From Lucinisca nassula (lineage: Eukaryota > Mollusca > Bivalvia > Lucinida > Lucinidae), in NCBI GenBank assembly GCA_963580285.1, contig OY757019.1, positions 63,818,587 to 63,882,586 on the forward strand: 64,000 nt of DNA, written 5' to 3'. The notes beneath the pieces were generated by a model, which searched no databases, was not told the origin of the DNA, and was given only the letters and a program-made list of their open reading frames with translations. Shown here one piece after another: positions 1-64,000 of this stretch (positions are counted from its first letter, which is position 1; each line of letters starts with the position of its first letter). The position numbers and the translations under genes are program-made.

Positions 1-215
1 CATCAAGGTCTAGTAGCTAGACTATGACATGCTATCTACGACAGACAGCCAGACAGTTGCTTTCATATCCTACGCAGAAATCTCTCTGCACGCCCAAAGG
101 ACATCAAGGCAACAGCATACAAGTCACTAATTAGACCTAAATTAGAATATGCTTCCACCGCCTGAGACCCCTACAAACAAACCAGTCCAGTTCAATCGCA
201 ATCTTCCGTTCACAT
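1..215 (+). pseudogene. LINE reverse-transcriptase C-terminal fragment
   Basis: From about 84 the plus strand reads RRNLSARPKDIKATAYKSL followed by IRPKLEYASTA, a stop codon, then DPY. This is the thumb-proximal region of non-LTR retrotransposon reverse transcriptases (the family phrase is FLRRNL...AYKSLVRPxLEYAxxxWDPY). The conserved Trp is TGA here, and a frameshift lies just upstream near 68-80. The fragment is cut by the window start, so its 5' extent is unknown. It is a dead 3' part of a LINE; the clade (CR1/Jockey-like) is only a guess. Confidence 0.75.
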
Positions 216-985
216 CCGCTATCTTACTGTGCATATGTATATTGGAAATGAAAATAGGGGGGTTGGTAAAACCTAGTATATCTTGAATTTCTCGAATCAA
301 GGTCTGCTTTAATTAAGGAAATTTAGTAATCCCGGATCGTATTGTTATTGACGAAGAGCTTTGTGTGAATGATCCATGTCCCTGTCGTGAGATAGATATG
401 AGCTTTATTTGTTTAACCGTCATTCATGAAGGCTTACAAAAGTATTTAGGCTGATGAAATAATTATATATATATATATATATATATATACCCGGAGCAGT
501 TTCGTTAAGTCGATTTTTTAGAAAAAAAAAAACTGTATTAAGTCGAACCGAATATCAAGTCGATTTTTTTGGTTCGACTTAATTTTCAAGGCTTCAGAGT
601 AACGTCTTCCGCACGGCTTTGGCCATTGAGGCACATATATGTGTTAAAAGGGCATATTTTCTGTAAAAGTACGCTTTTTAGTGGGAAAAAATCCGTCAAT
701 TAAAAAAATTCTGAGGACTTTTCTTAACTCCAGTATATATGTTCATATATATATTGTTGTCAAACTTGTTGTAATAAGTCGATTTTTTCTTTAAAGTGCC
801 ACATTTAATTTATTCTTCGATAAATATTCACAAATTTATACCAATTGATAGATTTCATCCTTTTTCTGAATCGGAGTGCAAAATATCAAAAATATCTATG
901 AAAGATCAATAATCTATATTTGTTTGAAGTTTCTGAATTCTATATATATCATATATACGCCACCATTTAAAGCGATTGCATTTTT
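216..985. other. AT-rich stretch without a gene
   Basis: No coding signal. It contains an (AT)n run at about 466-488 and several copies of the phrase AAGTCGATTTTT, with one inverted pair (TTAAGTCGAACC at 538-550 against GGTTCGACTTAA at 570-582). Nothing else is recognisable. Confidence 0.5.
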
Positions 986-2894
986 AGCTCACCTGAGCCG
1001 AAGGCTCATGTGAGGTATTAGTATACCACGAGCCGTCGTCCGTCGTCGTCCGTCGTCGTCGTCCACACTTTCAAAGAAGTATATCTCCGGAACCAGTGGG
1101 CCAATCTTGATCAAATTTCATGTGAAGCATTATTAGGTAGGGGGAAAGGCTGCATACTGTTTTCGGGCAGATCGGATTGGAACTCTGGTTGCCATGGCAA
1201 CAAATAGCTCCCATAGACTTAACATAGGAAAAAGTTTGTCATCACTCTAGCTCCGTCAATTTTTTTCTGATTGTCTTCATTCTTGCAGATAACGAGGACA
1301 GGCATGAAATCTCGATCAAGTTCGATTTTGGGCTGAATCGGATTTTTCACTCAGGAGTTACGTGCCCTTGAGCGTTAGGAAAAAGCTTGTCATCACTCTA
1401 GCTCCGTCAATTTTTTTATGATCGACTTCATTCTTGCAGATAACGAGGACAGGCACGAAATCTCGATCAAGTTCGATTTTGGGCTGAATCGGATTATTCA
1501 CTCAGGAGTTACGTGCCCTTTAGCATTGAAAAAATTGCCTATTGACTTAACATGGGGAGAATGTTGTCATCACCGTAGCTGCTTCAATTATTTTCAGATT
1601 GGCTTTATTCTTGCAGATAACAAGCACAGCCATGAAATCTCGGTCAAGTTCGATAACTGGCAGAATCGGATCATTCACTTAGGAGTTACCTGCCCTTGTG
1701 TGTTTTTGCATTAGGGTTAATGGGAATTTCAAAAATGTATATCTTAAAGACTACTTGGCCAGCTTTGATCAAATTTCATGTGTCGCATTATTGGGCAAGT
1801 GGAAAGGCTTCATTAGGTTTTCAGGCAGATCTGAGTGGAACTCTGGTTGCCATGGCAACATCTAGCTCCCATAGACTTCACATAGGAAAAAGCTTGTCAT
1901 CAATCTAGCTCCGTCAATTTTTTTCTGATCGACTTCATTCTTGCAGATAACCAGTACAGGCATAAAATCTCGGTCAAGTTCGATTTTGGGCCGAATCAGA
2001 TAATTCACTCAAGAGTTACGTCCCCTTGAGCGCCCGAAAAATTGCCTATCGACTTAACATGGGGAAAATGTTATCACTGTACCTAGTAACGAGGACAGGC
2101 ATAAAATCTCGGTTAAGTTTGATTTTGGGCAGAATCGGAATATTGACCTCGGAGTTACGTGACCTTGAGCGACAAAAAATTTGCCCATAGACTTAACATA
2201 GGGAAAATGTTGTGACTACGATAGCGACTTGAATTGTTTTCAGATCAGCTTCAAACTTGCAGGTAACGAGGACAGACATAAAATCACGGTTAAGTTCGAT
2301 TTTGGGCCGAATCGGATTATTTGCCTTGGAGTTACCTGCCCTTGAGCATGAAAAAATACGTTGTGACCACGATAGCAACTTTATTTTTATTCAGATCAGC
2401 TTCAAACTTGCAGGTAACGAGGACAGGCATAAAATCCCGGTTAAGTTTGATTTTGGGCCGAATCGGAATATTGACCTCGGAGTTACGTGACCTTGAGCGA
2501 CAAAAAATTTGCCCATAGACTTAACATAGGGAAAATGTTGTGATTACGATAGTGACTTGAATTTTTTTCAGATCAGCTTCAAACTTGCAGGTAACGAGGA
2601 CAGACATAAAAACTCGGTTAAGTTCGATTTTGGGCCGAACTGGAATATTTGCCTTGGAGTTACCTGCCCTTGAGCATAAAAAAAATACGTTGTGACCACG
2701 ATAGCAACTTTATTTTTATTCATATCAGCTTCAAACTTGCAGGTAACGAGGACAGGCATAAAATCTCGGTTAAGTTCGATTTTGGGCCGAATCGGAATAT
2801 TGACCTCAGAGTTACGTGACCTTGAGAGACAAAAAAATTTGCCCATAGACTTAACGTAGGGAAAATGTTGTGCCAGAAATAGCGACTTGAATTT
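986..2894 (+). mobile_element. Tandem-repeat element, AGCTCACCTGAGCC family, truncated
   Basis: It begins with a hairpin (AGCTCACCTGAGCCGAAGGCTCA), followed by a (GTC/GTCC)n tract at 1033-1065 and then tandem monomers. The phrase CTTGCAG(A/G)TAACGAGGACAGG recurs near 1282, 1433, 1610, 1940, 2256, 2407, 2584 and 2736. The spacing alternates between about 151 and 177 bp, so the real unit is a dimer of about 328 bp. The array stops where a second copy of the family starts at 2895. Short reading frames inside are products of the repeats, not genes. It resembles the tandem-repeat-bearing non-autonomous elements known from bivalves. Confidence 0.7.
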
Positions 2895-3482
2895 TTAGCT
2901 CACCTGAGCCAAAGGCTCCAGTGAGTCTGTCGTCTGTCGTCCGTCCATCCGTCGTCCACACTTTCAATGAAGCATATCTCAGAAGGCAGTCGACCTATCT
3001 TGTTTAAATTTTATGTGTAGCACCATTGGGCAAGGGAAAGGCTGCATTAGGTTTTGGAGCTAGTCTGGTTCATTTGTTCCTTCATTCTTCTTTCTCTCCA
3101 TATAGAGATAATAGACCAATGTTAAATTTTTAATCAAAGATTTCTCAGGAACTATAAAAGCTAGAAGCATCAAATTTGGTATTCAATAGAATAATGATGA
3201 CTTATTTTGTGTAAGAGACATTGGGCTTTCTCAGCTTATTTGTTCATCTGTTCTTTCATTCTTCTTTCTCTCCATTTTGACCAATGTTAAATTTTCGTCA
3301 AAGATTTCTCAGGAACTATAGAAGCTAGAAGTCTCAAACTTGGAATGCAATGCAATAATGATGACTTATATCCTGTAAGGGTCAATGGGCTGGATTCTAT
3401 TAGCAGATTTAGTAGTCAAGTCTGTGAATTGTTAAAACTTAAGTTCCTCAGGTGAGCGGTTTAGGCTCATTGAGCCTCTTGT
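2895..3482 (+). mobile_element. Tandem-repeat element, AGCTCACCTGAGCC family, short copy
   Basis: It starts with AGCTCACCTGAGCCAAAGGC and a (GTCC)n tract at 2926-2953. Two degenerate monomers follow, containing ATTTCTCAGGAACTATA..AAGCTAGAAG (about 3140-3180 and 3303-3333). It ends with CTCAGGTGAGC..GGCTCATTGAGCCTCTTG, an imperfect mirror of its start. Both ends are present, so this is the most compact complete member in the window and shows what the 3' end of the longer copies should look like. Confidence 0.65.
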
Positions 3483-6094
3483 ATGGTTTCCCGTTTCACT
3501 GCTTGGAACCAGTTAACATTCGAAAATCGACCTTAACACCGTACGAGATCACAAATTAAAACCCGGGACTTCGGGCGTTAAGACGTAGTAAAACTAGATC
3601 AGGCAACCTTCGCATTTTTAACGTTGCGTCCCGTAGTTTCACGATTCATTTTTCCAAAATCAACACAAGACCTGACTTGTGATATTTTGTATACTGCTCG
3701 ATGCTGTTTTGTAGAGTTGTTTACCCTCCTATCTGGCGATATTTTGCCTTGATCTGTTCTTGCAACTTGACAATATCAATAATATACATGTGGTCTTAAT
3801 GGCAAGGTAAAACAACAATTTCGCAATGAAATGAAATAAACAAACCGCCAGAATCTAGGTTCTTCCTTGCCTAAGTACTGTGGTCCAAGAGTATCTCAAG
3901 TAAGATTAAACTAAGGCATTTTGCCAGTCAAGCAAATAATCAACACCTGTAAAATGAATGACTAAAGAAAACCGCACCAAATTAAGATTTTGGGCGGGAC
4001 TTATAAGGGTGACTGACGAATATGTGCAGCGAAAAAGTGTTTATGCATCAATATTGCAAGTTATCTAAGAAAGCGAAATAACCCATTTACGATATTTTAA
4101 ACTTTCCAAAATGTCATCAATTCCTTTGTTAAGTTCTCAATAGGTCTATAATAACAACGACTAGTGCATAATCGAAGAAATTGTAGAACGGCCTATTTTT
4201 AGTGTGCATATATTTCGTGAACTAATGAGACGCAGAACGTTTTCCGGAGAGTGCCAAAATGCCAGCGTAACAAGTCTTGTTTATTATTCCAGGCGACGTT
4301 GACGTTCAAAACTTTTATCAAACGAAACGCTACATAATAAAGGTGAAAAATGGTACGATATGAAACCTAAGAAAGCGTAATTACAGATGGGCTGGAATTT
4401 TAGTTTATACTAATTTATTTTAGTTCGATTGCGAAGAAAGCTTTAAGCTTATTTAAATCGCTCTCGAACACTCATTCCAGATGTTATCTAGCGCGCGAGA
4501 TTTTGAACTTACCGTGATATCGACGGACACACCTTTTACCGTTTTACTTGAATCTATTAACTTTTGTTTTATTTTTGCATAACTGCAGGTCTATGTCAAT
4601 AATTGCATGTTTCTTGTTTGTTTGCTTTTTAATTTTATAATGTAACTTTATATAATTTTGGCCACACAGCAAGAGACCAACGGTTTTCTAACGGAAAACA
4701 ACGGAATACTGGTACAAAACTCCGTTTGTTAAATAAACTACATATATATATCTTTGTCAAACCGAAACCGAAACTATGCACACGCGCGTGCACGCATAAT
4801 AGTGCACGCACGCACACACACACGCTTATAGTTTTTTTTTCTAATACTGTGTCACTTACATTTGACCACACACACACACAAACACAACACAAACACACAC
4901 ACACCGAGCAAACACTAATGGTCTTACTCTTCATGTATAAAGAATATGTGAACCCCCAGGAGTTTTTCATTATCTGAGATGTGGATTTGTTCCTCCATAA
5001 CCACCAACTCGGAGGATTAGCCATTAGTGTATTTACTGTTTGTTTTGTGAAATAAACATAGCTTTGGTCTTTGAAACGTTGGTTTTCATACCGTTTTCAA
5101 GACACCAACTGGAAAAAATTTCCAGGTCAGTATTAAGGTTATGAGCCCATTTTAAACCGACGAGTTTATCAGAAGAAGAAAGATGTTAGTATTTGGCATT
5201 TTTCAAAAGAAAAAAATATTCTTAAACGCGCCCCGAGCCTTAGATTTGCTGAACGAAAGTAGAGGAAAATACTACATGGGCGAACTGAGACCTACCGTCT
5301 TCTAATTATTTCGATTGTTTTCCCGCGTGTTTTCAAGTAACGTCATCAATATAAGGCTTGCCAGCAAAGACAAGGCCATGTGCAAATTGCTACGTGCAAG
5401 GTCGTGAAATTTTAACATGGGTTAATTCAAAAGTATCTAGACGAACGTAATATGGTTTTATGTTGCTCAAATTCTCCGATAACATACAAAATGGTGAAGC
5501 AACATGACCAACAATATCACTCAGGTGCTAGATAAAATTTTGACCTTTTTTGTGCTTATAAAGTGTCAAAATTTTAGACATGTTGTACTTCGAATCACCT
5601 CAGTCATATAGGTTTACAAATTTGCAAACAACCAAGTTTTATCTTGTTTCATTTATGTATTTTCCCATTTATTGGTTGATTTTTAAATTAATTAATTTGT
5701 TTGTTTATTGATCTATTATTCGAAAGATGTAATAGCATGTAGGTAGTATTCGAATCAAAACTGATTATTGGTGACGTGTCAAAACTAAATCAACAACGAG
5801 AACAGAAGGAAAAAGTTCACGTGTAAACAAGCGAACAACTACAAAGAGAAACGCAAGCGCGCATACACATACACACACGCATGCACGCGTAGGGAAAACA
5901 AAAAAAAATGATTTTTGATTGTTGGTTTAACGGCCCTTTCAAGCATATTCCCTTTCAAGCCGATCGCTCATCAAAGGTGGGTGAAAATCGGAGAACCCGT
6001 AGAAAAATTAACTGACCATCCGTAAGCTGAACATGTCTCCCATATGTGTCCCGAGCGAGGCGCGAATCACCTCGGTGAGAGACCTAACGATTAA
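3483..6094. other. No gene recognised; unique-looking intergenic DNA
   Basis: No open frame here resembles a known family. The frames around 4635-5024 are driven by the CA microsatellite. At about 5925-6090 a stretch containing GGTTTAACGGCCCTTTCAAGC has the look of a SINE-type tail on the opposite strand, but I cannot define its ends. Confidence 0.5.
4795..4906. repeat. Interrupted (AC)n microsatellite
   Basis: Runs of CACACA interrupted by CGCACG, TTTTTTTT and CAAACACAA. They give artificial open frames on both strands (poly-HT on plus, poly-CV on minus). Confidence 0.85.
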
Positions 6095-6360
6095 GAGTAA
6101 AATAGAAGTGAAGGCAACGATCAGGAACCGATACAATTAACCCATAGCTCCTATCACTGACACCAAAGGGAAAGAAACACAAACATGAAATAACTAGACT
6201 CTAATGGAAACATCAATAGCGGAAAGCCAAAAGGACAGTCACTTTCCCACAAAATGGCCAATTGGCTATCCAAAATAAAATAATGTAAGCGATACACACA
6301 CACAAAAGACACACCATAACAAAAAATAAACCGCGACAGAAGAACCTCTTAACCATCAGA
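6095..6360 (-). mobile_element. 3' untranslated tail of a retroelement (third copy)
   Basis: The reverse complement matches the 3' part of the retroelement copies at 25565-26553 (minus) and 61801-62732 (plus). Shared landmarks are GATCAGGAACCGATACAATTAAC, ACACCAAAGGGAAAG, AAAGGACAGTCACTTTCCC and ACAAAATGGCCA. Only the noncoding 3' tail survives. It is more diverged than the other two copies, so older. Confidence 0.7.
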
Positions 6361-7624
6361 TCACGGAGGCCCATTTAAAACAAACATTGAACCTCGGTGA
6401 TTGAAGCCAAGTGAGAAGCATGTTACACAATTAGACATATCGTGTATCTTTTGCTAATATGTCTGCAACATAAGTAGAAAACTTGCTTATCAAACACTAA
6501 AACCTTCGGATTAAGACTTCCGTACAGAAGGAAGACGAATTTTCGGTGGACGCATGATAATGCAATCATTGAATTAACCGTAAAATGTATAACAGGCGTA
6601 TCTGCTCATAAACGTTTACATCCCTAAGTTTCCATACTGGACTGTTCCATCAGTAAAACTGGGAACGAACTTCTTTTGTTGCAAAAAGGGCTTTGAGGTA
6701 TGAAATTGATAAAGAACTGCAAACAGTGTAGATCCTGATGAGACAGCACATTATCAGCCTACAATGTTTGCAAAATTATTAATCATGTCTACGGGGTCGA
6801 AAGGGTTAATGAACTTTCCATAACCCAAAGCACATTGACGGAGGCTATCGGTATGCCGTATCCTTCAATATTTGAGAAATAATATCAACATTTCCGTGGG
6901 TTTTCGGCGCAGCCGTTATGCTATATTTTTCGTTATTCTATTGGCCAATAAAACCACATGTCCGGGGAGATGACTATTTCATTGGTCAATAATTTGCATA
7001 AGTTTAACAATTACGACAGTTTACCGAAATTTCCATTCAGGAGCACCATCTCAAAGGCAGCTAAAATTAATAAAATGTTCTGGATGAAATTAAGTTTATA
7101 GGTATATTTATTTGTTCTCTAAAATTGATGTATTTCGGTTTCGTATTTAAACTCTTCTTTGTAAACTGAATGACACGCGCAGATGAACTGTTTTCAAAGA
7201 ATAACCGGAGGGTCGCGTTCTGTAGCTTCTACTGGAATTTTCCTGCCTGCTTTTCTATAAACATTTTGTTCATGAAGAGTCCATTCAAGGGTAATGGTAC
7301 GAGGCTGAAATGTAACTGATTAACGGCGGTTCATCTGTATGTTCTGATTCGCTTCTTGCAGCAAAATAGGGTCAATATCTGGGTCCGAAAGAAAAACCAT
7401 CCCATGCTTATTAAACTATTCGGTCAAGTGTTATTAACCAAACATTTCGTGGCACGGGGAATACTAAAATTTCAATGTAAATGATGCGAATTCCTACCTA
7501 CATAATAGTTGGTAAACGTTCGTCGAATTATACCCTTACCAATGGGCGCCAGACGAATCGGCCCCTAACAACAAAAGTCCCAGACCAAAACGACCCCTGA
7601 CCGGATCAATCCCATCAGATGTAA
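6361..7624. other. No gene recognised; one old hairpin-repeat remnant
   Basis: Mostly featureless. At about 6725-6810 the phrase AGTGTAGATCCTGATGAGAC and the following TTTGCAAA..TAATCATG..TCTACGGGGTCGA resemble a degenerate relative of the hairpin repeat at 63770-63905. No coding potential is seen. Confidence 0.4.
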
Positions 7625-7885
7625 AATGTTAGATTTTTTTATTTATCCTAATTTTGGTATTTTTTTCTTTTTATCTCAATATAGTTCTATAGCAAATTAA
7701 TCTTCAAAGATTTCTCTGGTATCAAGAAGCTAGAAGCATGTTAATTCGAAGAATATACAATCATGATCAGCTGTACCTTGTAAAAGATAAGAGGCTGTCT
7801 AGATACTTTTGTTCATATTTTTTTCTTTCATTTTGGCAAGCTAGTGTCAGATGAGTGATCGTTGACCACGGGCTGCATCAGCAAA
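7625..7885 (+). repeat. 3' fragment of an AGCTCACCTGAGCC-family element
   Basis: It shares AAAGATTTCTCTGGTATCA..AAGCTAGAAGC and the terminal CAAGCTAGTGTCAGATGAGTGATCG with the 3' part of the element ending near 12800 (TAGTGTCAGGTGAGCGATCG). The hairpin and (GTCC)n head are absent. Confidence 0.65.
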
Positions 7886-8288
7886 TTCTGTTACTGCTGC
7901 AGTGAATAATTCCATATTTAGACAAGTATATCGTTAAGGACATGGTGTTTTAGAACACCATTTATTAGTTCAACGTTAAACTACGATAAATTTGTAACAT
8001 TGAAATATGTCCCAGTTACTTCAGTGGATGATGGGAGCATATAGTCCCTTCTATTTAATATACGCCGCCACTTTTTAAAGGTTCTTGTTCAAAATCGGTT
8101 AAATATATCAGAGTTTGAGGCACTTTGATCGAAGGGTAATAAGAAAGAAATCCAGTCAATCAATAAAAGTTGTTCGTAAGTAAGAGTGAGGACACTAAGG
8201 CTCGAAAAAACGTAATAAAATAATGATAATGATAACACAAATATGATAAAGCCATAGGCCATGGAAATAAGAAAAAAGTCCCATTTAA

Positions 8289-8372
<84 letters not shown>

Positions 8373-8689
8373 ATGTGTGTGTATGTGTGTGTTAACAGTT
8401 CTAAAATGCAGTTTTCGATTTAACTGACCCGTGTTACGTAGTTCTATACATATGCAAAGGAGGTCTGAACAAATATTCTGGAATAAAACCAGAGGTCTCT
8501 TGGTAAGTTGTCAAGGTTATAAAGTAGTTACATCACAAATGAAAAAAAAAATCAAAGAGGGGGCGGTTATTTGAAGCTAAGAAATCTAGCTAGACATACT
8601 CAGCGTGCATACACCCTTGACATGACGTCATATCAACGTTGTAGTCCCGTTTCAGTAGAAATTGCTTTGCTATGACCGATCACTGATCA
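7886..8689. other. No gene; contains a long CT microsatellite
   Basis: Nothing recognisable except the CT/GT microsatellite annotated separately. Confidence 0.5.
8291..8393. repeat. (CT)n(GT)n compound microsatellite
   Basis: About 36 CT units with one CCC interruption, running directly into GTGTGTAT repeats. Confidence 0.95.
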
Positions 8690-8880
8690 CCGAAGCTATA
8701 TTAGTCCCAACCGATCTCCTCAGTTGCTCGAGGTGCAAAAGAAAGGTGTCGACGTAGAAAGCCAAGTGGTTTACCAGCCTTAGAAGAAATTCAGGTATGT
8801 GTTGACCTCAACCTATGTTATCTGCAATGGTAACACCGAGATATTTAGCTGACTGAACTTCTTCCAAAAGTGGGAGGTTG
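8690..8880 (-). pseudogene. LINE reverse-transcriptase fragment
   Basis: The minus strand reads EEVQSAKYLGVTIADNIG, a stop, then GQHI, followed after a frameshift by GKPLGFLRRHLSFAPRAT. This is the linker just downstream of the palm domain in non-LTR reverse transcriptases (YLGVTI.D.L.W..HI...K..K.LGFLRRNL). It is interrupted by a stop where Trp is expected and by at least one frameshift. It is the same general class as the relics at 1-215 and 13012-14200, but not necessarily the same copy. Confidence 0.7.
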
Positions 8881-9154
8881 GGTCGGTGCAAAGGTGCCGT
8901 GTAGCTTTCAGTGCTGGGGCATTCTACTGTACTACTGCTTTGGCTTCAGTAGGACAATAGCCTGTTGTGCTTGCAGAAAGTGCGGGATGGAGGGCTGTTT
9001 TGCTACTTTATCCTACTCTATCCTAGCTTTCCTTCTTCTAATGCCCCATCTCTTTGGAGACGGCTTGAGCTGACGCCGGGTTGCTTGAGGACTCGGCCGT
9101 TGACACCCACCGACTGTTGCCAGTTACTGTCGGGGGTGGGAGCGGTCTCACTGA

Positions 9155-9398
9155 CATATTAAAAAATTTACCTCCAAAAAATGAAAATTTTCGACAAAAA
9201 ATTTGGAAATTCTGCTCAAAACGTAGACTGCGGGTACTCGTTAGAACCGCCTCAACGAGGCGGTTCTAACGAGTACCCATAATCTGTGTTTCTAAGCGAA
9301 AAATGAGCAAACTAATGTATACCCCTGTAAACCCCAGTTTTACTATATAAAAGTAGGGTTTAAGGGGGTCAAATTATAATGGCATGTTTTCGTGATGG
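9155..9398 (+). mobile_element. Palindromic MITE, 5' end missing
   Basis: The centre is a near-perfect hairpin made of ACTCGTTAGAACCGCCTC and its reverse complement (9236-9277). The right end, ATGGCATGTTTTCGTGATG, matches the right terminal repeat of the complete copy at 54576-54849. The left terminal repeat (ACGAAAACACGCCTAT) is missing. Conserved internal phrases are CCCCAGTTTTACTATATAAAAG and AAAAAATGAAAATTTT. Confidence 0.8.
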
Positions 9399-10264
9399 TA
9401 CTGGAAAAATTACGGTAATTGCTGATCTGTTTTTGAAAGTTGATTTTGTAAATCAAGTTTCTATGTCAACACTATACTGGATTGGGTTTCTGGACCGCCT
9501 CACCGCTTCCGCTTCTAGTAGGCCTACGCTGAATATAGTCCCAGAACAATCTTTGATACAACGAACGCGACTGGGTACAACGAACGCAGTTCAAAATGAT
9601 GACGCCACAAGGATGAAAATGATTCATTTCAGCCATATTCCTAATCTTCTTGGATTGTTATTTTGCATAGCTGCAGAAAAGTGGTATTACCCTTTACAGA
9701 TACAGTTGCAGAGAAATCTGTTCATGATAAACAAAAATAATCGCAAGTTACTGTCGTCGAGCGTGTTTTCATCAACCCCAGCATACTTCGGTCAATATTT
9801 TCTGACCGTTAAACAACTTTTGTGCAAATGCTTTTGTGATTTATACATAGTTGTGACTCTAGAGCCTCCACTGATGCATTTCTTTGAGCCCCAGATAGTG
9901 TCATTGTCCACCGAATTCGGAAATGGTTCAAAGCTTGATTTTTTGTTAGGATACACCTTACCACGGGTTACGATACACAATAACGCGGTTAATCAGCACA
10001 ATTTGAGAGCAACAAACACGGATTATAATCTTCAAAACTCTTAAATCCACCTGTTAAGTTCCGATAAATGATTCTGTTTTTAAATTCCAAACGGTCTATT
10101 TTGATTGTTTTATACTCTTTAATGCCTTTCTGATTCTCATTATGATTTCTGTACATATACATGACATTGTTTTTGATTTCAATAGGTAATCTTTGAATTA
10201 CGAAGTGCTCGCTTGTTCCCATAATCAGAAGTGTTGTTACTGGTGACACGTCAAATGACAGTCA
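9399..10264. other. Unrecognised stretch with a 221-codon open frame
   Basis: A plus-strand frame runs from 9379 to 10044, and its ATG lies in the right terminal repeat of the preceding MITE. The peptide has no motif I recognise and no obvious composition bias. I treat it as a chance frame. A 33-bp phrase with ACAACGAACGCGACTGGGTA near 9566 recurs inverted near 15350-15384. Confidence 0.35.
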
Positions 10265-10349
10265 TCATTACGAAAACACGCCTATTCAAATATATTGAGA
10301 ATTATACCACCAAAAAATGAAAACTTTCAGATGAAAAATTCTGGTATTT
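10265..10349 (+). mobile_element. MITE, left part (split copy)
   Basis: It begins CATTACGAAAACACGCCTAT, the left terminal repeat of the family, and continues through AAAAAATGAAAACTTTCAG. It is cut by the element at 10350-12800. The right part of the same MITE resumes at about 12808. Confidence 0.75.
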
Positions 10350-12800
10350 TTAGCTCACCTGAGCCGAAGGCTCACAAGGTGAGCTTATAGTATAGGCAGG
10401 CATCCGGCGTCCGTCCGTCGTCCGTCCGTCCGTCGTTCATACTTTTGAACTTGAATATCTCAGTGACCAGCCGGTCAATCTCGATCAAATTTTATGTGCA
10501 GCATGACTGGGTTGGGGGATTGACTGCATTGGGTTTTGGACCAGTTCTGATCAGAACTCTGGTTGCCATGGAAACAAAAAGGCTCCATAGACTTATAATG
10601 GGGAAAACGACGTCTCCACTTTTTCTCAGCCATTTCTGATCGGATCTTCATCAAACTTGCAGATAACCAGAAGAGTCATACAGTCTACGCCAAGTTCGAA
10701 TTTGGGCCGCACAGGTCAGACGGCTTTGGAGTTACCTGCCCTTGAGCATAAATATCAGTGAAAAATGGTGTCTCCACCTTTTCTCAGCCGTTTTTGATCT
10801 GGTCGTTTTATAACTTTGGGTAAACGAGGACAAGCATAGAATCTCAGACGAGTTTGAATTTGGCTTGAATTTGACTACCGGTTTTCCAGTTACATCCCCT
10901 GGAGCGTGAAAAATTTTCCCATAGACTTACAATGGGAAAACGACGTCTCCACTTTTTCTCGGCCATTTCTGATCCGATCTTCATCAAACTTGCAGATAAC
11001 CAGAAGAGTCATACAGTCTACGCTAAGTTCGAATTTGGGCCGCACAGATCAAATGGCTTTGGGGTTATCTGCCCTTGAGCATAAATATTAGTGAAAATGG
11101 TGTCTCCAGCTTTTCTCAGCCGTTTTTGATCTGGTCTTTTTGTTACTTTTGGCAAACGAGGACAAGCATAGTATCTCAGACGAGTTCGAATTTGGCTTGA
11201 ATCTGACTATCGGTTTTCCAGTTACTTCCCCTTGAGCGTGAAAAATTTTCCCATAGACTTACAATGGGAAAACGACGTCTCCACTTTTTCTCGGCCATTT
11301 CTGATCTGATCTTCATCAAACTTGCAGATAACCAGAAGAGTCATACAGTCTACGCCAAGTTCGAATTTGGGCCGCACAGGTCAAACGGCTTTGGAGTTAT
11401 CTGCCCTTGAGCATAAATATTAGTGAAAATGGTGTCTCCAGCTTTTCTCAGCCGTTTTTGATCTGGTCTTTTTGTAACTTTTGGCAAACGAGGACAAGCA
11501 TAGAATCTCAGATGAGTTCGAATTTGGCTTGAATCTGACGACTGGTTTTCCAGTTACATCCCCTTGAGCGTGAAAAATTTTCCCATAGACTTGCAATGGG
11601 AAACGACGTCTCAAACTTTTCTCGGCCATTTCTGATCTGATCTTCATCAAACTTGCAGATAACCAGAAGAGTCATACAGTCTACGCTAAGTTCGAATTTG
11701 GGCCGCACAGGTCAAACGGCTTTGGAGTTATCTGCCCTTGAGCATAAATATTAGTGAAAATGGTGTCTCCAGCTTTTCTCAGCCGTTTTTGATCTGGTCT
11801 TTTTGTAACTTTTGGCAAACGAAGACAAGCATAGAATCTCAGATGAGTGAATCTGACGACCGGTTTCCCAGTTACATCCCCTTGAGCGCTAAAAGTTTTC
11901 CCATAGACTTACAATGGGAAAACGATGTTTCCAACTTTTCTCGGCCATTTCTGATCCGATCTTCATCAAACTTGCAGATAACCAGGAGAGGCATACAGTC
12001 TATGTCGAGCTTGAATTCCGGCCACACAGGACAAACAACTTTGGAGTAACCTACCCTTTGCATTTACATTTCATTGAGCATTAATGCAGATAAGTAAATT
12101 TGCATGTAATATATCTCGGCAAGGAATGAAATTATTATGTAGATATTTGCTTAACAGGCAAAAGAGGACATGCAGATTTGTTCCACTTCACATCAACCTT
12201 GTCGGTTTCAGCCTTCCTTGTTTTTCCTTCTTTCATTCATTTTAGAGTCCCAGATAAGTAGAGTGTTTGTCAATTTTGAATTTTTCGTCAGAGATTTCTC
12301 AGAAACTATGCAAGCTAGAAACTTCAAACATGGTACAATTAATTGACAAGCTGTATCATGTAAGAGACAATGGACTATTTTACTCTTTTGTTCCTTTTCT
12401 GTTTACTATTTCTTTCTCTCCCTACATAGGCTTATATTAAATTTTCCTCAAAGATTTCTCTGTAACTATGAAAGCTAGAAGCCTATAAATTGGAATAATA
12501 AATAACCATAACTAGTTGTACTTTGTAAGAGACAATGGACTGACCAGGTCTATTTGTTCATTGTTTTATTAATAATTTCTTTCTTTCCATATAGTTCTGT
12601 AGTAAATTTTTTGTCAAAGATTTCTCTGGAATCATGATGGCTAGAAGCCTGTAAATTGGAAGAATATACAATCATGATCAGTTGTACCTTGTAAGAGACA
12701 AGAGAATGTCTTAGTAGTTTTGTTCATATTAAATTGATTTTTTCTTTCTTTTCAACAAGCTAGTGTCAGGTGAGCGATCGTTGCCCATGGGCTACTTGTT
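10350..12800 (+). mobile_element. Tandem-repeat element, AGCTCACCTGAGCC family, long copy
   Basis: The start hairpin is AGCTCACCTGAGCC..GGCTCACAAGGTGAGCT, followed by (GTCC)n at 10406-10435. Then come five copies of a unit of about 331 bp, itself made of two related halves. The phrase CTTCATCAAACTTGCAGATAACC starts near 10645, 10979, 11311, 11642 and 11961. The 3' part (about 12065-12760) is a second, shorter array containing GATTTCTC..AACTATG..AGCTAGAAGC, ending in CAGGTGAGCGATCGTTGCCCATGGGC. It lies inside a MITE, so it inserted after the MITE. Confidence 0.75.
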
Positions 12801-12807
12801 CAAATTT

Positions 12808-12955
12808 CCTCGGTCCGGCGGTTCTAACCAGTACCCACAATCTATGTTTTTGTACAGAAGTAAGAAAATGGATGTATAATCCTGTAAACCCCAGTTTTAC
12901 TGTATAAAAGTGGGGATTTAGGGGGTCAAAACTATATAGACGTGTTTTCGTGATG
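12808..12955 (+). mobile_element. MITE, right part (split copy)
   Basis: It contains the right arm of the central hairpin (CGGCGGTTCTAACCAGTACC), the CCCCAGTTTTACTGTATAAAAG phrase and the right terminal repeat TAGACGTGTTTTCGTGATG. It completes the copy begun at 10265, but the left arm of the hairpin (about 60 bp) is missing. The insertion was therefore accompanied or followed by a small deletion. Confidence 0.75.
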
Positions 12956-13011
12956 TTTACAAGGACCTGTAATGTAGGGAGGTAGTCCCTAGCTCTCACC
13001 AAAGGGGCAAC

Positions 13012-14200
13012 TTAACTTGTATACTCAACAGCTTTCAGTCCTTTGGTGTATTCCTTGCTTCCAAAGGATAAACCTTTTATAGAACATTTAACTACACCAT
13101 CCTCTGCACCATCAGCTATGAAAAATATCGAATCTGGAAGGGTATTCCAATCTTTAATGGTCCGAGGGAAGAGAGATCCTTTCCAGTTGTCAGTTCTTGC
13201 AATAGGGGTCTGAGAAACATGCGAATGATAATTTCTGCAGTGCTTAATTGCGGGAATAAGCACATCGGTTGCCATGCTAGCCGTACCCTTTAGACGTTTA
13301 TACAATAGTATACATCTACTTTCTCTTCTCCTTTTCATGAGTGATTCCATCTTAAATTTTCTAGTATTCTTGTCATACTCATGGTTCAAAACAGTAATTG
13401 ATAGTTACAAATCTAGCAGCTCTATTCTGAACTTTTCCAATTTCTTCTTCATGGGCCACTCCGTCACTTGACTACCATATTCAAAGATTGAGCAAACAGG
13501 TTCTTTATATGCTGCCTCTCTTACATCCTGGGGGCATTAAGATTACGCCTCAGGAAACCAAGTGTTCTATTTGCCTTAGTTCCCATATTGCTAATGAAAT
13601 ATATATGTATTCCATCTCAGGTCATGTGTAATTGTGACGCAAAAGTATTAAATGGATTTATTAGTTCATATGCTGGTTATCTACATAATACTGCACTTGA
13701 TAGGTTGAAATCTTATACCCCATTTTCTTGCCCAACATCCACATCCTAATCTATCGATATCTTTCTGAAGTTTCAATGAGTCCTTTGAATCTCTAATTTC
13801 ACGGTAGCAAGCATGCGAATAGTCTCATTTCTGAGTCAATGTCAGTGGAAACTGCATTAATGTACAAGGGTAACAACAATGTACCGAGAACGGCACCTTG
13901 TGGGACATCAGACAAAACTGGAACCCACTCCTAAGTTTCACCACTGATAACAACGCGCAGTTGTCGATTAGAAAGAAAGGAATCTTTCCATTTGCGAGTA
14001 TTTAGGCTGCATTTTCCAGGGTCCAGCATAGCATAGCACAGCAACTACAAAACAGAAGGGTGCATTTTGACAATCAGCAATCAATTGCACACCATAGATA
14101 CAATGATCAGTGAACCTGGATTGGTTTAGCACATCAAACATCTCAGAGTCAAACACATGAAAATTTTCCACTTTTATACAATCCCTTTGGAGGATAACCT
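13012..14200 (-). pseudogene. LINE reverse-transcriptase relic
   Basis: On the minus strand SFLSNRQLRVVISGET is followed by a stop and then EWVPVLSDVPQGAVLGTLLL and PLYINAVSTDID (about 13985-13850). This is the [21 protein letters not shown] block of non-LTR reverse transcriptase. The catalytic FADD box is degraded to FACLP. The 3' end is an intact 125-codon stretch (13012-13389) containing RTDNWKGSLFPRTIKDWNTL, the typical C-terminal tail of these proteins. In-frame stops and frameshifts separate the blocks, so the copy is dead. There is no sign of an endonuclease domain in the window. Confidence 0.85.
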
Positions 14201-15837
14201 GGGTGGGATTAAAGCTTCTATCCTAAGGTTTGAACTAGGATTTCCTCATCTAATGTGCAAGAACTAGTAAAAGGGCCGAAAGAAAAAATCCTTCAAAAAG
14301 TATGCGTGTCCAGGAAAGACCCGAATCCGCGTACACCGACCAAGGTCATTGGTTCCCGTATTAATATAATAAATAAGTCTTTAGTTGCTCGCAGAAGGTA
14401 AACAGACTATGCGGATGTGCAAAGTATCTCCAGTCACTACTGTTCTGATAAATTATTTTGCAGTCTTATGATAACACATTGTGACCAAACAGTGTCTCAG
14501 TGAAGTTGTTATTGCTCAATACAGCTCATTGCCTTGTGTAACAAATGTCGCTCTGACCTTTCCTCGTGGCAAATGAAATAATAAACTATTTGTTTAAACG
14601 GGGATATTAAACCAAATGTGCATTTCTGTAGTTTACATGTACATGGACATGGGCAGGTTATTTGTATGACACATGCAAACTTTATGGGTTAGAGCGACTG
14701 CTGATTGTGCGTCAGATGTATACAGAAATTGTCTACATGTCATAAACGATATGCTCTGGCACTCAGCTACACGAAATGTCAGCAAACACATCTTACAACC
14801 CAAACACATTCTAATTTCGGAATGTTAAGTGCATCAGTTCACGTTGCAATTTTACAACAAAAGGGGCAGACATGTGCCTGTCTTCTCGGTTAATTCTTGA
14901 AAACTGGCGCTTGTAATAGAAAAAAAATTCCAACTTTGAAGTTTCCATATCTGTGTTTGTTGCACCCAGGCACAAAACATGATCCGTGGTAAGTTTTACC
15001 CGTGTTTCAAGATAGTGCGCTCAGAAAAATCGATACAATCCTTATTCTAAAAGTTTTAATGAATTATCAAAAATAATATATTTACTACGATACCTAGAGA
15101 CATGAAAAACCCTAGAATGGCCGTGTACATATTTAACACGAAAAGTTTTGTTTTTAGCTTATTGTGGCCTAATTTATAGCTTTGTTTTTTTTTTCATCTT
15201 AGGCCGTGTCATGACTTGTAATTTGGACAAAACAACAAAAATGCAACCGCTTGTAATCTCATAACCACTTGAAAAGAGAATTCGTGATATTTCCTTCAAA
15301 ATAAAGTAAACATTAAACTTAAACTTTTTCCCCGCCAACAAAATTTCATCTGCGTCCGTTGTACCCAGTCGTGTTCGTTGTATCGCAGTAACCGGTGTAT
15401 GAGAGAGATTTCATGATACATGCATCTCTTTCAGAGGATACCAAATTTGATGTTATAAAGGCTTTCAATTCTTCTTCTTTGTATCTGAATGATCTATTGT
15501 ATATTGACAATAACTTCTTTGCTAATATGGTCAATCCAATTTACCCACCAGAACTTGAATTAAATTAAGATAACAAGTACAACCTTTTGTGTCTCTGAAA
15601 TTTTCTCCCTTTGAAATAAGCAACTAGCAACCTCTTGGGTTTCAGTTACGAGTTTATTTGAAGTTAAGGTCATTTTTTTCATGATTTTTTCAAAATTACC
15701 TGGGCTTCACATGTTCAGTTATTTCTTTATAAATAAAGCACTGGGTCTGTATGGGAAGCAAATACTATTGGCGACATAACAAAGTTTGTTAACACGTTTA
15801 AACAACGACTGAATAAAAGCACCGCAGACACTGCATA
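14201..15837. other. No gene recognised
   Basis: AT-rich sequence without family resemblance. The phrase at 15349-15384 (CGTTGTACCCAGTCGTGTTC) is the inverted counterpart of one at about 9562-9596, so part of this stretch may be an old dispersed repeat. Confidence 0.4.
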
Positions 15838-17214
15838 ATACCCCGCCACTGCTAAGCAATGTAACTTATTTGAAGATATATCAAGGCTAAATAACTAGAA
15901 AGGGGATAGGCAGAGATATGATCCACAAGTGTAATATCTGAAGTTGTTAGAAGATGTAGGAAGCATATGTAAAAATCCATTTTTCAGACATTTGATGGGA
16001 AGGCAACTCAATAAGTTGACATTATTAGAAAATTATGGAGGCAAATATTTACCTTAAATGGCTGTGGAACATGTATCTTTATGCGGTACATGTAACAATT
16101 TCATGTTTTTCGATGTACTGCCTGTCTGACTATATTCTTTCGTAAAGATTGATCATGAAGTAATTTCTATGGTCATTGTGCTCCTTCCACTGATTCAAGA
16201 AGGACAGGCATGAAGTATGTGCACTAAGTACTGGTTAACCACTTAGAAGGGTTTAGCTTGCAGTTTGGTTAACTGGCTGCAGCTATATGACTGAAATACT
16301 GTTGCTATGCTGCTAAATTCCAACACAACCAACCAATAAGGGCAGTTGTCAGTTACTGGTGAAAGTAATTTCGAATAATCTTTGATATATATATATATAG
16401 TTCTATTTTCATTCTACTTTCTAAATATATGGTATCTGTAAAATCATATTTGCCGCATGGTTTGAGGGTGCCATATATTCATCTCATGCACAAGTAACAT
16501 ATATTATCACCTACTTATCTGCTTCACATAACTGTAGACCCTATCTTCTCTCTTAGCTGTACATGTAGGCAAAATTCGATCAGCTTCAGCGAAGAATGTT
16601 CGAACAGTTTCATCCAGATATTCCATATAGTAAGGGAACTAGAGGCCAAAAACCATTTTTCAGATATTTCAAAGGCAGATAACTCAATCGCTGGGAAAGC
16701 CAGTCATGTTCCTTTGCCACAGTATGTAACATTTAATCTACTACATATCTATGAAGTTTCAGCAAGATATTGTAAATAATAAACGAACTACAGTCTAAAA
16801 TGCATTTTTAAATACGTCAAGGGCAGATAACTCAAGAACTGGAACAGCCAGAGTAGCAGTCCTTGGTCACAATATGAACCGTTTAGTTCTCTATATATCT
16901 GTGAAGTTTCATCCAGATATTCCATATAGTAAGGGAACTAGAGGCCAAAAACCATTTTTCAGATACTGAAAAGGGCAATAACTCTGCTAAAAATTAACGG
17001 ATCTTGCCCATTAACAATCCCAAACCACTCACCCCCGATACTAATATATATGCAAAATTTGAACAAAATCCGGGAAAAAATACTCAAGTTATCGATCGGA
17101 AACGAAGTGCGGACGGACGGACGGACAGACATACGGACGGACGGACCGACGGACGGACGGACAGACACCGGAGGGTATAACATAATACCCCGCCACTATC
17201 GTGTGGCGGGGTAT
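15838..17214 (-). mobile_element. Tandem-repeat element, ATACCCCGCCAC family
   Basis: The ends are mirror images: ATACCCCGCCAC at 15838 and GTGGCGGGGTAT at 17203-17214. Next to the right end lie a hairpin (ATACCCCGCCACTATCGTGTGGCGGGGTAT, 17184-17214), then a (GGAC)n tract (17111-17163), then degenerate monomers. The monomers contain GAAGTTTCA(T/G)CCAGATATTCC and GGGCAGATAACTC, with a near-duplicate segment at about 16610-16675 and 16905-16970. The architecture is that of the AGCTCACCTGAGCC elements but on the opposite strand and with unrelated sequence. Part of a SINE with a TTGATCATGAA..CCACTGATTCAAGAAGG body sits inside at about 16135-16250. Confidence 0.65.
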
Positions 17215-18165
17215 AAAAACTGTTTTTCACAAGACTGGCATTCAGACATAAGCGAATCACCTAAATCAACGCATTATTGTAACTTTAAACTTATGCTAGA
17301 AATTTAAACTTATGCTAGACATTGAGTTATCTTGCTTAAGATGTATCCTATATATACAGAAATACTTTGGTGAATATTCGTTGTTCTAGTCATCAATTGG
17401 TGATAGAGAAAGGTCGACATCAGAATACTGAAAGAAAGTTAAGGTTTTTTCTTTTATGTTTAAAACGAAATGTCTTTACAGTAGACAATGAATTTCATTT
17501 TTTCTCTGTTTGCCCTTCGGGCATTATATTTTAAACCTCAGTGGAATAAAATAATTGTAACTTTGAATATGTCTAACGATGACAAAGATTCGATTTTCGC
17601 TATATATATTTTTACAGTCTAATATATGATTTATTTAATATTTCGAATATAAATTCATACGAAACATAATGCCGCGTCTGGTCAGGGTCTTCACAGTATG
17701 CCAAAAGATCAGCAGTTTCAGTCAAGAAAATGATAATAAAACCAGCCAAGCACCCTTAGAATGACAAATAGACTCGTCCAATGCATAAGGATAGAAGAAT
17801 CCACTCGGCATAAATGGGTTAAAATATTCAGTATGAATACAAAACCATTCTAAAATGGTAAAACACAGATGACATTGATTGATTATAAACTGCATAAAAT
17901 AACACAAGAAATCAAAAAGACACACAAGATGCACACATTTTGAATTTTTAAATTCTGTTTGCACAAAACTTGAAATGCACAAGATCTAAAGTTTCAACCG
18001 AAAGAAAATTTTCTGACTAGCAAAACACAGATAACAGAATCAATATGTTGGTTCCATCAAGAGATCACTTCAGTAAAACGCTGTTAATAACATCCCACAG
18101 AGCAAGATTGTTTTATTTGAAATATAACAAACACACGGTACCGTTGTCATAGAAATGAGAAGGTA
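17215..18165. other. No gene recognised
   Basis: AT-rich spacer between the 15838-17214 element and the region shared with the decayed transposase copy. No repeats or coding signal that I can name. Confidence 0.45.
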
Positions 18166-18381
18166 TATTATCGATTGCGGAAAGATTTAGCAACTCAGCC
18201 GGACACCTGTCAAACTATTAGGCTAGCGTAATCACAGTTTGTTTGTAACTGCGTCATACAGTTCAAACATTGTGGCCAATCAGAAGTAGTTTTGTGCAAG
18301 CGCGTCACTGATGATTATGTATAGTCCGTTTCTATATTTCTGCTTTATCGCCCGCTAAATTCAACCGTCATATTATTAAAA
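18166..18381 (+). other. 5' noncoding part of the Tc1/mariner-type transposon
   Basis: From TATTATCGATTGCGGAAAGA onward this is shared with 57395-57565 (GCGTAATCACAG, AACTGCGTCATAC, CCAATCAGAAGTAGTTTTG, GATGATT..TATAGTCCGTTTC). It therefore belongs to the transposon rather than to its chromosomal site. I could not identify a terminal inverted repeat. A CCAAT-like box (18277) lies in it. Confidence 0.6.
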
Positions 18382-18776
18382 ATGTCTAGATGTGAGAAAA
18401 CAACACTAAGCTTGGACTTCCGAGAATTAATAATTCGAAAAATTAAAGAGAAGGGTGCCGATTCGGAAACTGGGACAACCCTTCGCGGAACATTTCTTAC
18501 TGTTGCAAAGGACGTAGGAATCCACCATTCTACTGTGAAAAATATTTGGACACGTTTCGTTTCGAGTAAATCGCTAGACCCAACACCCATTCCGGGTCGA
18601 CCTAGAAAGTTAAACGACACTGACATAGAATATATAAAGATGATTAAGACAGAGAATCCCTCTCTTACTCATGCTGAAGTGCGAGATAAACTTGACGAAA
18701 ACTCTAATGTCAAAGTTGACACTTCTACCGTTTGTCGAGCTGTCAAGCGCAGACTAGACCCATGCGAATGGACTTG
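18382..18776 (+). pseudogene. Tc1/mariner-type transposase, N-terminal half (split by the giant element)
   Basis: This is the DNA-binding half of a DDE transposase. It contains a first helix-turn-helix (about residues 10-60, with DVGIHHSTVKNIWTRF), the PGRPRKL linker motif typical of Tc1/mariner proteins, and a second helix-turn-helix (about residues 75-130, SLTHAEVRDKL..STVCRAVKRRL). The start at 18382 is the first Met and fits the expected length. The frame is interrupted at codon 132 by the 29-kb element. The physical frame runs on to 19143, adding about 121 element-encoded residues that are not transposase. The catalytic half is at 47935-48586. Counting one copy of the 6-bp duplication, 395 + 652 nt = 1047 nt, an exact 349 codons including the stop, the usual size of the family. 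No other lesion is seen in this half. Confidence 0.9.
18771..18776. repeat. Target-site duplication, left copy (GACTTG)
   Basis: Six bases, GACTTG, directly precede TATGGAAAGCC. The identical GACTTG directly follows CTTTCCATA at 47929-47934. Confidence 0.92.
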
Positions 18777-18839
18777 TATGGAAAGCCATGGCTGTCTTAA
18801 GGTCTGTATGTGCAAGTTGGTAGACGCAGTGGTCAATAT

Positions 18840-19800
18840 ATTTGATCAAATGCATATTTTACTGGATCAGATTTGTAAATCATTCAGTGGTGGAGTCATA
18901 GTATTGGGTGCAAACAACAAACTACTGTGTGCATTGGTTATGATATTTGGTCGGCGTAGCATATTATCCAATGAACTGCATATAGCAGTTGATGGTGGTG
19001 CCATAATACTGGATTCAGCGGATAAATTATTGCGTGTACAAACTATGATATTTGGTTTAAATAGCACAGTATTAGACTCATTCACCATTGCACTCAGTGC
19101 AATAAATATAACAGTTGGTAAATTTTTAAGCTGGTATACGTAAAGGTCAGACTATATTATTCGTTTAACATTTAACCTGATCAAATTAATATTTTACTGG
19201 GTTAAATGTATAAATTATTGGGTAGTGGCGTCATAGTATTTGATGCACCCAACATAATGGTGTATAGACTGGTTACAATATTTGGTCAGTTATGCAATTT
19301 ATTTGATCCAACACATAAAACACTTGGTGTTGGTATCATAGTATTGGATGCATTTGTCATAATACCGAGTAAAGTGTATACAGGGATTGGTTCGAAGGGC
19401 ACTTTATTTGGTCAAAACATTTAATTGGACAGGTGTGATATGAATATTACTTGGTGCAAGCAACATATTAATATGTGCATTGATTATAATAATTGGTCAG
19501 CAACAATTTTTTTTATCAAATGCATACATCAATGGCTGTTGATGCCATGATACTAGTCCCATCAGGCAATCTATTTTGTGTTATAATAATAGTATTTGAT
19601 TTAAATACAAAGTATTTGATTCATGTGTCATACCCTGCAGTGTGGTGACTATAATATTGGATAAGAAGAGCAGTTTATTTGGTGGTAAAATATATCATTG
19701 TATATGCTCACCATATTATTGGATTGTTTCAACATAATAGTCAATGTAAAAGTCATAATATTTGGTCGTTTTGTCATAGCACTAGCAGCAGCGCTCTTGA
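18840..19800 (+). repeat. Subterminal degenerate motif region
   Basis: Variants of ATAATATTTGGTC / ATAGTATTGGATGC recur throughout, for example near 18857, 18898, 18941, 18958, 19005, 19047, 19068, 19107, 19246, 19278, 19338, 19394 and 19766. Many spacings are close to 21 or 42 bp. The mirror set is in 46900-47860. Open frames here (the tail of the frame ending at 19143, and 19206-19424) follow the motif rather than any protein family. Repeated subterminal motifs are what transposase-binding regions of long-end elements look like, but that role is inference. Confidence 0.55.
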
Positions 19801-19899
19801 TAAAATCCGGACCGGACTAAAACCCGGAACCGCAACGGTTTCTGGTCAACACGTACCCGAGTCAACTCGTACCCACACACATAATTGGTGATTTGTTTG

Positions 19900-19974
19900 A
19901 TGAACGGACAGACGGACTGACAGACAGACACACGGGCGGGTGGAGATGAATGAATTATGAATGAATGAATAAAT

Positions 19975-20050
<76 letters not shown>

Positions 20051-20099
20051 CATGGACGGAAGGACGGACAAGTGAACGGATGGACGACAGAGAGAGAGA

Positions 20100-20133
<34 letters not shown>
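19900..20133. repeat. Microsatellite cluster: (GGAC)n, (TAGA)n, (GA)n
   Basis: GGACAGACGGACTGACAGAC, then GAATGAATGAAT, about 19 TAGA units (19974-20050), GGACGGAAGGACGGAC, and (GA)n (20090-20133). The mirror copy is at 46500-46800, where the tetranucleotide run is longer, about 34 units in two blocks. Confidence 0.95.
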
Positions 20134-20136
<3 letters not shown>

Positions 20137-20199
20137 GTTAAATGGATATTATTTTGGTTACTACTTTTGATTTAATTAGCACTTCGGCTAAACATAACA

Positions 20200-20432
20200 C
20201 CTTGTTTCTGCTCAAAAACATAGATTGTGGGTACTCGTTAGAACCGCCTCACTGAAGCGGTTCTAACGAGTACCCACAATCAATGTTACTAAGGCGGTTC
20301 TAATGAGTACCCACAAACTATGTTTTGAGCAGAAATACGAAAAGTAGCCGAATTTTTTTCTGAAAAGTTTCATTTTTTGGCGGTGAACTTTTCAATATAT
20401 TTGAATAGGCCTGTTTTCATTATGAATCTTAC
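20200..20432 (-). mobile_element. MITE-derived palindromes inside the left arm
   Basis: Two or more ACTCGTTAGAACCGCCTC-type palindromes (20231-20311), then, reading outwards on the minus strand, GGCGGTAAACTTTTCAATA-like sequence and ATAGGCCTGTTTTCATTATG. These are recognisable as the left half of the MITE family seen complete at 54576-54849. The mirror copy is at 46200-46432. Confidence 0.7.
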
Positions 20433-20439
20433 AGATTCC

Positions 20440-21455
20440 CACCCATAAACCATATATATTCTTGTTCCTTATGATAAGACACATTAAGTGACACCAGCCT
20501 GGTGGTCCCCGGGTGGCCCAGGCCCACGCCTCACTCCTTTACTCCATTAAAAAGCCATATATCTCAGAAACCGTTCAGATCCCCACCCGAAACCATATAT
20601 ATTCTTGTTCCTTATGATAAGATGCATTCAGTGACACCAGCCTGGGGGTCCCCCGGGCCATGCCTGGGCCCTGCCTCACCCCCTCCACTTCAAAAGGCCT
20701 TATATCTCAGAACTTTTACAGAGTCCCACCCGCAAACCATATATATTCTTGTTCTTTATGATAAGACACATTGAGCGACACCAGCCTGGTGGTCCCCGGG
20801 GATGCGCCGGGCCATGTCTCTCACCTTTATTTCATTAAAAGCCATATATCTAAGAAACCGTTCAGATCCCCACCCTTAAACCATATATATTCGTGTTCCT
20901 TATGATAAGACTCATTCCGTCACACTAACCTGGGGGTCTCTTTGTGCTGGGGCAATGTGCTGGGGCAATGTCCCGCCCCTCCACTTCATAAAAGGCCATA
21001 TATCTCAGAAGCCATTCAAATAATCCCCACCCCATAATCATAAACATTCTTGTTCCTTGTTATTAGACACATTCAGTCACACCAACTTGGGCAGGGGCCA
21101 TTCCTCTCCCCTCCACTTCATAAAAGGGTCTCATATCTCAGAAACCATACAGATCCCACCCCATAACCATATATGTTTTTTGGCCCTTATGATAAGACTC
21201 ATTCATTGACAACACTCTTGGGCTTTCTTGGATCCGCCGGGACCATGCCCCAACCTTCCACTGCTTAAAATGCCTTATATCTCAGGAACCATACAGATCC
21301 CCACCTCTAAACCATATATAGTCTTTTTCAAAATATGATAAAAACGCATTTAGAGATACCAACCAAGGCTCCAATGGGTCCATGCCCCAACCCCTCTAAT
21401 GCATAAAAGGCCTAATATTTCAGATACAGTCCACATGGGTGCTCATTTGGGGGTG
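20440..21455 (+). repeat. Tandem array of a 141-147-bp repeat (left arm block)
   Basis: About seven units, each with AAACCATATATATTCTTGTT, CCTTATGATAAGACACATT, a CCTGGGGGTCCCCGGG-type GC-rich stretch, CCCTCCACTTCATAAAAGGC and ATATCTCAGAAACC. The same family forms a larger block at 38010-39440 in the same orientation and the mirror block at 45170-46215. Confidence 0.9.
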
Positions 21456-21784
21456 GGGTGGGGGCGGGGGGGCTCGTTAAGTAGACATTATAATTGGTAG
21501 ATTAAAATCATATCGGCTGCCATTTGGCAGTGACCATCTGAGTTCTGTTTTTTTTTACTCCAGTGGGTCGCCAACTTCAACAAAGGGATTTTAACACAAT
21601 AGAGAAAGTACTGTCCTGCTATAGTGCATTTGAAAACTACCAGTTATTGTTAGAGCAATATTCTAACTACATAGAATGTTTCTCCATTCCCCTTTGACAT
21701 AACTCTGATGTACCAGGTAAATAAAGCCGTGAAATCTGTACCCTGGTAAGTCCACTTCATATAGGGAAAAGTGGGGTCGCAGGG
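21456..21784. other. Spacer in the left arm
   Basis: A G-rich tract at 21447-21472, otherwise no recognisable feature. It is mirrored at about 44820-45165, where the right arm has about 20 extra bases near 45104. Confidence 0.5.
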
Positions 21785-22235
21785 GTATACATTATTTTTT
21801 CTTATTTGCAAAACATACTTTGTGAGCATAAATAGATTGTGAGTACTCGTTAAAACCGTCTGAATTCGGCGATTCTAATGAGTACATAATATATGTGCAG
21901 TACTCGTTTTAACCGCCAAACTGAGGCGGTTCTAACGAGCACCTACAATCTAGGCTTTGGTACGGTTCAAACGAGTACCGTCAATCTATGTGTTTTGGAT
22001 CACCATGAGGTGGTTCAAACTAGTACCACACTTCTAAGCAACTAGAAAAATGTCTGCTCCAAAAATACATTGAGGGTACTCGTTAGAATAGATTGTATGT
22101 ACTCGTTAGAACCGCATCATTGAAATGGTTCAATCGAGTACCATAGATAGACAATGAGGTCTGACAAGTACCTACAATCTGTGTTTTGAGGCGGTTCTAA
22201 CGAGAACCCGGAATATATGTTCTGCAGCAGAAATA
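21785..22235. repeat. Cluster of GTACTCGTTAGAACCGCC palindromes
   Basis: At least six copies in both orientations of GTACTCGTT(A/T)(G/A)AACCG with short AT-rich spacers containing ACAATCTATG. The core is the central hairpin of the MITE family, here multiplied without the MITE ends. The mirror is at 44395-44790. Confidence 0.75.
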
Positions 22236-22960
22236 AACATACTTTCAAACGATACCTCCTCTGAAGCCACTGGGTCGATTGGGACCAAATTTCAACTGTA
22301 GTATCCTTGATCGAAAGTTTATGGGGAGAGGTGGTGGTTATAGGAAATTCGGCTCTTTAGTTTGGTTACCACGGCAACTTAGAGTGCCACTGGTTTATAA
22401 TGGGTAAATTCGAAAAATGGCATTTGGTGCCAAGCCGTTGCAGATATTTTGACACAACTTTTACAGAAATGTTCCTTGGATAGTCATCTACCTGATGTAT
22501 GATTTTTGTGCCCACCTCTCATTTTGATTAGTTGCCATGGCGATGGACAGGCAAACTGAAAAAATATTCAAAAATCAACTCCTCGGAAGCCATATTTTAT
22601 TTAAGGCTGATACTGTGCAGAAAGGTTCTTTGTATAAGCTTCTACAAATTTTGTGTTTTTATTGCCATTGCTCAAGAACCTTGGAAAAATTGAAAAATGG
22701 CATTCGTTGCAGATATTTTGTTTAAACTTTTACAGAAAGGTTCCTTGAATAGACAAGTGACTTAATGTGTCTCTCTAGACAAGTGACTTATGTGTCAACC
22801 ACTCAATTTGATAGCTTGTCATGGCAACTAAAAGTCTTAAAATATTCCATTTTGGTGACCCAGTGATAACTCCTGGGATAGATTCATGAAACTTCACAGA
22901 AGAGATGGATGCACAGACAACTGTAATATCATTTACGGCTGACCGGTTTCATAAAAGTAG
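22236..22960 (+). repeat. Degenerate tandem repeat with GTTGCCATGGC phrase
   Basis: Repeated phrases are TTGCAGATATTTTG, CTTTTACAGAAA(T/G)GTTCCTTG and GTTGCCATGGCGA / GTCATGGCAAC. They fall in two to three units of about 280 bp. The mirror is at 43630-44395. Small open frames here are not conserved proteins. Confidence 0.65.
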
Positions 22961-23294
22961 TAATTATAAGGGAAGTTTTAACATGCCGGGTGGGGGGGGG
23001 GGGGTCACGTTACGTTAATTCCGTGACGTGTATATTCTGAATAACAATGCGTAGCGATAAAGAGCTTTTCTTTCTCTTTCCTTCTAACGACACTATCTGT
23101 TTTCATTTGATAAAATGGGAACATTGAACATTGTGTATTTTGGCTCCCTATTCGAGCAGTCCGCAATTTTTGCGCTACTGGTACGTAATTGAGGACTAAG
23201 AAGAAACCGGTGTTTGTGGACCATACACTGGATTGAGCGATGTCGGCTGTTTGGCCACTTCCACACACCCTTCCAAGAGCTTGAGAGGGAGTTT

Positions 23295-23860
23295 TTGTTT
23301 TGTTTTGTTTTGATGGAGGTTTTACGTCCCCGTCAACACATGTTTAGGTCATTTTGGAGACGTTGCTTCTCTCTTTCGCGGAACTTTTACCCGACTGTGG
23401 GATGAAATGACATTCCAAGCGCTACCGTCCGCTGAAACAAAGTGTAGTTTTGTTAATGGGCGGCCTGACACGCACAACTCTAGCTTGGCTGTCTTAGACC
23501 TGCTAAGAGGTATTACCAGTATCAAGTTTTCGGTCGGCTTCAGCTCTGCCGGTCAGGAAGCAATTTGCAACCACATCTTTTTCTAAAGCCCCGATGAGTG
23601 TGGGCCTAATGGTGATTATATGGGTTACATCAGTACAAGTCGACATAGGGGCAACAAGAGTCTTCACCTTCCCATTCGACTTTTTTTGGTGTGTCTCTTG
23701 TCAATTTTAGACCCCTGATCACCGAGGCTTTAGAAATAGATGTGGATGCAGATTACTTTCTGGCAGAGCTGAATCTGACCGAAAACTTGATACTGGTAAT
23801 ACCACTTAGAAGTTCGAAGCCCGTTCAACTGTGCGAGTCGGTTGTCCAACAACAAAAACT
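23295..23860. mobile_element. Head-to-head pair of SINE sequences
   Basis: 23295-23690 is a minus-strand copy of the main SINE (GGAGGTTTTACGTCCCCGTC, GTCATTTTGGAGACGTTGCT, CAGCTCTGCC, AAGCCCCGATG). 23700-23860 is a plus-strand head fragment (GGCTTTAGAAATAGATGTGG, GGCAGAGCTGAATCTGACCG). They face each other and make an imperfect hairpin immediately before the 41-bp repeats. The mirror is at 42751-43320. Confidence 0.7.
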
Positions 23861-24770
23861 CCACTTTTTGACACTACTGTCATACATCATACACGGCCAC
23901 TATCACACTGTATACTACTGTTCTACTTCATACACGCCCATTGTCGGACTGTACGCAACTGTTCTACTACATACTCGCCCACTACCAGACTGTACACTAC
24001 TTTTCTACTACATACACGCCCACTATCAGACTGTACACTACTGTCCTACTACATACACGCCCACTATCAGACTGTACACTACTGTTCTACTACATACACG
24101 CCCACTATCAGACTGTACACTATCGTTCTACTACATACACGCCCACTATCACCCTGTATACTACTGTTCTACTACATACACACCCACTATCAGACTGTTT
24201 ACTACTGCTCTACTTCATACACGCCCTCTACCAGATTGTACACTACTGTCCTACTACACACACGCCCACTATCAGACTGTACACTACTGTTCTACTACAT
24301 ACACGCCCACTATCACCCTGTATACTACTGTTCTTCTACATACACACCCACTATCAGACTGTTTACTACTGCTCTACTTCATACACGCTCAATATCAGAA
24401 TGTACACTACTGTTCTACTACATACACGCCCACTATAAGACTGTTCACTACTGTTCTACACCATACACGCCCACTATCACCCTGTATATCACTGTTCTAC
24501 TACATACATGCCCACTATCAGACTATACACTACTGTTCTACTACATACACGCGCACTACCAGACTGTACACTACTGTTCTACTACATACACACCCACTAT
24601 CAGACTGTTTACTACTGCTCTACTTCATACACACCCTCTACCAGACTGTACACTACTGTCCTACTACACACACGCCCACTATCAGTCTGTACACTAGTGT
24701 TCTACTACAGACATGCCCACTATCAGAATGTACATTACTGTTCTACTACATAAACGCCTACTATCAGACC
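23861..24770 (+). repeat. 41-bp satellite, left-arm block
   Basis: About 22 units of exactly 41 bp (CACTATCAG starts at 24021, 24062, 24103). The unit has no stop codon in any plus-strand frame, so three overlapping frames stay open across the block. The mirror block in the right arm has about 18 units. Confidence 0.95.
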
Positions 24771-24929
24771 TTAATTCTGTGACGTGTATATACTCATGTT
24801 GGATACGATGGTTGTGTAGGTAGTTCTGTTCCGGAAATTATTTGTCTCCCCTAAATATTGTTTATCATAACTTTTGCATGAATAACGTAAATGACATTTG
24901 TGATGTGCGTGATATGTTTTCATTTACGT

Positions 24930-27110
24930 TAAATTCTTTTTTTTTTTTTTTTTTTAATTTTGCTAAGGAACCTTCTACGATATATTTGCACGACCCACAT
25001 CTAGTTTCACTGCATTTGCTTACAGCAAATGCTTCAGGTTTTGTTTATGTCCCCAAATTTGGAGAAGTTGACGGGGCATATTGGTTTGGTCCTGTCCGTC
25101 CGTCCGCCCGTCCGAAACATTATAATGGCTTGAGCTAATATCTTGAAATTTCATATTTGGGATGAGCATGAAAACAATGGACCCGATTTTTCTTTTCATC
25201 AGACTTGAGTTTGCCATTATAACAATAAGAAAACACTGTCAACAAAATATCAGGTGAACTGCTTGAGTTAGGATCCTGATATTTGGCAGACAGTTTGGGA
25301 TCAATGCGTAGATGACCTGATTAACCTTTGACGAAATTCCGTAAAAATGTACTGTGTTATACCTCCTTTTTTCGACTGCCATTATGCCATTATAACAATG
25401 GGACAACCTTTTCAACAAAATATCTGGAGGACCGCTTGAGCTAGTCTCATGATATTTGGCATACTGTTTGGGACTAATGTGTACATGACTTGATTAACTT
25501 TTGATGAAATTCCATATCATTTTTGACTGAATTATGCCCTTTTTCGGACATGCATTGAAACTATAGGAAAAGTAGAAGTAAAACAAAGATCAGGAATCGA
25601 TACAATTAACTTACTCCACCCACCAAAGACACCAAAGGGAAAGCAATACAAACATTAAGCGACCAGACCATAATGGAAACCTAAACAAAGGAAGGCCATA
25701 AGGACAGTTACTTTCCCACAAAATGGCCATATGGTCATTCAAAATTAAAAGACACAAGTGATACACACAGTAAGTAACAAACAACAACATAAATAAATCG
25801 CCACAGAAGAACCGCCTTGGAACGGTCAGTGGAAAGATTTCCACTGGGGGGCTTAAATCGATTTTACGTGGCCACAATCCTCGCCCTTACTTCCGTCGCA
25901 ATTTAGACAAATAATTTGTTCAGTCCGCATGAAGGCCTCCTAACTCATCAGTGCAACATCTCCGTGAACACAAAAAATCAAAGAACCACAGAGGTGAGAC
26001 AACGGTGAGGACTCGACAGCAAGAAACCACTGAAATGCTGGAGCAAAAGAAAACCAACAGTTAGACTCCGATGGGCCCGACCAGAGACAGAGCATCAGGC
26101 ACCAACCAACATTACCAAGAATTAGATCTCTCTAATTCTCAATAAGCCTTTACGTTGGAGCCGTCATAGAATCTGAGGCCTGACCCACCGGCGTGCAATT
26201 AAAGAGGGAAGCAAAGTTGCCAACCGTGATTGGGTTAACTACCATGCATGCAGTCTGTCGTATAACATCCATGTTGTACCCAATCTTTTTATATCGAATA
26301 ATGATTTTACGAAATTGGGTGCTGAAGTCATTGCGGTTATATATTTTTCTGAATTTATATACTAAGTCACCATAAAATTCGGGTTCCGATCGACCTTGTT
26401 GCAGAAGAGATTTAAGTCCAATATTGAATTTTGAAATTAAATCAGAATGGCGTCTATAAAATTTTGAAAATGCTTTGCGTAGTTTATGGTACCGATAACC
26501 CTGATTAAGGAGTTTAGCAGTTAATAATTTATTACGAGTGTTGAAACCTTGTCAACAAAATACATGTAGAACCGATTGAGATAGGCATATGCTATTTAGC
26601 ATACAGTCTGGGACTAATGTGTAGAAGACCTGATTGTTTTTTGACGCAATTCTGTAAATTTTTGACTGAATTATGTCCTCTTTTTGGAATAACGCATTGC
26701 TGCTAAAGGGAGCCTTGTCAACAAAAAATCTGGAGAACTGCTTGAGATAGTCGCATGATATTTGGCATACGGTCTGGGACTAATATGTAAATGACCTGAT
26801 TAACTTTTGACGGAATTCTGTAATTTTTGACTGAATTATGCCCCTTTATAGACTTATGCATTGCGGCTCTAGGAAATTTTGTCAACAAAATATCTGGAGG
26901 ACCGCTTGAGCTAGGCTCATGATATTTGGCATACTGTTTGGTACTAACGTGTCGATGACCTAATTAAGTTTTGAAAAAAAAACTGTAAATGTTTTCCTGA
27001 ATTACGCCCCTTTTTGGACGTAACTAGACTGATGATATTTGGCATGTGTCCTTGAGAAACCTTGTTGAACTTTGGCATTTTATCCATATTTTACAGACAA
27101 ACATATAGTT
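24930..27110 (+). mobile_element. Tandem-repeat element with GCATTTGCTTACAGCAAATGC hairpin
   Basis: Poly-T (24938-24955), a hairpin at 25013-25033, (GTCC)n at 25095-25114, then monomers of about 175 bp. These contain GTCAACAAAATATCTGGAG, ACCGCTTGAGCTAGGCTCATG, ATATTTGGCATACTGT and GACCTGATTAACTTTTGACG. It is the fourth element of this architecture in the window. It is interrupted at 25565-26553 by a retroelement that the right-arm copy (40640-41815) lacks. Confidence 0.75.
25565..26553 (-). mobile_element. 5'-truncated retroelement, left arm only
   Basis: On the minus strand, from 26553, it opens with NTRNKLLTAKLLNQGYRYHK and runs to a stop at about 26150, ending TPVGQASDSMTAPT. This is the C-terminal tail of a reverse-transcriptase-type protein that recurs in bivalve genomes, as far as I recall. 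About 585 bp of 3' noncoding sequence follow, ending GATCTTTGTTTTACTTCTAC. The right arm has the uninterrupted site near 41205. A second copy is at 61801-62732 and a tail-only copy at 6095-6360. 5' truncation fits target-primed reverse transcription. The clade is unresolved. Confidence 0.75.
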
Positions 27111-27470
27111 GGGGGCCTTGTGTTTTACAAACGCATTTTCTAGTTTTATTTATGATGGAAATAGTTACCATCGGCAGATCGTCCCCCTTTTAGATATGAT
27201 CAGGCAAATCCCGCTAGGTACGTCTGACTTAACTTAGCATAATGAATTATGTAGAAATCTGGCGTCAAACAGATAGAAGCAAGGTTTTCCCCTCCCTGTA
27301 AAACTGGCTAGTATGTTATTGATTTGTTTGATATTTCAGAGCAAACAATATTAAATATATTAGTTTTTTCTCTCTCTTTTTCTTGAAACGGATTACATAT
27401 CAGTCAACCCGATGGTTGTTAATTTAGTTTGTTTGACATCGCATGATTAGCGATACGCTGCCTTCACATC

Positions 27471-30400
27471 TACTGCCTACAAGCCCACTATCAGACTGTA
27501 CACTACTGTTCTGCTACATATATGTCCACTACCAGACTGTACACTACTCTTCTACTACATACACGTCCACTACCGGACTGTACACTACTGTTCTACTACA
27601 TACACGCCCACAATCAGACTGTACACTACTGTCCTAGTACAAACACACCCACTACCAGACTGTACACTGCTGTCCTACTACATACACGCCCACTATCCGA
27701 CTGTACAATACTGTCCTACCACATACACGCCCACTACCAGACTGTACACTACTGTTCTGCTACATACACACCTACTTTCAGACTGTACACTACTGTTTTA
27801 CTAAATACATGCCCACTATCAGACTGTACTCTACTGTTCAACTATATACACGCCGACTATCAGATTGTACACTACTGTTCTACTACATACACATCGAATA
27901 TCAGATTGTACACTACTGTTCTACTACATACACGCCCACTATTACCCTGTATTCTACCGTTCCCTACATACATGCCCACTATCAGACTGTATACTACTGT
28001 TCTACTACATACATGCCCACTACCAGAATGTACACTACTGTTCTACTACATACACACCCACTATCACACTGTACACTACTGTTCTACTACACATGTGCCC
28101 ACTATCTACTGTTCTACTACATACACGCCCACTATCAGACTGTACACTACTGTTCTACTACATACACGCCCTCTATCAGATTGTTCACTTCTGTTCTACT
28201 ACATACACACCCATTTTCAGACTGTACACTACTGTTATACTACATACACGCCCACTATCAACCAACCTGTATACTACCGTTCTACTACATTCATGCCAAC
28301 TAATAGACTGTACACTACGGTTCTACTACATACATGCCCACTACCAGAATGTACACTACTGTCCTACGACATACATGCCCACTATGAGACTGTACACTAC
28401 TGTTCTACTACATACATGCCCACTACCAGAATGTACACTACTGTTCTACTACATACACACCCACTATCACACTGTACACTACTGTTCTACTACATATGTG
28501 CCCACTATCTACTGTTCTACTACATACACGCCCACTATCAGACTGTACACTGCTGTTCTACTACATACACGCCCACTATCAGATTGTTCACTTCTGTTCT
28601 ACTACATACACACCATTTTTTAGACTGTACACTACTGTTCTACTACATACACGCCCACTATCAACCAACCTGTATACTACCGTTCTACTACATTCATGCC
28701 CACTAATAGACTGTACACTACGGTTCTACTACATACATGCCCTCTACCAGAATGTACACTACTGTCCTACGACATACATGCCCACTATGAGACTGTACAC
28801 TACTGTTTTACTACATTCACGCCATTATCATAATGGTCACTACTGTTCTACTACATACACGGCCACTATCAGACTGTACACTACTGTTCTACTACATACA
28901 CGCCCACTATCAGACTGTATACTACTGTTCTACTACATATGTTCCCACTATCACCTTATTTACTAATGTTCTACTACATAGGCTCTCACTATCAGACTGT
29001 ATACTACTGTTCTACTACACACACGCTCACTATCAGACTGTATACTACTGTTCTACTACATACACGCCCACTATACGACTGTTTACGACTGTTCAACTAC
29101 ATACACGTCCACCATCAGACTGTACACAACTGTTCTACTACATACATGTCCAGTACCATACTGTACACTACTGTTCTACTACCTACAGGCCAACTACCAG
29201 ACTGTACACTTCTGTTCTACTTCATACACGACCACTATCAGAATGTACACAACTGTCCTACTACATACACGCTCACTATCGGACTGTACACTACTGTTCT
29301 ACTACATACACGCTCACTATCAGATTGCACACTATTGTTCTACTACATATGTGCCCACTATCTTCGGTTCTACTACATACACGCCCACTATCAGACTGTT
29401 TACTGCTGTTCTACTACATACACGCCCACTATCAGAATGTTTACTACAGTTCTACTACATACAAGCCCACTTTCAGACTGTACACTACTGTTTTATTACA
29501 TACACGCTCAGTATCAGACTGTATACTACTGTTCTGCTACATACACGCCCACTAAACGACTGTTGTTTACTACTGTTCTACTACGTACACGCCCACTATC
29601 AGACTGCACACTACTGTTCTAGTGCATACACGCCCACTATCACACTGTACACTACTGTTTTACTTAATTCATGTCCACTACCAGACCCTACACTTCTGTT
29701 CTACTACTTACACGCCCACTATCGGACTTAACACTAATGTCCTACTACATACATGCCCACTATCAGACTCTACACTACTGTTCTACTACATACACGCCCA
29801 CTGTCAAACTGTACACTACTGTTCTACTACATACACGCCTACTGTCAGACTGTACACTACTGTTCTACTACAAAAAGCTCACTATCACAATGTACCAGAC
29901 TGTACACTACTATTTTACAACATACACGCTCACTACCGGACTGTACACCTCTTTCCTACTAGATACATGCCCACTATCAGACTGTACACTACTGTCCTTC
30001 TACATACATGGCTACTATCAGACAGTACACTACTGGCCTACTACATACACGTCCACTACAAGACTGTTCACTGCTGTTCTGCTACATACAGGCCCATTTT
30101 TAGACTGTACACTACTGTTCTACTATATACACGCCCACTATCAGACTGTACAATACTGTTCTACTACATACACGCCCACTTTTATACTGTGCACTACTGT
30201 TTTACTACATACACGCCCATTATCAGACTGTACATTACTGTTTTACTACATACACGCCCACTACCGGACTGTACAATACTGTCCTACTACATATATGGCC
30301 ACTATCAGACTGTACATTACTGTCCTACTTCATAAATGCCCATTGTCAGACTGTACACTACTGTCCTAGTACTTACACGCCCACTACCAGACTGTACACT

Positions 30401-33400
30401 ACTGTTCTACTACATACACACCCACTATCAGACTGTACACTACTGTTCTACTACATATACGCCAACTTTCAGACTGTACACTTCTGGTCTACTACAAACA
30501 CGTCCACTATCAAACTGTACACTACTACATACACGCCCACTATCAGACTGTACACTAATGTTTTTCTACATACATGTCCACTATCAGGTTGTACACTACT
30601 GATCTACTACATACACGCCCACTATCAGACTGTACAATACTGTTCTACTACATACACGCCCACTATCAGACTGTACACTACTGTTCTACTACATACACGC
30701 TCACTATCAGATTGTATACTACTGTACTACTACATACACGCACACTATACGACTGTATACCACTGTTCTACTACATACACGGCCAATACCAGTCTGTCCA
30801 CTATTGTTCTACTACATACACGTCCACTTTCAGACTGTACACTACTGCTTTACTACATACACGCTCAGTATCAGACTGTATACTACTGTTCTACTACATA
30901 CACGCCCACTATACGACTGTTTACTACTGTTCTACTACATACACGCATACTACCAGACTATACACTACATTTCTAGTGCATACACGCCCACTATTAGGCT
31001 GTACACTACTGTTATACTACATACATGTCCACTACCAGACTTTACACTTCTGTTCTACTACTTACACGCCCACTACCGGACTTTACACTACTGTCCTACT
31101 ACATACATGCCCACTATCAGACTGTACACTACGGTACTACTACATACATGCCCACTATCAGACTGTACACTACAGTCCTACTACATACCCGCCCACTGCC
31201 AGAATGTACACTACTGTTCTACTACATACACGCCCACTATCAGACTGTTTACTACTGTTCTACTACATAAACGCCTACTATCAGACTGTACATTACTGTT
31301 CTACGACATACACGCCCACTGTGAGACTGTACACTACTGTTCTACTACAAACACGCCAATTATCATAATGTATACTACTGTTCTACTACATACACGTCCA
31401 CTTTCAGACTGTATACTACTGTTCTACTACATAAACGCCCACTATCAGACTGTACACTACTGTTCTACTACATACACGCCCACTATCAGACTGTATACTA
31501 CTGTTTTACTGCATATACGCCCACTATCAGACTGTACACTACTGTTCTAGTGCATATGTGCCCACTATCACCCTGTATACTACTGTTTTACTGCATATAC
31601 GCCTACTATCAGACTGTACACTACTGTTCTACTACATACACGCCAACTATCAGACTGTACACTACTGTTTTATTACATAGACGTCCACTACCAGACTATA
31701 CACTGCTGTTCTACTACATACACGACCGCTATCAGACTGTACACTACTGTCCTACTACATAAACGCCCACTATCAGGCTCTACACTACTGTTCTATTACA
31801 TACACGCCCACTATCAGACTGTACACTATTGTTTTACTACATACACGCCCACTATCAGACTGTACACAACTGTTCTACTACATACACTCTCACTATCAGA
31901 CTGTATACTACTACATACACGCCACTTTACGACTGTTTACTACTGTCTGCTATAACACGGCCAATACCAGACTGTTCACTACTGTTCTACTACATACACG
32001 CCCACTTTCAGACTGTACACTACTGTTTTACTACATACACGCTCAGTATCAGTCTGTATACTACTGTTCTACTACATACACGCCCACTATCAGACTGTTT
32101 ACTACTGTTCTACTACATACACGCCCACTTCTAGACTGTAAACTACAGTTCTAGTGCATACATGCCCACTATCAGATTGTACACTGCTGTTTTCTACATA
32201 CATGTCCACTACCAGACTGTACACTGCTGTTCTACTACTTACACGCCCACTATCGGACTTTACACTACTGTCCTACTACATACATGCCCACTATCAGACT
32301 CTACACTACGGTCCTACTACATACATGCCCTCTATCAGACTGTACACTACAGTCCTACTACATACACGCCCACTGACAGACTGTACACTACTGTTCTTCT
32401 ACATACTCACCCACTATCAAACTGTACACTACTGTTCTACTACATACACGCCTACTATTAGACTACACTACTGTTATACTACATACAAGCTCACTAACAC
32501 AATGTACACTACTGCTCTACTACATACACGCCCACTATCAGACTGTACACTACTGTTTTACTACATACACGCCCACTACCGGATTGTACACTACTGTCCT
32601 ACTAGATACATGCCCACTATCAGACTGCACACTACTGTCCTACTACATACATGCCCACTATCAGACTTACACTACTGGCCTACTACAAACACGCCCACAT
32701 CAAGACTGTTCACTACTGTTCTACTACATACACACCCACTATCATGCTGTACACTACTGTTTTATTACAGACACGCACACTATCATACTGTACTCTACTG
32801 TTCTACTACATACACGTCCACTATCAGACTACACTACTGTTCTGCTACATACACGCCCACTATCAGACTGTACACTACTGTTCTACTACATACACGCCCA
32901 CTATCAGACTGAACACTACTGTTCTACTTCATATGTGCCCACTATCACCCTGTATACTACTGTTCTACTGCATACACGCCCACTATCAGACTGTACACTA
33001 CTGTTCTACTACATACACGCCAACTATCAGACTGTACACTACTGTTTTACTATATAGACGCCCAGTACCAGACTATACACTGCTGTTCTACTAAATACAC
33101 GACCGCTATCAGACTGTACACAACTGTCCTACTACATAAACGCCCACTATCAGGCTGTACACTACTGTTCTACTACATACACGCCCACTATCAGACTGTA
33201 CACTACCGTTCTACTACATACACGCTCACTATCAGACTGTATACTACTGTACTACTACATACACGCCCACTATACGACTGTTTACTACTGTTCTGCTACA
33301 TACACGGAAAATACCACACTGTTCACTACTGTTCTACTATATACACGCCCACTTTCAGACTGTACACTACTGTTTTACTACATACACGCTCAGTATCAGT

Positions 33401-36400
33401 CTGTATACAACTGTTCTTCTACATACACGCCCACTAAACGACTGAATACGACTGTTCAACTACATACACGTCCACTATCAGACTGTACACTTCTGTTCTA
33501 ATACATACATGTCCAGTACCATACAGTACACTACTGTTCTACTACTTACAGGCCCACTACCAGACTGTACACTTCTGTTTTACTTCATACACGACCACTA
33601 TCTGACTGTAACTACTGTCCTACTACATACACGCTCACTATCAGACTGTACACTACTGTTCTACTACATACACGCTCACTTTTAGACTGTACATTATTGT
33701 TCTACTACATATGTGCCCACTATCTACTGTCTACTACATACACGCCCACTAACAGACTGTTTACTACTGTTCTACTACATACACGCCCACTATCAGAATG
33801 TTTACTAATGTTTTACTACATACACGCCCACTATCAGACTTTACATCACTTTTCTATTCTACTACATATATGCCCACTATCTGAGTGTACACTACTGTTC
33901 TACTACATACACGCCATCTACCAGACTGTACACTACTGTTGTACTAATACACGCCCACTATCAGACTGTACATCACTGTTCTAGTACAAACACGCTCACT
34001 ATCAGACTGTATACTACTGTTCTACTAATACATGCCCGCTATAAGACTCTTTCCTTCTGTTCTCCTACATACATGCCCACTACCAGACTGTACACTATTG
34101 ATCTACTACCTACAAGCCCACTATCATACTGTACACTACTGTTCTGCTACATATATGTCCACTACCAGACTGTACACTACTTTTCTACTACATACATGCC
34201 CACTACCGGACTGAGCACTACTGTTCTACTACATACACGCCCACTATCAGACTGTACACTACTGTCCTAGTACATACACGCCCACTACCAGACTGTACAC
34301 TGCTGTCCTACTACACACGTGCCCACTGTCAGACTGTACAATACTGTCCTACTACATACACGCCCACTACTAGACTGTGCACTACTGTTCTACTACATAC
34401 ACACCTACTATCAGACTGTACACTACTGTTTTACTACATACACGCCCACTCTCAGACTGTACTCTACTGTGCTACTACATACACGCCCACTATCAGACTA
34501 CACAACTGTTCTACTACATAAACGCCCACTATCAGACTGTACACCACTGTTCTACTACATACACGCCCACTATCAGACTGTACATTACTGTTCTACTGCA
34601 TATGTGCCCACTATCACCCTGTATACTACTGTTTTACTGCATACACGCCCACTATCAGACTGTATACTACTGTTCTACTACATACACGCTCACTAACAGA
34701 CTGTATACTACTGTACTACTACATACACGCCCACTATACGACTATTTACTACTGTTCTGCTACATACACGGCCAATACCAGACTGTTCACTACTGTTCTA
34801 CTACATACACGCCCACTTTCAGACTGCACACTACTGTTTTACTACATACACGCTCAGTATCCGTCTGGATACTACTGTTCTACTACATACACGCCCGCTA
34901 AAGGACTGTTTACTACTGTTCTACTACATACACGCCCACTACCAGACTGTACACTACTATTCTAGTGCATACACGCCCACTATCAGACTGTACACTACAG
35001 TTTTACTACATACATTTCCACTACCAGACTGTACACTACTGTTCTACTACTTACACGCCCACTACCGGACTTTACACTACTGTCCTACTACATACATGCC
35101 CACTTTCAGACTCTACACTACGGTCCTACTATATACATGCCCTCTATCAGACTGTACACTACAGTCCTACTACATACACGCCCACTGACAGTCTGTACAC
35201 TACTGTTCTACTACATACACGCCCACTATCAAATTCTATACTACTGTTCTACTATATACACGCCTACTATCAGACTGTACACCACTGTCCTACTACATAC
35301 AAGCTCACTATCACAATGTACACTACTGTTCTACTACATACACGCCCACTATCAGACTGTACACTACTGTTTTACTACATACACGCCCTCTACCGGACTG
35401 TACACTACTGTCCTACTAGATACATGCTCACTATCAGACTGTACGCTACTATACTACTACATACATGCCCACTATCAGACTGTACACTATTGGCCTACTA
35501 CATACACGCCTACTTCAAGACTGTACCCTACTGTTCTACTACATACATGCCCACTATCGGACTGTACACTACTGTTCTACTACATACACGCCCACTATCA
35601 GACTGTTCACTACTGTTCTACTACATACAAGACCACTATTATACTGTACACTACTGTTTTACTATATACACGCCCATTATCAGACTGTACACTACTGTTT
35701 TACTACATACACGCCCACTACCAGAGTGTACACTACTGTCCTACTACACATATGCCCACTATCAGACTGTACACTACTGTTTTACTACATACACGCCCAC
35801 TACCGGACTGTACACTACTGTCCTACTAGATACATGCTCACTATCAGACTGTACACTACTGTACTACTACATACATGCCCACTATCAGACTGTACACTAC
35901 TGGCCTACTACATACACGCCTACTACAAGACTGTACACTACTGTTTTACTACATACAAGCCCACTATCAGACTGTACACTACTGTTCTACTACATACACG
36001 CCCACTATCAGACTGTTCACTACCGTTCTACTACATTCAAGACCACTTTTATACTGTACACTACTGTTTTACTATACACACGCCCATTATCAGACTGTAC
36101 ACTACTGTTTTACTACATACACGCCCACTACCAGACTGTCCTACTACATATATGTCCACTATCAGACTGTATACTACTGTCCTACTACATACATGCCCAC
36201 TATCAGACTGTACACTACTGTCCTACTACATATGTGCCCACTATCACCCTGTATACTACTGTTCTACTGCAGACACGCCCACTATTAGACTGTACACTAC
36301 TGTTCTACTACAAACACGCCAACTATCAGACTGTACACTACTGTTTTACTACATAGACGCCAACTACCAGACTATACACTGCTGTTCTACTACATACATG

Positions 36401-36580
36401 ACCGCTATCAGACTGTACACTACTGTCCTACTACATAAACGCCCACTATCAGGCTGTACACTACTGTTCTACTACATACACGCCCACTATCAGACTGTAC
36501 ACTACTGTTTACTACATACACACCCAGTATCAGACTGTACACTACTGTTCTACTCAGACACGCCCACTATCAGACTGTAC
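27471..36580 (+). repeat. 41-bp satellite, main array (about 220 units)
   Basis: 9.1 kb of 41-bp units with the core CTGTACACTACTGTTC, typically about 10% diverged, with occasional shortened units (for example 28098-28115, 30521-30531). The period is not a multiple of three and the unit is stop-free on the plus strand. All three frames therefore stay open for long distances (up to 463 codons at 34965-36356) and encode the same 41-residue cycle (for example YTTVLLHTRPLSDCTLLFYY). I regard these as by-products of the satellite. Higher-order structure is visible: segments repeat at about 403 and 410 bp. Confidence 0.95.
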
Positions 36581-37276
36581 AGGTGCTTTGCAAAAGTTTT
36601 GTACCCCAGCAAGTTTTGCATAAGTAGTTGCATACCCCCTGTGATGTTTTAGCTTCCATTACTCTAATGAAGCATGTGATACTTTAACGACGCTTACATT
36701 TTTATGCATTATAGGTATCTGCTGATATATAATATGGTATTTAATACATGTGTCGCAGAAAAGCATATGCAATGCATGGTTTTATATTGCATATTAAATC
36801 AATACAGCTCTGAAGTCACTTTCTGGACTTTATCGACACTTCTTGTCGACATATTCATGTCGATTAGACATCCGTGTAGTTGGAATGCATTAACAATACT
36901 TTACCTAACAGAAGCTGAAAAAGTTTGTTCTGATAAGCTTTCTTCTTGACTGTAGAGAAATTAAAGAAAGGTGTGTTATAGCAATTTATTACTTTAATAT
37001 AGTTTTACAATCCCTGTAATGATAGAATCCCTATAATGATATGAGACAGTTAATCAAAATGGAGTGTGTGTGTGTGTATATAGTCCTGTTTTAGACATTG
37101 GTGCTTTATTCTGTTTTTCTAGCATCATGATCCCCTTGATGGGGAAGAGAGAGGTGATTGCTTTGCTTTTTGTTGGATATATATTATATTCGAGATTTGT
37201 TCTTTGTTCCTTTGGTAGGTTGTGTACTGTCATTGTGGTACTTTCTGGTCAACGTCTTTAGTATTTTGTGATTTTT
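36581..37276. other. Inner loop edge, partly mirrored
   Basis: 36900-37062 resembles the reverse complement of about 40062-40240 (GTTCTGA, GACTGTAGAGAA, GCAATTTATTACTTT, AGTTTTACAATC, ATGAGACAG, ATCAAAATG). The inverted arms once extended further in, and the 41-bp array now separates this piece from the left arm. A (GT)n run lies at 37064-37079. Small open frames at 36704-36949 and 37064-37261 are unrecognised. Confidence 0.5.
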
Positions 37277-39834
37277 ATCCCCCGACCGAATAGGTTCGGG
37301 GGATATAGCGATCAGCCTGGCGTCCGTCCGTCTGTCCGTCCGTCTCTCCGTCCGTCCGTCCGTAGATGATGGCCATGTGATGGCCATAACGCCTATACCC
37401 TTTGACATTCATTGATGGTTCTTGGCACAATTGTTCGCAAGGCTGAGGCGGCGTGTCATGCGCAAGAACCAGAACTCTGGATGCCATACTTTTTGAGTTA
37501 TCTCCCCTTTTAATAAAATAGAGTGACTACTTTGTGATGGCCATAACTCCAATACCCTTTGAGATATGTTGATGGTACCTGGCACAGTTGTTCACAAGGC
37601 TGAGACAGTGTGTCATGCACAAGAATCACAACTCTGGTTGTCTTGGTTATTGAGTTATCTCCCCTTCCAATAAAATTGAGTTACTACCTTGTGATGGCCA
37701 TAACTCCAATACCCTTTAAGATATATTGATGATACCTGGCAATTGTTCACAAGGCCGAGACGGTGTGTCATCCACAAGAACCACAACTCTGGGTGCCATG
37801 GGTTTCGAGATATCTCCCCTTCCAATAATATAGAGTCACTACCTTGTGATGGCCACATCTCCAATACTCTTTACGATATATTGATGGTACTTGGTACAGT
37901 TGTACATGAGGTTAAGCAGGAGTGTCACGTTCAAGAACCACGACTCTGGGTGCCCGGGTTTTTTTAATTATCTCCCCTGACAATATCACCTTGTGATGGC
38001 CATAACTCCAAAACCTTTCAGATCCTCACCCCTAAACCATATATATTATTGTTCCTTATGATAAGACACATTCATTGACACCAACCTGGGGGGCCCGGAT
38101 GCACTAGGGCCTTGCCCCACCCCCTCCACTTCATAAAAGGCCCAATATTTCGGAAACCTTACAGATCCCCATCCCTAAACCATATATATTCTTGTTCCTT
38201 ATGATAAGACACATTCAGTTATACTAACCTGGGGGCCCCGGGATGCGCCGGGGCTACGCCCCTTCCCCTCCACTACATAAAAGGCCATATATCTCAGAAA
38301 CCGTTCAGATCCCCACCCGAAACCATATATATTCTTGTTCTTTATGATAAGATGCATTCATTGACATCAACCTATGGGGCCCTGGGATGCGCCGGGGCCT
38401 TGCCCCACCCCCTCCACTTCACAAAAGGCCCAATATCTCGGAAACCTTACAGATTCCCACCCCTAAACCATATATATTATTGTTGCTTATGATAAGACAC
38501 ATTCAATGACACCAACCTGGGGGCCCCCTGTGTGAGCCAGGGCCCTGCCCCACCCCCTCCACTTCATAAAAGGCCATATATCTCAGAAACCATTCAGATC
38601 TCCACCCCAAAACCATATATATTATTGTTTCTTATGATAAGACGCATTCAGTGACAACAACCTGGGGGTCCCCTGGGAAGTGACCGGGCCAAGCCCCATC
38701 CCCTCCACTTCAAAAAAGGCCCAACTTCTCAGAAACTGTTCAGATTCCCACCCCTAAACCATATATATTCTTGTTTCTAATGATAACACGCATTCAGTGA
38801 TACCAACATAGGGGTCTCCCGGGATGCGCCATTTCCCCACTCCTCCACTTCATTAAAGGCGATATACCTCAGAAACCTTTCAGATCCCCACCCCAAAATC
38901 ATATATATTCTTGTTTCTTATGATAAGACGCAATCAGTGACACCAACCTGGGGGTCTTCTGGGATGTGCCCGGGCCATGTCCCACCCCCTCCACTCCATA
39001 AAAGGCCCAAAATTCTCAGAAACCGTTCAGATCTGCAACCCTTATCCATATATATTCTTGTTCTTTATGATAAGACGCATTCAGTGATTCCAACCTAGGG
39101 GTCTTCAGGGGTGTGCCGGGGCCATGCCCCACCCTGCTACTTCATAAAAGGCGATAAATCTCAGAAACCGATCAGATTCCCACCCCTAAACCATATATAT
39201 TCTTGTTTCTTATGAAAAAACGCATTCAGAGACACCAACCTGGGGGTCTCTTGGGATGTGCCTGGGCCATTCCCCACCCCCTCCACTTCATAAAAGGCCC
39301 AATATATCAGAAACCGTTAAGACCTCCACCCATAAACCATATATTTTCTTGTTCCTTATGATAAGATGCATTCAATGATATCAAATTGGGCTCTGTTGGG
39401 TCATCTCCCTACCCTCCACTTCATAAAAGGCCTAATATTTCAGATACAGAGTCCACATGGAATGGGGGTTCATTTGGGAGACTTTATAATCAATAAATTA
39501 AAACCATACATGCCTGCCAGTGGGCAGAGCCCGCCTGAGCTCTGGTGAGCATCGTGGCCCATGGGCCTCTTGTTTACTTATCTCCCCTGACAGTATAACC
39601 TTGTGATGGCCATAACTGCAATACTTTTGGGTGCTCTAACTGCTAGGGTGTTCGAACTAATTGGTCACCTACCGGTAAATGACCAATTAATTCGAACAGT
39701 AAAAAAATAATACTGATCCTGGTGTCCGAATTATTAGAAAATATCAGATCGAAATATATTGCTGGTTTAATTCTGTTGCACTTTCTATTGGTGAACAATT
39801 TTCTGAAGGCCATATTGGCTTTTGGTCGGGGGAT
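37277..39834 (+). mobile_element. Nested tandem-repeat element, ATCCCCCGACC family
   Basis: It starts ATCCCCCGACC (37277-37287) with a hairpin (TCCCCCGACCGAATAGGTTCGGGGGA), then (GTCC)n at 37321-37363, and tandem monomers. The mirror of the first 11 bases, GGTCGGGGGAT, is at 39824-39834. Two arrays lie inside. TGATGGCCATAACTCC units sit at 37379, 37535, 37692, 37847 and 37994 (147-157-bp spacing). After them come about ten 141-147-bp units. Near 39530-39570 it has a tail (GTGAGCATCGTGGCCCATGGGCCTCTTG) like that of the AGCTCACCTGAGCC family. The right boundary is therefore uncertain and could be 39570. Confidence 0.5.
38010..39440 (+). repeat. Tandem array of the 141-147-bp repeat (central block)
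   Basis: About ten units. CCATATATATT begins at about 38038, 38180, 38323, 38468, 38613, 38759, 38900, 39046, 39191 and 39338. Orientation and sequence match the left-arm block at 20440-21455. Confidence 0.92.
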
Positions 39835-40297
39835 TTGCCATCTCTTCCGATGGCTATTTTCTAATCAGATGAGGTTTATATCTACCAGTGGTATAAATAC
39901 ATAATATACCACCACATTGCACTGATTGCTTTTCCGTGGGTTTCAGGATTTGAGACATTTGAGGCCAGTCTAAAAGAAAAGATGGTACTGTCTTAAGTTT
40001 CGCGAAAAGTCATTTCAGCGTTGTGGTACATGTATATGGTAAATTATACAACTGGGAGATATCATCTTCATCTGAAAATAGTCATACATTCACAACACAT
40101 TTTGACAAGCTGTCTCATGTCGTTAAAAAGATTGTAAAACCATTTTGAGGATATTATCTCAAAGTAATAAATTGATATAGAACAGCTTTTGTTGCCTTCT
40201 CTACAATCAGAAAGAAAGGGTCTCAGAACAAAGCTGTTCTGTTTCTATTAGAGATGTTTCACGGGCATCGATAAACGAGGGTAGAGCGTCGAGTATC
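39835..40297. other. Inner loop edge on the right
   Basis: No gene. Just upstream, at 39658-39695, is an inverted pair (TTCGAACTAATTGGTCA / TGACCAATTAATTCGAA). 40062-40240 mirrors 36900-37062 imperfectly. Nothing else is recognisable. Confidence 0.45.
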
Positions 40298-40639
40298 GAT
40301 GTGAAGGCAGCGTATCGCTAATCATGCGCTGTCAAACAAACTAAATTAACAACCATCGCGTTGACTGATATATAATCCGTTTAAAGAAAAAGAGAGAGAA
40401 AAAAGTAAATAGATTTAATATTGTTTGCTCTGAAATATCAAACAATTCAATAACATTCTAGCCAGTTTTACAGGGAGGCGAAATCTTGCTTCTATCTGTT
40501 GGACGCCAGATTTCTGCTAAGTTAAGTCAGACGTACCTAGCGGGATTTGCCTGATCATATCTAAAAGGGCGACGATCTGCCGATGGTAACTATTTCCATC
40601 ATAAATAAAACTAGAAAATGCTTTTGTAAAACACTAGGC

Positions 40640-41815
40640 CCCCAACTATATGTTTGTCTGTAAAATATGGATAAAATGCCAACGTTCAACAAGGTTACTC
40701 AAGGACACATGCCAAATATCATCAGTCTAGTTACGTCCAAAAAGGGGTGTAATTCAGGAAAACATTTACAGTTTTTTTTTTCAAAAGTTAATTAGGTCAT
40801 CTACACCAAACAGCATGCCAAATATCATGAGCCTAGCTCAAGCGGTCCTCCAGATATTTTGTTGACAAAATTTCCTAGAGCCGCAATGCATAAGTCTATA
40901 AAGGGCATAATTCAGTCAAAAATTACAGAATTCCGTCAAAAGTTAATCAGGTCATTTACATATTAGTCCCAAACTGTATGCCAAATATCATGCGACTATC
41001 TCAAGCAGTTCTACAGATTTTTTGTTGACAAGGCTCCCTTTAGCAGCAATGCGTTATTCCAAAAAGAGGACATAATTCAGTCAAAAATTTACAGAATTGC
41101 GTCAAAAAACAATCAGGTATTCTACATATTAGTCCCAGACTGTATGCTAAATATCATATGCCTATCTCAATCGGTTCTTCATGTATTTTGTTATTTTGTT
41201 GACAAGGTATCCTGTAGTTGCAATGCATGTCCGAAAAAAGGCATAATTTAGTCAAAAATGATCTGGAATTTCATCAAAAGTTAATCAAGTCATGTACACA
41301 TTAGTCCCAAACAGTATGCCAAATATCATGAGACTAGCTCAAGCGGCCCTCCAGATATTTTGTTGAAAAGGTTGTCCAATTGTTATAATGGCAGTCGAAA
41401 AAAGGAGGTATAACATTTTTTACGGAATTTCGTCAAAAGTTAATCAGGTCATCTACGCATTGATCCCAAACTGTCTGCCAAATATCAGGATCCTAACTCA
41501 AGCGGTTCACCTGATGTTTTGTTGACAGTGTTTTCTTATTGTTAGAATGGCAAACTCAAGTCTGATGAAAAAAAATTTCGGGTCCATTGTTTTCATGCTC
41601 ATCCCAAATATGAAATTTCAAGATATTAGCTCAAGCCATTATAATGTTTCGGACGGGCGGAAGGACGGGTGGACGGACAGGACCAAACCAATATGCCCCG
41701 TCAACTTCTCCGAATTTGGGGACATAAACAAAACCTGAAGCATTTGCTGTAAGCAAATGCAGTGAAACTAGATGTGGGTCGTGCAAATATATCGTAGAAG
41801 GTTCCTTAGTAAAAT
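40640..41815 (-). mobile_element. Tandem-repeat element with GCATTTGCTG hairpin, uninterrupted copy
   Basis: Mirror of 24960-27110 without the retroelement. The hairpin is GCATTTGCTGTAAGCAAATGC (41741-41761) and a (GGAC)n tract lies at 41651-41680. Poly-A (about 41822-41845) corresponds to the poly-T at 24938-24955. Confidence 0.75.
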
Positions 41816-42018
41816 TTAAACAAACAAACAAAAAAAAAAAAAAAACAAGATTTTAACGTAAATGAAATTATATCACGCACATCACAAATGCCATTCACGT
41901 TATTCATGCAAAAGTTATGATGAACAATATTTAGGGGAGACAAATAATTTCCGGAACAGAACTACCCTACACAACCATCGTATCCGACATGAGTATATAC
42001 ACGTCACGGAATTAACGT

Positions 42019-42750
42019 CTGATAGTAGGCGTTTATGTTGTAGAACAGTAGTGTACATTCTGATAGTGGACATGTATGTAGTAGAACAGTAGTGTACAGA
42101 CTGATAGTGGGAGTGTGTGTAGTAGGACAGTAGTGAACAGTCTGGTAGAGGGCGTGTATGAAGAAGAACAGTAGTAAACAGTCTGATAGTGGGTGTGTAT
42201 GTAGTAGAACAGTAGTGTACAGTCTGGTAGTGGGCGTGTATGTAGTAGAACAGTAGTGTATAGTCTGATAGTGGGTATGTATGTAGTAGAACAGTAGTAT
42301 ACAGGGTGATAGTGGGCGTGTATGGTGTAGAACAGTAGTGAACAGTCTTATAGTGGGCGTGTATGTATTAGAACAGTAGTGTACAGTCTGATAGTGAGCG
42401 TGTATGTAGTAGAACAGTAGTATACAGGGTGATAGTGGGCGTGTATGTAGTAGAACAGTAGTGTACAGTCTGATAGTGGGCGTGTATGTAGCAGACAGTA
42501 GTACAGTCTGATATAGTGGGCGTGTATGTAGTAGGACAGTAGTGTACAGTCTGATAGTGGGCGTGTATGTAGAAGAGTAGTGTACAGTCTGATAGTGGGC
42601 GTGTATGTAGTAGAAAAGTAGTGTACAGTCTGGTAGTGGGCGAGTATGTAGTAGAACAGTTGCGTTCAGTCCGATAGTGGGCGTGTATGAAGTAGAACAG
42701 TAGTATACAGTGTGATAGTGGGCGTGTATGAAGTATGACAGTAGTGTCAA
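42019..42750 (-). repeat. 41-bp satellite, right-arm block
   Basis: About 18 units read on the minus strand, followed (on that strand, upstream) by the SINE pair at 42751-43320. The minus strand stays open for 290 codons for the same reason as in the other blocks. Confidence 0.95.
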
Positions 42751-43320
42751 AAAGTGGAGTTTTTGTTGTTGGACAACCGACTCGCACAGCTGAACGGGCT
42801 GCGAACATCTAAGTGGTGTTACCAGTATCAAGTTTTCGGTCAGATTCAGCTCTGCCAGAATGTAATCTGCATCCACATCTATTTCTAAAGCCTCGGTGAT
42901 CGGGGGCCTAAAATTGACAAGAGAGATACCAAAAAAGTCGAATGGGAAGGTGAAGACCCCTGTTGCCCCTATGTCGACTTATACTGATGTAACCCATATA
43001 ATCACCATTAGGCCCACACTCATCGGGGCTTTAGAAAAAGATGTGGTTGCAAATTGCGTCCTGACCGGCAGAGCTGAAGCCGACTTTATACTTGTAATAC
43101 CTCTTAGCAGGTCTAAGACAGCCAAGCTAGAGTTGTGCGTGTCAGGCCGCCCATTTACAAAACTACACTTTGTTTCAGCGGACGGTAGCGCTTGGAATGT
43201 CATTTCATCCCACAGTCGGGTAAAAGTTCCGCGAAAGAGAGAAGCAACGTCTCCAAAATGACCTAAACATGTGTTGACGGGGACGTAAAACCTCCATCAA
43301 AACAAAACAAAACAAAAACT
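42751..43320. mobile_element. Head-to-head SINE pair, right arm
   Basis: Mirror of 23295-23860. The junction at 42800-42830 reads GAACATCTAAGTGGTGTTACC where the left arm has AGTTCGAAGC, so there are a few substitutions between the arms here. Confidence 0.7.
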
Positions 43321-44394
43321 CCCTCTCAAGCTCTTGGAAGGGTGTGTGGAAGTGGCCAAACAGCCGACATCGCTCAATCCAGTGTATGGTCCACAAACAC
43401 CGGTTTCTTCTTAGTCCTCAATTACGTACCAGTAGCGCAAAAATTGCGGACTGCTCGAATAGGGAGCCAAAATACACAATGTTCAATGTTCCCATTTTAT
43501 CAAATGAAAACAGATAGTGTCGTTAGAAGGAAAGAGAAAGAAAAGCTCTTTATCGCTACGCATTGTTATTCAGAATATACACGTCACGGAATTAACGTAA
43601 CGTGACCCCCCCCCCCCCCACCACCCGGCACGTTAAAACTTCCCTTATAATAACTTATACAGGCTTTGAAGATTACTTTTCTGAAACCGGTCAGCCGTAA
43701 ATAACATTACAGTTGTCTGTGCATCCATCTCTTCTGTGAAGTTTCATGAATCTATCCCAGGAGTTATCACTGGGTCACCAAAATGGAATATTTTAAGACT
43801 TTTAGTTGCCATGACAAGCTATCAAATTGTGTGGTTGACACATAAGTCACTTGTCTAGAGAGCACTTTTCAAGGAACCTTTCTGTAACAGTTTATCTGCA
43901 ACGAATACCATTTTTGTCAATTTTTCCAAGGTTCTTGAGCAATGGCAATAAAAACACAAATTTTGTAGAAGCTTAAACAAAGAACCTTTCTGCACAGTAT
44001 CAGCCTTAAATGCAATATGGCTTCTGAGGAGTTGATTTTTGAATATTTTTTCAGTTTTAAGCCTGTCCATCACCATGGCAACTAATCAAAATGAGAGGTG
44101 GGCACAAAAATCATACATCAGGTAGATGACTATCCAAGGAACATTTCTGTAAAAGTTGTGTCAAAATATCTGCAACGGCTTGGCACCAAATGCCATTTTT
44201 CGAATTTACCCATTATAAACCTGTGGCACTCTAAGTTGCCGTGGTAACCAAACTAAAGAGCCGAATTTCCTATAACCACACCCTCTCCCCATAAACTTTC
44301 GATCAAGGATACTACAGTTGAAATTTGGTCCCAATCGACCCAGTGGCTTCAGAGGAGGTATCGTTTGAAAGTATGTTTATTTCTGCTGCAGAAC

Positions 44395-44790
44395 ATATAT
44401 TCCGGGTTCTCGTTAGAACCGCCTCAAAACAGAGATTGTAGGTACTTGTCAGACCTCATTGTCTATCTATGGTACTCGATTGAACCATTTCAATGATGCG
44501 GTTCTAACGAGTACATACAATCTATTCTAACGAGTACCCTCAATGTATTTTTGGAGCAGACATTTTTCTAGTTGCTTAGAAGTGTGGTACTAGTTTGAAC
44601 CACCTCATGGTGATCCAAAACACATAGATTGACGGTACTCGTTTGAACCGTACCAAAGCCTAGATTGTAGGTGCTCGTTAGAACCGCCTCAGTTTGGCGG
44701 TTAAAACGAGTACTGCACATATATTATGTACTCATTAGAATCGCCGAATTCAGACGGTATTAACGAGTACTCACAATCTATTTATGCTCA
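44395..44790. repeat. GTACTCGTTAGAACCGCC palindromes, right arm
   Basis: Reverse complement of 21785-22235, nearly identical. Confidence 0.8.
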
Positions 44791-45169
44791 CAAAGTATGT
44801 TTTGCAAATAAGAAAAAAATAATGTATACCCCTGCGACCCCACTTTTCCCTATATGAAGTGGACTTACCAGGGTACAGATTTCACGTTTTTGTTTACCTG
44901 GTACATCAGAGTTATGTCAAAGGGGAATGGGGAAACATTCTATGTAGTTAGAATATTGCTCTAACAATAACTGGTAGTTTTCAAATGCACTATAGCAGGA
45001 CAGTACTTTCTCTATTGTGTTAAAATCCCTTTGTTGAAGTTGGCGACCCACTGGAGTAAAAAAAAAAAAAACAGAACTCAGATGGTCACTGCCAAATGGC
45101 AGCCATATATTTCAACATGATATGATTTTAATCTACCAATTATAATGTTTACTTAACGAGCCCCCCGCC

Positions 45170-46215
45170 CCCACCCCACCCCCAAATGAGCACCCATGTG
45201 GACTGTATCTGAAATATTAGGCCTTTTATGCATTAGAGGGGTTGGGGCATGGACCCATTGGAGCCTTGGTTGGTATCTCTAAATGCGTTTTTATCATATT
45301 TTGAAAAAGACTATATATGGTTTAGAGGTGGGGATCTGTATAGTTCCTGAGATATAAGGCATTTTAAGCAGTGGAAGGTTGGGGCATGGTCCCGGCGGAT
45401 CCAAGAAAGCCCAAGAGTGTTGTCAATGAATGAGTCTTATCATAAGGGCCAAAAAACATATATGGTTATGGGGTGGGATCTGTATGGTTTCTGAGATATG
45501 AGACCCTTTTATGAAGTGGAGGGGAGAGGAATGGCCCCTGCCCAAGTTGGTGTGACTGAATGTGTCTAATAACAAGGAACAAGAATGTTTATGATTATGG
45601 GGTGGGGATTATTTGAATGGCTTCTGAGATATATGGCCTTTTATGAAGTGGAGGGGCGGGACATTGCCCCAGCACATTGCCCCAGCACAAAGAGACCCCC
45701 AGGTTAGTGTGACGGAATGAGTCTTATCATAAGGAACACGAATATATATGGTTTAAGGGTGGGGATCTGAACGGTTTCTTAGATATATGGCTTTTAATGA
45801 AATAAAGGTGAGAGACATGGCCCGGCGCATCCCCGGGGACCACCAGGCTGGTGTCGCTCAATGTGTCTTATAATAAAGAACAAGAATATATATGGTTTAC
45901 GGATGGGACTCTGTAAAAGTTCTGAGATATAAGGCCTTTTATGAAGTGGAGGGGGTGAGGCAGGGCCCAGGCATGGCCCGGGGGACCCCCAGGCTGGTGT
46001 CACTGAATGAATCTTATCATAAGGAACAAGAATATATATGGTTTCGGGTGGGGATCTGAACGGTTTCTGAGATATATGGCTTTTTAATGGAGTAAAGGGG
46101 TGAAGCGTGGGCCTGGGCCACCCGTGGACTACCAGGCTGGTGTCACTTAATGTGTCTTATCATAAGGAACAAGAATATATGTGGTTTATGGGTGGGGTTC
46201 TGTAAGATTCATAAT
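45170..46215 (-). repeat. 141-147-bp tandem array, right arm block
   Basis: Reverse complement of 20440-21455, about seven units with the same unit order and the same distinctive variants (for example the doubled CATTGCCCCAGCA at 45663-45689 against 20950-20972). Confidence 0.9.
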
Positions 46216-46498
46216 GAAAACAGGCCTATTCAAATATATTGAAAAGTTTACCGCCAAAAAATGAAAATTTTCAGATAAAAAATTCGGCTGCTTTTCGTAT
46301 TTCTGCTCTAAACATAGTTTGTGGGTACTCGTTAGAACCGCCTTAGTAACATTGATTGTGGGTACTCGTTAGAACCGCCTCAGTGCGGCAGTTCTTACGA
46401 GTACCCACAATCTATGTTTTTGAGCAGAAATAAGGTGTTATGTTTAGCCGAAGTGCTAATTAAATCAAAAGTAGTAACCAAAATAGTATCCATTTAAC

Positions 46499-46499
<1 letters not shown>

Positions 46500-46550
<51 letters not shown>

Positions 46551-46593
46551 TCCATCCGTTCATTTGTCCGTCCTACCGTCCGTCCGTCCTTCC

Positions 46594-46675
<82 letters not shown>

Positions 46676-46676
46676 G

Positions 46677-46730
<54 letters not shown>

Positions 46731-46800
46731 ATTTATTCATTCATTCATAAATCATTTATCTCCACCCGCCCATGTGTCTGTCTGTCCGTCCGTCTGTCCG
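46500..46800. repeat. Microsatellite cluster: (CT)n, (TCTA)n, (GTCC)n
   Basis: (CT)n at 46502-46546, two TCTA blocks (46594-46673, 46678-46731), then ATTCATTCATTC and GTCTGTCTGTCCGTCC. It is longer than the left-arm counterpart, as expected of a fast-mutating repeat. Confidence 0.95.
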
Positions 46801-47928
46801 TTCATTAAACAAATCATCAATTATGTGTGTGGGTACGAGTTGACTCGGGTACGAGTTGACCAGAAACCGTTGCGGTTCCGGGTTTTAGTCCGGTTCGGCT
46901 TTTATCAAGAGCGCTGCTGCTAGTGCTATGACAAAACGACCAAATATTATGACTTTTACATTGACTATTATGTTGAAACAATCCAATAATATGGTGAGCA
47001 TATACAATGATATATTTTACCACCAAATAAACTGCTCTTCTTATCCAATATTATAGTCACCACACTGCAGGGTATGACACATGAATCAAATACTTTGTAT
47101 TTAAATCAAATACTATTATTATAACACAAAATAGATTGCCTGATGGGACTAGTATCATGGCATCAACAGCCATTGATGTATGCATTTGATAAAAAAAATT
47201 GTTGCTGACCAATTATTATAATCAATGCACATATTAATATGCTGCTTGCACCAAGTAATATTCATATCACACCTGTCAAATTAAATGTTTTGACCAAATA
47301 AAGTGCCCTTCGAACCAATCCCTGTATACACTTTACTCAGTATTATGACAAATGCATCCAATGCTTTGATACCAACACCAAGTGTTTTATGTGTTGGATC
47401 AAATAAATTGCAAAACTGACCAAATATTGTAACCAGTCTATACACCATTATGTTGGCTGCATCAAATACTATGACGCCACTACCCAATAATTTATACATT
47501 TAACCCAGTAAAATATTAATTTGATCAGGTAAAATGTTAAACGAATAATATAGTCTGACCTTTACGTATACCAGCTTAAAAATTTACCAACTGTTATATT
47601 TATTGCACTGAGTGCAATGGTGAATGAGTCTAATACTGTGTTATTTAAACCAAATATCATAGTTTGTACACGCAATAATTTATCCGCTGAATCCAGTATT
47701 ATGGCACCACCATCAACTGCTATATGCAGTTCATTGGATAATATGCTACGCCGACCAAATATCATAACCAATGCACACAGTAGTTTGTTGTTTGCACCCA
47801 ATACTATGACTCCATCACTGAATGATTTACAAATCTGATCCAGTAAAATATGCATTTGATCAAATATATTGACCACTGCGTCTACCAACTTGCACATACA
47901 GACCTTAAGACAGCCATGGCTTTCCATA

Positions 47929-47934
47929 GACTTG
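47929..47934. repeat. Target-site duplication, right copy (GACTTG)
   Basis: Identical to 18771-18776 and directly abutting the right end of the giant element. Confidence 0.92.
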
Positions 47935-48586
47935 GAAGAGGCTCGTCAAACCAGCTGGAGAACGTTTTACAGATCGCAATATGGCATACACGCAAGTTTT
48001 CATTGACGTTCTCCATAACATCAGCCCTTCTAGACTTAAATATTTTGATGAAAGTGGATTTCAACTGCCCGCTTGTTGTCACCCAGTTTATGGGCATTCG
48101 CGAAAGGGGGAATTAGCCGTTGAAGTTCATCGCGGGCAGAAAACTCCAAACATTACACTTAATTTGCTTATTGGAGTATCAGGTGTATCATACGCAAATA
48201 TTGTGGATGGGGCCAGCAACACAGGTACGTTTTTGGAATTTTTTCACGAGGCTTTACAATCATGTGACAATAATGGAAATATGTGTTTAAATCCAGGGGA
48301 CCTGGTTATAGTAGACAACTGTGCTATACACCGTTTTAGAGCCGAGCAGATTATGGTTGTGATGTTGGGACAAGCAGGCATTGAATACGTGTTCACGCCT
48401 GCGTACTCGCCCACATTAAACCCTGTGGAACTGTGTTTTCAACACATCAAGAAACTTCTTCGCTCAAGCGAACTTCGAGCTGTGGCTAAAGACAATCTTC
48501 AGTATGCTATTATGACGGCGGTGAACAGAATTACATCGTCAGATTGTGCTGGATATTTTAGACTTATTGACTATTTGCGGATGTAA
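47935..48586 (+). pseudogene. Tc1/mariner-type transposase, catalytic half (split)
   Basis: This is the DDE catalytic domain continuing the frame interrupted at 18776. Visible motifs are the first Asp in YFDESGF (from about 48040), the second Asp in VIVDNCAIH (about 48308-48334) and the Glu in YSPTLNPVE (48403-48429). Exactly 37 residues separate the second Asp and the Glu, a DD37E spacing. The C-terminus is intact to the stop at 48584-48586. The first in-frame Met is at 47981, downstream of the true junction, so the half by itself has no proper start. No internal stop or frameshift is present, which implies the gene was intact when the giant element inserted. Confidence 0.9.
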
Positions 48587-48604
48587 ACTGATGTTATGCC
48601 TAAG

Positions 48605-48800
48605 AGATTTAACCGCGCCTTCGTGGTCTAATGTGAAAGGTCGCTGACTCTTAATCATTGCTCCCTGTGGTTGTAGCTCTGCTCGGGAGACATGGGGTAT
48701 GCCAAGTTCTGCAACGGAAAATCAGGTGGTTTCACTCCGGTTTTCGTCCGACTCTAACAATCGGCCGGCCCGAATGTGTAACCTTACCCTCATCACTGAG
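48605..48800 (+). mobile_element. tRNA-type SINE (third family), adjoining the transposase
   Basis: GATTTAACCGCGCCTTCGTGG, GCTGACTCTTAATC, GCCAAGTTCTGCAACGGAA and GGTTTTCGTCCGACTCT. Related copies are at 51840-51985 and 59385-59620. The copy at 59385 also sits immediately after the decayed transposase, at the homologous position, so the SINE was present in the ancestor of both. Confidence 0.65.
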
Positions 48801-49068
48801 TAGTCTAAACATAACAATTTCATATGATCAAATGCTGTTGCTTTTTGTTGTTGTTGTTTTTTATTTAAGCTGACAATAGTGTACCAACAAAAAGATTTTG
48901 GGAAACATGATTTTAAAGGATAAAGCAACTTGACCTAATCTTTTTATTGGGTGTATCTGAATTTTCTACCCTGTCGGAGATTGTAACAAAACGTTTGACG
49001 TGAAGAAAAAGCTATCTAATCTAACGCAATACTCTGATGCTTCCACGCAGAGATTGAACCGAAAAACT
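48801..49068. other. No gene; a SINE scrap
   Basis: 49033-49062 (TGATGCTTCCACGCAGAG) is a plus-strand piece of the main SINE. The rest is unrecognised. Confidence 0.45.
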
Positions 49069-49665
49069 GTTTGTTTGAATTGTGGTTTATCGTCCCCGTC
49101 AACAAAATTTACATGTAGGTCATTTTTGATACGTTGCTTCCAATTTTGTGGGACTTTTACCCTGCATTGGGATGAAATGAACCTCAAGCTCAGCCGCCCA
49201 ATGAAACCAGAAGGCTTATATGCATTTAATGGCCTGACACCAGTTTGCCTGGGCAGACTTAGTCCGTCCACGCGGTTAATGCACTAGTCACTTGTAACCA
49301 CTGCCCCCCCCCCATACATACGGCGGGGATAGGCGGGGGATAGCGGGGCTAATGTGCGGTGTAGTTACCCTCTGTGTTCCCCCGCAGTGCCTGGTTAATG
49401 TGGGGTTTTTGATATTGTGCAAATATACCCCCGGTGGAATGAACTATTATAAACAGCAGGGCTGTGACCTTCTAGAGGTCCCCCGCAGTGCAGGACTTCT
49501 AGAAGGGCTGTGAAAAGTGAAAAGTCGTTGTCCCCGCTATCTCCGGGGGGGGGGGGGCAGTGGTTTCAAACCAGTACTCATGCCTGTGTTTCAGCTCTGC
49601 GTGGAAGAACCATACAGGTCAATCTATTTCCCCAAGCCCCGATGGGCGGGGGCGGACATCAGTGA
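49069..49665 (-). mobile_element. Main-family SINE, interrupted by a MITE
   Basis: The minus-strand SINE runs from TTATCGTCCCCGTCAAC (about 49087) to ACGCGGTT (49278) and resumes at CCAGTACTCATG (49572) to CCCCGATGGGCGGGGGC (49661). A plus-strand internally deleted SINE scrap follows (49662-49738), making an inverted pair. Confidence 0.8.
49277..49566. mobile_element. MITE with CCACTGCCCCCC terminal repeats
   Basis: It begins TTAATGCACTAGTCACTTGT followed by AACCACTGCCCCCCCCCC and ends GGGGGGGGGGCAGTGGTT, so the inner 15 or so bases are inverted. The outer TTAATGCACTAGT part is missing on the right side. It contains CCCCGCAGTGC repeats. It splits the SINE at 49069-49665. Confidence 0.65.
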
Positions 49666-49782
49666 GTACTGGTAAAGCGCTTAGAAGATCTAAGCCTGCC
49701 CTTGCGGAACCGTTAAACCTCGAATCAAAACAAAATGCACATCCGCTTTATTTTTGCTTAAAATATATTTAAGGCACATATT

Positions 49783-50041
49783 GATTGTGCACTGTTGTTC
49801 CAACACCTCAAGGCACATGGATTGCACACACTCTTCGAACCGGCTCATCAAGGAGACTCGTTAGGACGGCTCATCGAGGCACATATATTGCACACTTGTT
49901 CGAACCGACTGGACGCGGCACATGCACACCCGTTCGAACCGCCTCATAAAGGCACAAACGAGTTGCGCACACTCGTTCGAACCGGCTTATAAAGGCACAT
50001 ACATTGTGCACACTCGTTCGAACCGCCTTATCAAGGCACAT
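49783..50041 (+). repeat. Degenerate 41-46-bp repeat with CGTTCGAACCGCCT, part 1
   Basis: TTCGAACC recurs near 49833, 49899, 49933, 49976 and 50017, each followed by GCCT.AT.AAGGCACAT and preceded by TTGTGCACACTCG. The core ACTCGTTCGAACCGCCT is one substitution from the hairpin arm of the MITE family. It is interrupted by the SINE at 50042-50348 and continues at 50349-50575. Confidence 0.7.
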
Positions 50042-50348
50042 CAGCCCCCGCCCATAGGGGCTTGAAGAAATATATGGGCTGCATGATGCTTCCACGCAGA
50101 GCTGAATCCAGCCCACACACTAGTACTGGTAAACCGCTTAGAGGATCTAAGCCTGTCCAGGAACCGCGGTGCGAGGCGGACCGTCCATGCTAATAAACCC
50201 TATTGGTTTCATTGGGCGACAGGGCTTGAGATGTCACTTCATCTCAATGTTGGGTAAAAGTCCCACAAAATTGGAAGCAACGTCTCCAAAATGACCTTTA
50301 CAGTGTTGACGGGGACGTTAAACCTCAAATCAAACAAAATCAAACAAA
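50042..50348 (+). mobile_element. Main-family SINE, complete
   Basis: Head GCCCCCGCCCATAGGGGCTT, then GCTTCCACGCAGAGCTGAAT, AGTACTGGTAAACCGCTTAG, TTGGTTTCATTGGGCGACAG, ATCTCAATGTTGGGTAAAAG, GGAAGCAACGTCTCCAAAAT, and tail GACGTTAAACCTCAAATCAAAC. It is a good reference copy for the family. Confidence 0.85.
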
Positions 50349-50575
50349 GACTGTGCACACTCGTTCGAACCGCCCCATAAAGGCACATGGATTGTGCACA
50401 CTTGTTTGAACCGCCTGATCAAGGCACATAGATTGCACATACTCGTTCGAATCGGCTCATCAAGGCACATTGCTTGCACACTCGTTCGAACCGCCTGATC
50501 AAGGCACATAGATTGCACACAATTCTTTGAACCGACTACGTAAGGCACATAGATTGGGCTTACTCGTTATAACCG
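50349..50575 (+). repeat. Degenerate 41-46-bp repeat with CGTTCGAACCGCCT, part 2
   Basis: Five further units (TTCGAACC or close variants near 50364, 50405, 50449, 50484 and 50523), continuing the array interrupted by the SINE. Confidence 0.7.
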
Positions 50576-52207
50576 CCAGGCCGTTGGTACTCATTTGAAA
50601 CAGGTTTTGGGCACTGGTTTAAACCGCTTGAATGAGGCCGCTCAAAAGAGGACCCACGCTCTGTTTGAAGCAGTTGTAAGAGAATTATGATGACATTCAT
50701 TTCCGTCTCCACTACCTTTGGCACATCAGTAAGTTTAAGGGTTGTACCAAATTATAAGTCTTTGACCTCACAAATTTAGGGAAGTGCACCTTTTTTTTTT
50801 TTTTTTGCATTTTCCCACGTAAAAGAATATAACATAGCCATAAAATAGGTCAAGTTCACCCCCAATGTCATCAGTCTTACCAAATTTGTGGGCCCAACAA
50901 CCAAATGCTGCATACACCAAGCTTCTAATCCGCAAGGCCTTTTGGTTCTGAGAAGGTTTTTGAAGTTTTACCATATATGGGTATGGCTACCATCTGGATC
51001 ATGTGACTAGCACAACTGAAGCAAATTTAAAGTCTCCTGTGCCCATGAAGCCTCCACATGAAATTAGTTTTAAGTGCCCAGAATGTTGTGGAGCACAGGC
51101 AGTAAGAAAAATCAACTTTTGAGACATTGAACAAATTGACCTATCTTGATCACTGACACTAATGAATTTTCATGGAATAAATAAGCTTAACAGTCACAAC
51201 AAATAACATTTCGAAGGACATAAATAGTTGGCAAAACATACACTATATCAGCATTTTTCCTATGAGCGTAAGGAACCAAAGTACCTTGTCTTAAAATATG
51301 CCAAAGTTTACCTTGTCTTGAAATATGTCGATGTTTACTTTGCCTTGATATATGCCAATGTCAACACAGTGCTATGTAGGGCCCTGGTCCCCGTTGTTGC
51401 TGCTAAGCCAAAAGGCTATCTGGCTTATGGTCATAGTGACCATCGTGGTTATGTGACCAGGACGGTTGGAACAAATTTTCACCCTTCTGGGCCCACGTTT
51501 GGTTTTGGTTGGCCCTTTTTTTAAACAAAGGCATTACGGAATGATCTTGAACAAAGGTCAAGATAAGACCTTCGTTCAAAGTCACAAATGTATTTTGATG
51601 TAATTATTATACTTTATATTCATAACAAATCACATGTCTCCGACTTAAATAGTTGCTAAGAAATGAAGCATTTTGAGCATTTTCCCATAAAAAACATTAG
51701 GTGGGCGTGGGCCAGCTTTTTCCATGTACGAGTGAAAATAAATAAATAATGAACACTCTGGCGACCGTTACTACTTCATTATGAAGGAGGTGCAATGTTA
51801 TGAGATCGAGGACATCTAATAACCACCCTGTCATAAATCAATGCAAATCCGGTCTCTCACCACTGTGGGTTCAAGCCTGGTTTGGGTCATCTGTGAGACG
51901 CCAAGTTCTTCAACGGAAGGTAAGATGTTTTTCTCCGGTTACTCCGGGTTTTACCCGCCTCTGATTAACGTCTCGAAAGCGAAGTAAGCTGTTGAAAGGG
52001 TCGTCAAACAAAAAAAAAATCACCGCGCAAACGAAGAAAATTACTTAACCTATTTACTATCAAATGGTGCCGACACATTATAGGTGCTGTTTCCAACAAC
52101 CAAAGAGTCTTGTTTATAGTGCATGTACGTTCTATCAGTTTTAGGACCAGTTATAACATTCTTTGATGGAGACAAATGGTTACTTGTCTACCCATCTAAT
52201 AGTGTGT
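50576..52207. other. No gene; one SINE fragment and a short repeat
   Basis: At 51280-51362 a unit of about 33 bp (TTACCTTGTCTTGAAATATG..) repeats three times. At 51840-51985 is a copy of the third SINE family (CCAAGTTCTTCAACGGAAGG). The rest, including an open frame at 51228-51524, is unrecognised. Confidence 0.5.
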
Positions 52208-52489
52208 CCGACCTCGGTAGCTCAGTCGGATGCGCGTCTGACACGTGATCAGGAGGCGCGGGTTCGATACCTACCCGGGTCAGCAACATTCTTTCCTGGA
52301 GATAGATTATGAAATATTTTCTACGGTCATTCTCTCCATTCCACTGATTCAAGAAGGTCAGTTGTCAGTTTCTGGCGAAAGAATGTGCGCTGTACTGGCT
52401 AACCGCTTACGTAAAAGTCGGCCCAGAAAAAGTGACCTAAATAGTATTGCATGGGCCGTTAAACTCCAATACAAACAACCAAAACCCAT
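52208..52489 (+). mobile_element. tRNA-derived SINE (second family)
   Basis: It has a tRNA-like head with A box TAGCTCAGTCGG and B box GGTTCGATACC (52217-52271). The body contains TTCTTTC..TGATTCAAGAAGG and AACCGCTTACGT, and the tail is GGGCCGTTAAACTCCAATACAAAC. Further copies are at 55898-56283 and 59811-60305, with a fragment at 16135-16250. The acceptor stem pairs poorly, so this is not a tRNA gene. Confidence 0.85.
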
Positions 52490-52492
52490 CTT

Positions 52493-53149
52493 CACACTGG
52501 TAAAGGCAAGCGCGCAGGGTAAGGAACAAACACACCGGATAAGGAAATTTTTCCGCTCAGGATAAAAAAGAAAATGGCGGAATGGGTATCACTTGTGCAG
52601 GTTTGTTGTTGTTCTAGATCTCGTGTTATGGTTACTTATCAATACAGCTGCTCACATTAGCTTCACGGAAGACACATATTATTTACAAATTTATCTTCGA
52701 TGGTCCGAATTCGACAGTTACAGCCAGTCAAACGGAGAACCGGACACAGTGGAGCTACTCCACCGCGAAATCTCATTATTTTACATGAAACGCTCTTCTG
52801 GGAAGACGGCATGCACTTTTTTGTTGGTTGTAGACATGCATATGATAAATCGGACTGTTGCAAATACGATTTAAGGAAAATTTGAAATTAGAAGGCCCAC
52901 AGTGAGACATCCTAGTTCAATTTTCATTACAACGCCCACGGGCAAGGAAATGGGTACAACGCATATGATAAGACACAAAATTTTCCGGCGAAAATGGTTC
53001 TTGTATGGTCGTAGCACAAGGAAATTTCCATCACAGATTAGGTTTTCCGATATTAATAATTAGTCCTACATAGTTTAAAGCACCAATTGTGACCTTTAGG
53101 AAACGTTCAAAGTTATGTGCATTGTCTTGGCATGTACATTGCTCTGGTT
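52493..53149 (+). repeat. Inverted repeat, left copy (657 bp)
   Basis: Reverse complement of 56604-57261 with few differences. The longest frame (52593-52874, 93 residues) is almost the same in both copies but resembles nothing I know. Its conservation only reflects the duplication. Confidence 0.88.
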
Positions 53150-53447
53150 CTAGCAATATAATCATCCCCTATGAGGGGATAGATGAATTTGGTTCATCGC
53201 GATCATGAATTAGAGAAATGATATTTATGTCCATGCAGTATTTGTGGTAGAAAATTGTATGTTTGTTCTTTTGGCTGAAAAAAAGATAAATAACTTCGCC
53301 AAATCCGTGAGACATACCTATTGCATGGTTTCGCCAAGTTCTGTTTCTACCACAAATACTGCATGGACATAAATATCATTTCTCTAATTCATGATCGCGA
53401 TGAACCAAACCCATCTATCCCCTCATAGGGGATGATTATATTGCTAG
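53150..53447. mobile_element. Foldback hairpin element, 298 bp
   Basis: The left arm starts CTAGCAATATAATCATCCCC and the right arm ends with its exact mirror. The arms stay nearly perfect inverted repeats for about 115 bp (through TATTTGTGGTAGAAA / TTTCTACCACAAATA). The loop (about 53254-53330) contains GTATGTTTGTTCTTTTGG. A second, left-truncated copy is at 56363-56603. Confidence 0.85.
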
Positions 53448-53483
53448 GGGATGATTATGTCGCAGATAGTCCAACGTCGTATT

Positions 53484-53827
53484 ACATACGCAAGTGCGGC
53501 TCCCGCCCGTCTGGGCTTGAAGAAATAGATCGGGCTGCATTATGCTTCCACGCAGAGCTAAAACCAACCAAACCGACTGCACATGAGTACTGGTAAACCG
53601 CTTAGGAGGTCTAAGCCTGCCCAGGCAAAGTATGGTGCGTGTCGGACCCGCTATGCGTATAAACCCTAAATTGGTTTCATTGGGCGGCAGGGCTTTGAGA
53701 TTCCATTTCATCTCAATGTCGGGTAAATTAAGTCCCACAAAACTGGAAGCAACGTTCCCAAAATGACCTAAATGGTGTTGACGGAGACGTTAAACCTCAA
53801 GTCAAACAAACAAACATACGCAAGTGC
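53484..53827 (+). mobile_element. Main-family SINE with 14-bp target duplication
   Basis: The SINE body, 53498-53813, is flanked by ACATACGCAAGTGC at 53484-53497 and 53814-53827. The duplication supports insertion by retroposition and fixes both ends. Confidence 0.88.
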
Positions 53828-54060
53828 ATTAGAATAAGGGCTTGCTTTCTTCAAGAGGAAGCAAGTTCTTTACACCTTATTAGCAAGTTCTTTACTTTAA
53901 GGGGAATTGGAACATCTAGCAGAAGCTTCCGCCTTTTTTCAAAGGAAGACACCTTTCGAGACTTCCTTTTCGCTGTTCCACTGAAATGGTGGTCCACTCT
54001 TAAAGGAAAGAATTTGCTAATTTGACCCCTATTGACATGGGAGACAAAAATATTTTTCTA
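53650..54060 (+). repeat. Local direct duplication, copy 1
   Basis: The SINE 3' end and its unique flank (CATACGCAAGTGCATTAGAA, GCAAGTTCTTTACTTTAAGG, AGCTTC(C/T)GCC, AGGAAAGAATTTGCT) recur at 54405-55100 in the same order. Confidence 0.75.
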
Positions 54061-54104
54061 ATCAGGCAATGTGGTGCGTGTCGGACCCTCTATGCGTATA
54101 AACC

Positions 54105-54402
54105 TTAATCGGCCCCCACCCATCGGGGCTTGGAGACATAGATGGCTGCATGATGCCTCCACGCAGAGCTGAAACCATACGCGCACGAGTACTGGTATAC
54201 CACTTAGAGGATCTAAGCCTGCCCAGGCAAAGCGGTGCTAGTCCGACCGTCCATGCTTATAACCCCTTTCATTGGGCCACAGGGCTTGAGATGTCATGTC
54301 ATCTCAATGTCGGCTAAAAGTCTCACAAAATTGGGAGCAACGTCTCCAAAATGCCATATTCAGTGTTGCCGGAGACGTTAAACCTCAAATCAAAAACAAA
54401 AT
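54105..54402 (+). mobile_element. Main-family SINE
   Basis: CCCCCACCCATCGGGGCTTGG through GACGTTAAACCTCAAATCAAAAAC. It lies between the two copies of the local duplication. Confidence 0.8.
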
Positions 54403-54404
54403 TA

Positions 54405-55100
54405 TAAACCCTGAATTTGTTTAAACCCTAAATTGTTTTCATTGGACGGCAGAGCTATCTCAATGTCGAGGAAATTAAGTTCCACAAAACTGGAAGCAAC
54501 GTCTCCAAAATGACTTAAATAGTGTTGACGGAGACGAAACCTCAAGTCAAACAAACATACGCAAGTGCATTAGAACATTACGAAAACACGCCTATACAAA
54601 TACAGTATAACCCTTATCGCCGAAAAAATGAAATTTTTTAGATATTGTGATATTTTCCTTATTTCTGCTCAAAATATAGATTGTAGGTAATCGTTAGAAC
54701 CGCCTCGTCGAGGCGGTTCTAACGAGTACCCACAACTTGATTTTGGAGCAGAAAAAAGAAAAATAAGGTTTACCCCTGTAAAAGCCAGTTTTACTATATA
54801 AAAGTGGGGTTCAAGGAGGTCAAAATTATATAGGCATGTTTTCCTGATGATAAGGGTATGAAGCAAGTTCTTTACTTTAAATTGCCCATACCTTATTATT
54901 AAGTTCTTTACTTTAAGGGGAATGGGAACAGCTAGCAGAAGCTTCTGCCATTTTTCAAAGGAAGGCAACTTTCAAGACTCCTTTTCGCTTTTCTGTCCAC
55001 TGAAAAGGGGGTCAACTCTTACAGGAAAGAATTTGCTCCTCGGGAGCAAATTCTTTCCTTTAAGAGTTGACCCCTATTGACATGGGAGACAAAAATACTT
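54405..55100 (+). repeat. Local direct duplication, copy 2 (carries a MITE)
   Basis: Same sequence as 53650-54060 but with the MITE 54576-54849 between ATTAGAA and TAAGGG. It also contains a perfect hairpin GGAAAGAATTTGCTCC / GGAGCAAATTCTTTCC at 55023-55058 that is not complete in copy 1. Confidence 0.75.
54576..54849 (+). mobile_element. Palindromic MITE, complete copy (274 bp)
   Basis: Terminal inverted repeats CATTACGAAAACACGCCTAT and ATAGGCATGTTTTCCTGATG (20 bp, three mismatches). The central hairpin is TCGTTAGAACCGCCTCGTCG and its mirror, 54690-54726. Conserved phrases are AAAAAATGAAATTTTTTAG and CCAGTTTTACTATATAAAAG. The uninterrupted site is seen at 53828-53838. Confidence 0.85.
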
Positions 55101-55105
55101 TTGCA

Positions 55106-55897
55106 GGATTTGCCTCCTCTGAACCTTAAATTACCCATATCTTCTCTGCAAATTACCCAGCCACAAGGCTTACTGTCAGATCCTTTAGCCATATCGTATT
55201 ATATATATGTATTGTAAATGAATCAAATTTGAAATAAATATTGTTTAAACCAAATTACCCAGCCTTTTCTTTATTGGTCAGTGATAATCACGCGGACATT
55301 CGCAGGTAAGCTTCTGAATCGTAGGTTTAGTTACATTGGGTCGATTTACCCAAAGTTACTGATTAACAATCGACGCAAAGTCACCCAACCCGGAGCTAGG
55401 CGAAGAGAGCCACGTTGCATCAAGCCACTCGATCCAACTCATTCAAACCTTGGCCGCTGTTTTCATTTTTGGTAATTAGAAGCTGAAGCAAATAAGTGTT
55501 GTAATTCTTGTTCATTGTACGTCCCACATGATTTCAGAGGAACGTTTGCCGAAGAAAACTAGAAATGGACATGGTGGTCAGAATAAGCGATACAGGGACA
55601 ACGACCCTCAAAGCATCCCTTGAGGACTTCAACATTCCAAACGAATCGATGGAACAGCAAAGTGGCGGGGTCTCATCAGAAGGGGTGCAAATGAATATGA
55701 GGCAAAAAGAATCAGCGAAGCTGCACAGCGCAAAGTCAGAGCGAAGGCATCACAAACAGCAATATAGCTTTCTCCTCTGACCTCTCTTGCTCTGTCTGCA
55801 GCTTCGGCTATCTTAGTTACATTTCTCGCATGTGATTAAGATTGGTCATTGTCATTAATGACTGACGAGTTATTACGTCCAACAAGCTGTTCCTTGT
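55106..55897. other. No confident gene; a possible coding scrap
   Basis: A 71-codon frame at 55565-55780 is hydrophilic with Gln/Ser/Lys-rich composition. An alternative frame over 55555-55620 reads KKTRNGHGGQNKRYRDNDPQ. I recognise no family and cannot tell whether it is an old exon. Confidence 0.35.
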
Positions 55898-56283
55898 TTT
55901 GCCTCGGTAGCTCAGTCGGATGCGCGTCTGACTGGTGATCAGGAGGACGCGGGTTCGATACCTGCCGGGGTCGGCAACCATTCTTTCGTGGGGATTGATC
56001 ATGAAATCTTTTCTACGGTCATTCTCTCCCTTCCACTGAGCTTATGACCCACAAAGAGGGTTGACGCGTCGTTAAACACGAAATCATCATCATCATCCCT
56101 TCCACTGATTCAAAAAGGGCAGTTGTCAGCTTCTATAGCGAAAGAATGTCCACTGTATTGGTAAACCGCTTAAGTATAAGCTTGCCCAGGCAAAGTATGG
56201 ATAAACTGACCGGCTCAAAAATGACCTAAATAGTGTTGACTGGGTCGTTAAATCCCAATACAAACCAACAAACAAACAAATCA
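55898..56283 (+). mobile_element. tRNA-derived SINE (second family) with insertion
   Basis: Head GCCTCGGTAGCTCAGTCGGA and GGTTCGATACCTGCC, then the body. Between CTTCCACTGA and TTCAAAAAGG an extra piece of about 60 bp (GCTTATGACCCACAAAGAGG..CGTTAAACACGAAATCATC) looks like the tail of another SINE, flanked by CCCTTCCACTGA duplicated on both sides (56029-56040, 56097-56108), a likely target duplication of 12 bp. Confidence 0.75.
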
Positions 56284-56362
56284 AATACTTACATGTTATA
56301 GTTCTCAAAAGACGGAGTTAGATGGAATAACTCGAAACGTAAGACAACATATCAGTCATATT

Positions 56363-56603
56363 CATATCGCGATTATGAATTAGAGAAATGATATTTATGT
56401 CAATGCAGTATTTGTGGTAGAAAATTGTATGTTTGTTCTTTTGGCTGAAAATAAGATAGATAACTTCGCCAAATTCGTGAGACATACCTATTGCATGGTT
56501 TCGCCAAGTTCTGTTTCTACCACAAATACTGCATGGACATAAATATCATTTCTCTAATTCATGATCGCGATGAACCAAATCCATCTGTCCCCTCATAGGG
56601 GAT
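56363..56603. mobile_element. Foldback hairpin element, truncated copy
   Basis: It matches 53195-53434 in the same orientation, including the loop. The first 45 bp of the left arm are absent. It abuts the inner edge of the inverted repeat 56604-57261. Confidence 0.8.
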
Positions 56604-57261
56604 GAACCAGAGCAATGCACATGCCAAGACAATGCACATAACTTTGAACGTTTCCTAAAGGTCACAGTTGGTGCTTTAAACTATGTAGGACTAATTATTA
56701 ATATCGGAAAACCTAATCTGAGCTGGAAATTTCCTTGTGCTACGACCATACAAGAACCATTTTCGCCGGAAAATTTTGTGTCTTATCAAATGCGTTGTAC
56801 CCATTTCCTTGCCCGTGGGCGTTGTATTGAAAATTGAACTAGGATTTCTCACTGTGGGCCTTCTAATTTCAAATTTTCCTTAAATCGTATTTGCAACAGT
56901 CCGATTTATCATGTGCATGTCTACATACAACAAAAAAGTGCATGCCATCTTCCCAGAAGAGCGTTTCATGTAAAATAATGAGATTTCGCGGTGGAGTAGC
57001 TCCACTGTGTCCGGTTCTCCGTTTGACTGGCTGTAACTGTCGAATTCGGACCATCGAAGATAAATTTGTAAATAATATGTGTCTTCCGTGAAGCTAATGT
57101 GAGCAGCCGTATTGATAAGTAACCATAACACGAGATCTAGAACAACAACAAACCTGCACATGTGATACCCTTTCCGCCATTTTCTTTTTTATCCTGAGCG
57201 GAAAAATTTCCTTATCCGGTGTGTTTGTTCCTTACCCTGCGCGCTTGCCTTTACCAGTGTG
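56604..57261 (-). repeat. Inverted repeat, right copy (658 bp)
   Basis: Mirror of 52493-53149. The second-family SINE beside the left copy is not present beside this one. Confidence 0.88.
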
Positions 57262-57631
57262 ATCTTAAAGGTTAAGACTGTTCCGTCGGTTCGCGGAGAA
57301 AGTTAGATCACAAATGCAAAATTGCATAATTCGCTCTTTTTTCGGGTAGGCAATACTAGGCATACCATACAGCATCCTCAGGAAAAGAATTCATATTATC
57401 GATTGCGAAAAGATCTAGCAAAACAGTCGTACAAGTGTCAATCTATTGGGCTCGCGTAATCACAGATTGTTTATAACTGCGTCATACTGTTCAAGCATAA
57501 TAACCAATCAGAAGTAGTTTTGTGCAAGAGCGTCACCGATGATTGTCTATAGTCCGTTTCGTTTCACGCAAGTTTTTCATTGACCTTCTCCACAGCATCA
57601 GCCCTTATGTTGACGAACCTCCAGCTTGTTG

Positions 57632-57915
57632 ATTGATTGATTTGAGGTTTAACGTCCCCGTCAACACTATTTATGTCATTTTGGGGACGTTGCTTCTAAA
57701 TATGTGAGACTTTTGCCCGACACTAAGATGAAATGACAACTCAAGTCGCCCAATGATACCAAAGGCTTACATGCATTGGGCGGTCTGGCCTGGACAGGCT
57801 CAGTCCTTCCAAGCGGTTTACCAGTACTCATGTGTGGTCAGTTTTACCTCTGCGTGACAGCATCACACAGCCCATTTTTTTTTCTCCAAGCCCCGATGGG
57901 CGGGGCGGACTGTCG
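57632..57915 (-). mobile_element. Main-family SINE, first of two at one site
   Basis: Flanked by CTTGTTG at 57625-57631 and 57916-57922. The undisturbed target is CGCTTGTTGTCACC at 48071-48084 in the split transposase. Confidence 0.85.
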
Positions 57916-57922
57916 CTTGTTG

Positions 57923-58223
57923 TCTTGTTTGATTTGAGGTTTAACGTCCCCGTCAACACTGTAAAGGTCATTTTGGAGATGTTGCTTCCAATTTTGTGGG
58001 ACTTTTACCCGACATTGAGATGAAATGACATCTCAAGCCCTGTCGCCCAATGAAACCAATAGGGTTTATTAGCATAGATGGTCCACCTCGCACCGCGGTT
58101 CCTGGACAGGCTTAGATCCTCTAAGTGGTTTACCAGTACTAGTGTGCGGGCCGGATTCAGCTCTGCGTGGAAGCATAATGCAGCCCATATATTTCTTCAA
58201 GCCCCTATGGGCGGGACCGGTCG
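57923..58223 (-). mobile_element. Main-family SINE, second at the same site
   Basis: Flanked by CTTGTTG at 57916-57922 and 58224-58230, with CGCTTGTTGTC on both sides. It inserted into, or at, the duplication left by the neighbouring SINE. Confidence 0.85.
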
Positions 58224-58336
58224 CTTGTTGTCACCACGTATTATGGACAAAGGGGGGAATTAGCCGTTGAATTTCTCCGCGGGCAGAAAACTCAGTTTGC
58301 TTATTGGAGTATACGGTATTTCATACGCAAATGTTG

Positions 58337-58626
58337 TTTGATTTGAGGTTAATCGTCCCCGTCAACACTATGTAGGTCATTCTGAAACGTTGCTTTCAAT
58401 TTTGTGTGACTTTTACCTCGACATTGAGATGGAATGACATCTCAAGACCTGCCACCCAATGAAACTAAGAGGGTGTACATGCATGGACGGTCCAACACGC
58501 ATCACTTTGTCTTGACAGGCTTAGATCCTTTAAGCTGTTCCAGTACTCGTTTGCAGTCGGTTTTAGCTCTGCGTGGAAGCATCATGCAGCCCATCTATTT
58601 TATTAAGCCCGGTGGCACCCCAACCC
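58337..58626 (-). mobile_element. Main-family SINE with 11-bp target duplication
   Basis: Flanked by CGCAAATGTTG (58326-58336) and CGCAAATATTG (58627-58637). The intact transposase has CGCAAATATTG once, at 48193-48203. Confidence 0.88.
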
Positions 58627-58767
58627 CGCAAATATTGTGGATGAGGCCAGCAATACAGATACGCTTTTTGATTTTTTTTAAGAGGTCGTGCATTCATATG
58701 ACAATAATGGAAATATGTGTTTAAATCCAGAGGACCTGGTTAGAAAAGACAACTGTGCCATACACCT

Positions 58768-58849
58768 TTTTTGTTTGGAGGTTTAACGTCCCCTTCAACA
58801 CTGTGTAGGCCATTTTTGAGACGTTGTTTCCAATATTGTGGGACTGTTC
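58768..58849 (-). mobile_element. Main-family SINE, tail fragment
   Basis: GGAGGTTTAACGTCCCCTTC through CCAATATTGTGGGACT lies between transposase sequences ACACC and CGAGTCGGACAGATT. It is only the 3' quarter of the SINE, with no clear duplication. Confidence 0.75.
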
Positions 58850-59090
58850 CGAGTCGGACAGATTATGGTTGTAATGTTGGAGGAAGCAGGAACTGAATAC
58901 GTGTTCACGCCTGTTTTCGCGCCCACATTAAACCCTGTGGAATTGTGTTTTCAGTACATCAAAAAACTTCTTCACACAAGCGATCTTCGAGCTGCGGTTA
59001 AAGACAACCTTCAGTATGCTATTATGACTGCGGTAAACAGAGGTCCATCTTCAGATTGTGCTGGATAGCAGATATAAACAATGACACTAT

Positions 59091-59368
59091 CGGGGCCTGG
59101 AGAAATAGATTGGGCTGCACAGTGCTTCCGCGCAGAGCTGTAACCGACCGAACTTGAGTACTGGTAAACAGCTAAGGTTTTAGCCTGCCCAGGAAAAGTG
59201 ATGCGAGTCGGACCGCTCCTTAAACCCTAGCGGTTTCTATGGCCGGTAGGGCGTGATTTGTCATTTCATCTCAATGTCGGGTTAAAGTCCCACAAAATCG
59301 GAATCAACGTCTCCAAAATGACCTTTACAGTGTTGACGGGGACGTTAAACCTCAAATCAAACAAACAA
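59091..59368 (+). mobile_element. Main-family SINE after the decayed transposase
   Basis: Flanked by ACACTAT at 59084-59090 and 59369-59375. Head GGGGCCTGGAGAAATAGA, tail GACGTTAAACCTCAAATCAAAC. Confidence 0.8.
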
Positions 59369-59384
59369 ACACTATGCCCAAGTG

Positions 59385-59620
59385 ATTAACCGGGCCTTCC
59401 TGGCTTGATGGGTAAGGGCGCTGACTCTTAATCTTTGGGTCTCTATTCGCTGTGATTCCAGCCCCACTCGGATCACATGTGAAACGCCAAGTTCTGCAAC
59501 GGAAGGTCAGGTGTTTTTTCTCCGAGTACTCCAGTTTTCGCCCGACTCTGATTAAGGATCGCCCCGATATGTGAAATGATTTTAAAAGGTCTGTAAAGCA
59601 GAACAAAAATATCCAAGAGG
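59385..59620 (+). mobile_element. tRNA-type SINE (third family)
   Basis: GATTAACCGGGCCTTCCTGG, GCGCTGACTCTTAATC, CGCCAAGTTCTGCAACGGAA. It sits at the position homologous to the 48605-48800 copy relative to the transposase end. Confidence 0.7.
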
Positions 59621-59810
59621 TAAAAATGTGGCATGCATTTTAGCGGGATTTGGTCCATATAGATATTTTAGTTCACACGTTCTCATTTAGGCTTCCCATC
59701 TATTTAGCTTTTCATAATTTTTGTGTCTAGCAACACACGAATGCACATCTGTCGCACTGAATTCGGTAAAGTTACACTCATGATCGAGTAGCCAACACTT
59801 AACGTCCGGC

Positions 59811-60305
59811 TTCGGTAGCTCAGTCGGATGCGCGTCTGACTAGTGATCACCCATAGGGGCTTGAAGAAATATATGGGCTGCATGATGCTTCCACGTAGAG
59901 CTGAATCCGGCCCGCACACTAGTACTGGTAAACCGCTTAGAGGATCTAAGCCTGTCCAGGAACCGCGGTGCGAGGCGGACCGTCCATGCTAATAAACCTT
60001 ATTGGATTCATTGGGCGACAGGGCTTGAGATGTCACTTCATCTCAATGTCGGGTAAAAGTCCCACGAAATTGGAAGCAACGTCTCCAAAATGACCTTTAC
60101 AGTGTTGACGGGGACGTTAAATCTCAAATCAAACAAACAAAATCAAACTGACTGGTTATCAGGACGACGGGGGTTTGATACCTGCTGGTGTCGTGGAGAT
60201 TGATCATGGAATCTTTTCTACGGTCATTCTCTCCATTCCGATGATTCAAGAAGAGCAGTTGCCAGTTTTTGGCGCACTGGTTAACCGCTTACGTATAATC
60301 CTGAG
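59811..60305 (+). mobile_element. tRNA-derived SINE (second family) split by a main-family SINE
   Basis: Head 59811-59849 (TTCGGTAGCTCAGTCGGATG), remainder 60148-60305 (GGGTTTGATACCTGC, TGATCATGGAATC, AACCGCTTACGTAT). The inserted SINE is 59850-60147, with duplications CTGACTAGTGATCA (59836-59849) and CTGACTGGTTATCA (60148-60161). Confidence 0.88.
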
Positions 60306-61112
60306 AGAGATTTTTGCATCTCTTGTATCTGGTTTTAAGTACATGTATTAAAGACCTACCTTGGCGAGGTACCCTCCGTTACTTTGATATTAATTCTCAA
60401 TGAGTCAGTGCTCCCACAAGACTCACAACTTTGTGATAGTTACGTTCTATGTACTCGTTTTCCAAATCCAGGAAAGAAACTCCCAGAGCCGGAAACTTAC
60501 ACCTCTTGCAAAAAGTTGCAAAATTCAGTATACGTCATGCTGTATAAATTCCCCATTGACGCTTCAATTAAGGAGCAACGGGTGTCCCCACTGAACTCCA
60601 TCATGTGGACCTTAAATGTCAACGAGATCTTCTGGGCCCATTTTAGATGTCATCACTGATAGCAGATGCCTAACGAGTTGTGATTTAAAGAAATATTCCG
60701 CGCTTGTGCCCGTGTAGAGGCCTAAAAGACACTTTTATATGGGCTCATGGGTACGACGAATAGATTGAAACACCCGCTATATGTAAACTAGGCCTGTGAT
60801 TTGTTAACAAAATGTCAGAAACCAATTTAAGCAACTGACCAGGATTCTGATTAGAGGGTAGTTCCCGCCATATGTAAATTAGAACTAAACGAAAGAAAAA
60901 AACTGATAAAATTTCAAGTGTTCCACCATGTTTTATTGAATGACCTATTAACGCATAACCATGATTGATATGTTGTTGCAAGATGAAGCGTAGGTCATAA
61001 AGATTATCATGTTACGATCTCGAAATGGTCAATGAAACTGTGTAACTACTATGCAGTTTAACCAAGGCAGAAAATTGCCTCACATTTGCTCCTAACAATA
61101 ACAGAATGTGGG
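60306..61112. other. No gene recognised
   Basis: A 91-codon frame at 60384-60659 (contains NPGKKLPEPETYTSCKKLQN) has no match I know. No repeats are visible. It could hide an exon, but there is no supporting splice or homology signal. Confidence 0.35.
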
Positions 61113-61315
61113 AATTCAAGAGATTTGGTTGGTTGATTTGAGGTTTAACGTCCCCGTCAACACTGTAAATGTCATTTTGGAGACGTTGTTTCCAATTTTG
61201 TGGGACTTTTACCAGACATTGAGATGAAATGACATCTCAAGCCCTGTGCCCAATGAGACCAATAGGGTTTATTAGCATGGACGGTCCGCCTCGCACCGCG
61301 GTTCCTGGGCAGGCT

Positions 61316-61503
61316 TTGATTTATATCAGTCTTTGAATCGATTGCCTATTCGAAATTCTCAAAATTGCAGTATGTGTCCTCTGGCTTTCTTTGCCGGATC
61401 ATTACATGGTCACTGATGAGGCTTCATTAGCCGAAACTACGTAGTATGACCCATCTTCTTTCTTATGAATGTTTTCATTGCTCTTAAAGGAACTCATTTT
61501 TTT
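61316..61503 (+). repeat. Direct repeat, intact copy
   Basis: TTTGATTTATATCAGTCTTTG through GTCACTGATGAGGCTTCATTAG to AAGGAACTCATTTTT. The same sequence recurs at 61689-61800 plus 62733-62810, split by the retroelement. 61504-61688 between them is unrecognised. Confidence 0.85.
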
Positions 61504-61796
61504 TATTTGCCTTCACTGCAGCTGGTGTTTTGCCGTGTGGCGGCCGTAAAAGGTCTCCCCGTACATCAACCATAGTGCAGTTTATATTTTACTTTTGGTC
61601 CTTTCAGCGTGAATATTCTGAGAAATCAGAAATAAATTATTGGTTTAGACTCACATTCTAGACAGGTTTTTTATTATTTGGACCCCATTTTGATTTATAT
61701 CAGTCTTTGAATCGACTGCCTATTCGAAATTCTCAAAATTGCAGTATGTTTCCTCTGGCTTTCTTTGCCGGATCATTACAGGGTCACTGATGAGGC

Positions 61797-62164
61797 TTCA
61801 ACTCGTTAATCAGGGTTATCGGTACCATAAACTACGCAAAGCCTTTTCAAAATTTTATAGACGTCATTCTGATATAATTTCAAAATTCAATATTGGACTG
61901 AAATCTCTTCTGCAACAAGGTCTATCGGAACCCGAATTTTATGGTGACTTAGTATATAAATTCAGAAAAATATATAACCGCAATGGCTTCAGCACCCAAT
62001 TTCGTAAAATCATTCTTCGATATAAAAAGATTGGGTACAACATGGGTATTATACGACAGACTGCATGCATGGTAGTTAACCCAATCACGGTTGGCAACTT
62101 TGCTTCCCTCTTTAATTGCACGCCGGTGGGTCAGGCCTCAGATTCTATGACGGCTCCAACGTAA
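61797..62164 (+). pseudogene. Retroelement reverse-transcriptase-type ORF, C-terminal 120 codons
   Basis: The frame reads LVNQGYRYHKLRKAFSKFY, then FYGDLVYKFRKI, RYKKIGYNMG, ACMVVNPITVGNF and TPVGQASDSMTAPT, then stop. I recognise it as the C-terminal tail of an RT-bearing element common in bivalves; the catalytic part is missing by 5' truncation. A nearly identical tail is at 26150-26553 on the minus strand. A start at 61739 would lie in the flanking direct repeat and is not real. Confidence 0.7.
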
Positions 62165-62732
62165 AGGCTTATTGAAAATTAGAGAGATAATGTTGGTTGG
62201 TGCCTGATGCTCTGTCTCTGGTCGGGCTCATCGGAGTCTAACTGTTGGTGTTCTTTTGCTCCAGCATTTCAGCGGTTTCTTGCTGTCGAGTCCTCACCGT
62301 TGTCTCACCTCTGTGGTTCTTTGATTTTTGTGTTCACGGAGATGTTGCACTGATGAGTTAGGAGGCCTTCATGCGGACTGAACAAATTATTTGTCTAAAT
62401 CGCGACGGAAGTAAGGGCGAGGATTGTGGCCACGTAAAATCGATTTAAGCCCCCCAGTGGAAATCTTCCACTGACCGTTCCAAGGCGGCTCTTCTGTGGC
62501 GATTTATTTATGTTGTTGTTTGTTACTTACTGTGTGTATCACTTGTGTCTTTTGGGTTTGGATGGCCATATGGCCATTTTGTGGGAAAGTAACCGTCCTT
62601 ATGGCCTTCCTTTGTTTAGGTTTCCATTATGGTCTGGTCGCTTAATGTTTGTATTTCTTTCCCTTTGGTGTCTTTTATGGGTGGAGTAAGTTAATTGTAT
62701 CAATTCCTGATCTTTGTTTTACTTCTACTTTT
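61801..62732 (+). mobile_element. 5'-truncated retroelement inside a direct repeat
   Basis: It sits between GAGGCTTCA and TTCATTAGCC. The intact repeat at 61418-61435 reads GAGGCTTCATTAGCC, so TTCA is duplicated (4 bp). The 3' noncoding part (62165-62732) ends GATCTTTGTTTTACTTCTAC and has no poly-A. The same 3' end is seen at 25565 and 6095 (minus). Confidence 0.8.
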
Positions 62733-62941
62733 CATTAGCCGAAACTACGTAGTATGACCCATCTTCTTTCTTATAAATGTTTTCATTGCTCTTAAAGGAA
62801 CTCATTTTTGATTTCTATTAGATCCTCTAAGCGGTTTACCAGTACTAGTGTGCGGGCCGTATTCAGCTCTGCGTGGAAGCATCATGCAGCCCATATATTT
62901 CTTCAAGCCCCTATGGACGGGGGCCGTGGAAATTCAAGAGA

Positions 62942-63168
62942 GCCGCCTAGTCTTCGTCTTCCATGAAATGGTCAGAATGTGAGTATGAACTAGTTCGCCA
63001 TACTTCTAGTTAAGGTACCTGAAGCTTTCAGCTTGCTTTGACCAAACAATGGAGTTAGGACTTCTCGTACTTATGGTTTTGTCAGTGACGGAAAATCTGA
63101 TTTTCCTCTACGCTCAATGCCATGACTATGCTATCCGTCATACATGCTGTCTTATTAATAGCAAGACA
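62942..63168. other. Spacer, nothing recognised
   Basis: No open frame or repeat of note between the SINE and the Thr-tRNA-like SINE. Confidence 0.4.
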
Positions 63169-63335
63169 GAAGCCTCCATGGTACAGTAGTTATGCTACTC
63201 GCCTTGTAAACCAGGGGTCACAGGATCGATCCCGGGGCTTCTCAATAATTTCGGATGAGTCTTTAAACCGAGGCCCCGTCGCCGTATGACCTTAGTTGTT
63301 GGTGAGGTGTTAAACTCAAATATTCACTCACTCTT
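63169..63335 (+). mobile_element. tRNA-Thr-like SINE (fourth family)
   Basis: A head of about 70 nt has an AGCCTCC / GGGGCT acceptor, an anticodon-loop TTGTAA (UGU, Thr-like) and B-box-like GGATCGATCCC. A body with TGTTAAACTCAAATATTCACTC follows. The T-arm pairs poorly and a SINE tail is attached, so I do not call a functional tRNA. Confidence 0.65.
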
Positions 63336-63402
63336 TTAGCAAGATACAGAGTGCTCATTCGTTGATTGTCTTGTCTCGACAGAAGACTGTGACAAGGCCA
63401 TC

Positions 63403-63403
63403 G

Positions 63404-63497
<94 letters not shown>
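63403..63497. repeat. (GA)n microsatellite
   Basis: Interrupted GA repeat. It produces the Leu-Ser or Glu-Arg runs in all overlapping open frames, including the 169-codon minus frame at 63263-63772, which is therefore not a gene. Confidence 0.95.
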
Positions 63498-63500
<3 letters not shown>

Positions 63501-63639
63501 TTAGAACACTTGCTAAGATTTTCAACTTCGGTTTGTATTGCTCTTTCAGCTGGATGCGTGGCAACAGTGTATGGCAAAATTAATCTCAAAACTTTTCTGA
63601 ATGGTATTTCATCAACATGCTGATGAAAAATCAAAGCAT

Positions 63640-63672
63640 TGATTTGTTTGTTTGATTTGAGGTTTAACGTCC
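63640..63672 (-). mobile_element. Main-family SINE, 3' tail fragment
   Basis: TTTGTTTGATTTGAGGTTTAACGTCC, then unrelated sequence. Confidence 0.7.
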
Positions 63673-63769
63673 GTTGAATACCGGTGGGTCGATTGTCTCC
63701 GAGTGTAGGCCGGGAAAATAGTCCTGGACATAAAATGTTTTGTTTAACCCTTAAATTCAAGTGTTTAAG

Positions 63770-63905
63770 CAAAAAGTGTAGACCCTGATCAGACGCTGCG
63801 TTTTGCGTCGTCTGATCCTTAATTCCTGTACTGTGAGCAAAGAGTCCAGACCCATATAAGACGTCGTGTTCTGTGGCGTCTGAGTTGGGTCTACGACATT
63901 TGTCA
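63770..63905. repeat. Two hairpins of a dispersed repeat
   Basis: GATCAGACGCTGCGTTTTGCGTCGTCTGATC (63787-63817) is a hairpin. AGACCCATATAAGACGTC..GGCGTCTGAGTTGGGTCT (63850-63891) is a second, looser one. Both start with a TAGACCC/CAGACCC phrase. A degenerate relative lies near 6725-6810. Confidence 0.6.
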
Positions 63906-64000
63906 AGCCCGACTCATGGTTCCAGTCCAGTTTCTATAGATAACCTACTGCGATCAAATTAACGCTACTATTTTCTATAAATAAGTTATATGGGTTTCAT

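Follow-up and report, generated by a model that had tools for sequence, protein, structure and literature searches.

Giant palindromic, satellite-bearing elements with 6-bp target duplications in the genome of Lucinisca nassula

The transposase gene of a mobile element in the bivalve Lucinisca nassula is interrupted by a palindrome of 29,152 bp (positions 18777-47928 of the window, i.e. the whole 64,000-nucleotide stretch of DNA analysed). The locus raises the question of whether this palindrome arrived as a single mobile unit and, if so, to which kind of transposon it belongs and what could move it.

Insertion site and structure of the window copy

The boundary between the element and the interrupted gene comprises the following features.

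18382-18776, plus strand: N-terminal part of the interrupted transposase gene (HTH_32), left duplication copy included
18771-18776, plus strand: left copy of the target-site duplication, GACTTG, abutting TATGGAAAGCC..
18777-18804, plus strand: left terminal tip, TATGGAAAGCCATGGCTGTCTTAAGGTC
47901-47928, minus strand: right terminal tip
47929-47934, plus strand: right copy of the target-site duplication, GACTTG, abutting ..GGCTTTCCATA
47935-48586, plus strand: C-terminal part of the interrupted transposase gene (DDE_3), up to the stop

The perfect 6-bp duplication GACTTG and the exactly abutting inverted ends, both reported in the initial annotation, are base-exact in the window sequence. Its sum of 1047 nt for the two gene halves was also reproduced: the flanks joined through a single GACTTG copy form an open frame of 349 codons (stop included) with no internal stops, and the N-terminal half matches HTH_32 (E 2.7e-8), the C-terminal half DDE_3 (E 5.5e-18). 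The GACTTG/GACTTG flanks and the restored frame support the proposal of a single insertion event with ends fixed to the base. A search for Tc1 ends around the interrupted gene (exact inverted 12-mers, 17501-18382 versus 48581-49600) found none.

The interior was described from the outset as inverted arms flanking satellite DNA, and this is the arrangement found: the left arm runs from 18777 to about 27470, the right arm from 47928 to about 40298, and 41-, 157- and 145-bp arrays occupy the centre.

18777-27470 (inner end approximate), plus strand: left inverted arm, later insert included, pairing with the right arm
20432-20938, plus strand: tandem repeat of about 145 bp, left arm
23871-24769, plus strand: 41-bp satellite, left arm, about 22 units
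25567-26514, no strand assigned: interspersed repeat, left arm only
27469-36581, plus strand: central 41-bp satellite array, about 224 units
37376-37985, no strand assigned: 157-bp tandem array, centre
38011-39378, plus strand: 145-bp tandem array, centre, oriented as in the left arm
40298-47928 (inner end approximate), minus strand: right inverted arm, pairing with the left arm
42017-42747, minus strand: 41-bp satellite, right arm, about 18 units
45694-46202, minus strand: tandem repeat of about 145 bp, right arm

When the arm alignment is divided into 300-column blocks, 28 of them contain aligned bases; identity is 94.6-100% in 26 of these and 84.6% and 87.8% in the remaining two. The left arm contains 968 bp missing from the right one; since a 95.8% copy of the interspersed repeat lies at about 61800-62733, the bulk of this extra DNA is a later insert.

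Copies across the genome and their coding content

A search for other copies had been suggested in the initial annotation, with the remark that different ends and no 6-bp duplication in them would speak against the element. In the assembly from which the window was taken (2.93 Gb), a 20-bp tip pattern with at most two mismatches gave 531 matches (268+263), versus 1 (1+0) for the reversed-pattern control. The 289-bp arm end was located at least 45 times, with 97-100% identity in 42 cases (40 of 81 candidates scored). Twenty-nine giant copies of 12.9-44.0 kb, selected by a tip within one mismatch, were paired: the 6-bp duplication is perfect in 23, has one mismatch in 4 and is lacking in 2, one of which has a duplicated right end, while the other may be mispaired. 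The window copy and the other paired copies have TATGG..CCATA ends, except for one right end with an altered base. Many copies therefore exist, and with 27/29 carrying a perfect or one-mismatch duplication between such ends the element withstood this comparison.

A cross-pairing control (28 giants, 756 pairings) gave 6 perfect 6-bp matches, confined to one trio related by segmental duplication, and 7 matches with at most one mismatch. Since both the duplication and the ends recur (23/29 perfect versus 6/756 cross-pairings), those of the window copy are not due to chance.

Twelve copies (the window copy and 11 others) were read from end to end. Inverted arms occur in every one: in 11/11 the inverted sequence aligns over 1.9-7.6 kb, C9 being the twelfth. 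The palindrome, present in 11/11 of the other copies read, is not peculiar to the window copy. The 41-bp satellite is likewise present in all 12, making up 11-51% of their length. Copies C20b and C10a, located on different contigs, are 98.8% identical over 19.2 aligned kb; such high identity between contigs (up to 98.8% over 19 kb) indicates that the two-armed unit moves whole. The ends are fixed, the 6-bp target duplications occur at many unrelated sites, and it is the whole two-armed, satellite-filled unit that has spread. Exact tip and satellite patterns had no match in viral contigs, nor had the arm end in plasmids.

Long palindromes bearing satellites are generally difficult to assemble, and an assembly artefact or a simple, non-transpositional inverted duplication was considered. 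However, the outer arms of the window copy differ at about 2% of positions and a TE insert is present in one arm only, the joined flanks restore an open frame, and a 6-bp duplication, perfect or with one mismatch, flanks 27/29 copies. Both were rejected on these grounds as vanishingly improbable.

The initial annotation saw no mobility gene in the window copy. Among the 108 open frames of at least 50 aa touching this copy (satellite-dominated frames excluded; threshold E 0.05), none has a transposase or integrase domain except the frame entering from the interrupted gene, in line with that reading. The 11 other copies and four relatives yielded 716 frames of at least 75 aa, of which 337 satellite-dominated ones were dropped and the other 379 were reduced to 135 representatives, all scanned. 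No integrase domain was detected in these 135; RVT_1 was found in three and GIY-YIG in three (best E 4e-4). Integrase-free frames (108 in the window, 135 representatives) are what is expected of a non-autonomous element.

The sole transposase domains in the 135 scanned frames belong to a broken mariner-type transposase (HTH_48, Transposase_1) in two adjacent frames of copy C1. This stretch is missing from other copies, save for a 153-336 bp piece in C15, C10a, C20b, C13, C18 and C9; since it is not common to the other copies (this piece excepted), it was taken as an inserted mariner and rejected as a helper. A 221-bp piece of the sequence preceding it was found in two other copies. Mariner-type transposases in general give TA duplications, as stated in the account cited (PMC10045372). 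A long frame of copy C10b has weak RVT_1 likeness (E 0.069) and gave no useful match in a PDB comparison; the stretch of about 3.4 kb in which it lies is missing from C20a and, judged from sequence, is a later insert. Frames of inserted elements are thus seen in two copies, C10b (reverse-transcriptase-like) and C1 (mariner-type).

An autonomous partner was sought among four elements with a similar tip, L059 (8.8 kb), L100 (6.3 kb), L101 (3.3 kb) and L102 (8.2 kb). All were rejected as such, being members of a second family (B) with no integrase in the scanned frames. The left tip of the window copy is largely common to family B of the same genome, the ends of which are otherwise unlike. The inverted ends of these four elements, 417-444 bp long, are 73-74% alike in L059, L100 and L101; those of L102 show no difference over their outer 425 bp. 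The duplication is perfect in three of the four (TCCTTA, CTTTAG, TATGCG) and absent in L102; a fifth element, of which the ends alone were read, has AGTTTG. L100 and L101 contain reverse-transcriptase frames (RVT_1).

Relationship between the two arms

A tree of arm ends was built from both arms of the 12 copies, a sample outside which closer relatives of an arm may lie. Mate arms are sisters in 4/12 copies: the window copy (support 90/81, under the starred level of the tool), C15 (99/97), C1 (100/99) and C12b (95/96). The C12b mates are 96.3% identical, versus up to 96.4% to other copies, and by plain identity are not nearer each other. Mates are not sisters in C207 and in seven young copies; in this seven-copy set, an arm is closer to its cognate in another copy than to its own mate. 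In the window copy, the outer arms share 98.1% identity and include one stretch of 529 bp without any difference (permutation P 0.003, variance/mean 3.7), and identical arm blocks alternate with blocks nearer other copies than the mate.

Such patchy divergence is what arm-to-arm gene conversion predicts. From this pattern and the arm tree we infer that the palindrome may persist through intermittent conversion between the arms; unequal constraint or mutation could also cause the patchiness. According to a different explanation, the palindrome is rebuilt: in the course of transposition or afterwards, fold-back synthesis or aberrant repair would copy a single arm to form the inverted pair, which would give sister mates without conversion. 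The four copies with sister mates are compatible with this, but the seven-copy young set inherited two distinct arms over several jumps, and the alternating blocks of the window copy are more readily explained by conversion in tracts than by a single fresh duplication; rebuilding is therefore regarded as quite unlikely.

Affiliation and possible mover

In the accounts compared, IS3EU transposons are characterized by TA..TA ends (TAYGG..CCRTA in a rust-fungus group) and a 6-bp duplication (PMC10045372, PMC12730594); of the 45 IS3EU families that Repbase contained in May 2022, 17 are autonomous, and non-autonomous ones are known (PMC10045372). The TATGG..CCATA ends agree with both terminal patterns and the duplication with the expected length (23/29 perfect, 4/29 with one mismatch, 2/29 with none). 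The same ends and duplication length give the giants a likeness to IS3EU and to the related Styx of Zymoseptoria (PMC10045372, PMC12730594, PMC10853768), although Styx, as described, measures about 7.9 kb, has 36-bp TIRs and carries an integrase gene (PMC10853768). The multi-kb arms, the satellite load and the size of 12.9-44.0 kb are features of the giants that are absent from the IS3EU and Styx descriptions compared.

The foldback layout, with long inverted arms that are internally repetitive and lack coding capacity (PMC4079207, PMC2775673), is also the one found here. Tetris of Drosophila virilis, compared by description and not by sequence, is similarly non-autonomous, with long, internally tandem TIRs that are a source of satellite arrays, but its TIRs reach 1,735 bp and its duplications 8-10 bp (PMC4079207). 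Galileo (P superfamily) has long repetitive TIRs and was initially classed as foldback-like without coding capacity; it differs, in the account cited, in its 7-bp duplications and in inversion-linked copies with TIRs of about 575 bp (PMC2775673). Rehavkus (Mutator-related) carries a minisatellite within a DNA transposon but is described with a 9-bp duplication, TIRs of 26-400 bp and a single open frame with transposase (PMC6446971). Teratorn, as described, differs in its herpesvirus genes, its own piggyBac-like transposase and 18-bp TIRs.

Several other affiliations were rejected. FB of Drosophila generates 8-10 bp duplications, and membership in the Drosophila foldback group (FB, Tetris) does not fit the 6 bp found here. 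Polintons/Mavericks have AG..CT ends; the giants have TATGG ends, and no PolB or integrase domains occur in the scanned frames. MITEs are miniature (under about 1 kb), and with 29,152 bp, in a family of 12.9-44.0 kb, the window copy is, as originally remarked, far beyond them in size and layout. The Helitron-like elements that carry satellites in bivalves (pearl and its relatives) are without target-site duplication, whereas 6-bp duplications are present here.

The initial annotation knew of no described element with this layout, a statement that is not supported, as the IS3EU signature and the foldback layout have both been published (PMC12730594, PMC10045372, PMC4079207, PMC2775673). Among the open-licence papers listed in literature searches, no title or abstract opening concerned a palindromic transposon of such size without its own transposase; subscription journals were outside this scope and absence is unproven.

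The elements probably represent a giant non-autonomous foldback-type transposon family (12.9-44.0 kb) moved in trans by a putative IS3EU-like transposase. A putative IS3EU-type DDE transposase, encoded elsewhere in the genome, would recognise the tip of roughly 28 bp (TATGGAAAGCC..), excise the whole unit and reinsert it with a 6-bp stagger. The two arms would intermittently convert each other, so that the palindrome persists, and expansion and contraction of the internal satellites would help to set the length of each copy.

Alternatively, the same giant family might have a mover outside IS3EU (for example one from a separate GingerRoot-type lineage, from a hAT with 6-bp duplications or from a superfamily not yet described), the TATGG ends and 6-bp stagger being coincidental. 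No IS3EU-type transposase was seen among the scanned frames, and in the sources compared the ends of GingerRoot are also mostly TA..TA and its duplications are 6 bp long, as are those of hAT6 (PMC10045372, PMC12730594). Nevertheless, the giants agree with the IS3EU signature in duplication length and at five terminal bases at once (PMC12730594), and GingerRoot is itself grouped with IS3EU (PMC10045372), which makes such a mover an unlikely competitor to an IS3EU-like transposase.

Units of about 20 kb with no recognisable mobility gene, and with arms expected to be unstable, have still spread to many sites. DNA transposition is said to lose efficiency with increasing separation of the ends (PMC6431247). 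It is conceivable, if very doubtful, that the transposition machinery includes the palindrome, with the arms pairing (as a single strand in replication, or as a cruciform) and joining ends 13-44 kb apart in one synaptic complex. If so, a transposase normally unable to bridge such a distance would move giants carrying nothing for their own movement, and arm-to-arm conversion would either be a side effect of every jump or be required for it. With this family, three problems become accessible to direct tests: the joining of widely separated ends by a transposase, the survival of long palindromes, and the origin and transport of satellites within transposons.

Insertion into a transposase gene

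The window contains a 29,152-bp element with two long inverted arms, flanked on each side by a copy of the hexanucleotide GACTTG.

Features of the window element
18771-18776 and 47929-47934: GACTTG duplication, abutting TATGGAAAGCC.. (left) and ..GGCTTTCCATA (right)
18777-47928: complete element (29,152 bp)
18777 to ~27470: left arm
~40298 to 47928: right arm

Removal of the element and of one GACTTG copy restores a frame of 1047 nt (349 codons, including a single terminal stop). The two parts of this gene gave HTH_32 and DDE_3 domain matches, which are the domains expected of an IS630/Tc1/mariner-type transposase. The GACTTG copies and the restored frame confirmed that the finding is real and that the initial annotation had placed the ends correctly. 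A search for the gene's own ends revealed no exact inverted 12-mers around it, so it may be a solitary gene or one whose ends have decayed. At 58242-59065 there is a broken relative of this DDE_3 transposase (62% identity over the best stretch).

The arms are 94.6-100% identical in 26 of 28 blocks (300-column blocks with aligned bases), and their outer parts, preceding the arm satellite, differ by 95 substitutions per 5,050 aligned bases (98.1% identity). The left arm carries 968 bp without a counterpart in the right arm, most of which has a 95.8% copy at ~61800-62733 of the window. The centre contains a 41-bp satellite (~224 units) and two further arrays, with 157-bp and 145-bp repeats, respectively. 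Both arms also carry the 41-bp and the 145-bp repeat. An arm stretch of ~300 bp (23290-23605) has 70-82% matches at 12 places in the right flank (~49070 to ~61245) and, judging from these, is an older dispersed repeat carried in the arms. Outside the element, tandem arrays at 1225-2893 and 10585-12058 (units of ~150 and ~330 bp) are possibly a dispersed host repeat, and a tRNA match at 55901-55973 (Rfam RF00005, 36.9 bits) is perhaps the head of a SINE. The tandem and SINE-like repeats of the host are reminiscent of molluscs.

Distribution of related copies and their target sites

Within the assembly containing the window (2.93 Gb, 696 contigs), a query with the outermost 289 bp of the arm had at least 45 matches, 42 of which were 97-100% identical to it; 40 of the 81 candidates were scored. 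For the 20-base tip there are 268+263 occurrences with ≤2 mismatches, compared to 1+0 for a reversed control. Pairing was based on the 90 places with ≤1 mismatch among the first 100 tip matches listed, and yielded 31 inward-facing pairs. Two were dropped: an 8.2-kb pair from a second family of smaller elements, and a pair in which the right end of another was used again. At least 29 giant copies of 12.9-44.0 kb were kept; all family counts are lower bounds.

Perfect 6-bp duplications, all different, flank the window copy and ten others (11/11). Among seventeen further giants, 12 have perfect duplications (three of these, on contig C6, having one site and its flanks in common), four have one mismatch and one has none. 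A giant on contig C9 with a duplicated right end also has no target duplication. In total, duplications are perfect in 23 of 29 giants and have at most one mismatch in 27, in agreement with the initial annotation, which had named duplications at other copies as a check. When the left site of each of 28 copies was cross-paired with the right sites of the others, 6 of 756 combinations were perfect, all within the C6 trio, and 7 had ≤1 mismatch. No strict consensus emerges from the 21 distinct perfect sites, in which A occupies position 2 in 11 cases and position 5 in 11. The mismatch in the four imperfect duplications (L062/L063, L068/L069, L072/L073 and L088/L089) falls at position 2 or 5, where the left copy has A and the right copy T or C.

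The C6 trio (81.18, 81.98 and 82.81 Mb), with the duplication CATGTG and its flanks in common, gives the impression of a single insertion multiplied by segmental duplication. In the C9 copy (C9:146223883-146243388; L056-L058), the terminal end is repeated 346 bp outside the right end, an arrangement reminiscent of plant Mutator elements with tandem TIRs (PMC3310237).

Four elements of the second family (L059, L100, L101 and L102, on contigs C1 and C15) have the tip TATGGAAYGCC(C/A)TGGCTGTC in common with the giants. Their inverted ends are 417-444 bp long and, in three elements, 73-74% alike; perfect 6-bp duplications flank three of the four. In their interiors, L100 and L101 contain reverse-transcriptase frames and L059 has a 42-bp satellite.

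Inheritance and likeness of the arms

Twelve giant copies were read. Inverted arms were found in all 11 copies tested, where they align over 1.9-7.6 kb (partly satellite in C1 and C12b), and are evident from window matches in the twelfth, C9. The 41-bp satellite is present in 12/12, making up 11-51% of copy length. Over 19.2 kb of alignment, copies C20b and C10a share 98.8% identity. In a tree built from the outermost kilobase of each arm, seven copies form a young set, each arm being nearest to its counterpart in another copy (98.3-99.9% between copies, compared to 96.2-97.6% between the two arms, or mates, of one copy). The palindrome is thus inherited whole, passed on as a two-armed unit across successive jumps.

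Mates are not sisters in the young set or in C207. They are sisters in the window copy (90/81), C15 (99/97), C1 (100/99) and C12b (95/96), although in C12b they are not the nearest pair by plain identity (96.3%, against up to 96.4% to other copies). In 500-bp windows of the window copy, the mate is the nearest among the sampled copies in 6 of 10 (left arm) and 8 of 10 (right arm), and further away in the remainder. Substitutions between its arms occur in clusters, with a variance/mean ratio of 3.7, a longest identical stretch of 529 bp and a permutation P of 0.003. The simplest reading is intermittent gene conversion between the arms of a copy; unequal constraint or closer copies outside the sampled set may also account for the pattern.

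Coding content and classification

No transposase or integrase match was found among 108 frames ≥50 aa of the window element (satellite-dominated frames excluded), the one exception being the frame that continues inward from the interrupted gene, and no integrase match among 135 representative non-satellite frames ≥75 aa from 11 copies and four relatives. Long frames of the copies read are mostly satellite. Copy C1 contains a broken mariner-type transposase over two frames (L044 6196-7442), absent from the other copies except for a 153-336-bp middle piece in six. The other matches in the window element are weak, the best being to a GIY-YIG nuclease (1/108 frames, E 0.008); 3 of the 135 frames also matched this domain (best E 4e-4). 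GIY-YIG domains occur in Penelope-like retroelements.

IS3EU elements are described as having TA..TA termini, in most cases with 6-bp duplications (PMC10045372), and a rust-fungus group as having TAYGG..CCRTA ends, likewise with 6-bp duplications (PMC12730594). The window element fits both descriptions. Non-autonomous IS3EU families are known and, according to PMC10045372, make up 28 of the 45 in Repbase. Membership also demands an IS3EU transposase. The element thus behaves as a non-autonomous element of IS3EU type, to which it probably belongs.

The suggestion that no described element has this layout was not borne out, since parallels in kind exist: the layout is of foldback type, like that of Tetris and Galileo, although its arms are far longer than in the copies covered by the available descriptions, and the duplication length differs too. 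What is unusual is the scale of the element, its lack of a recognisable mobility gene, its satellite load and the signs that it spreads as a whole unit.
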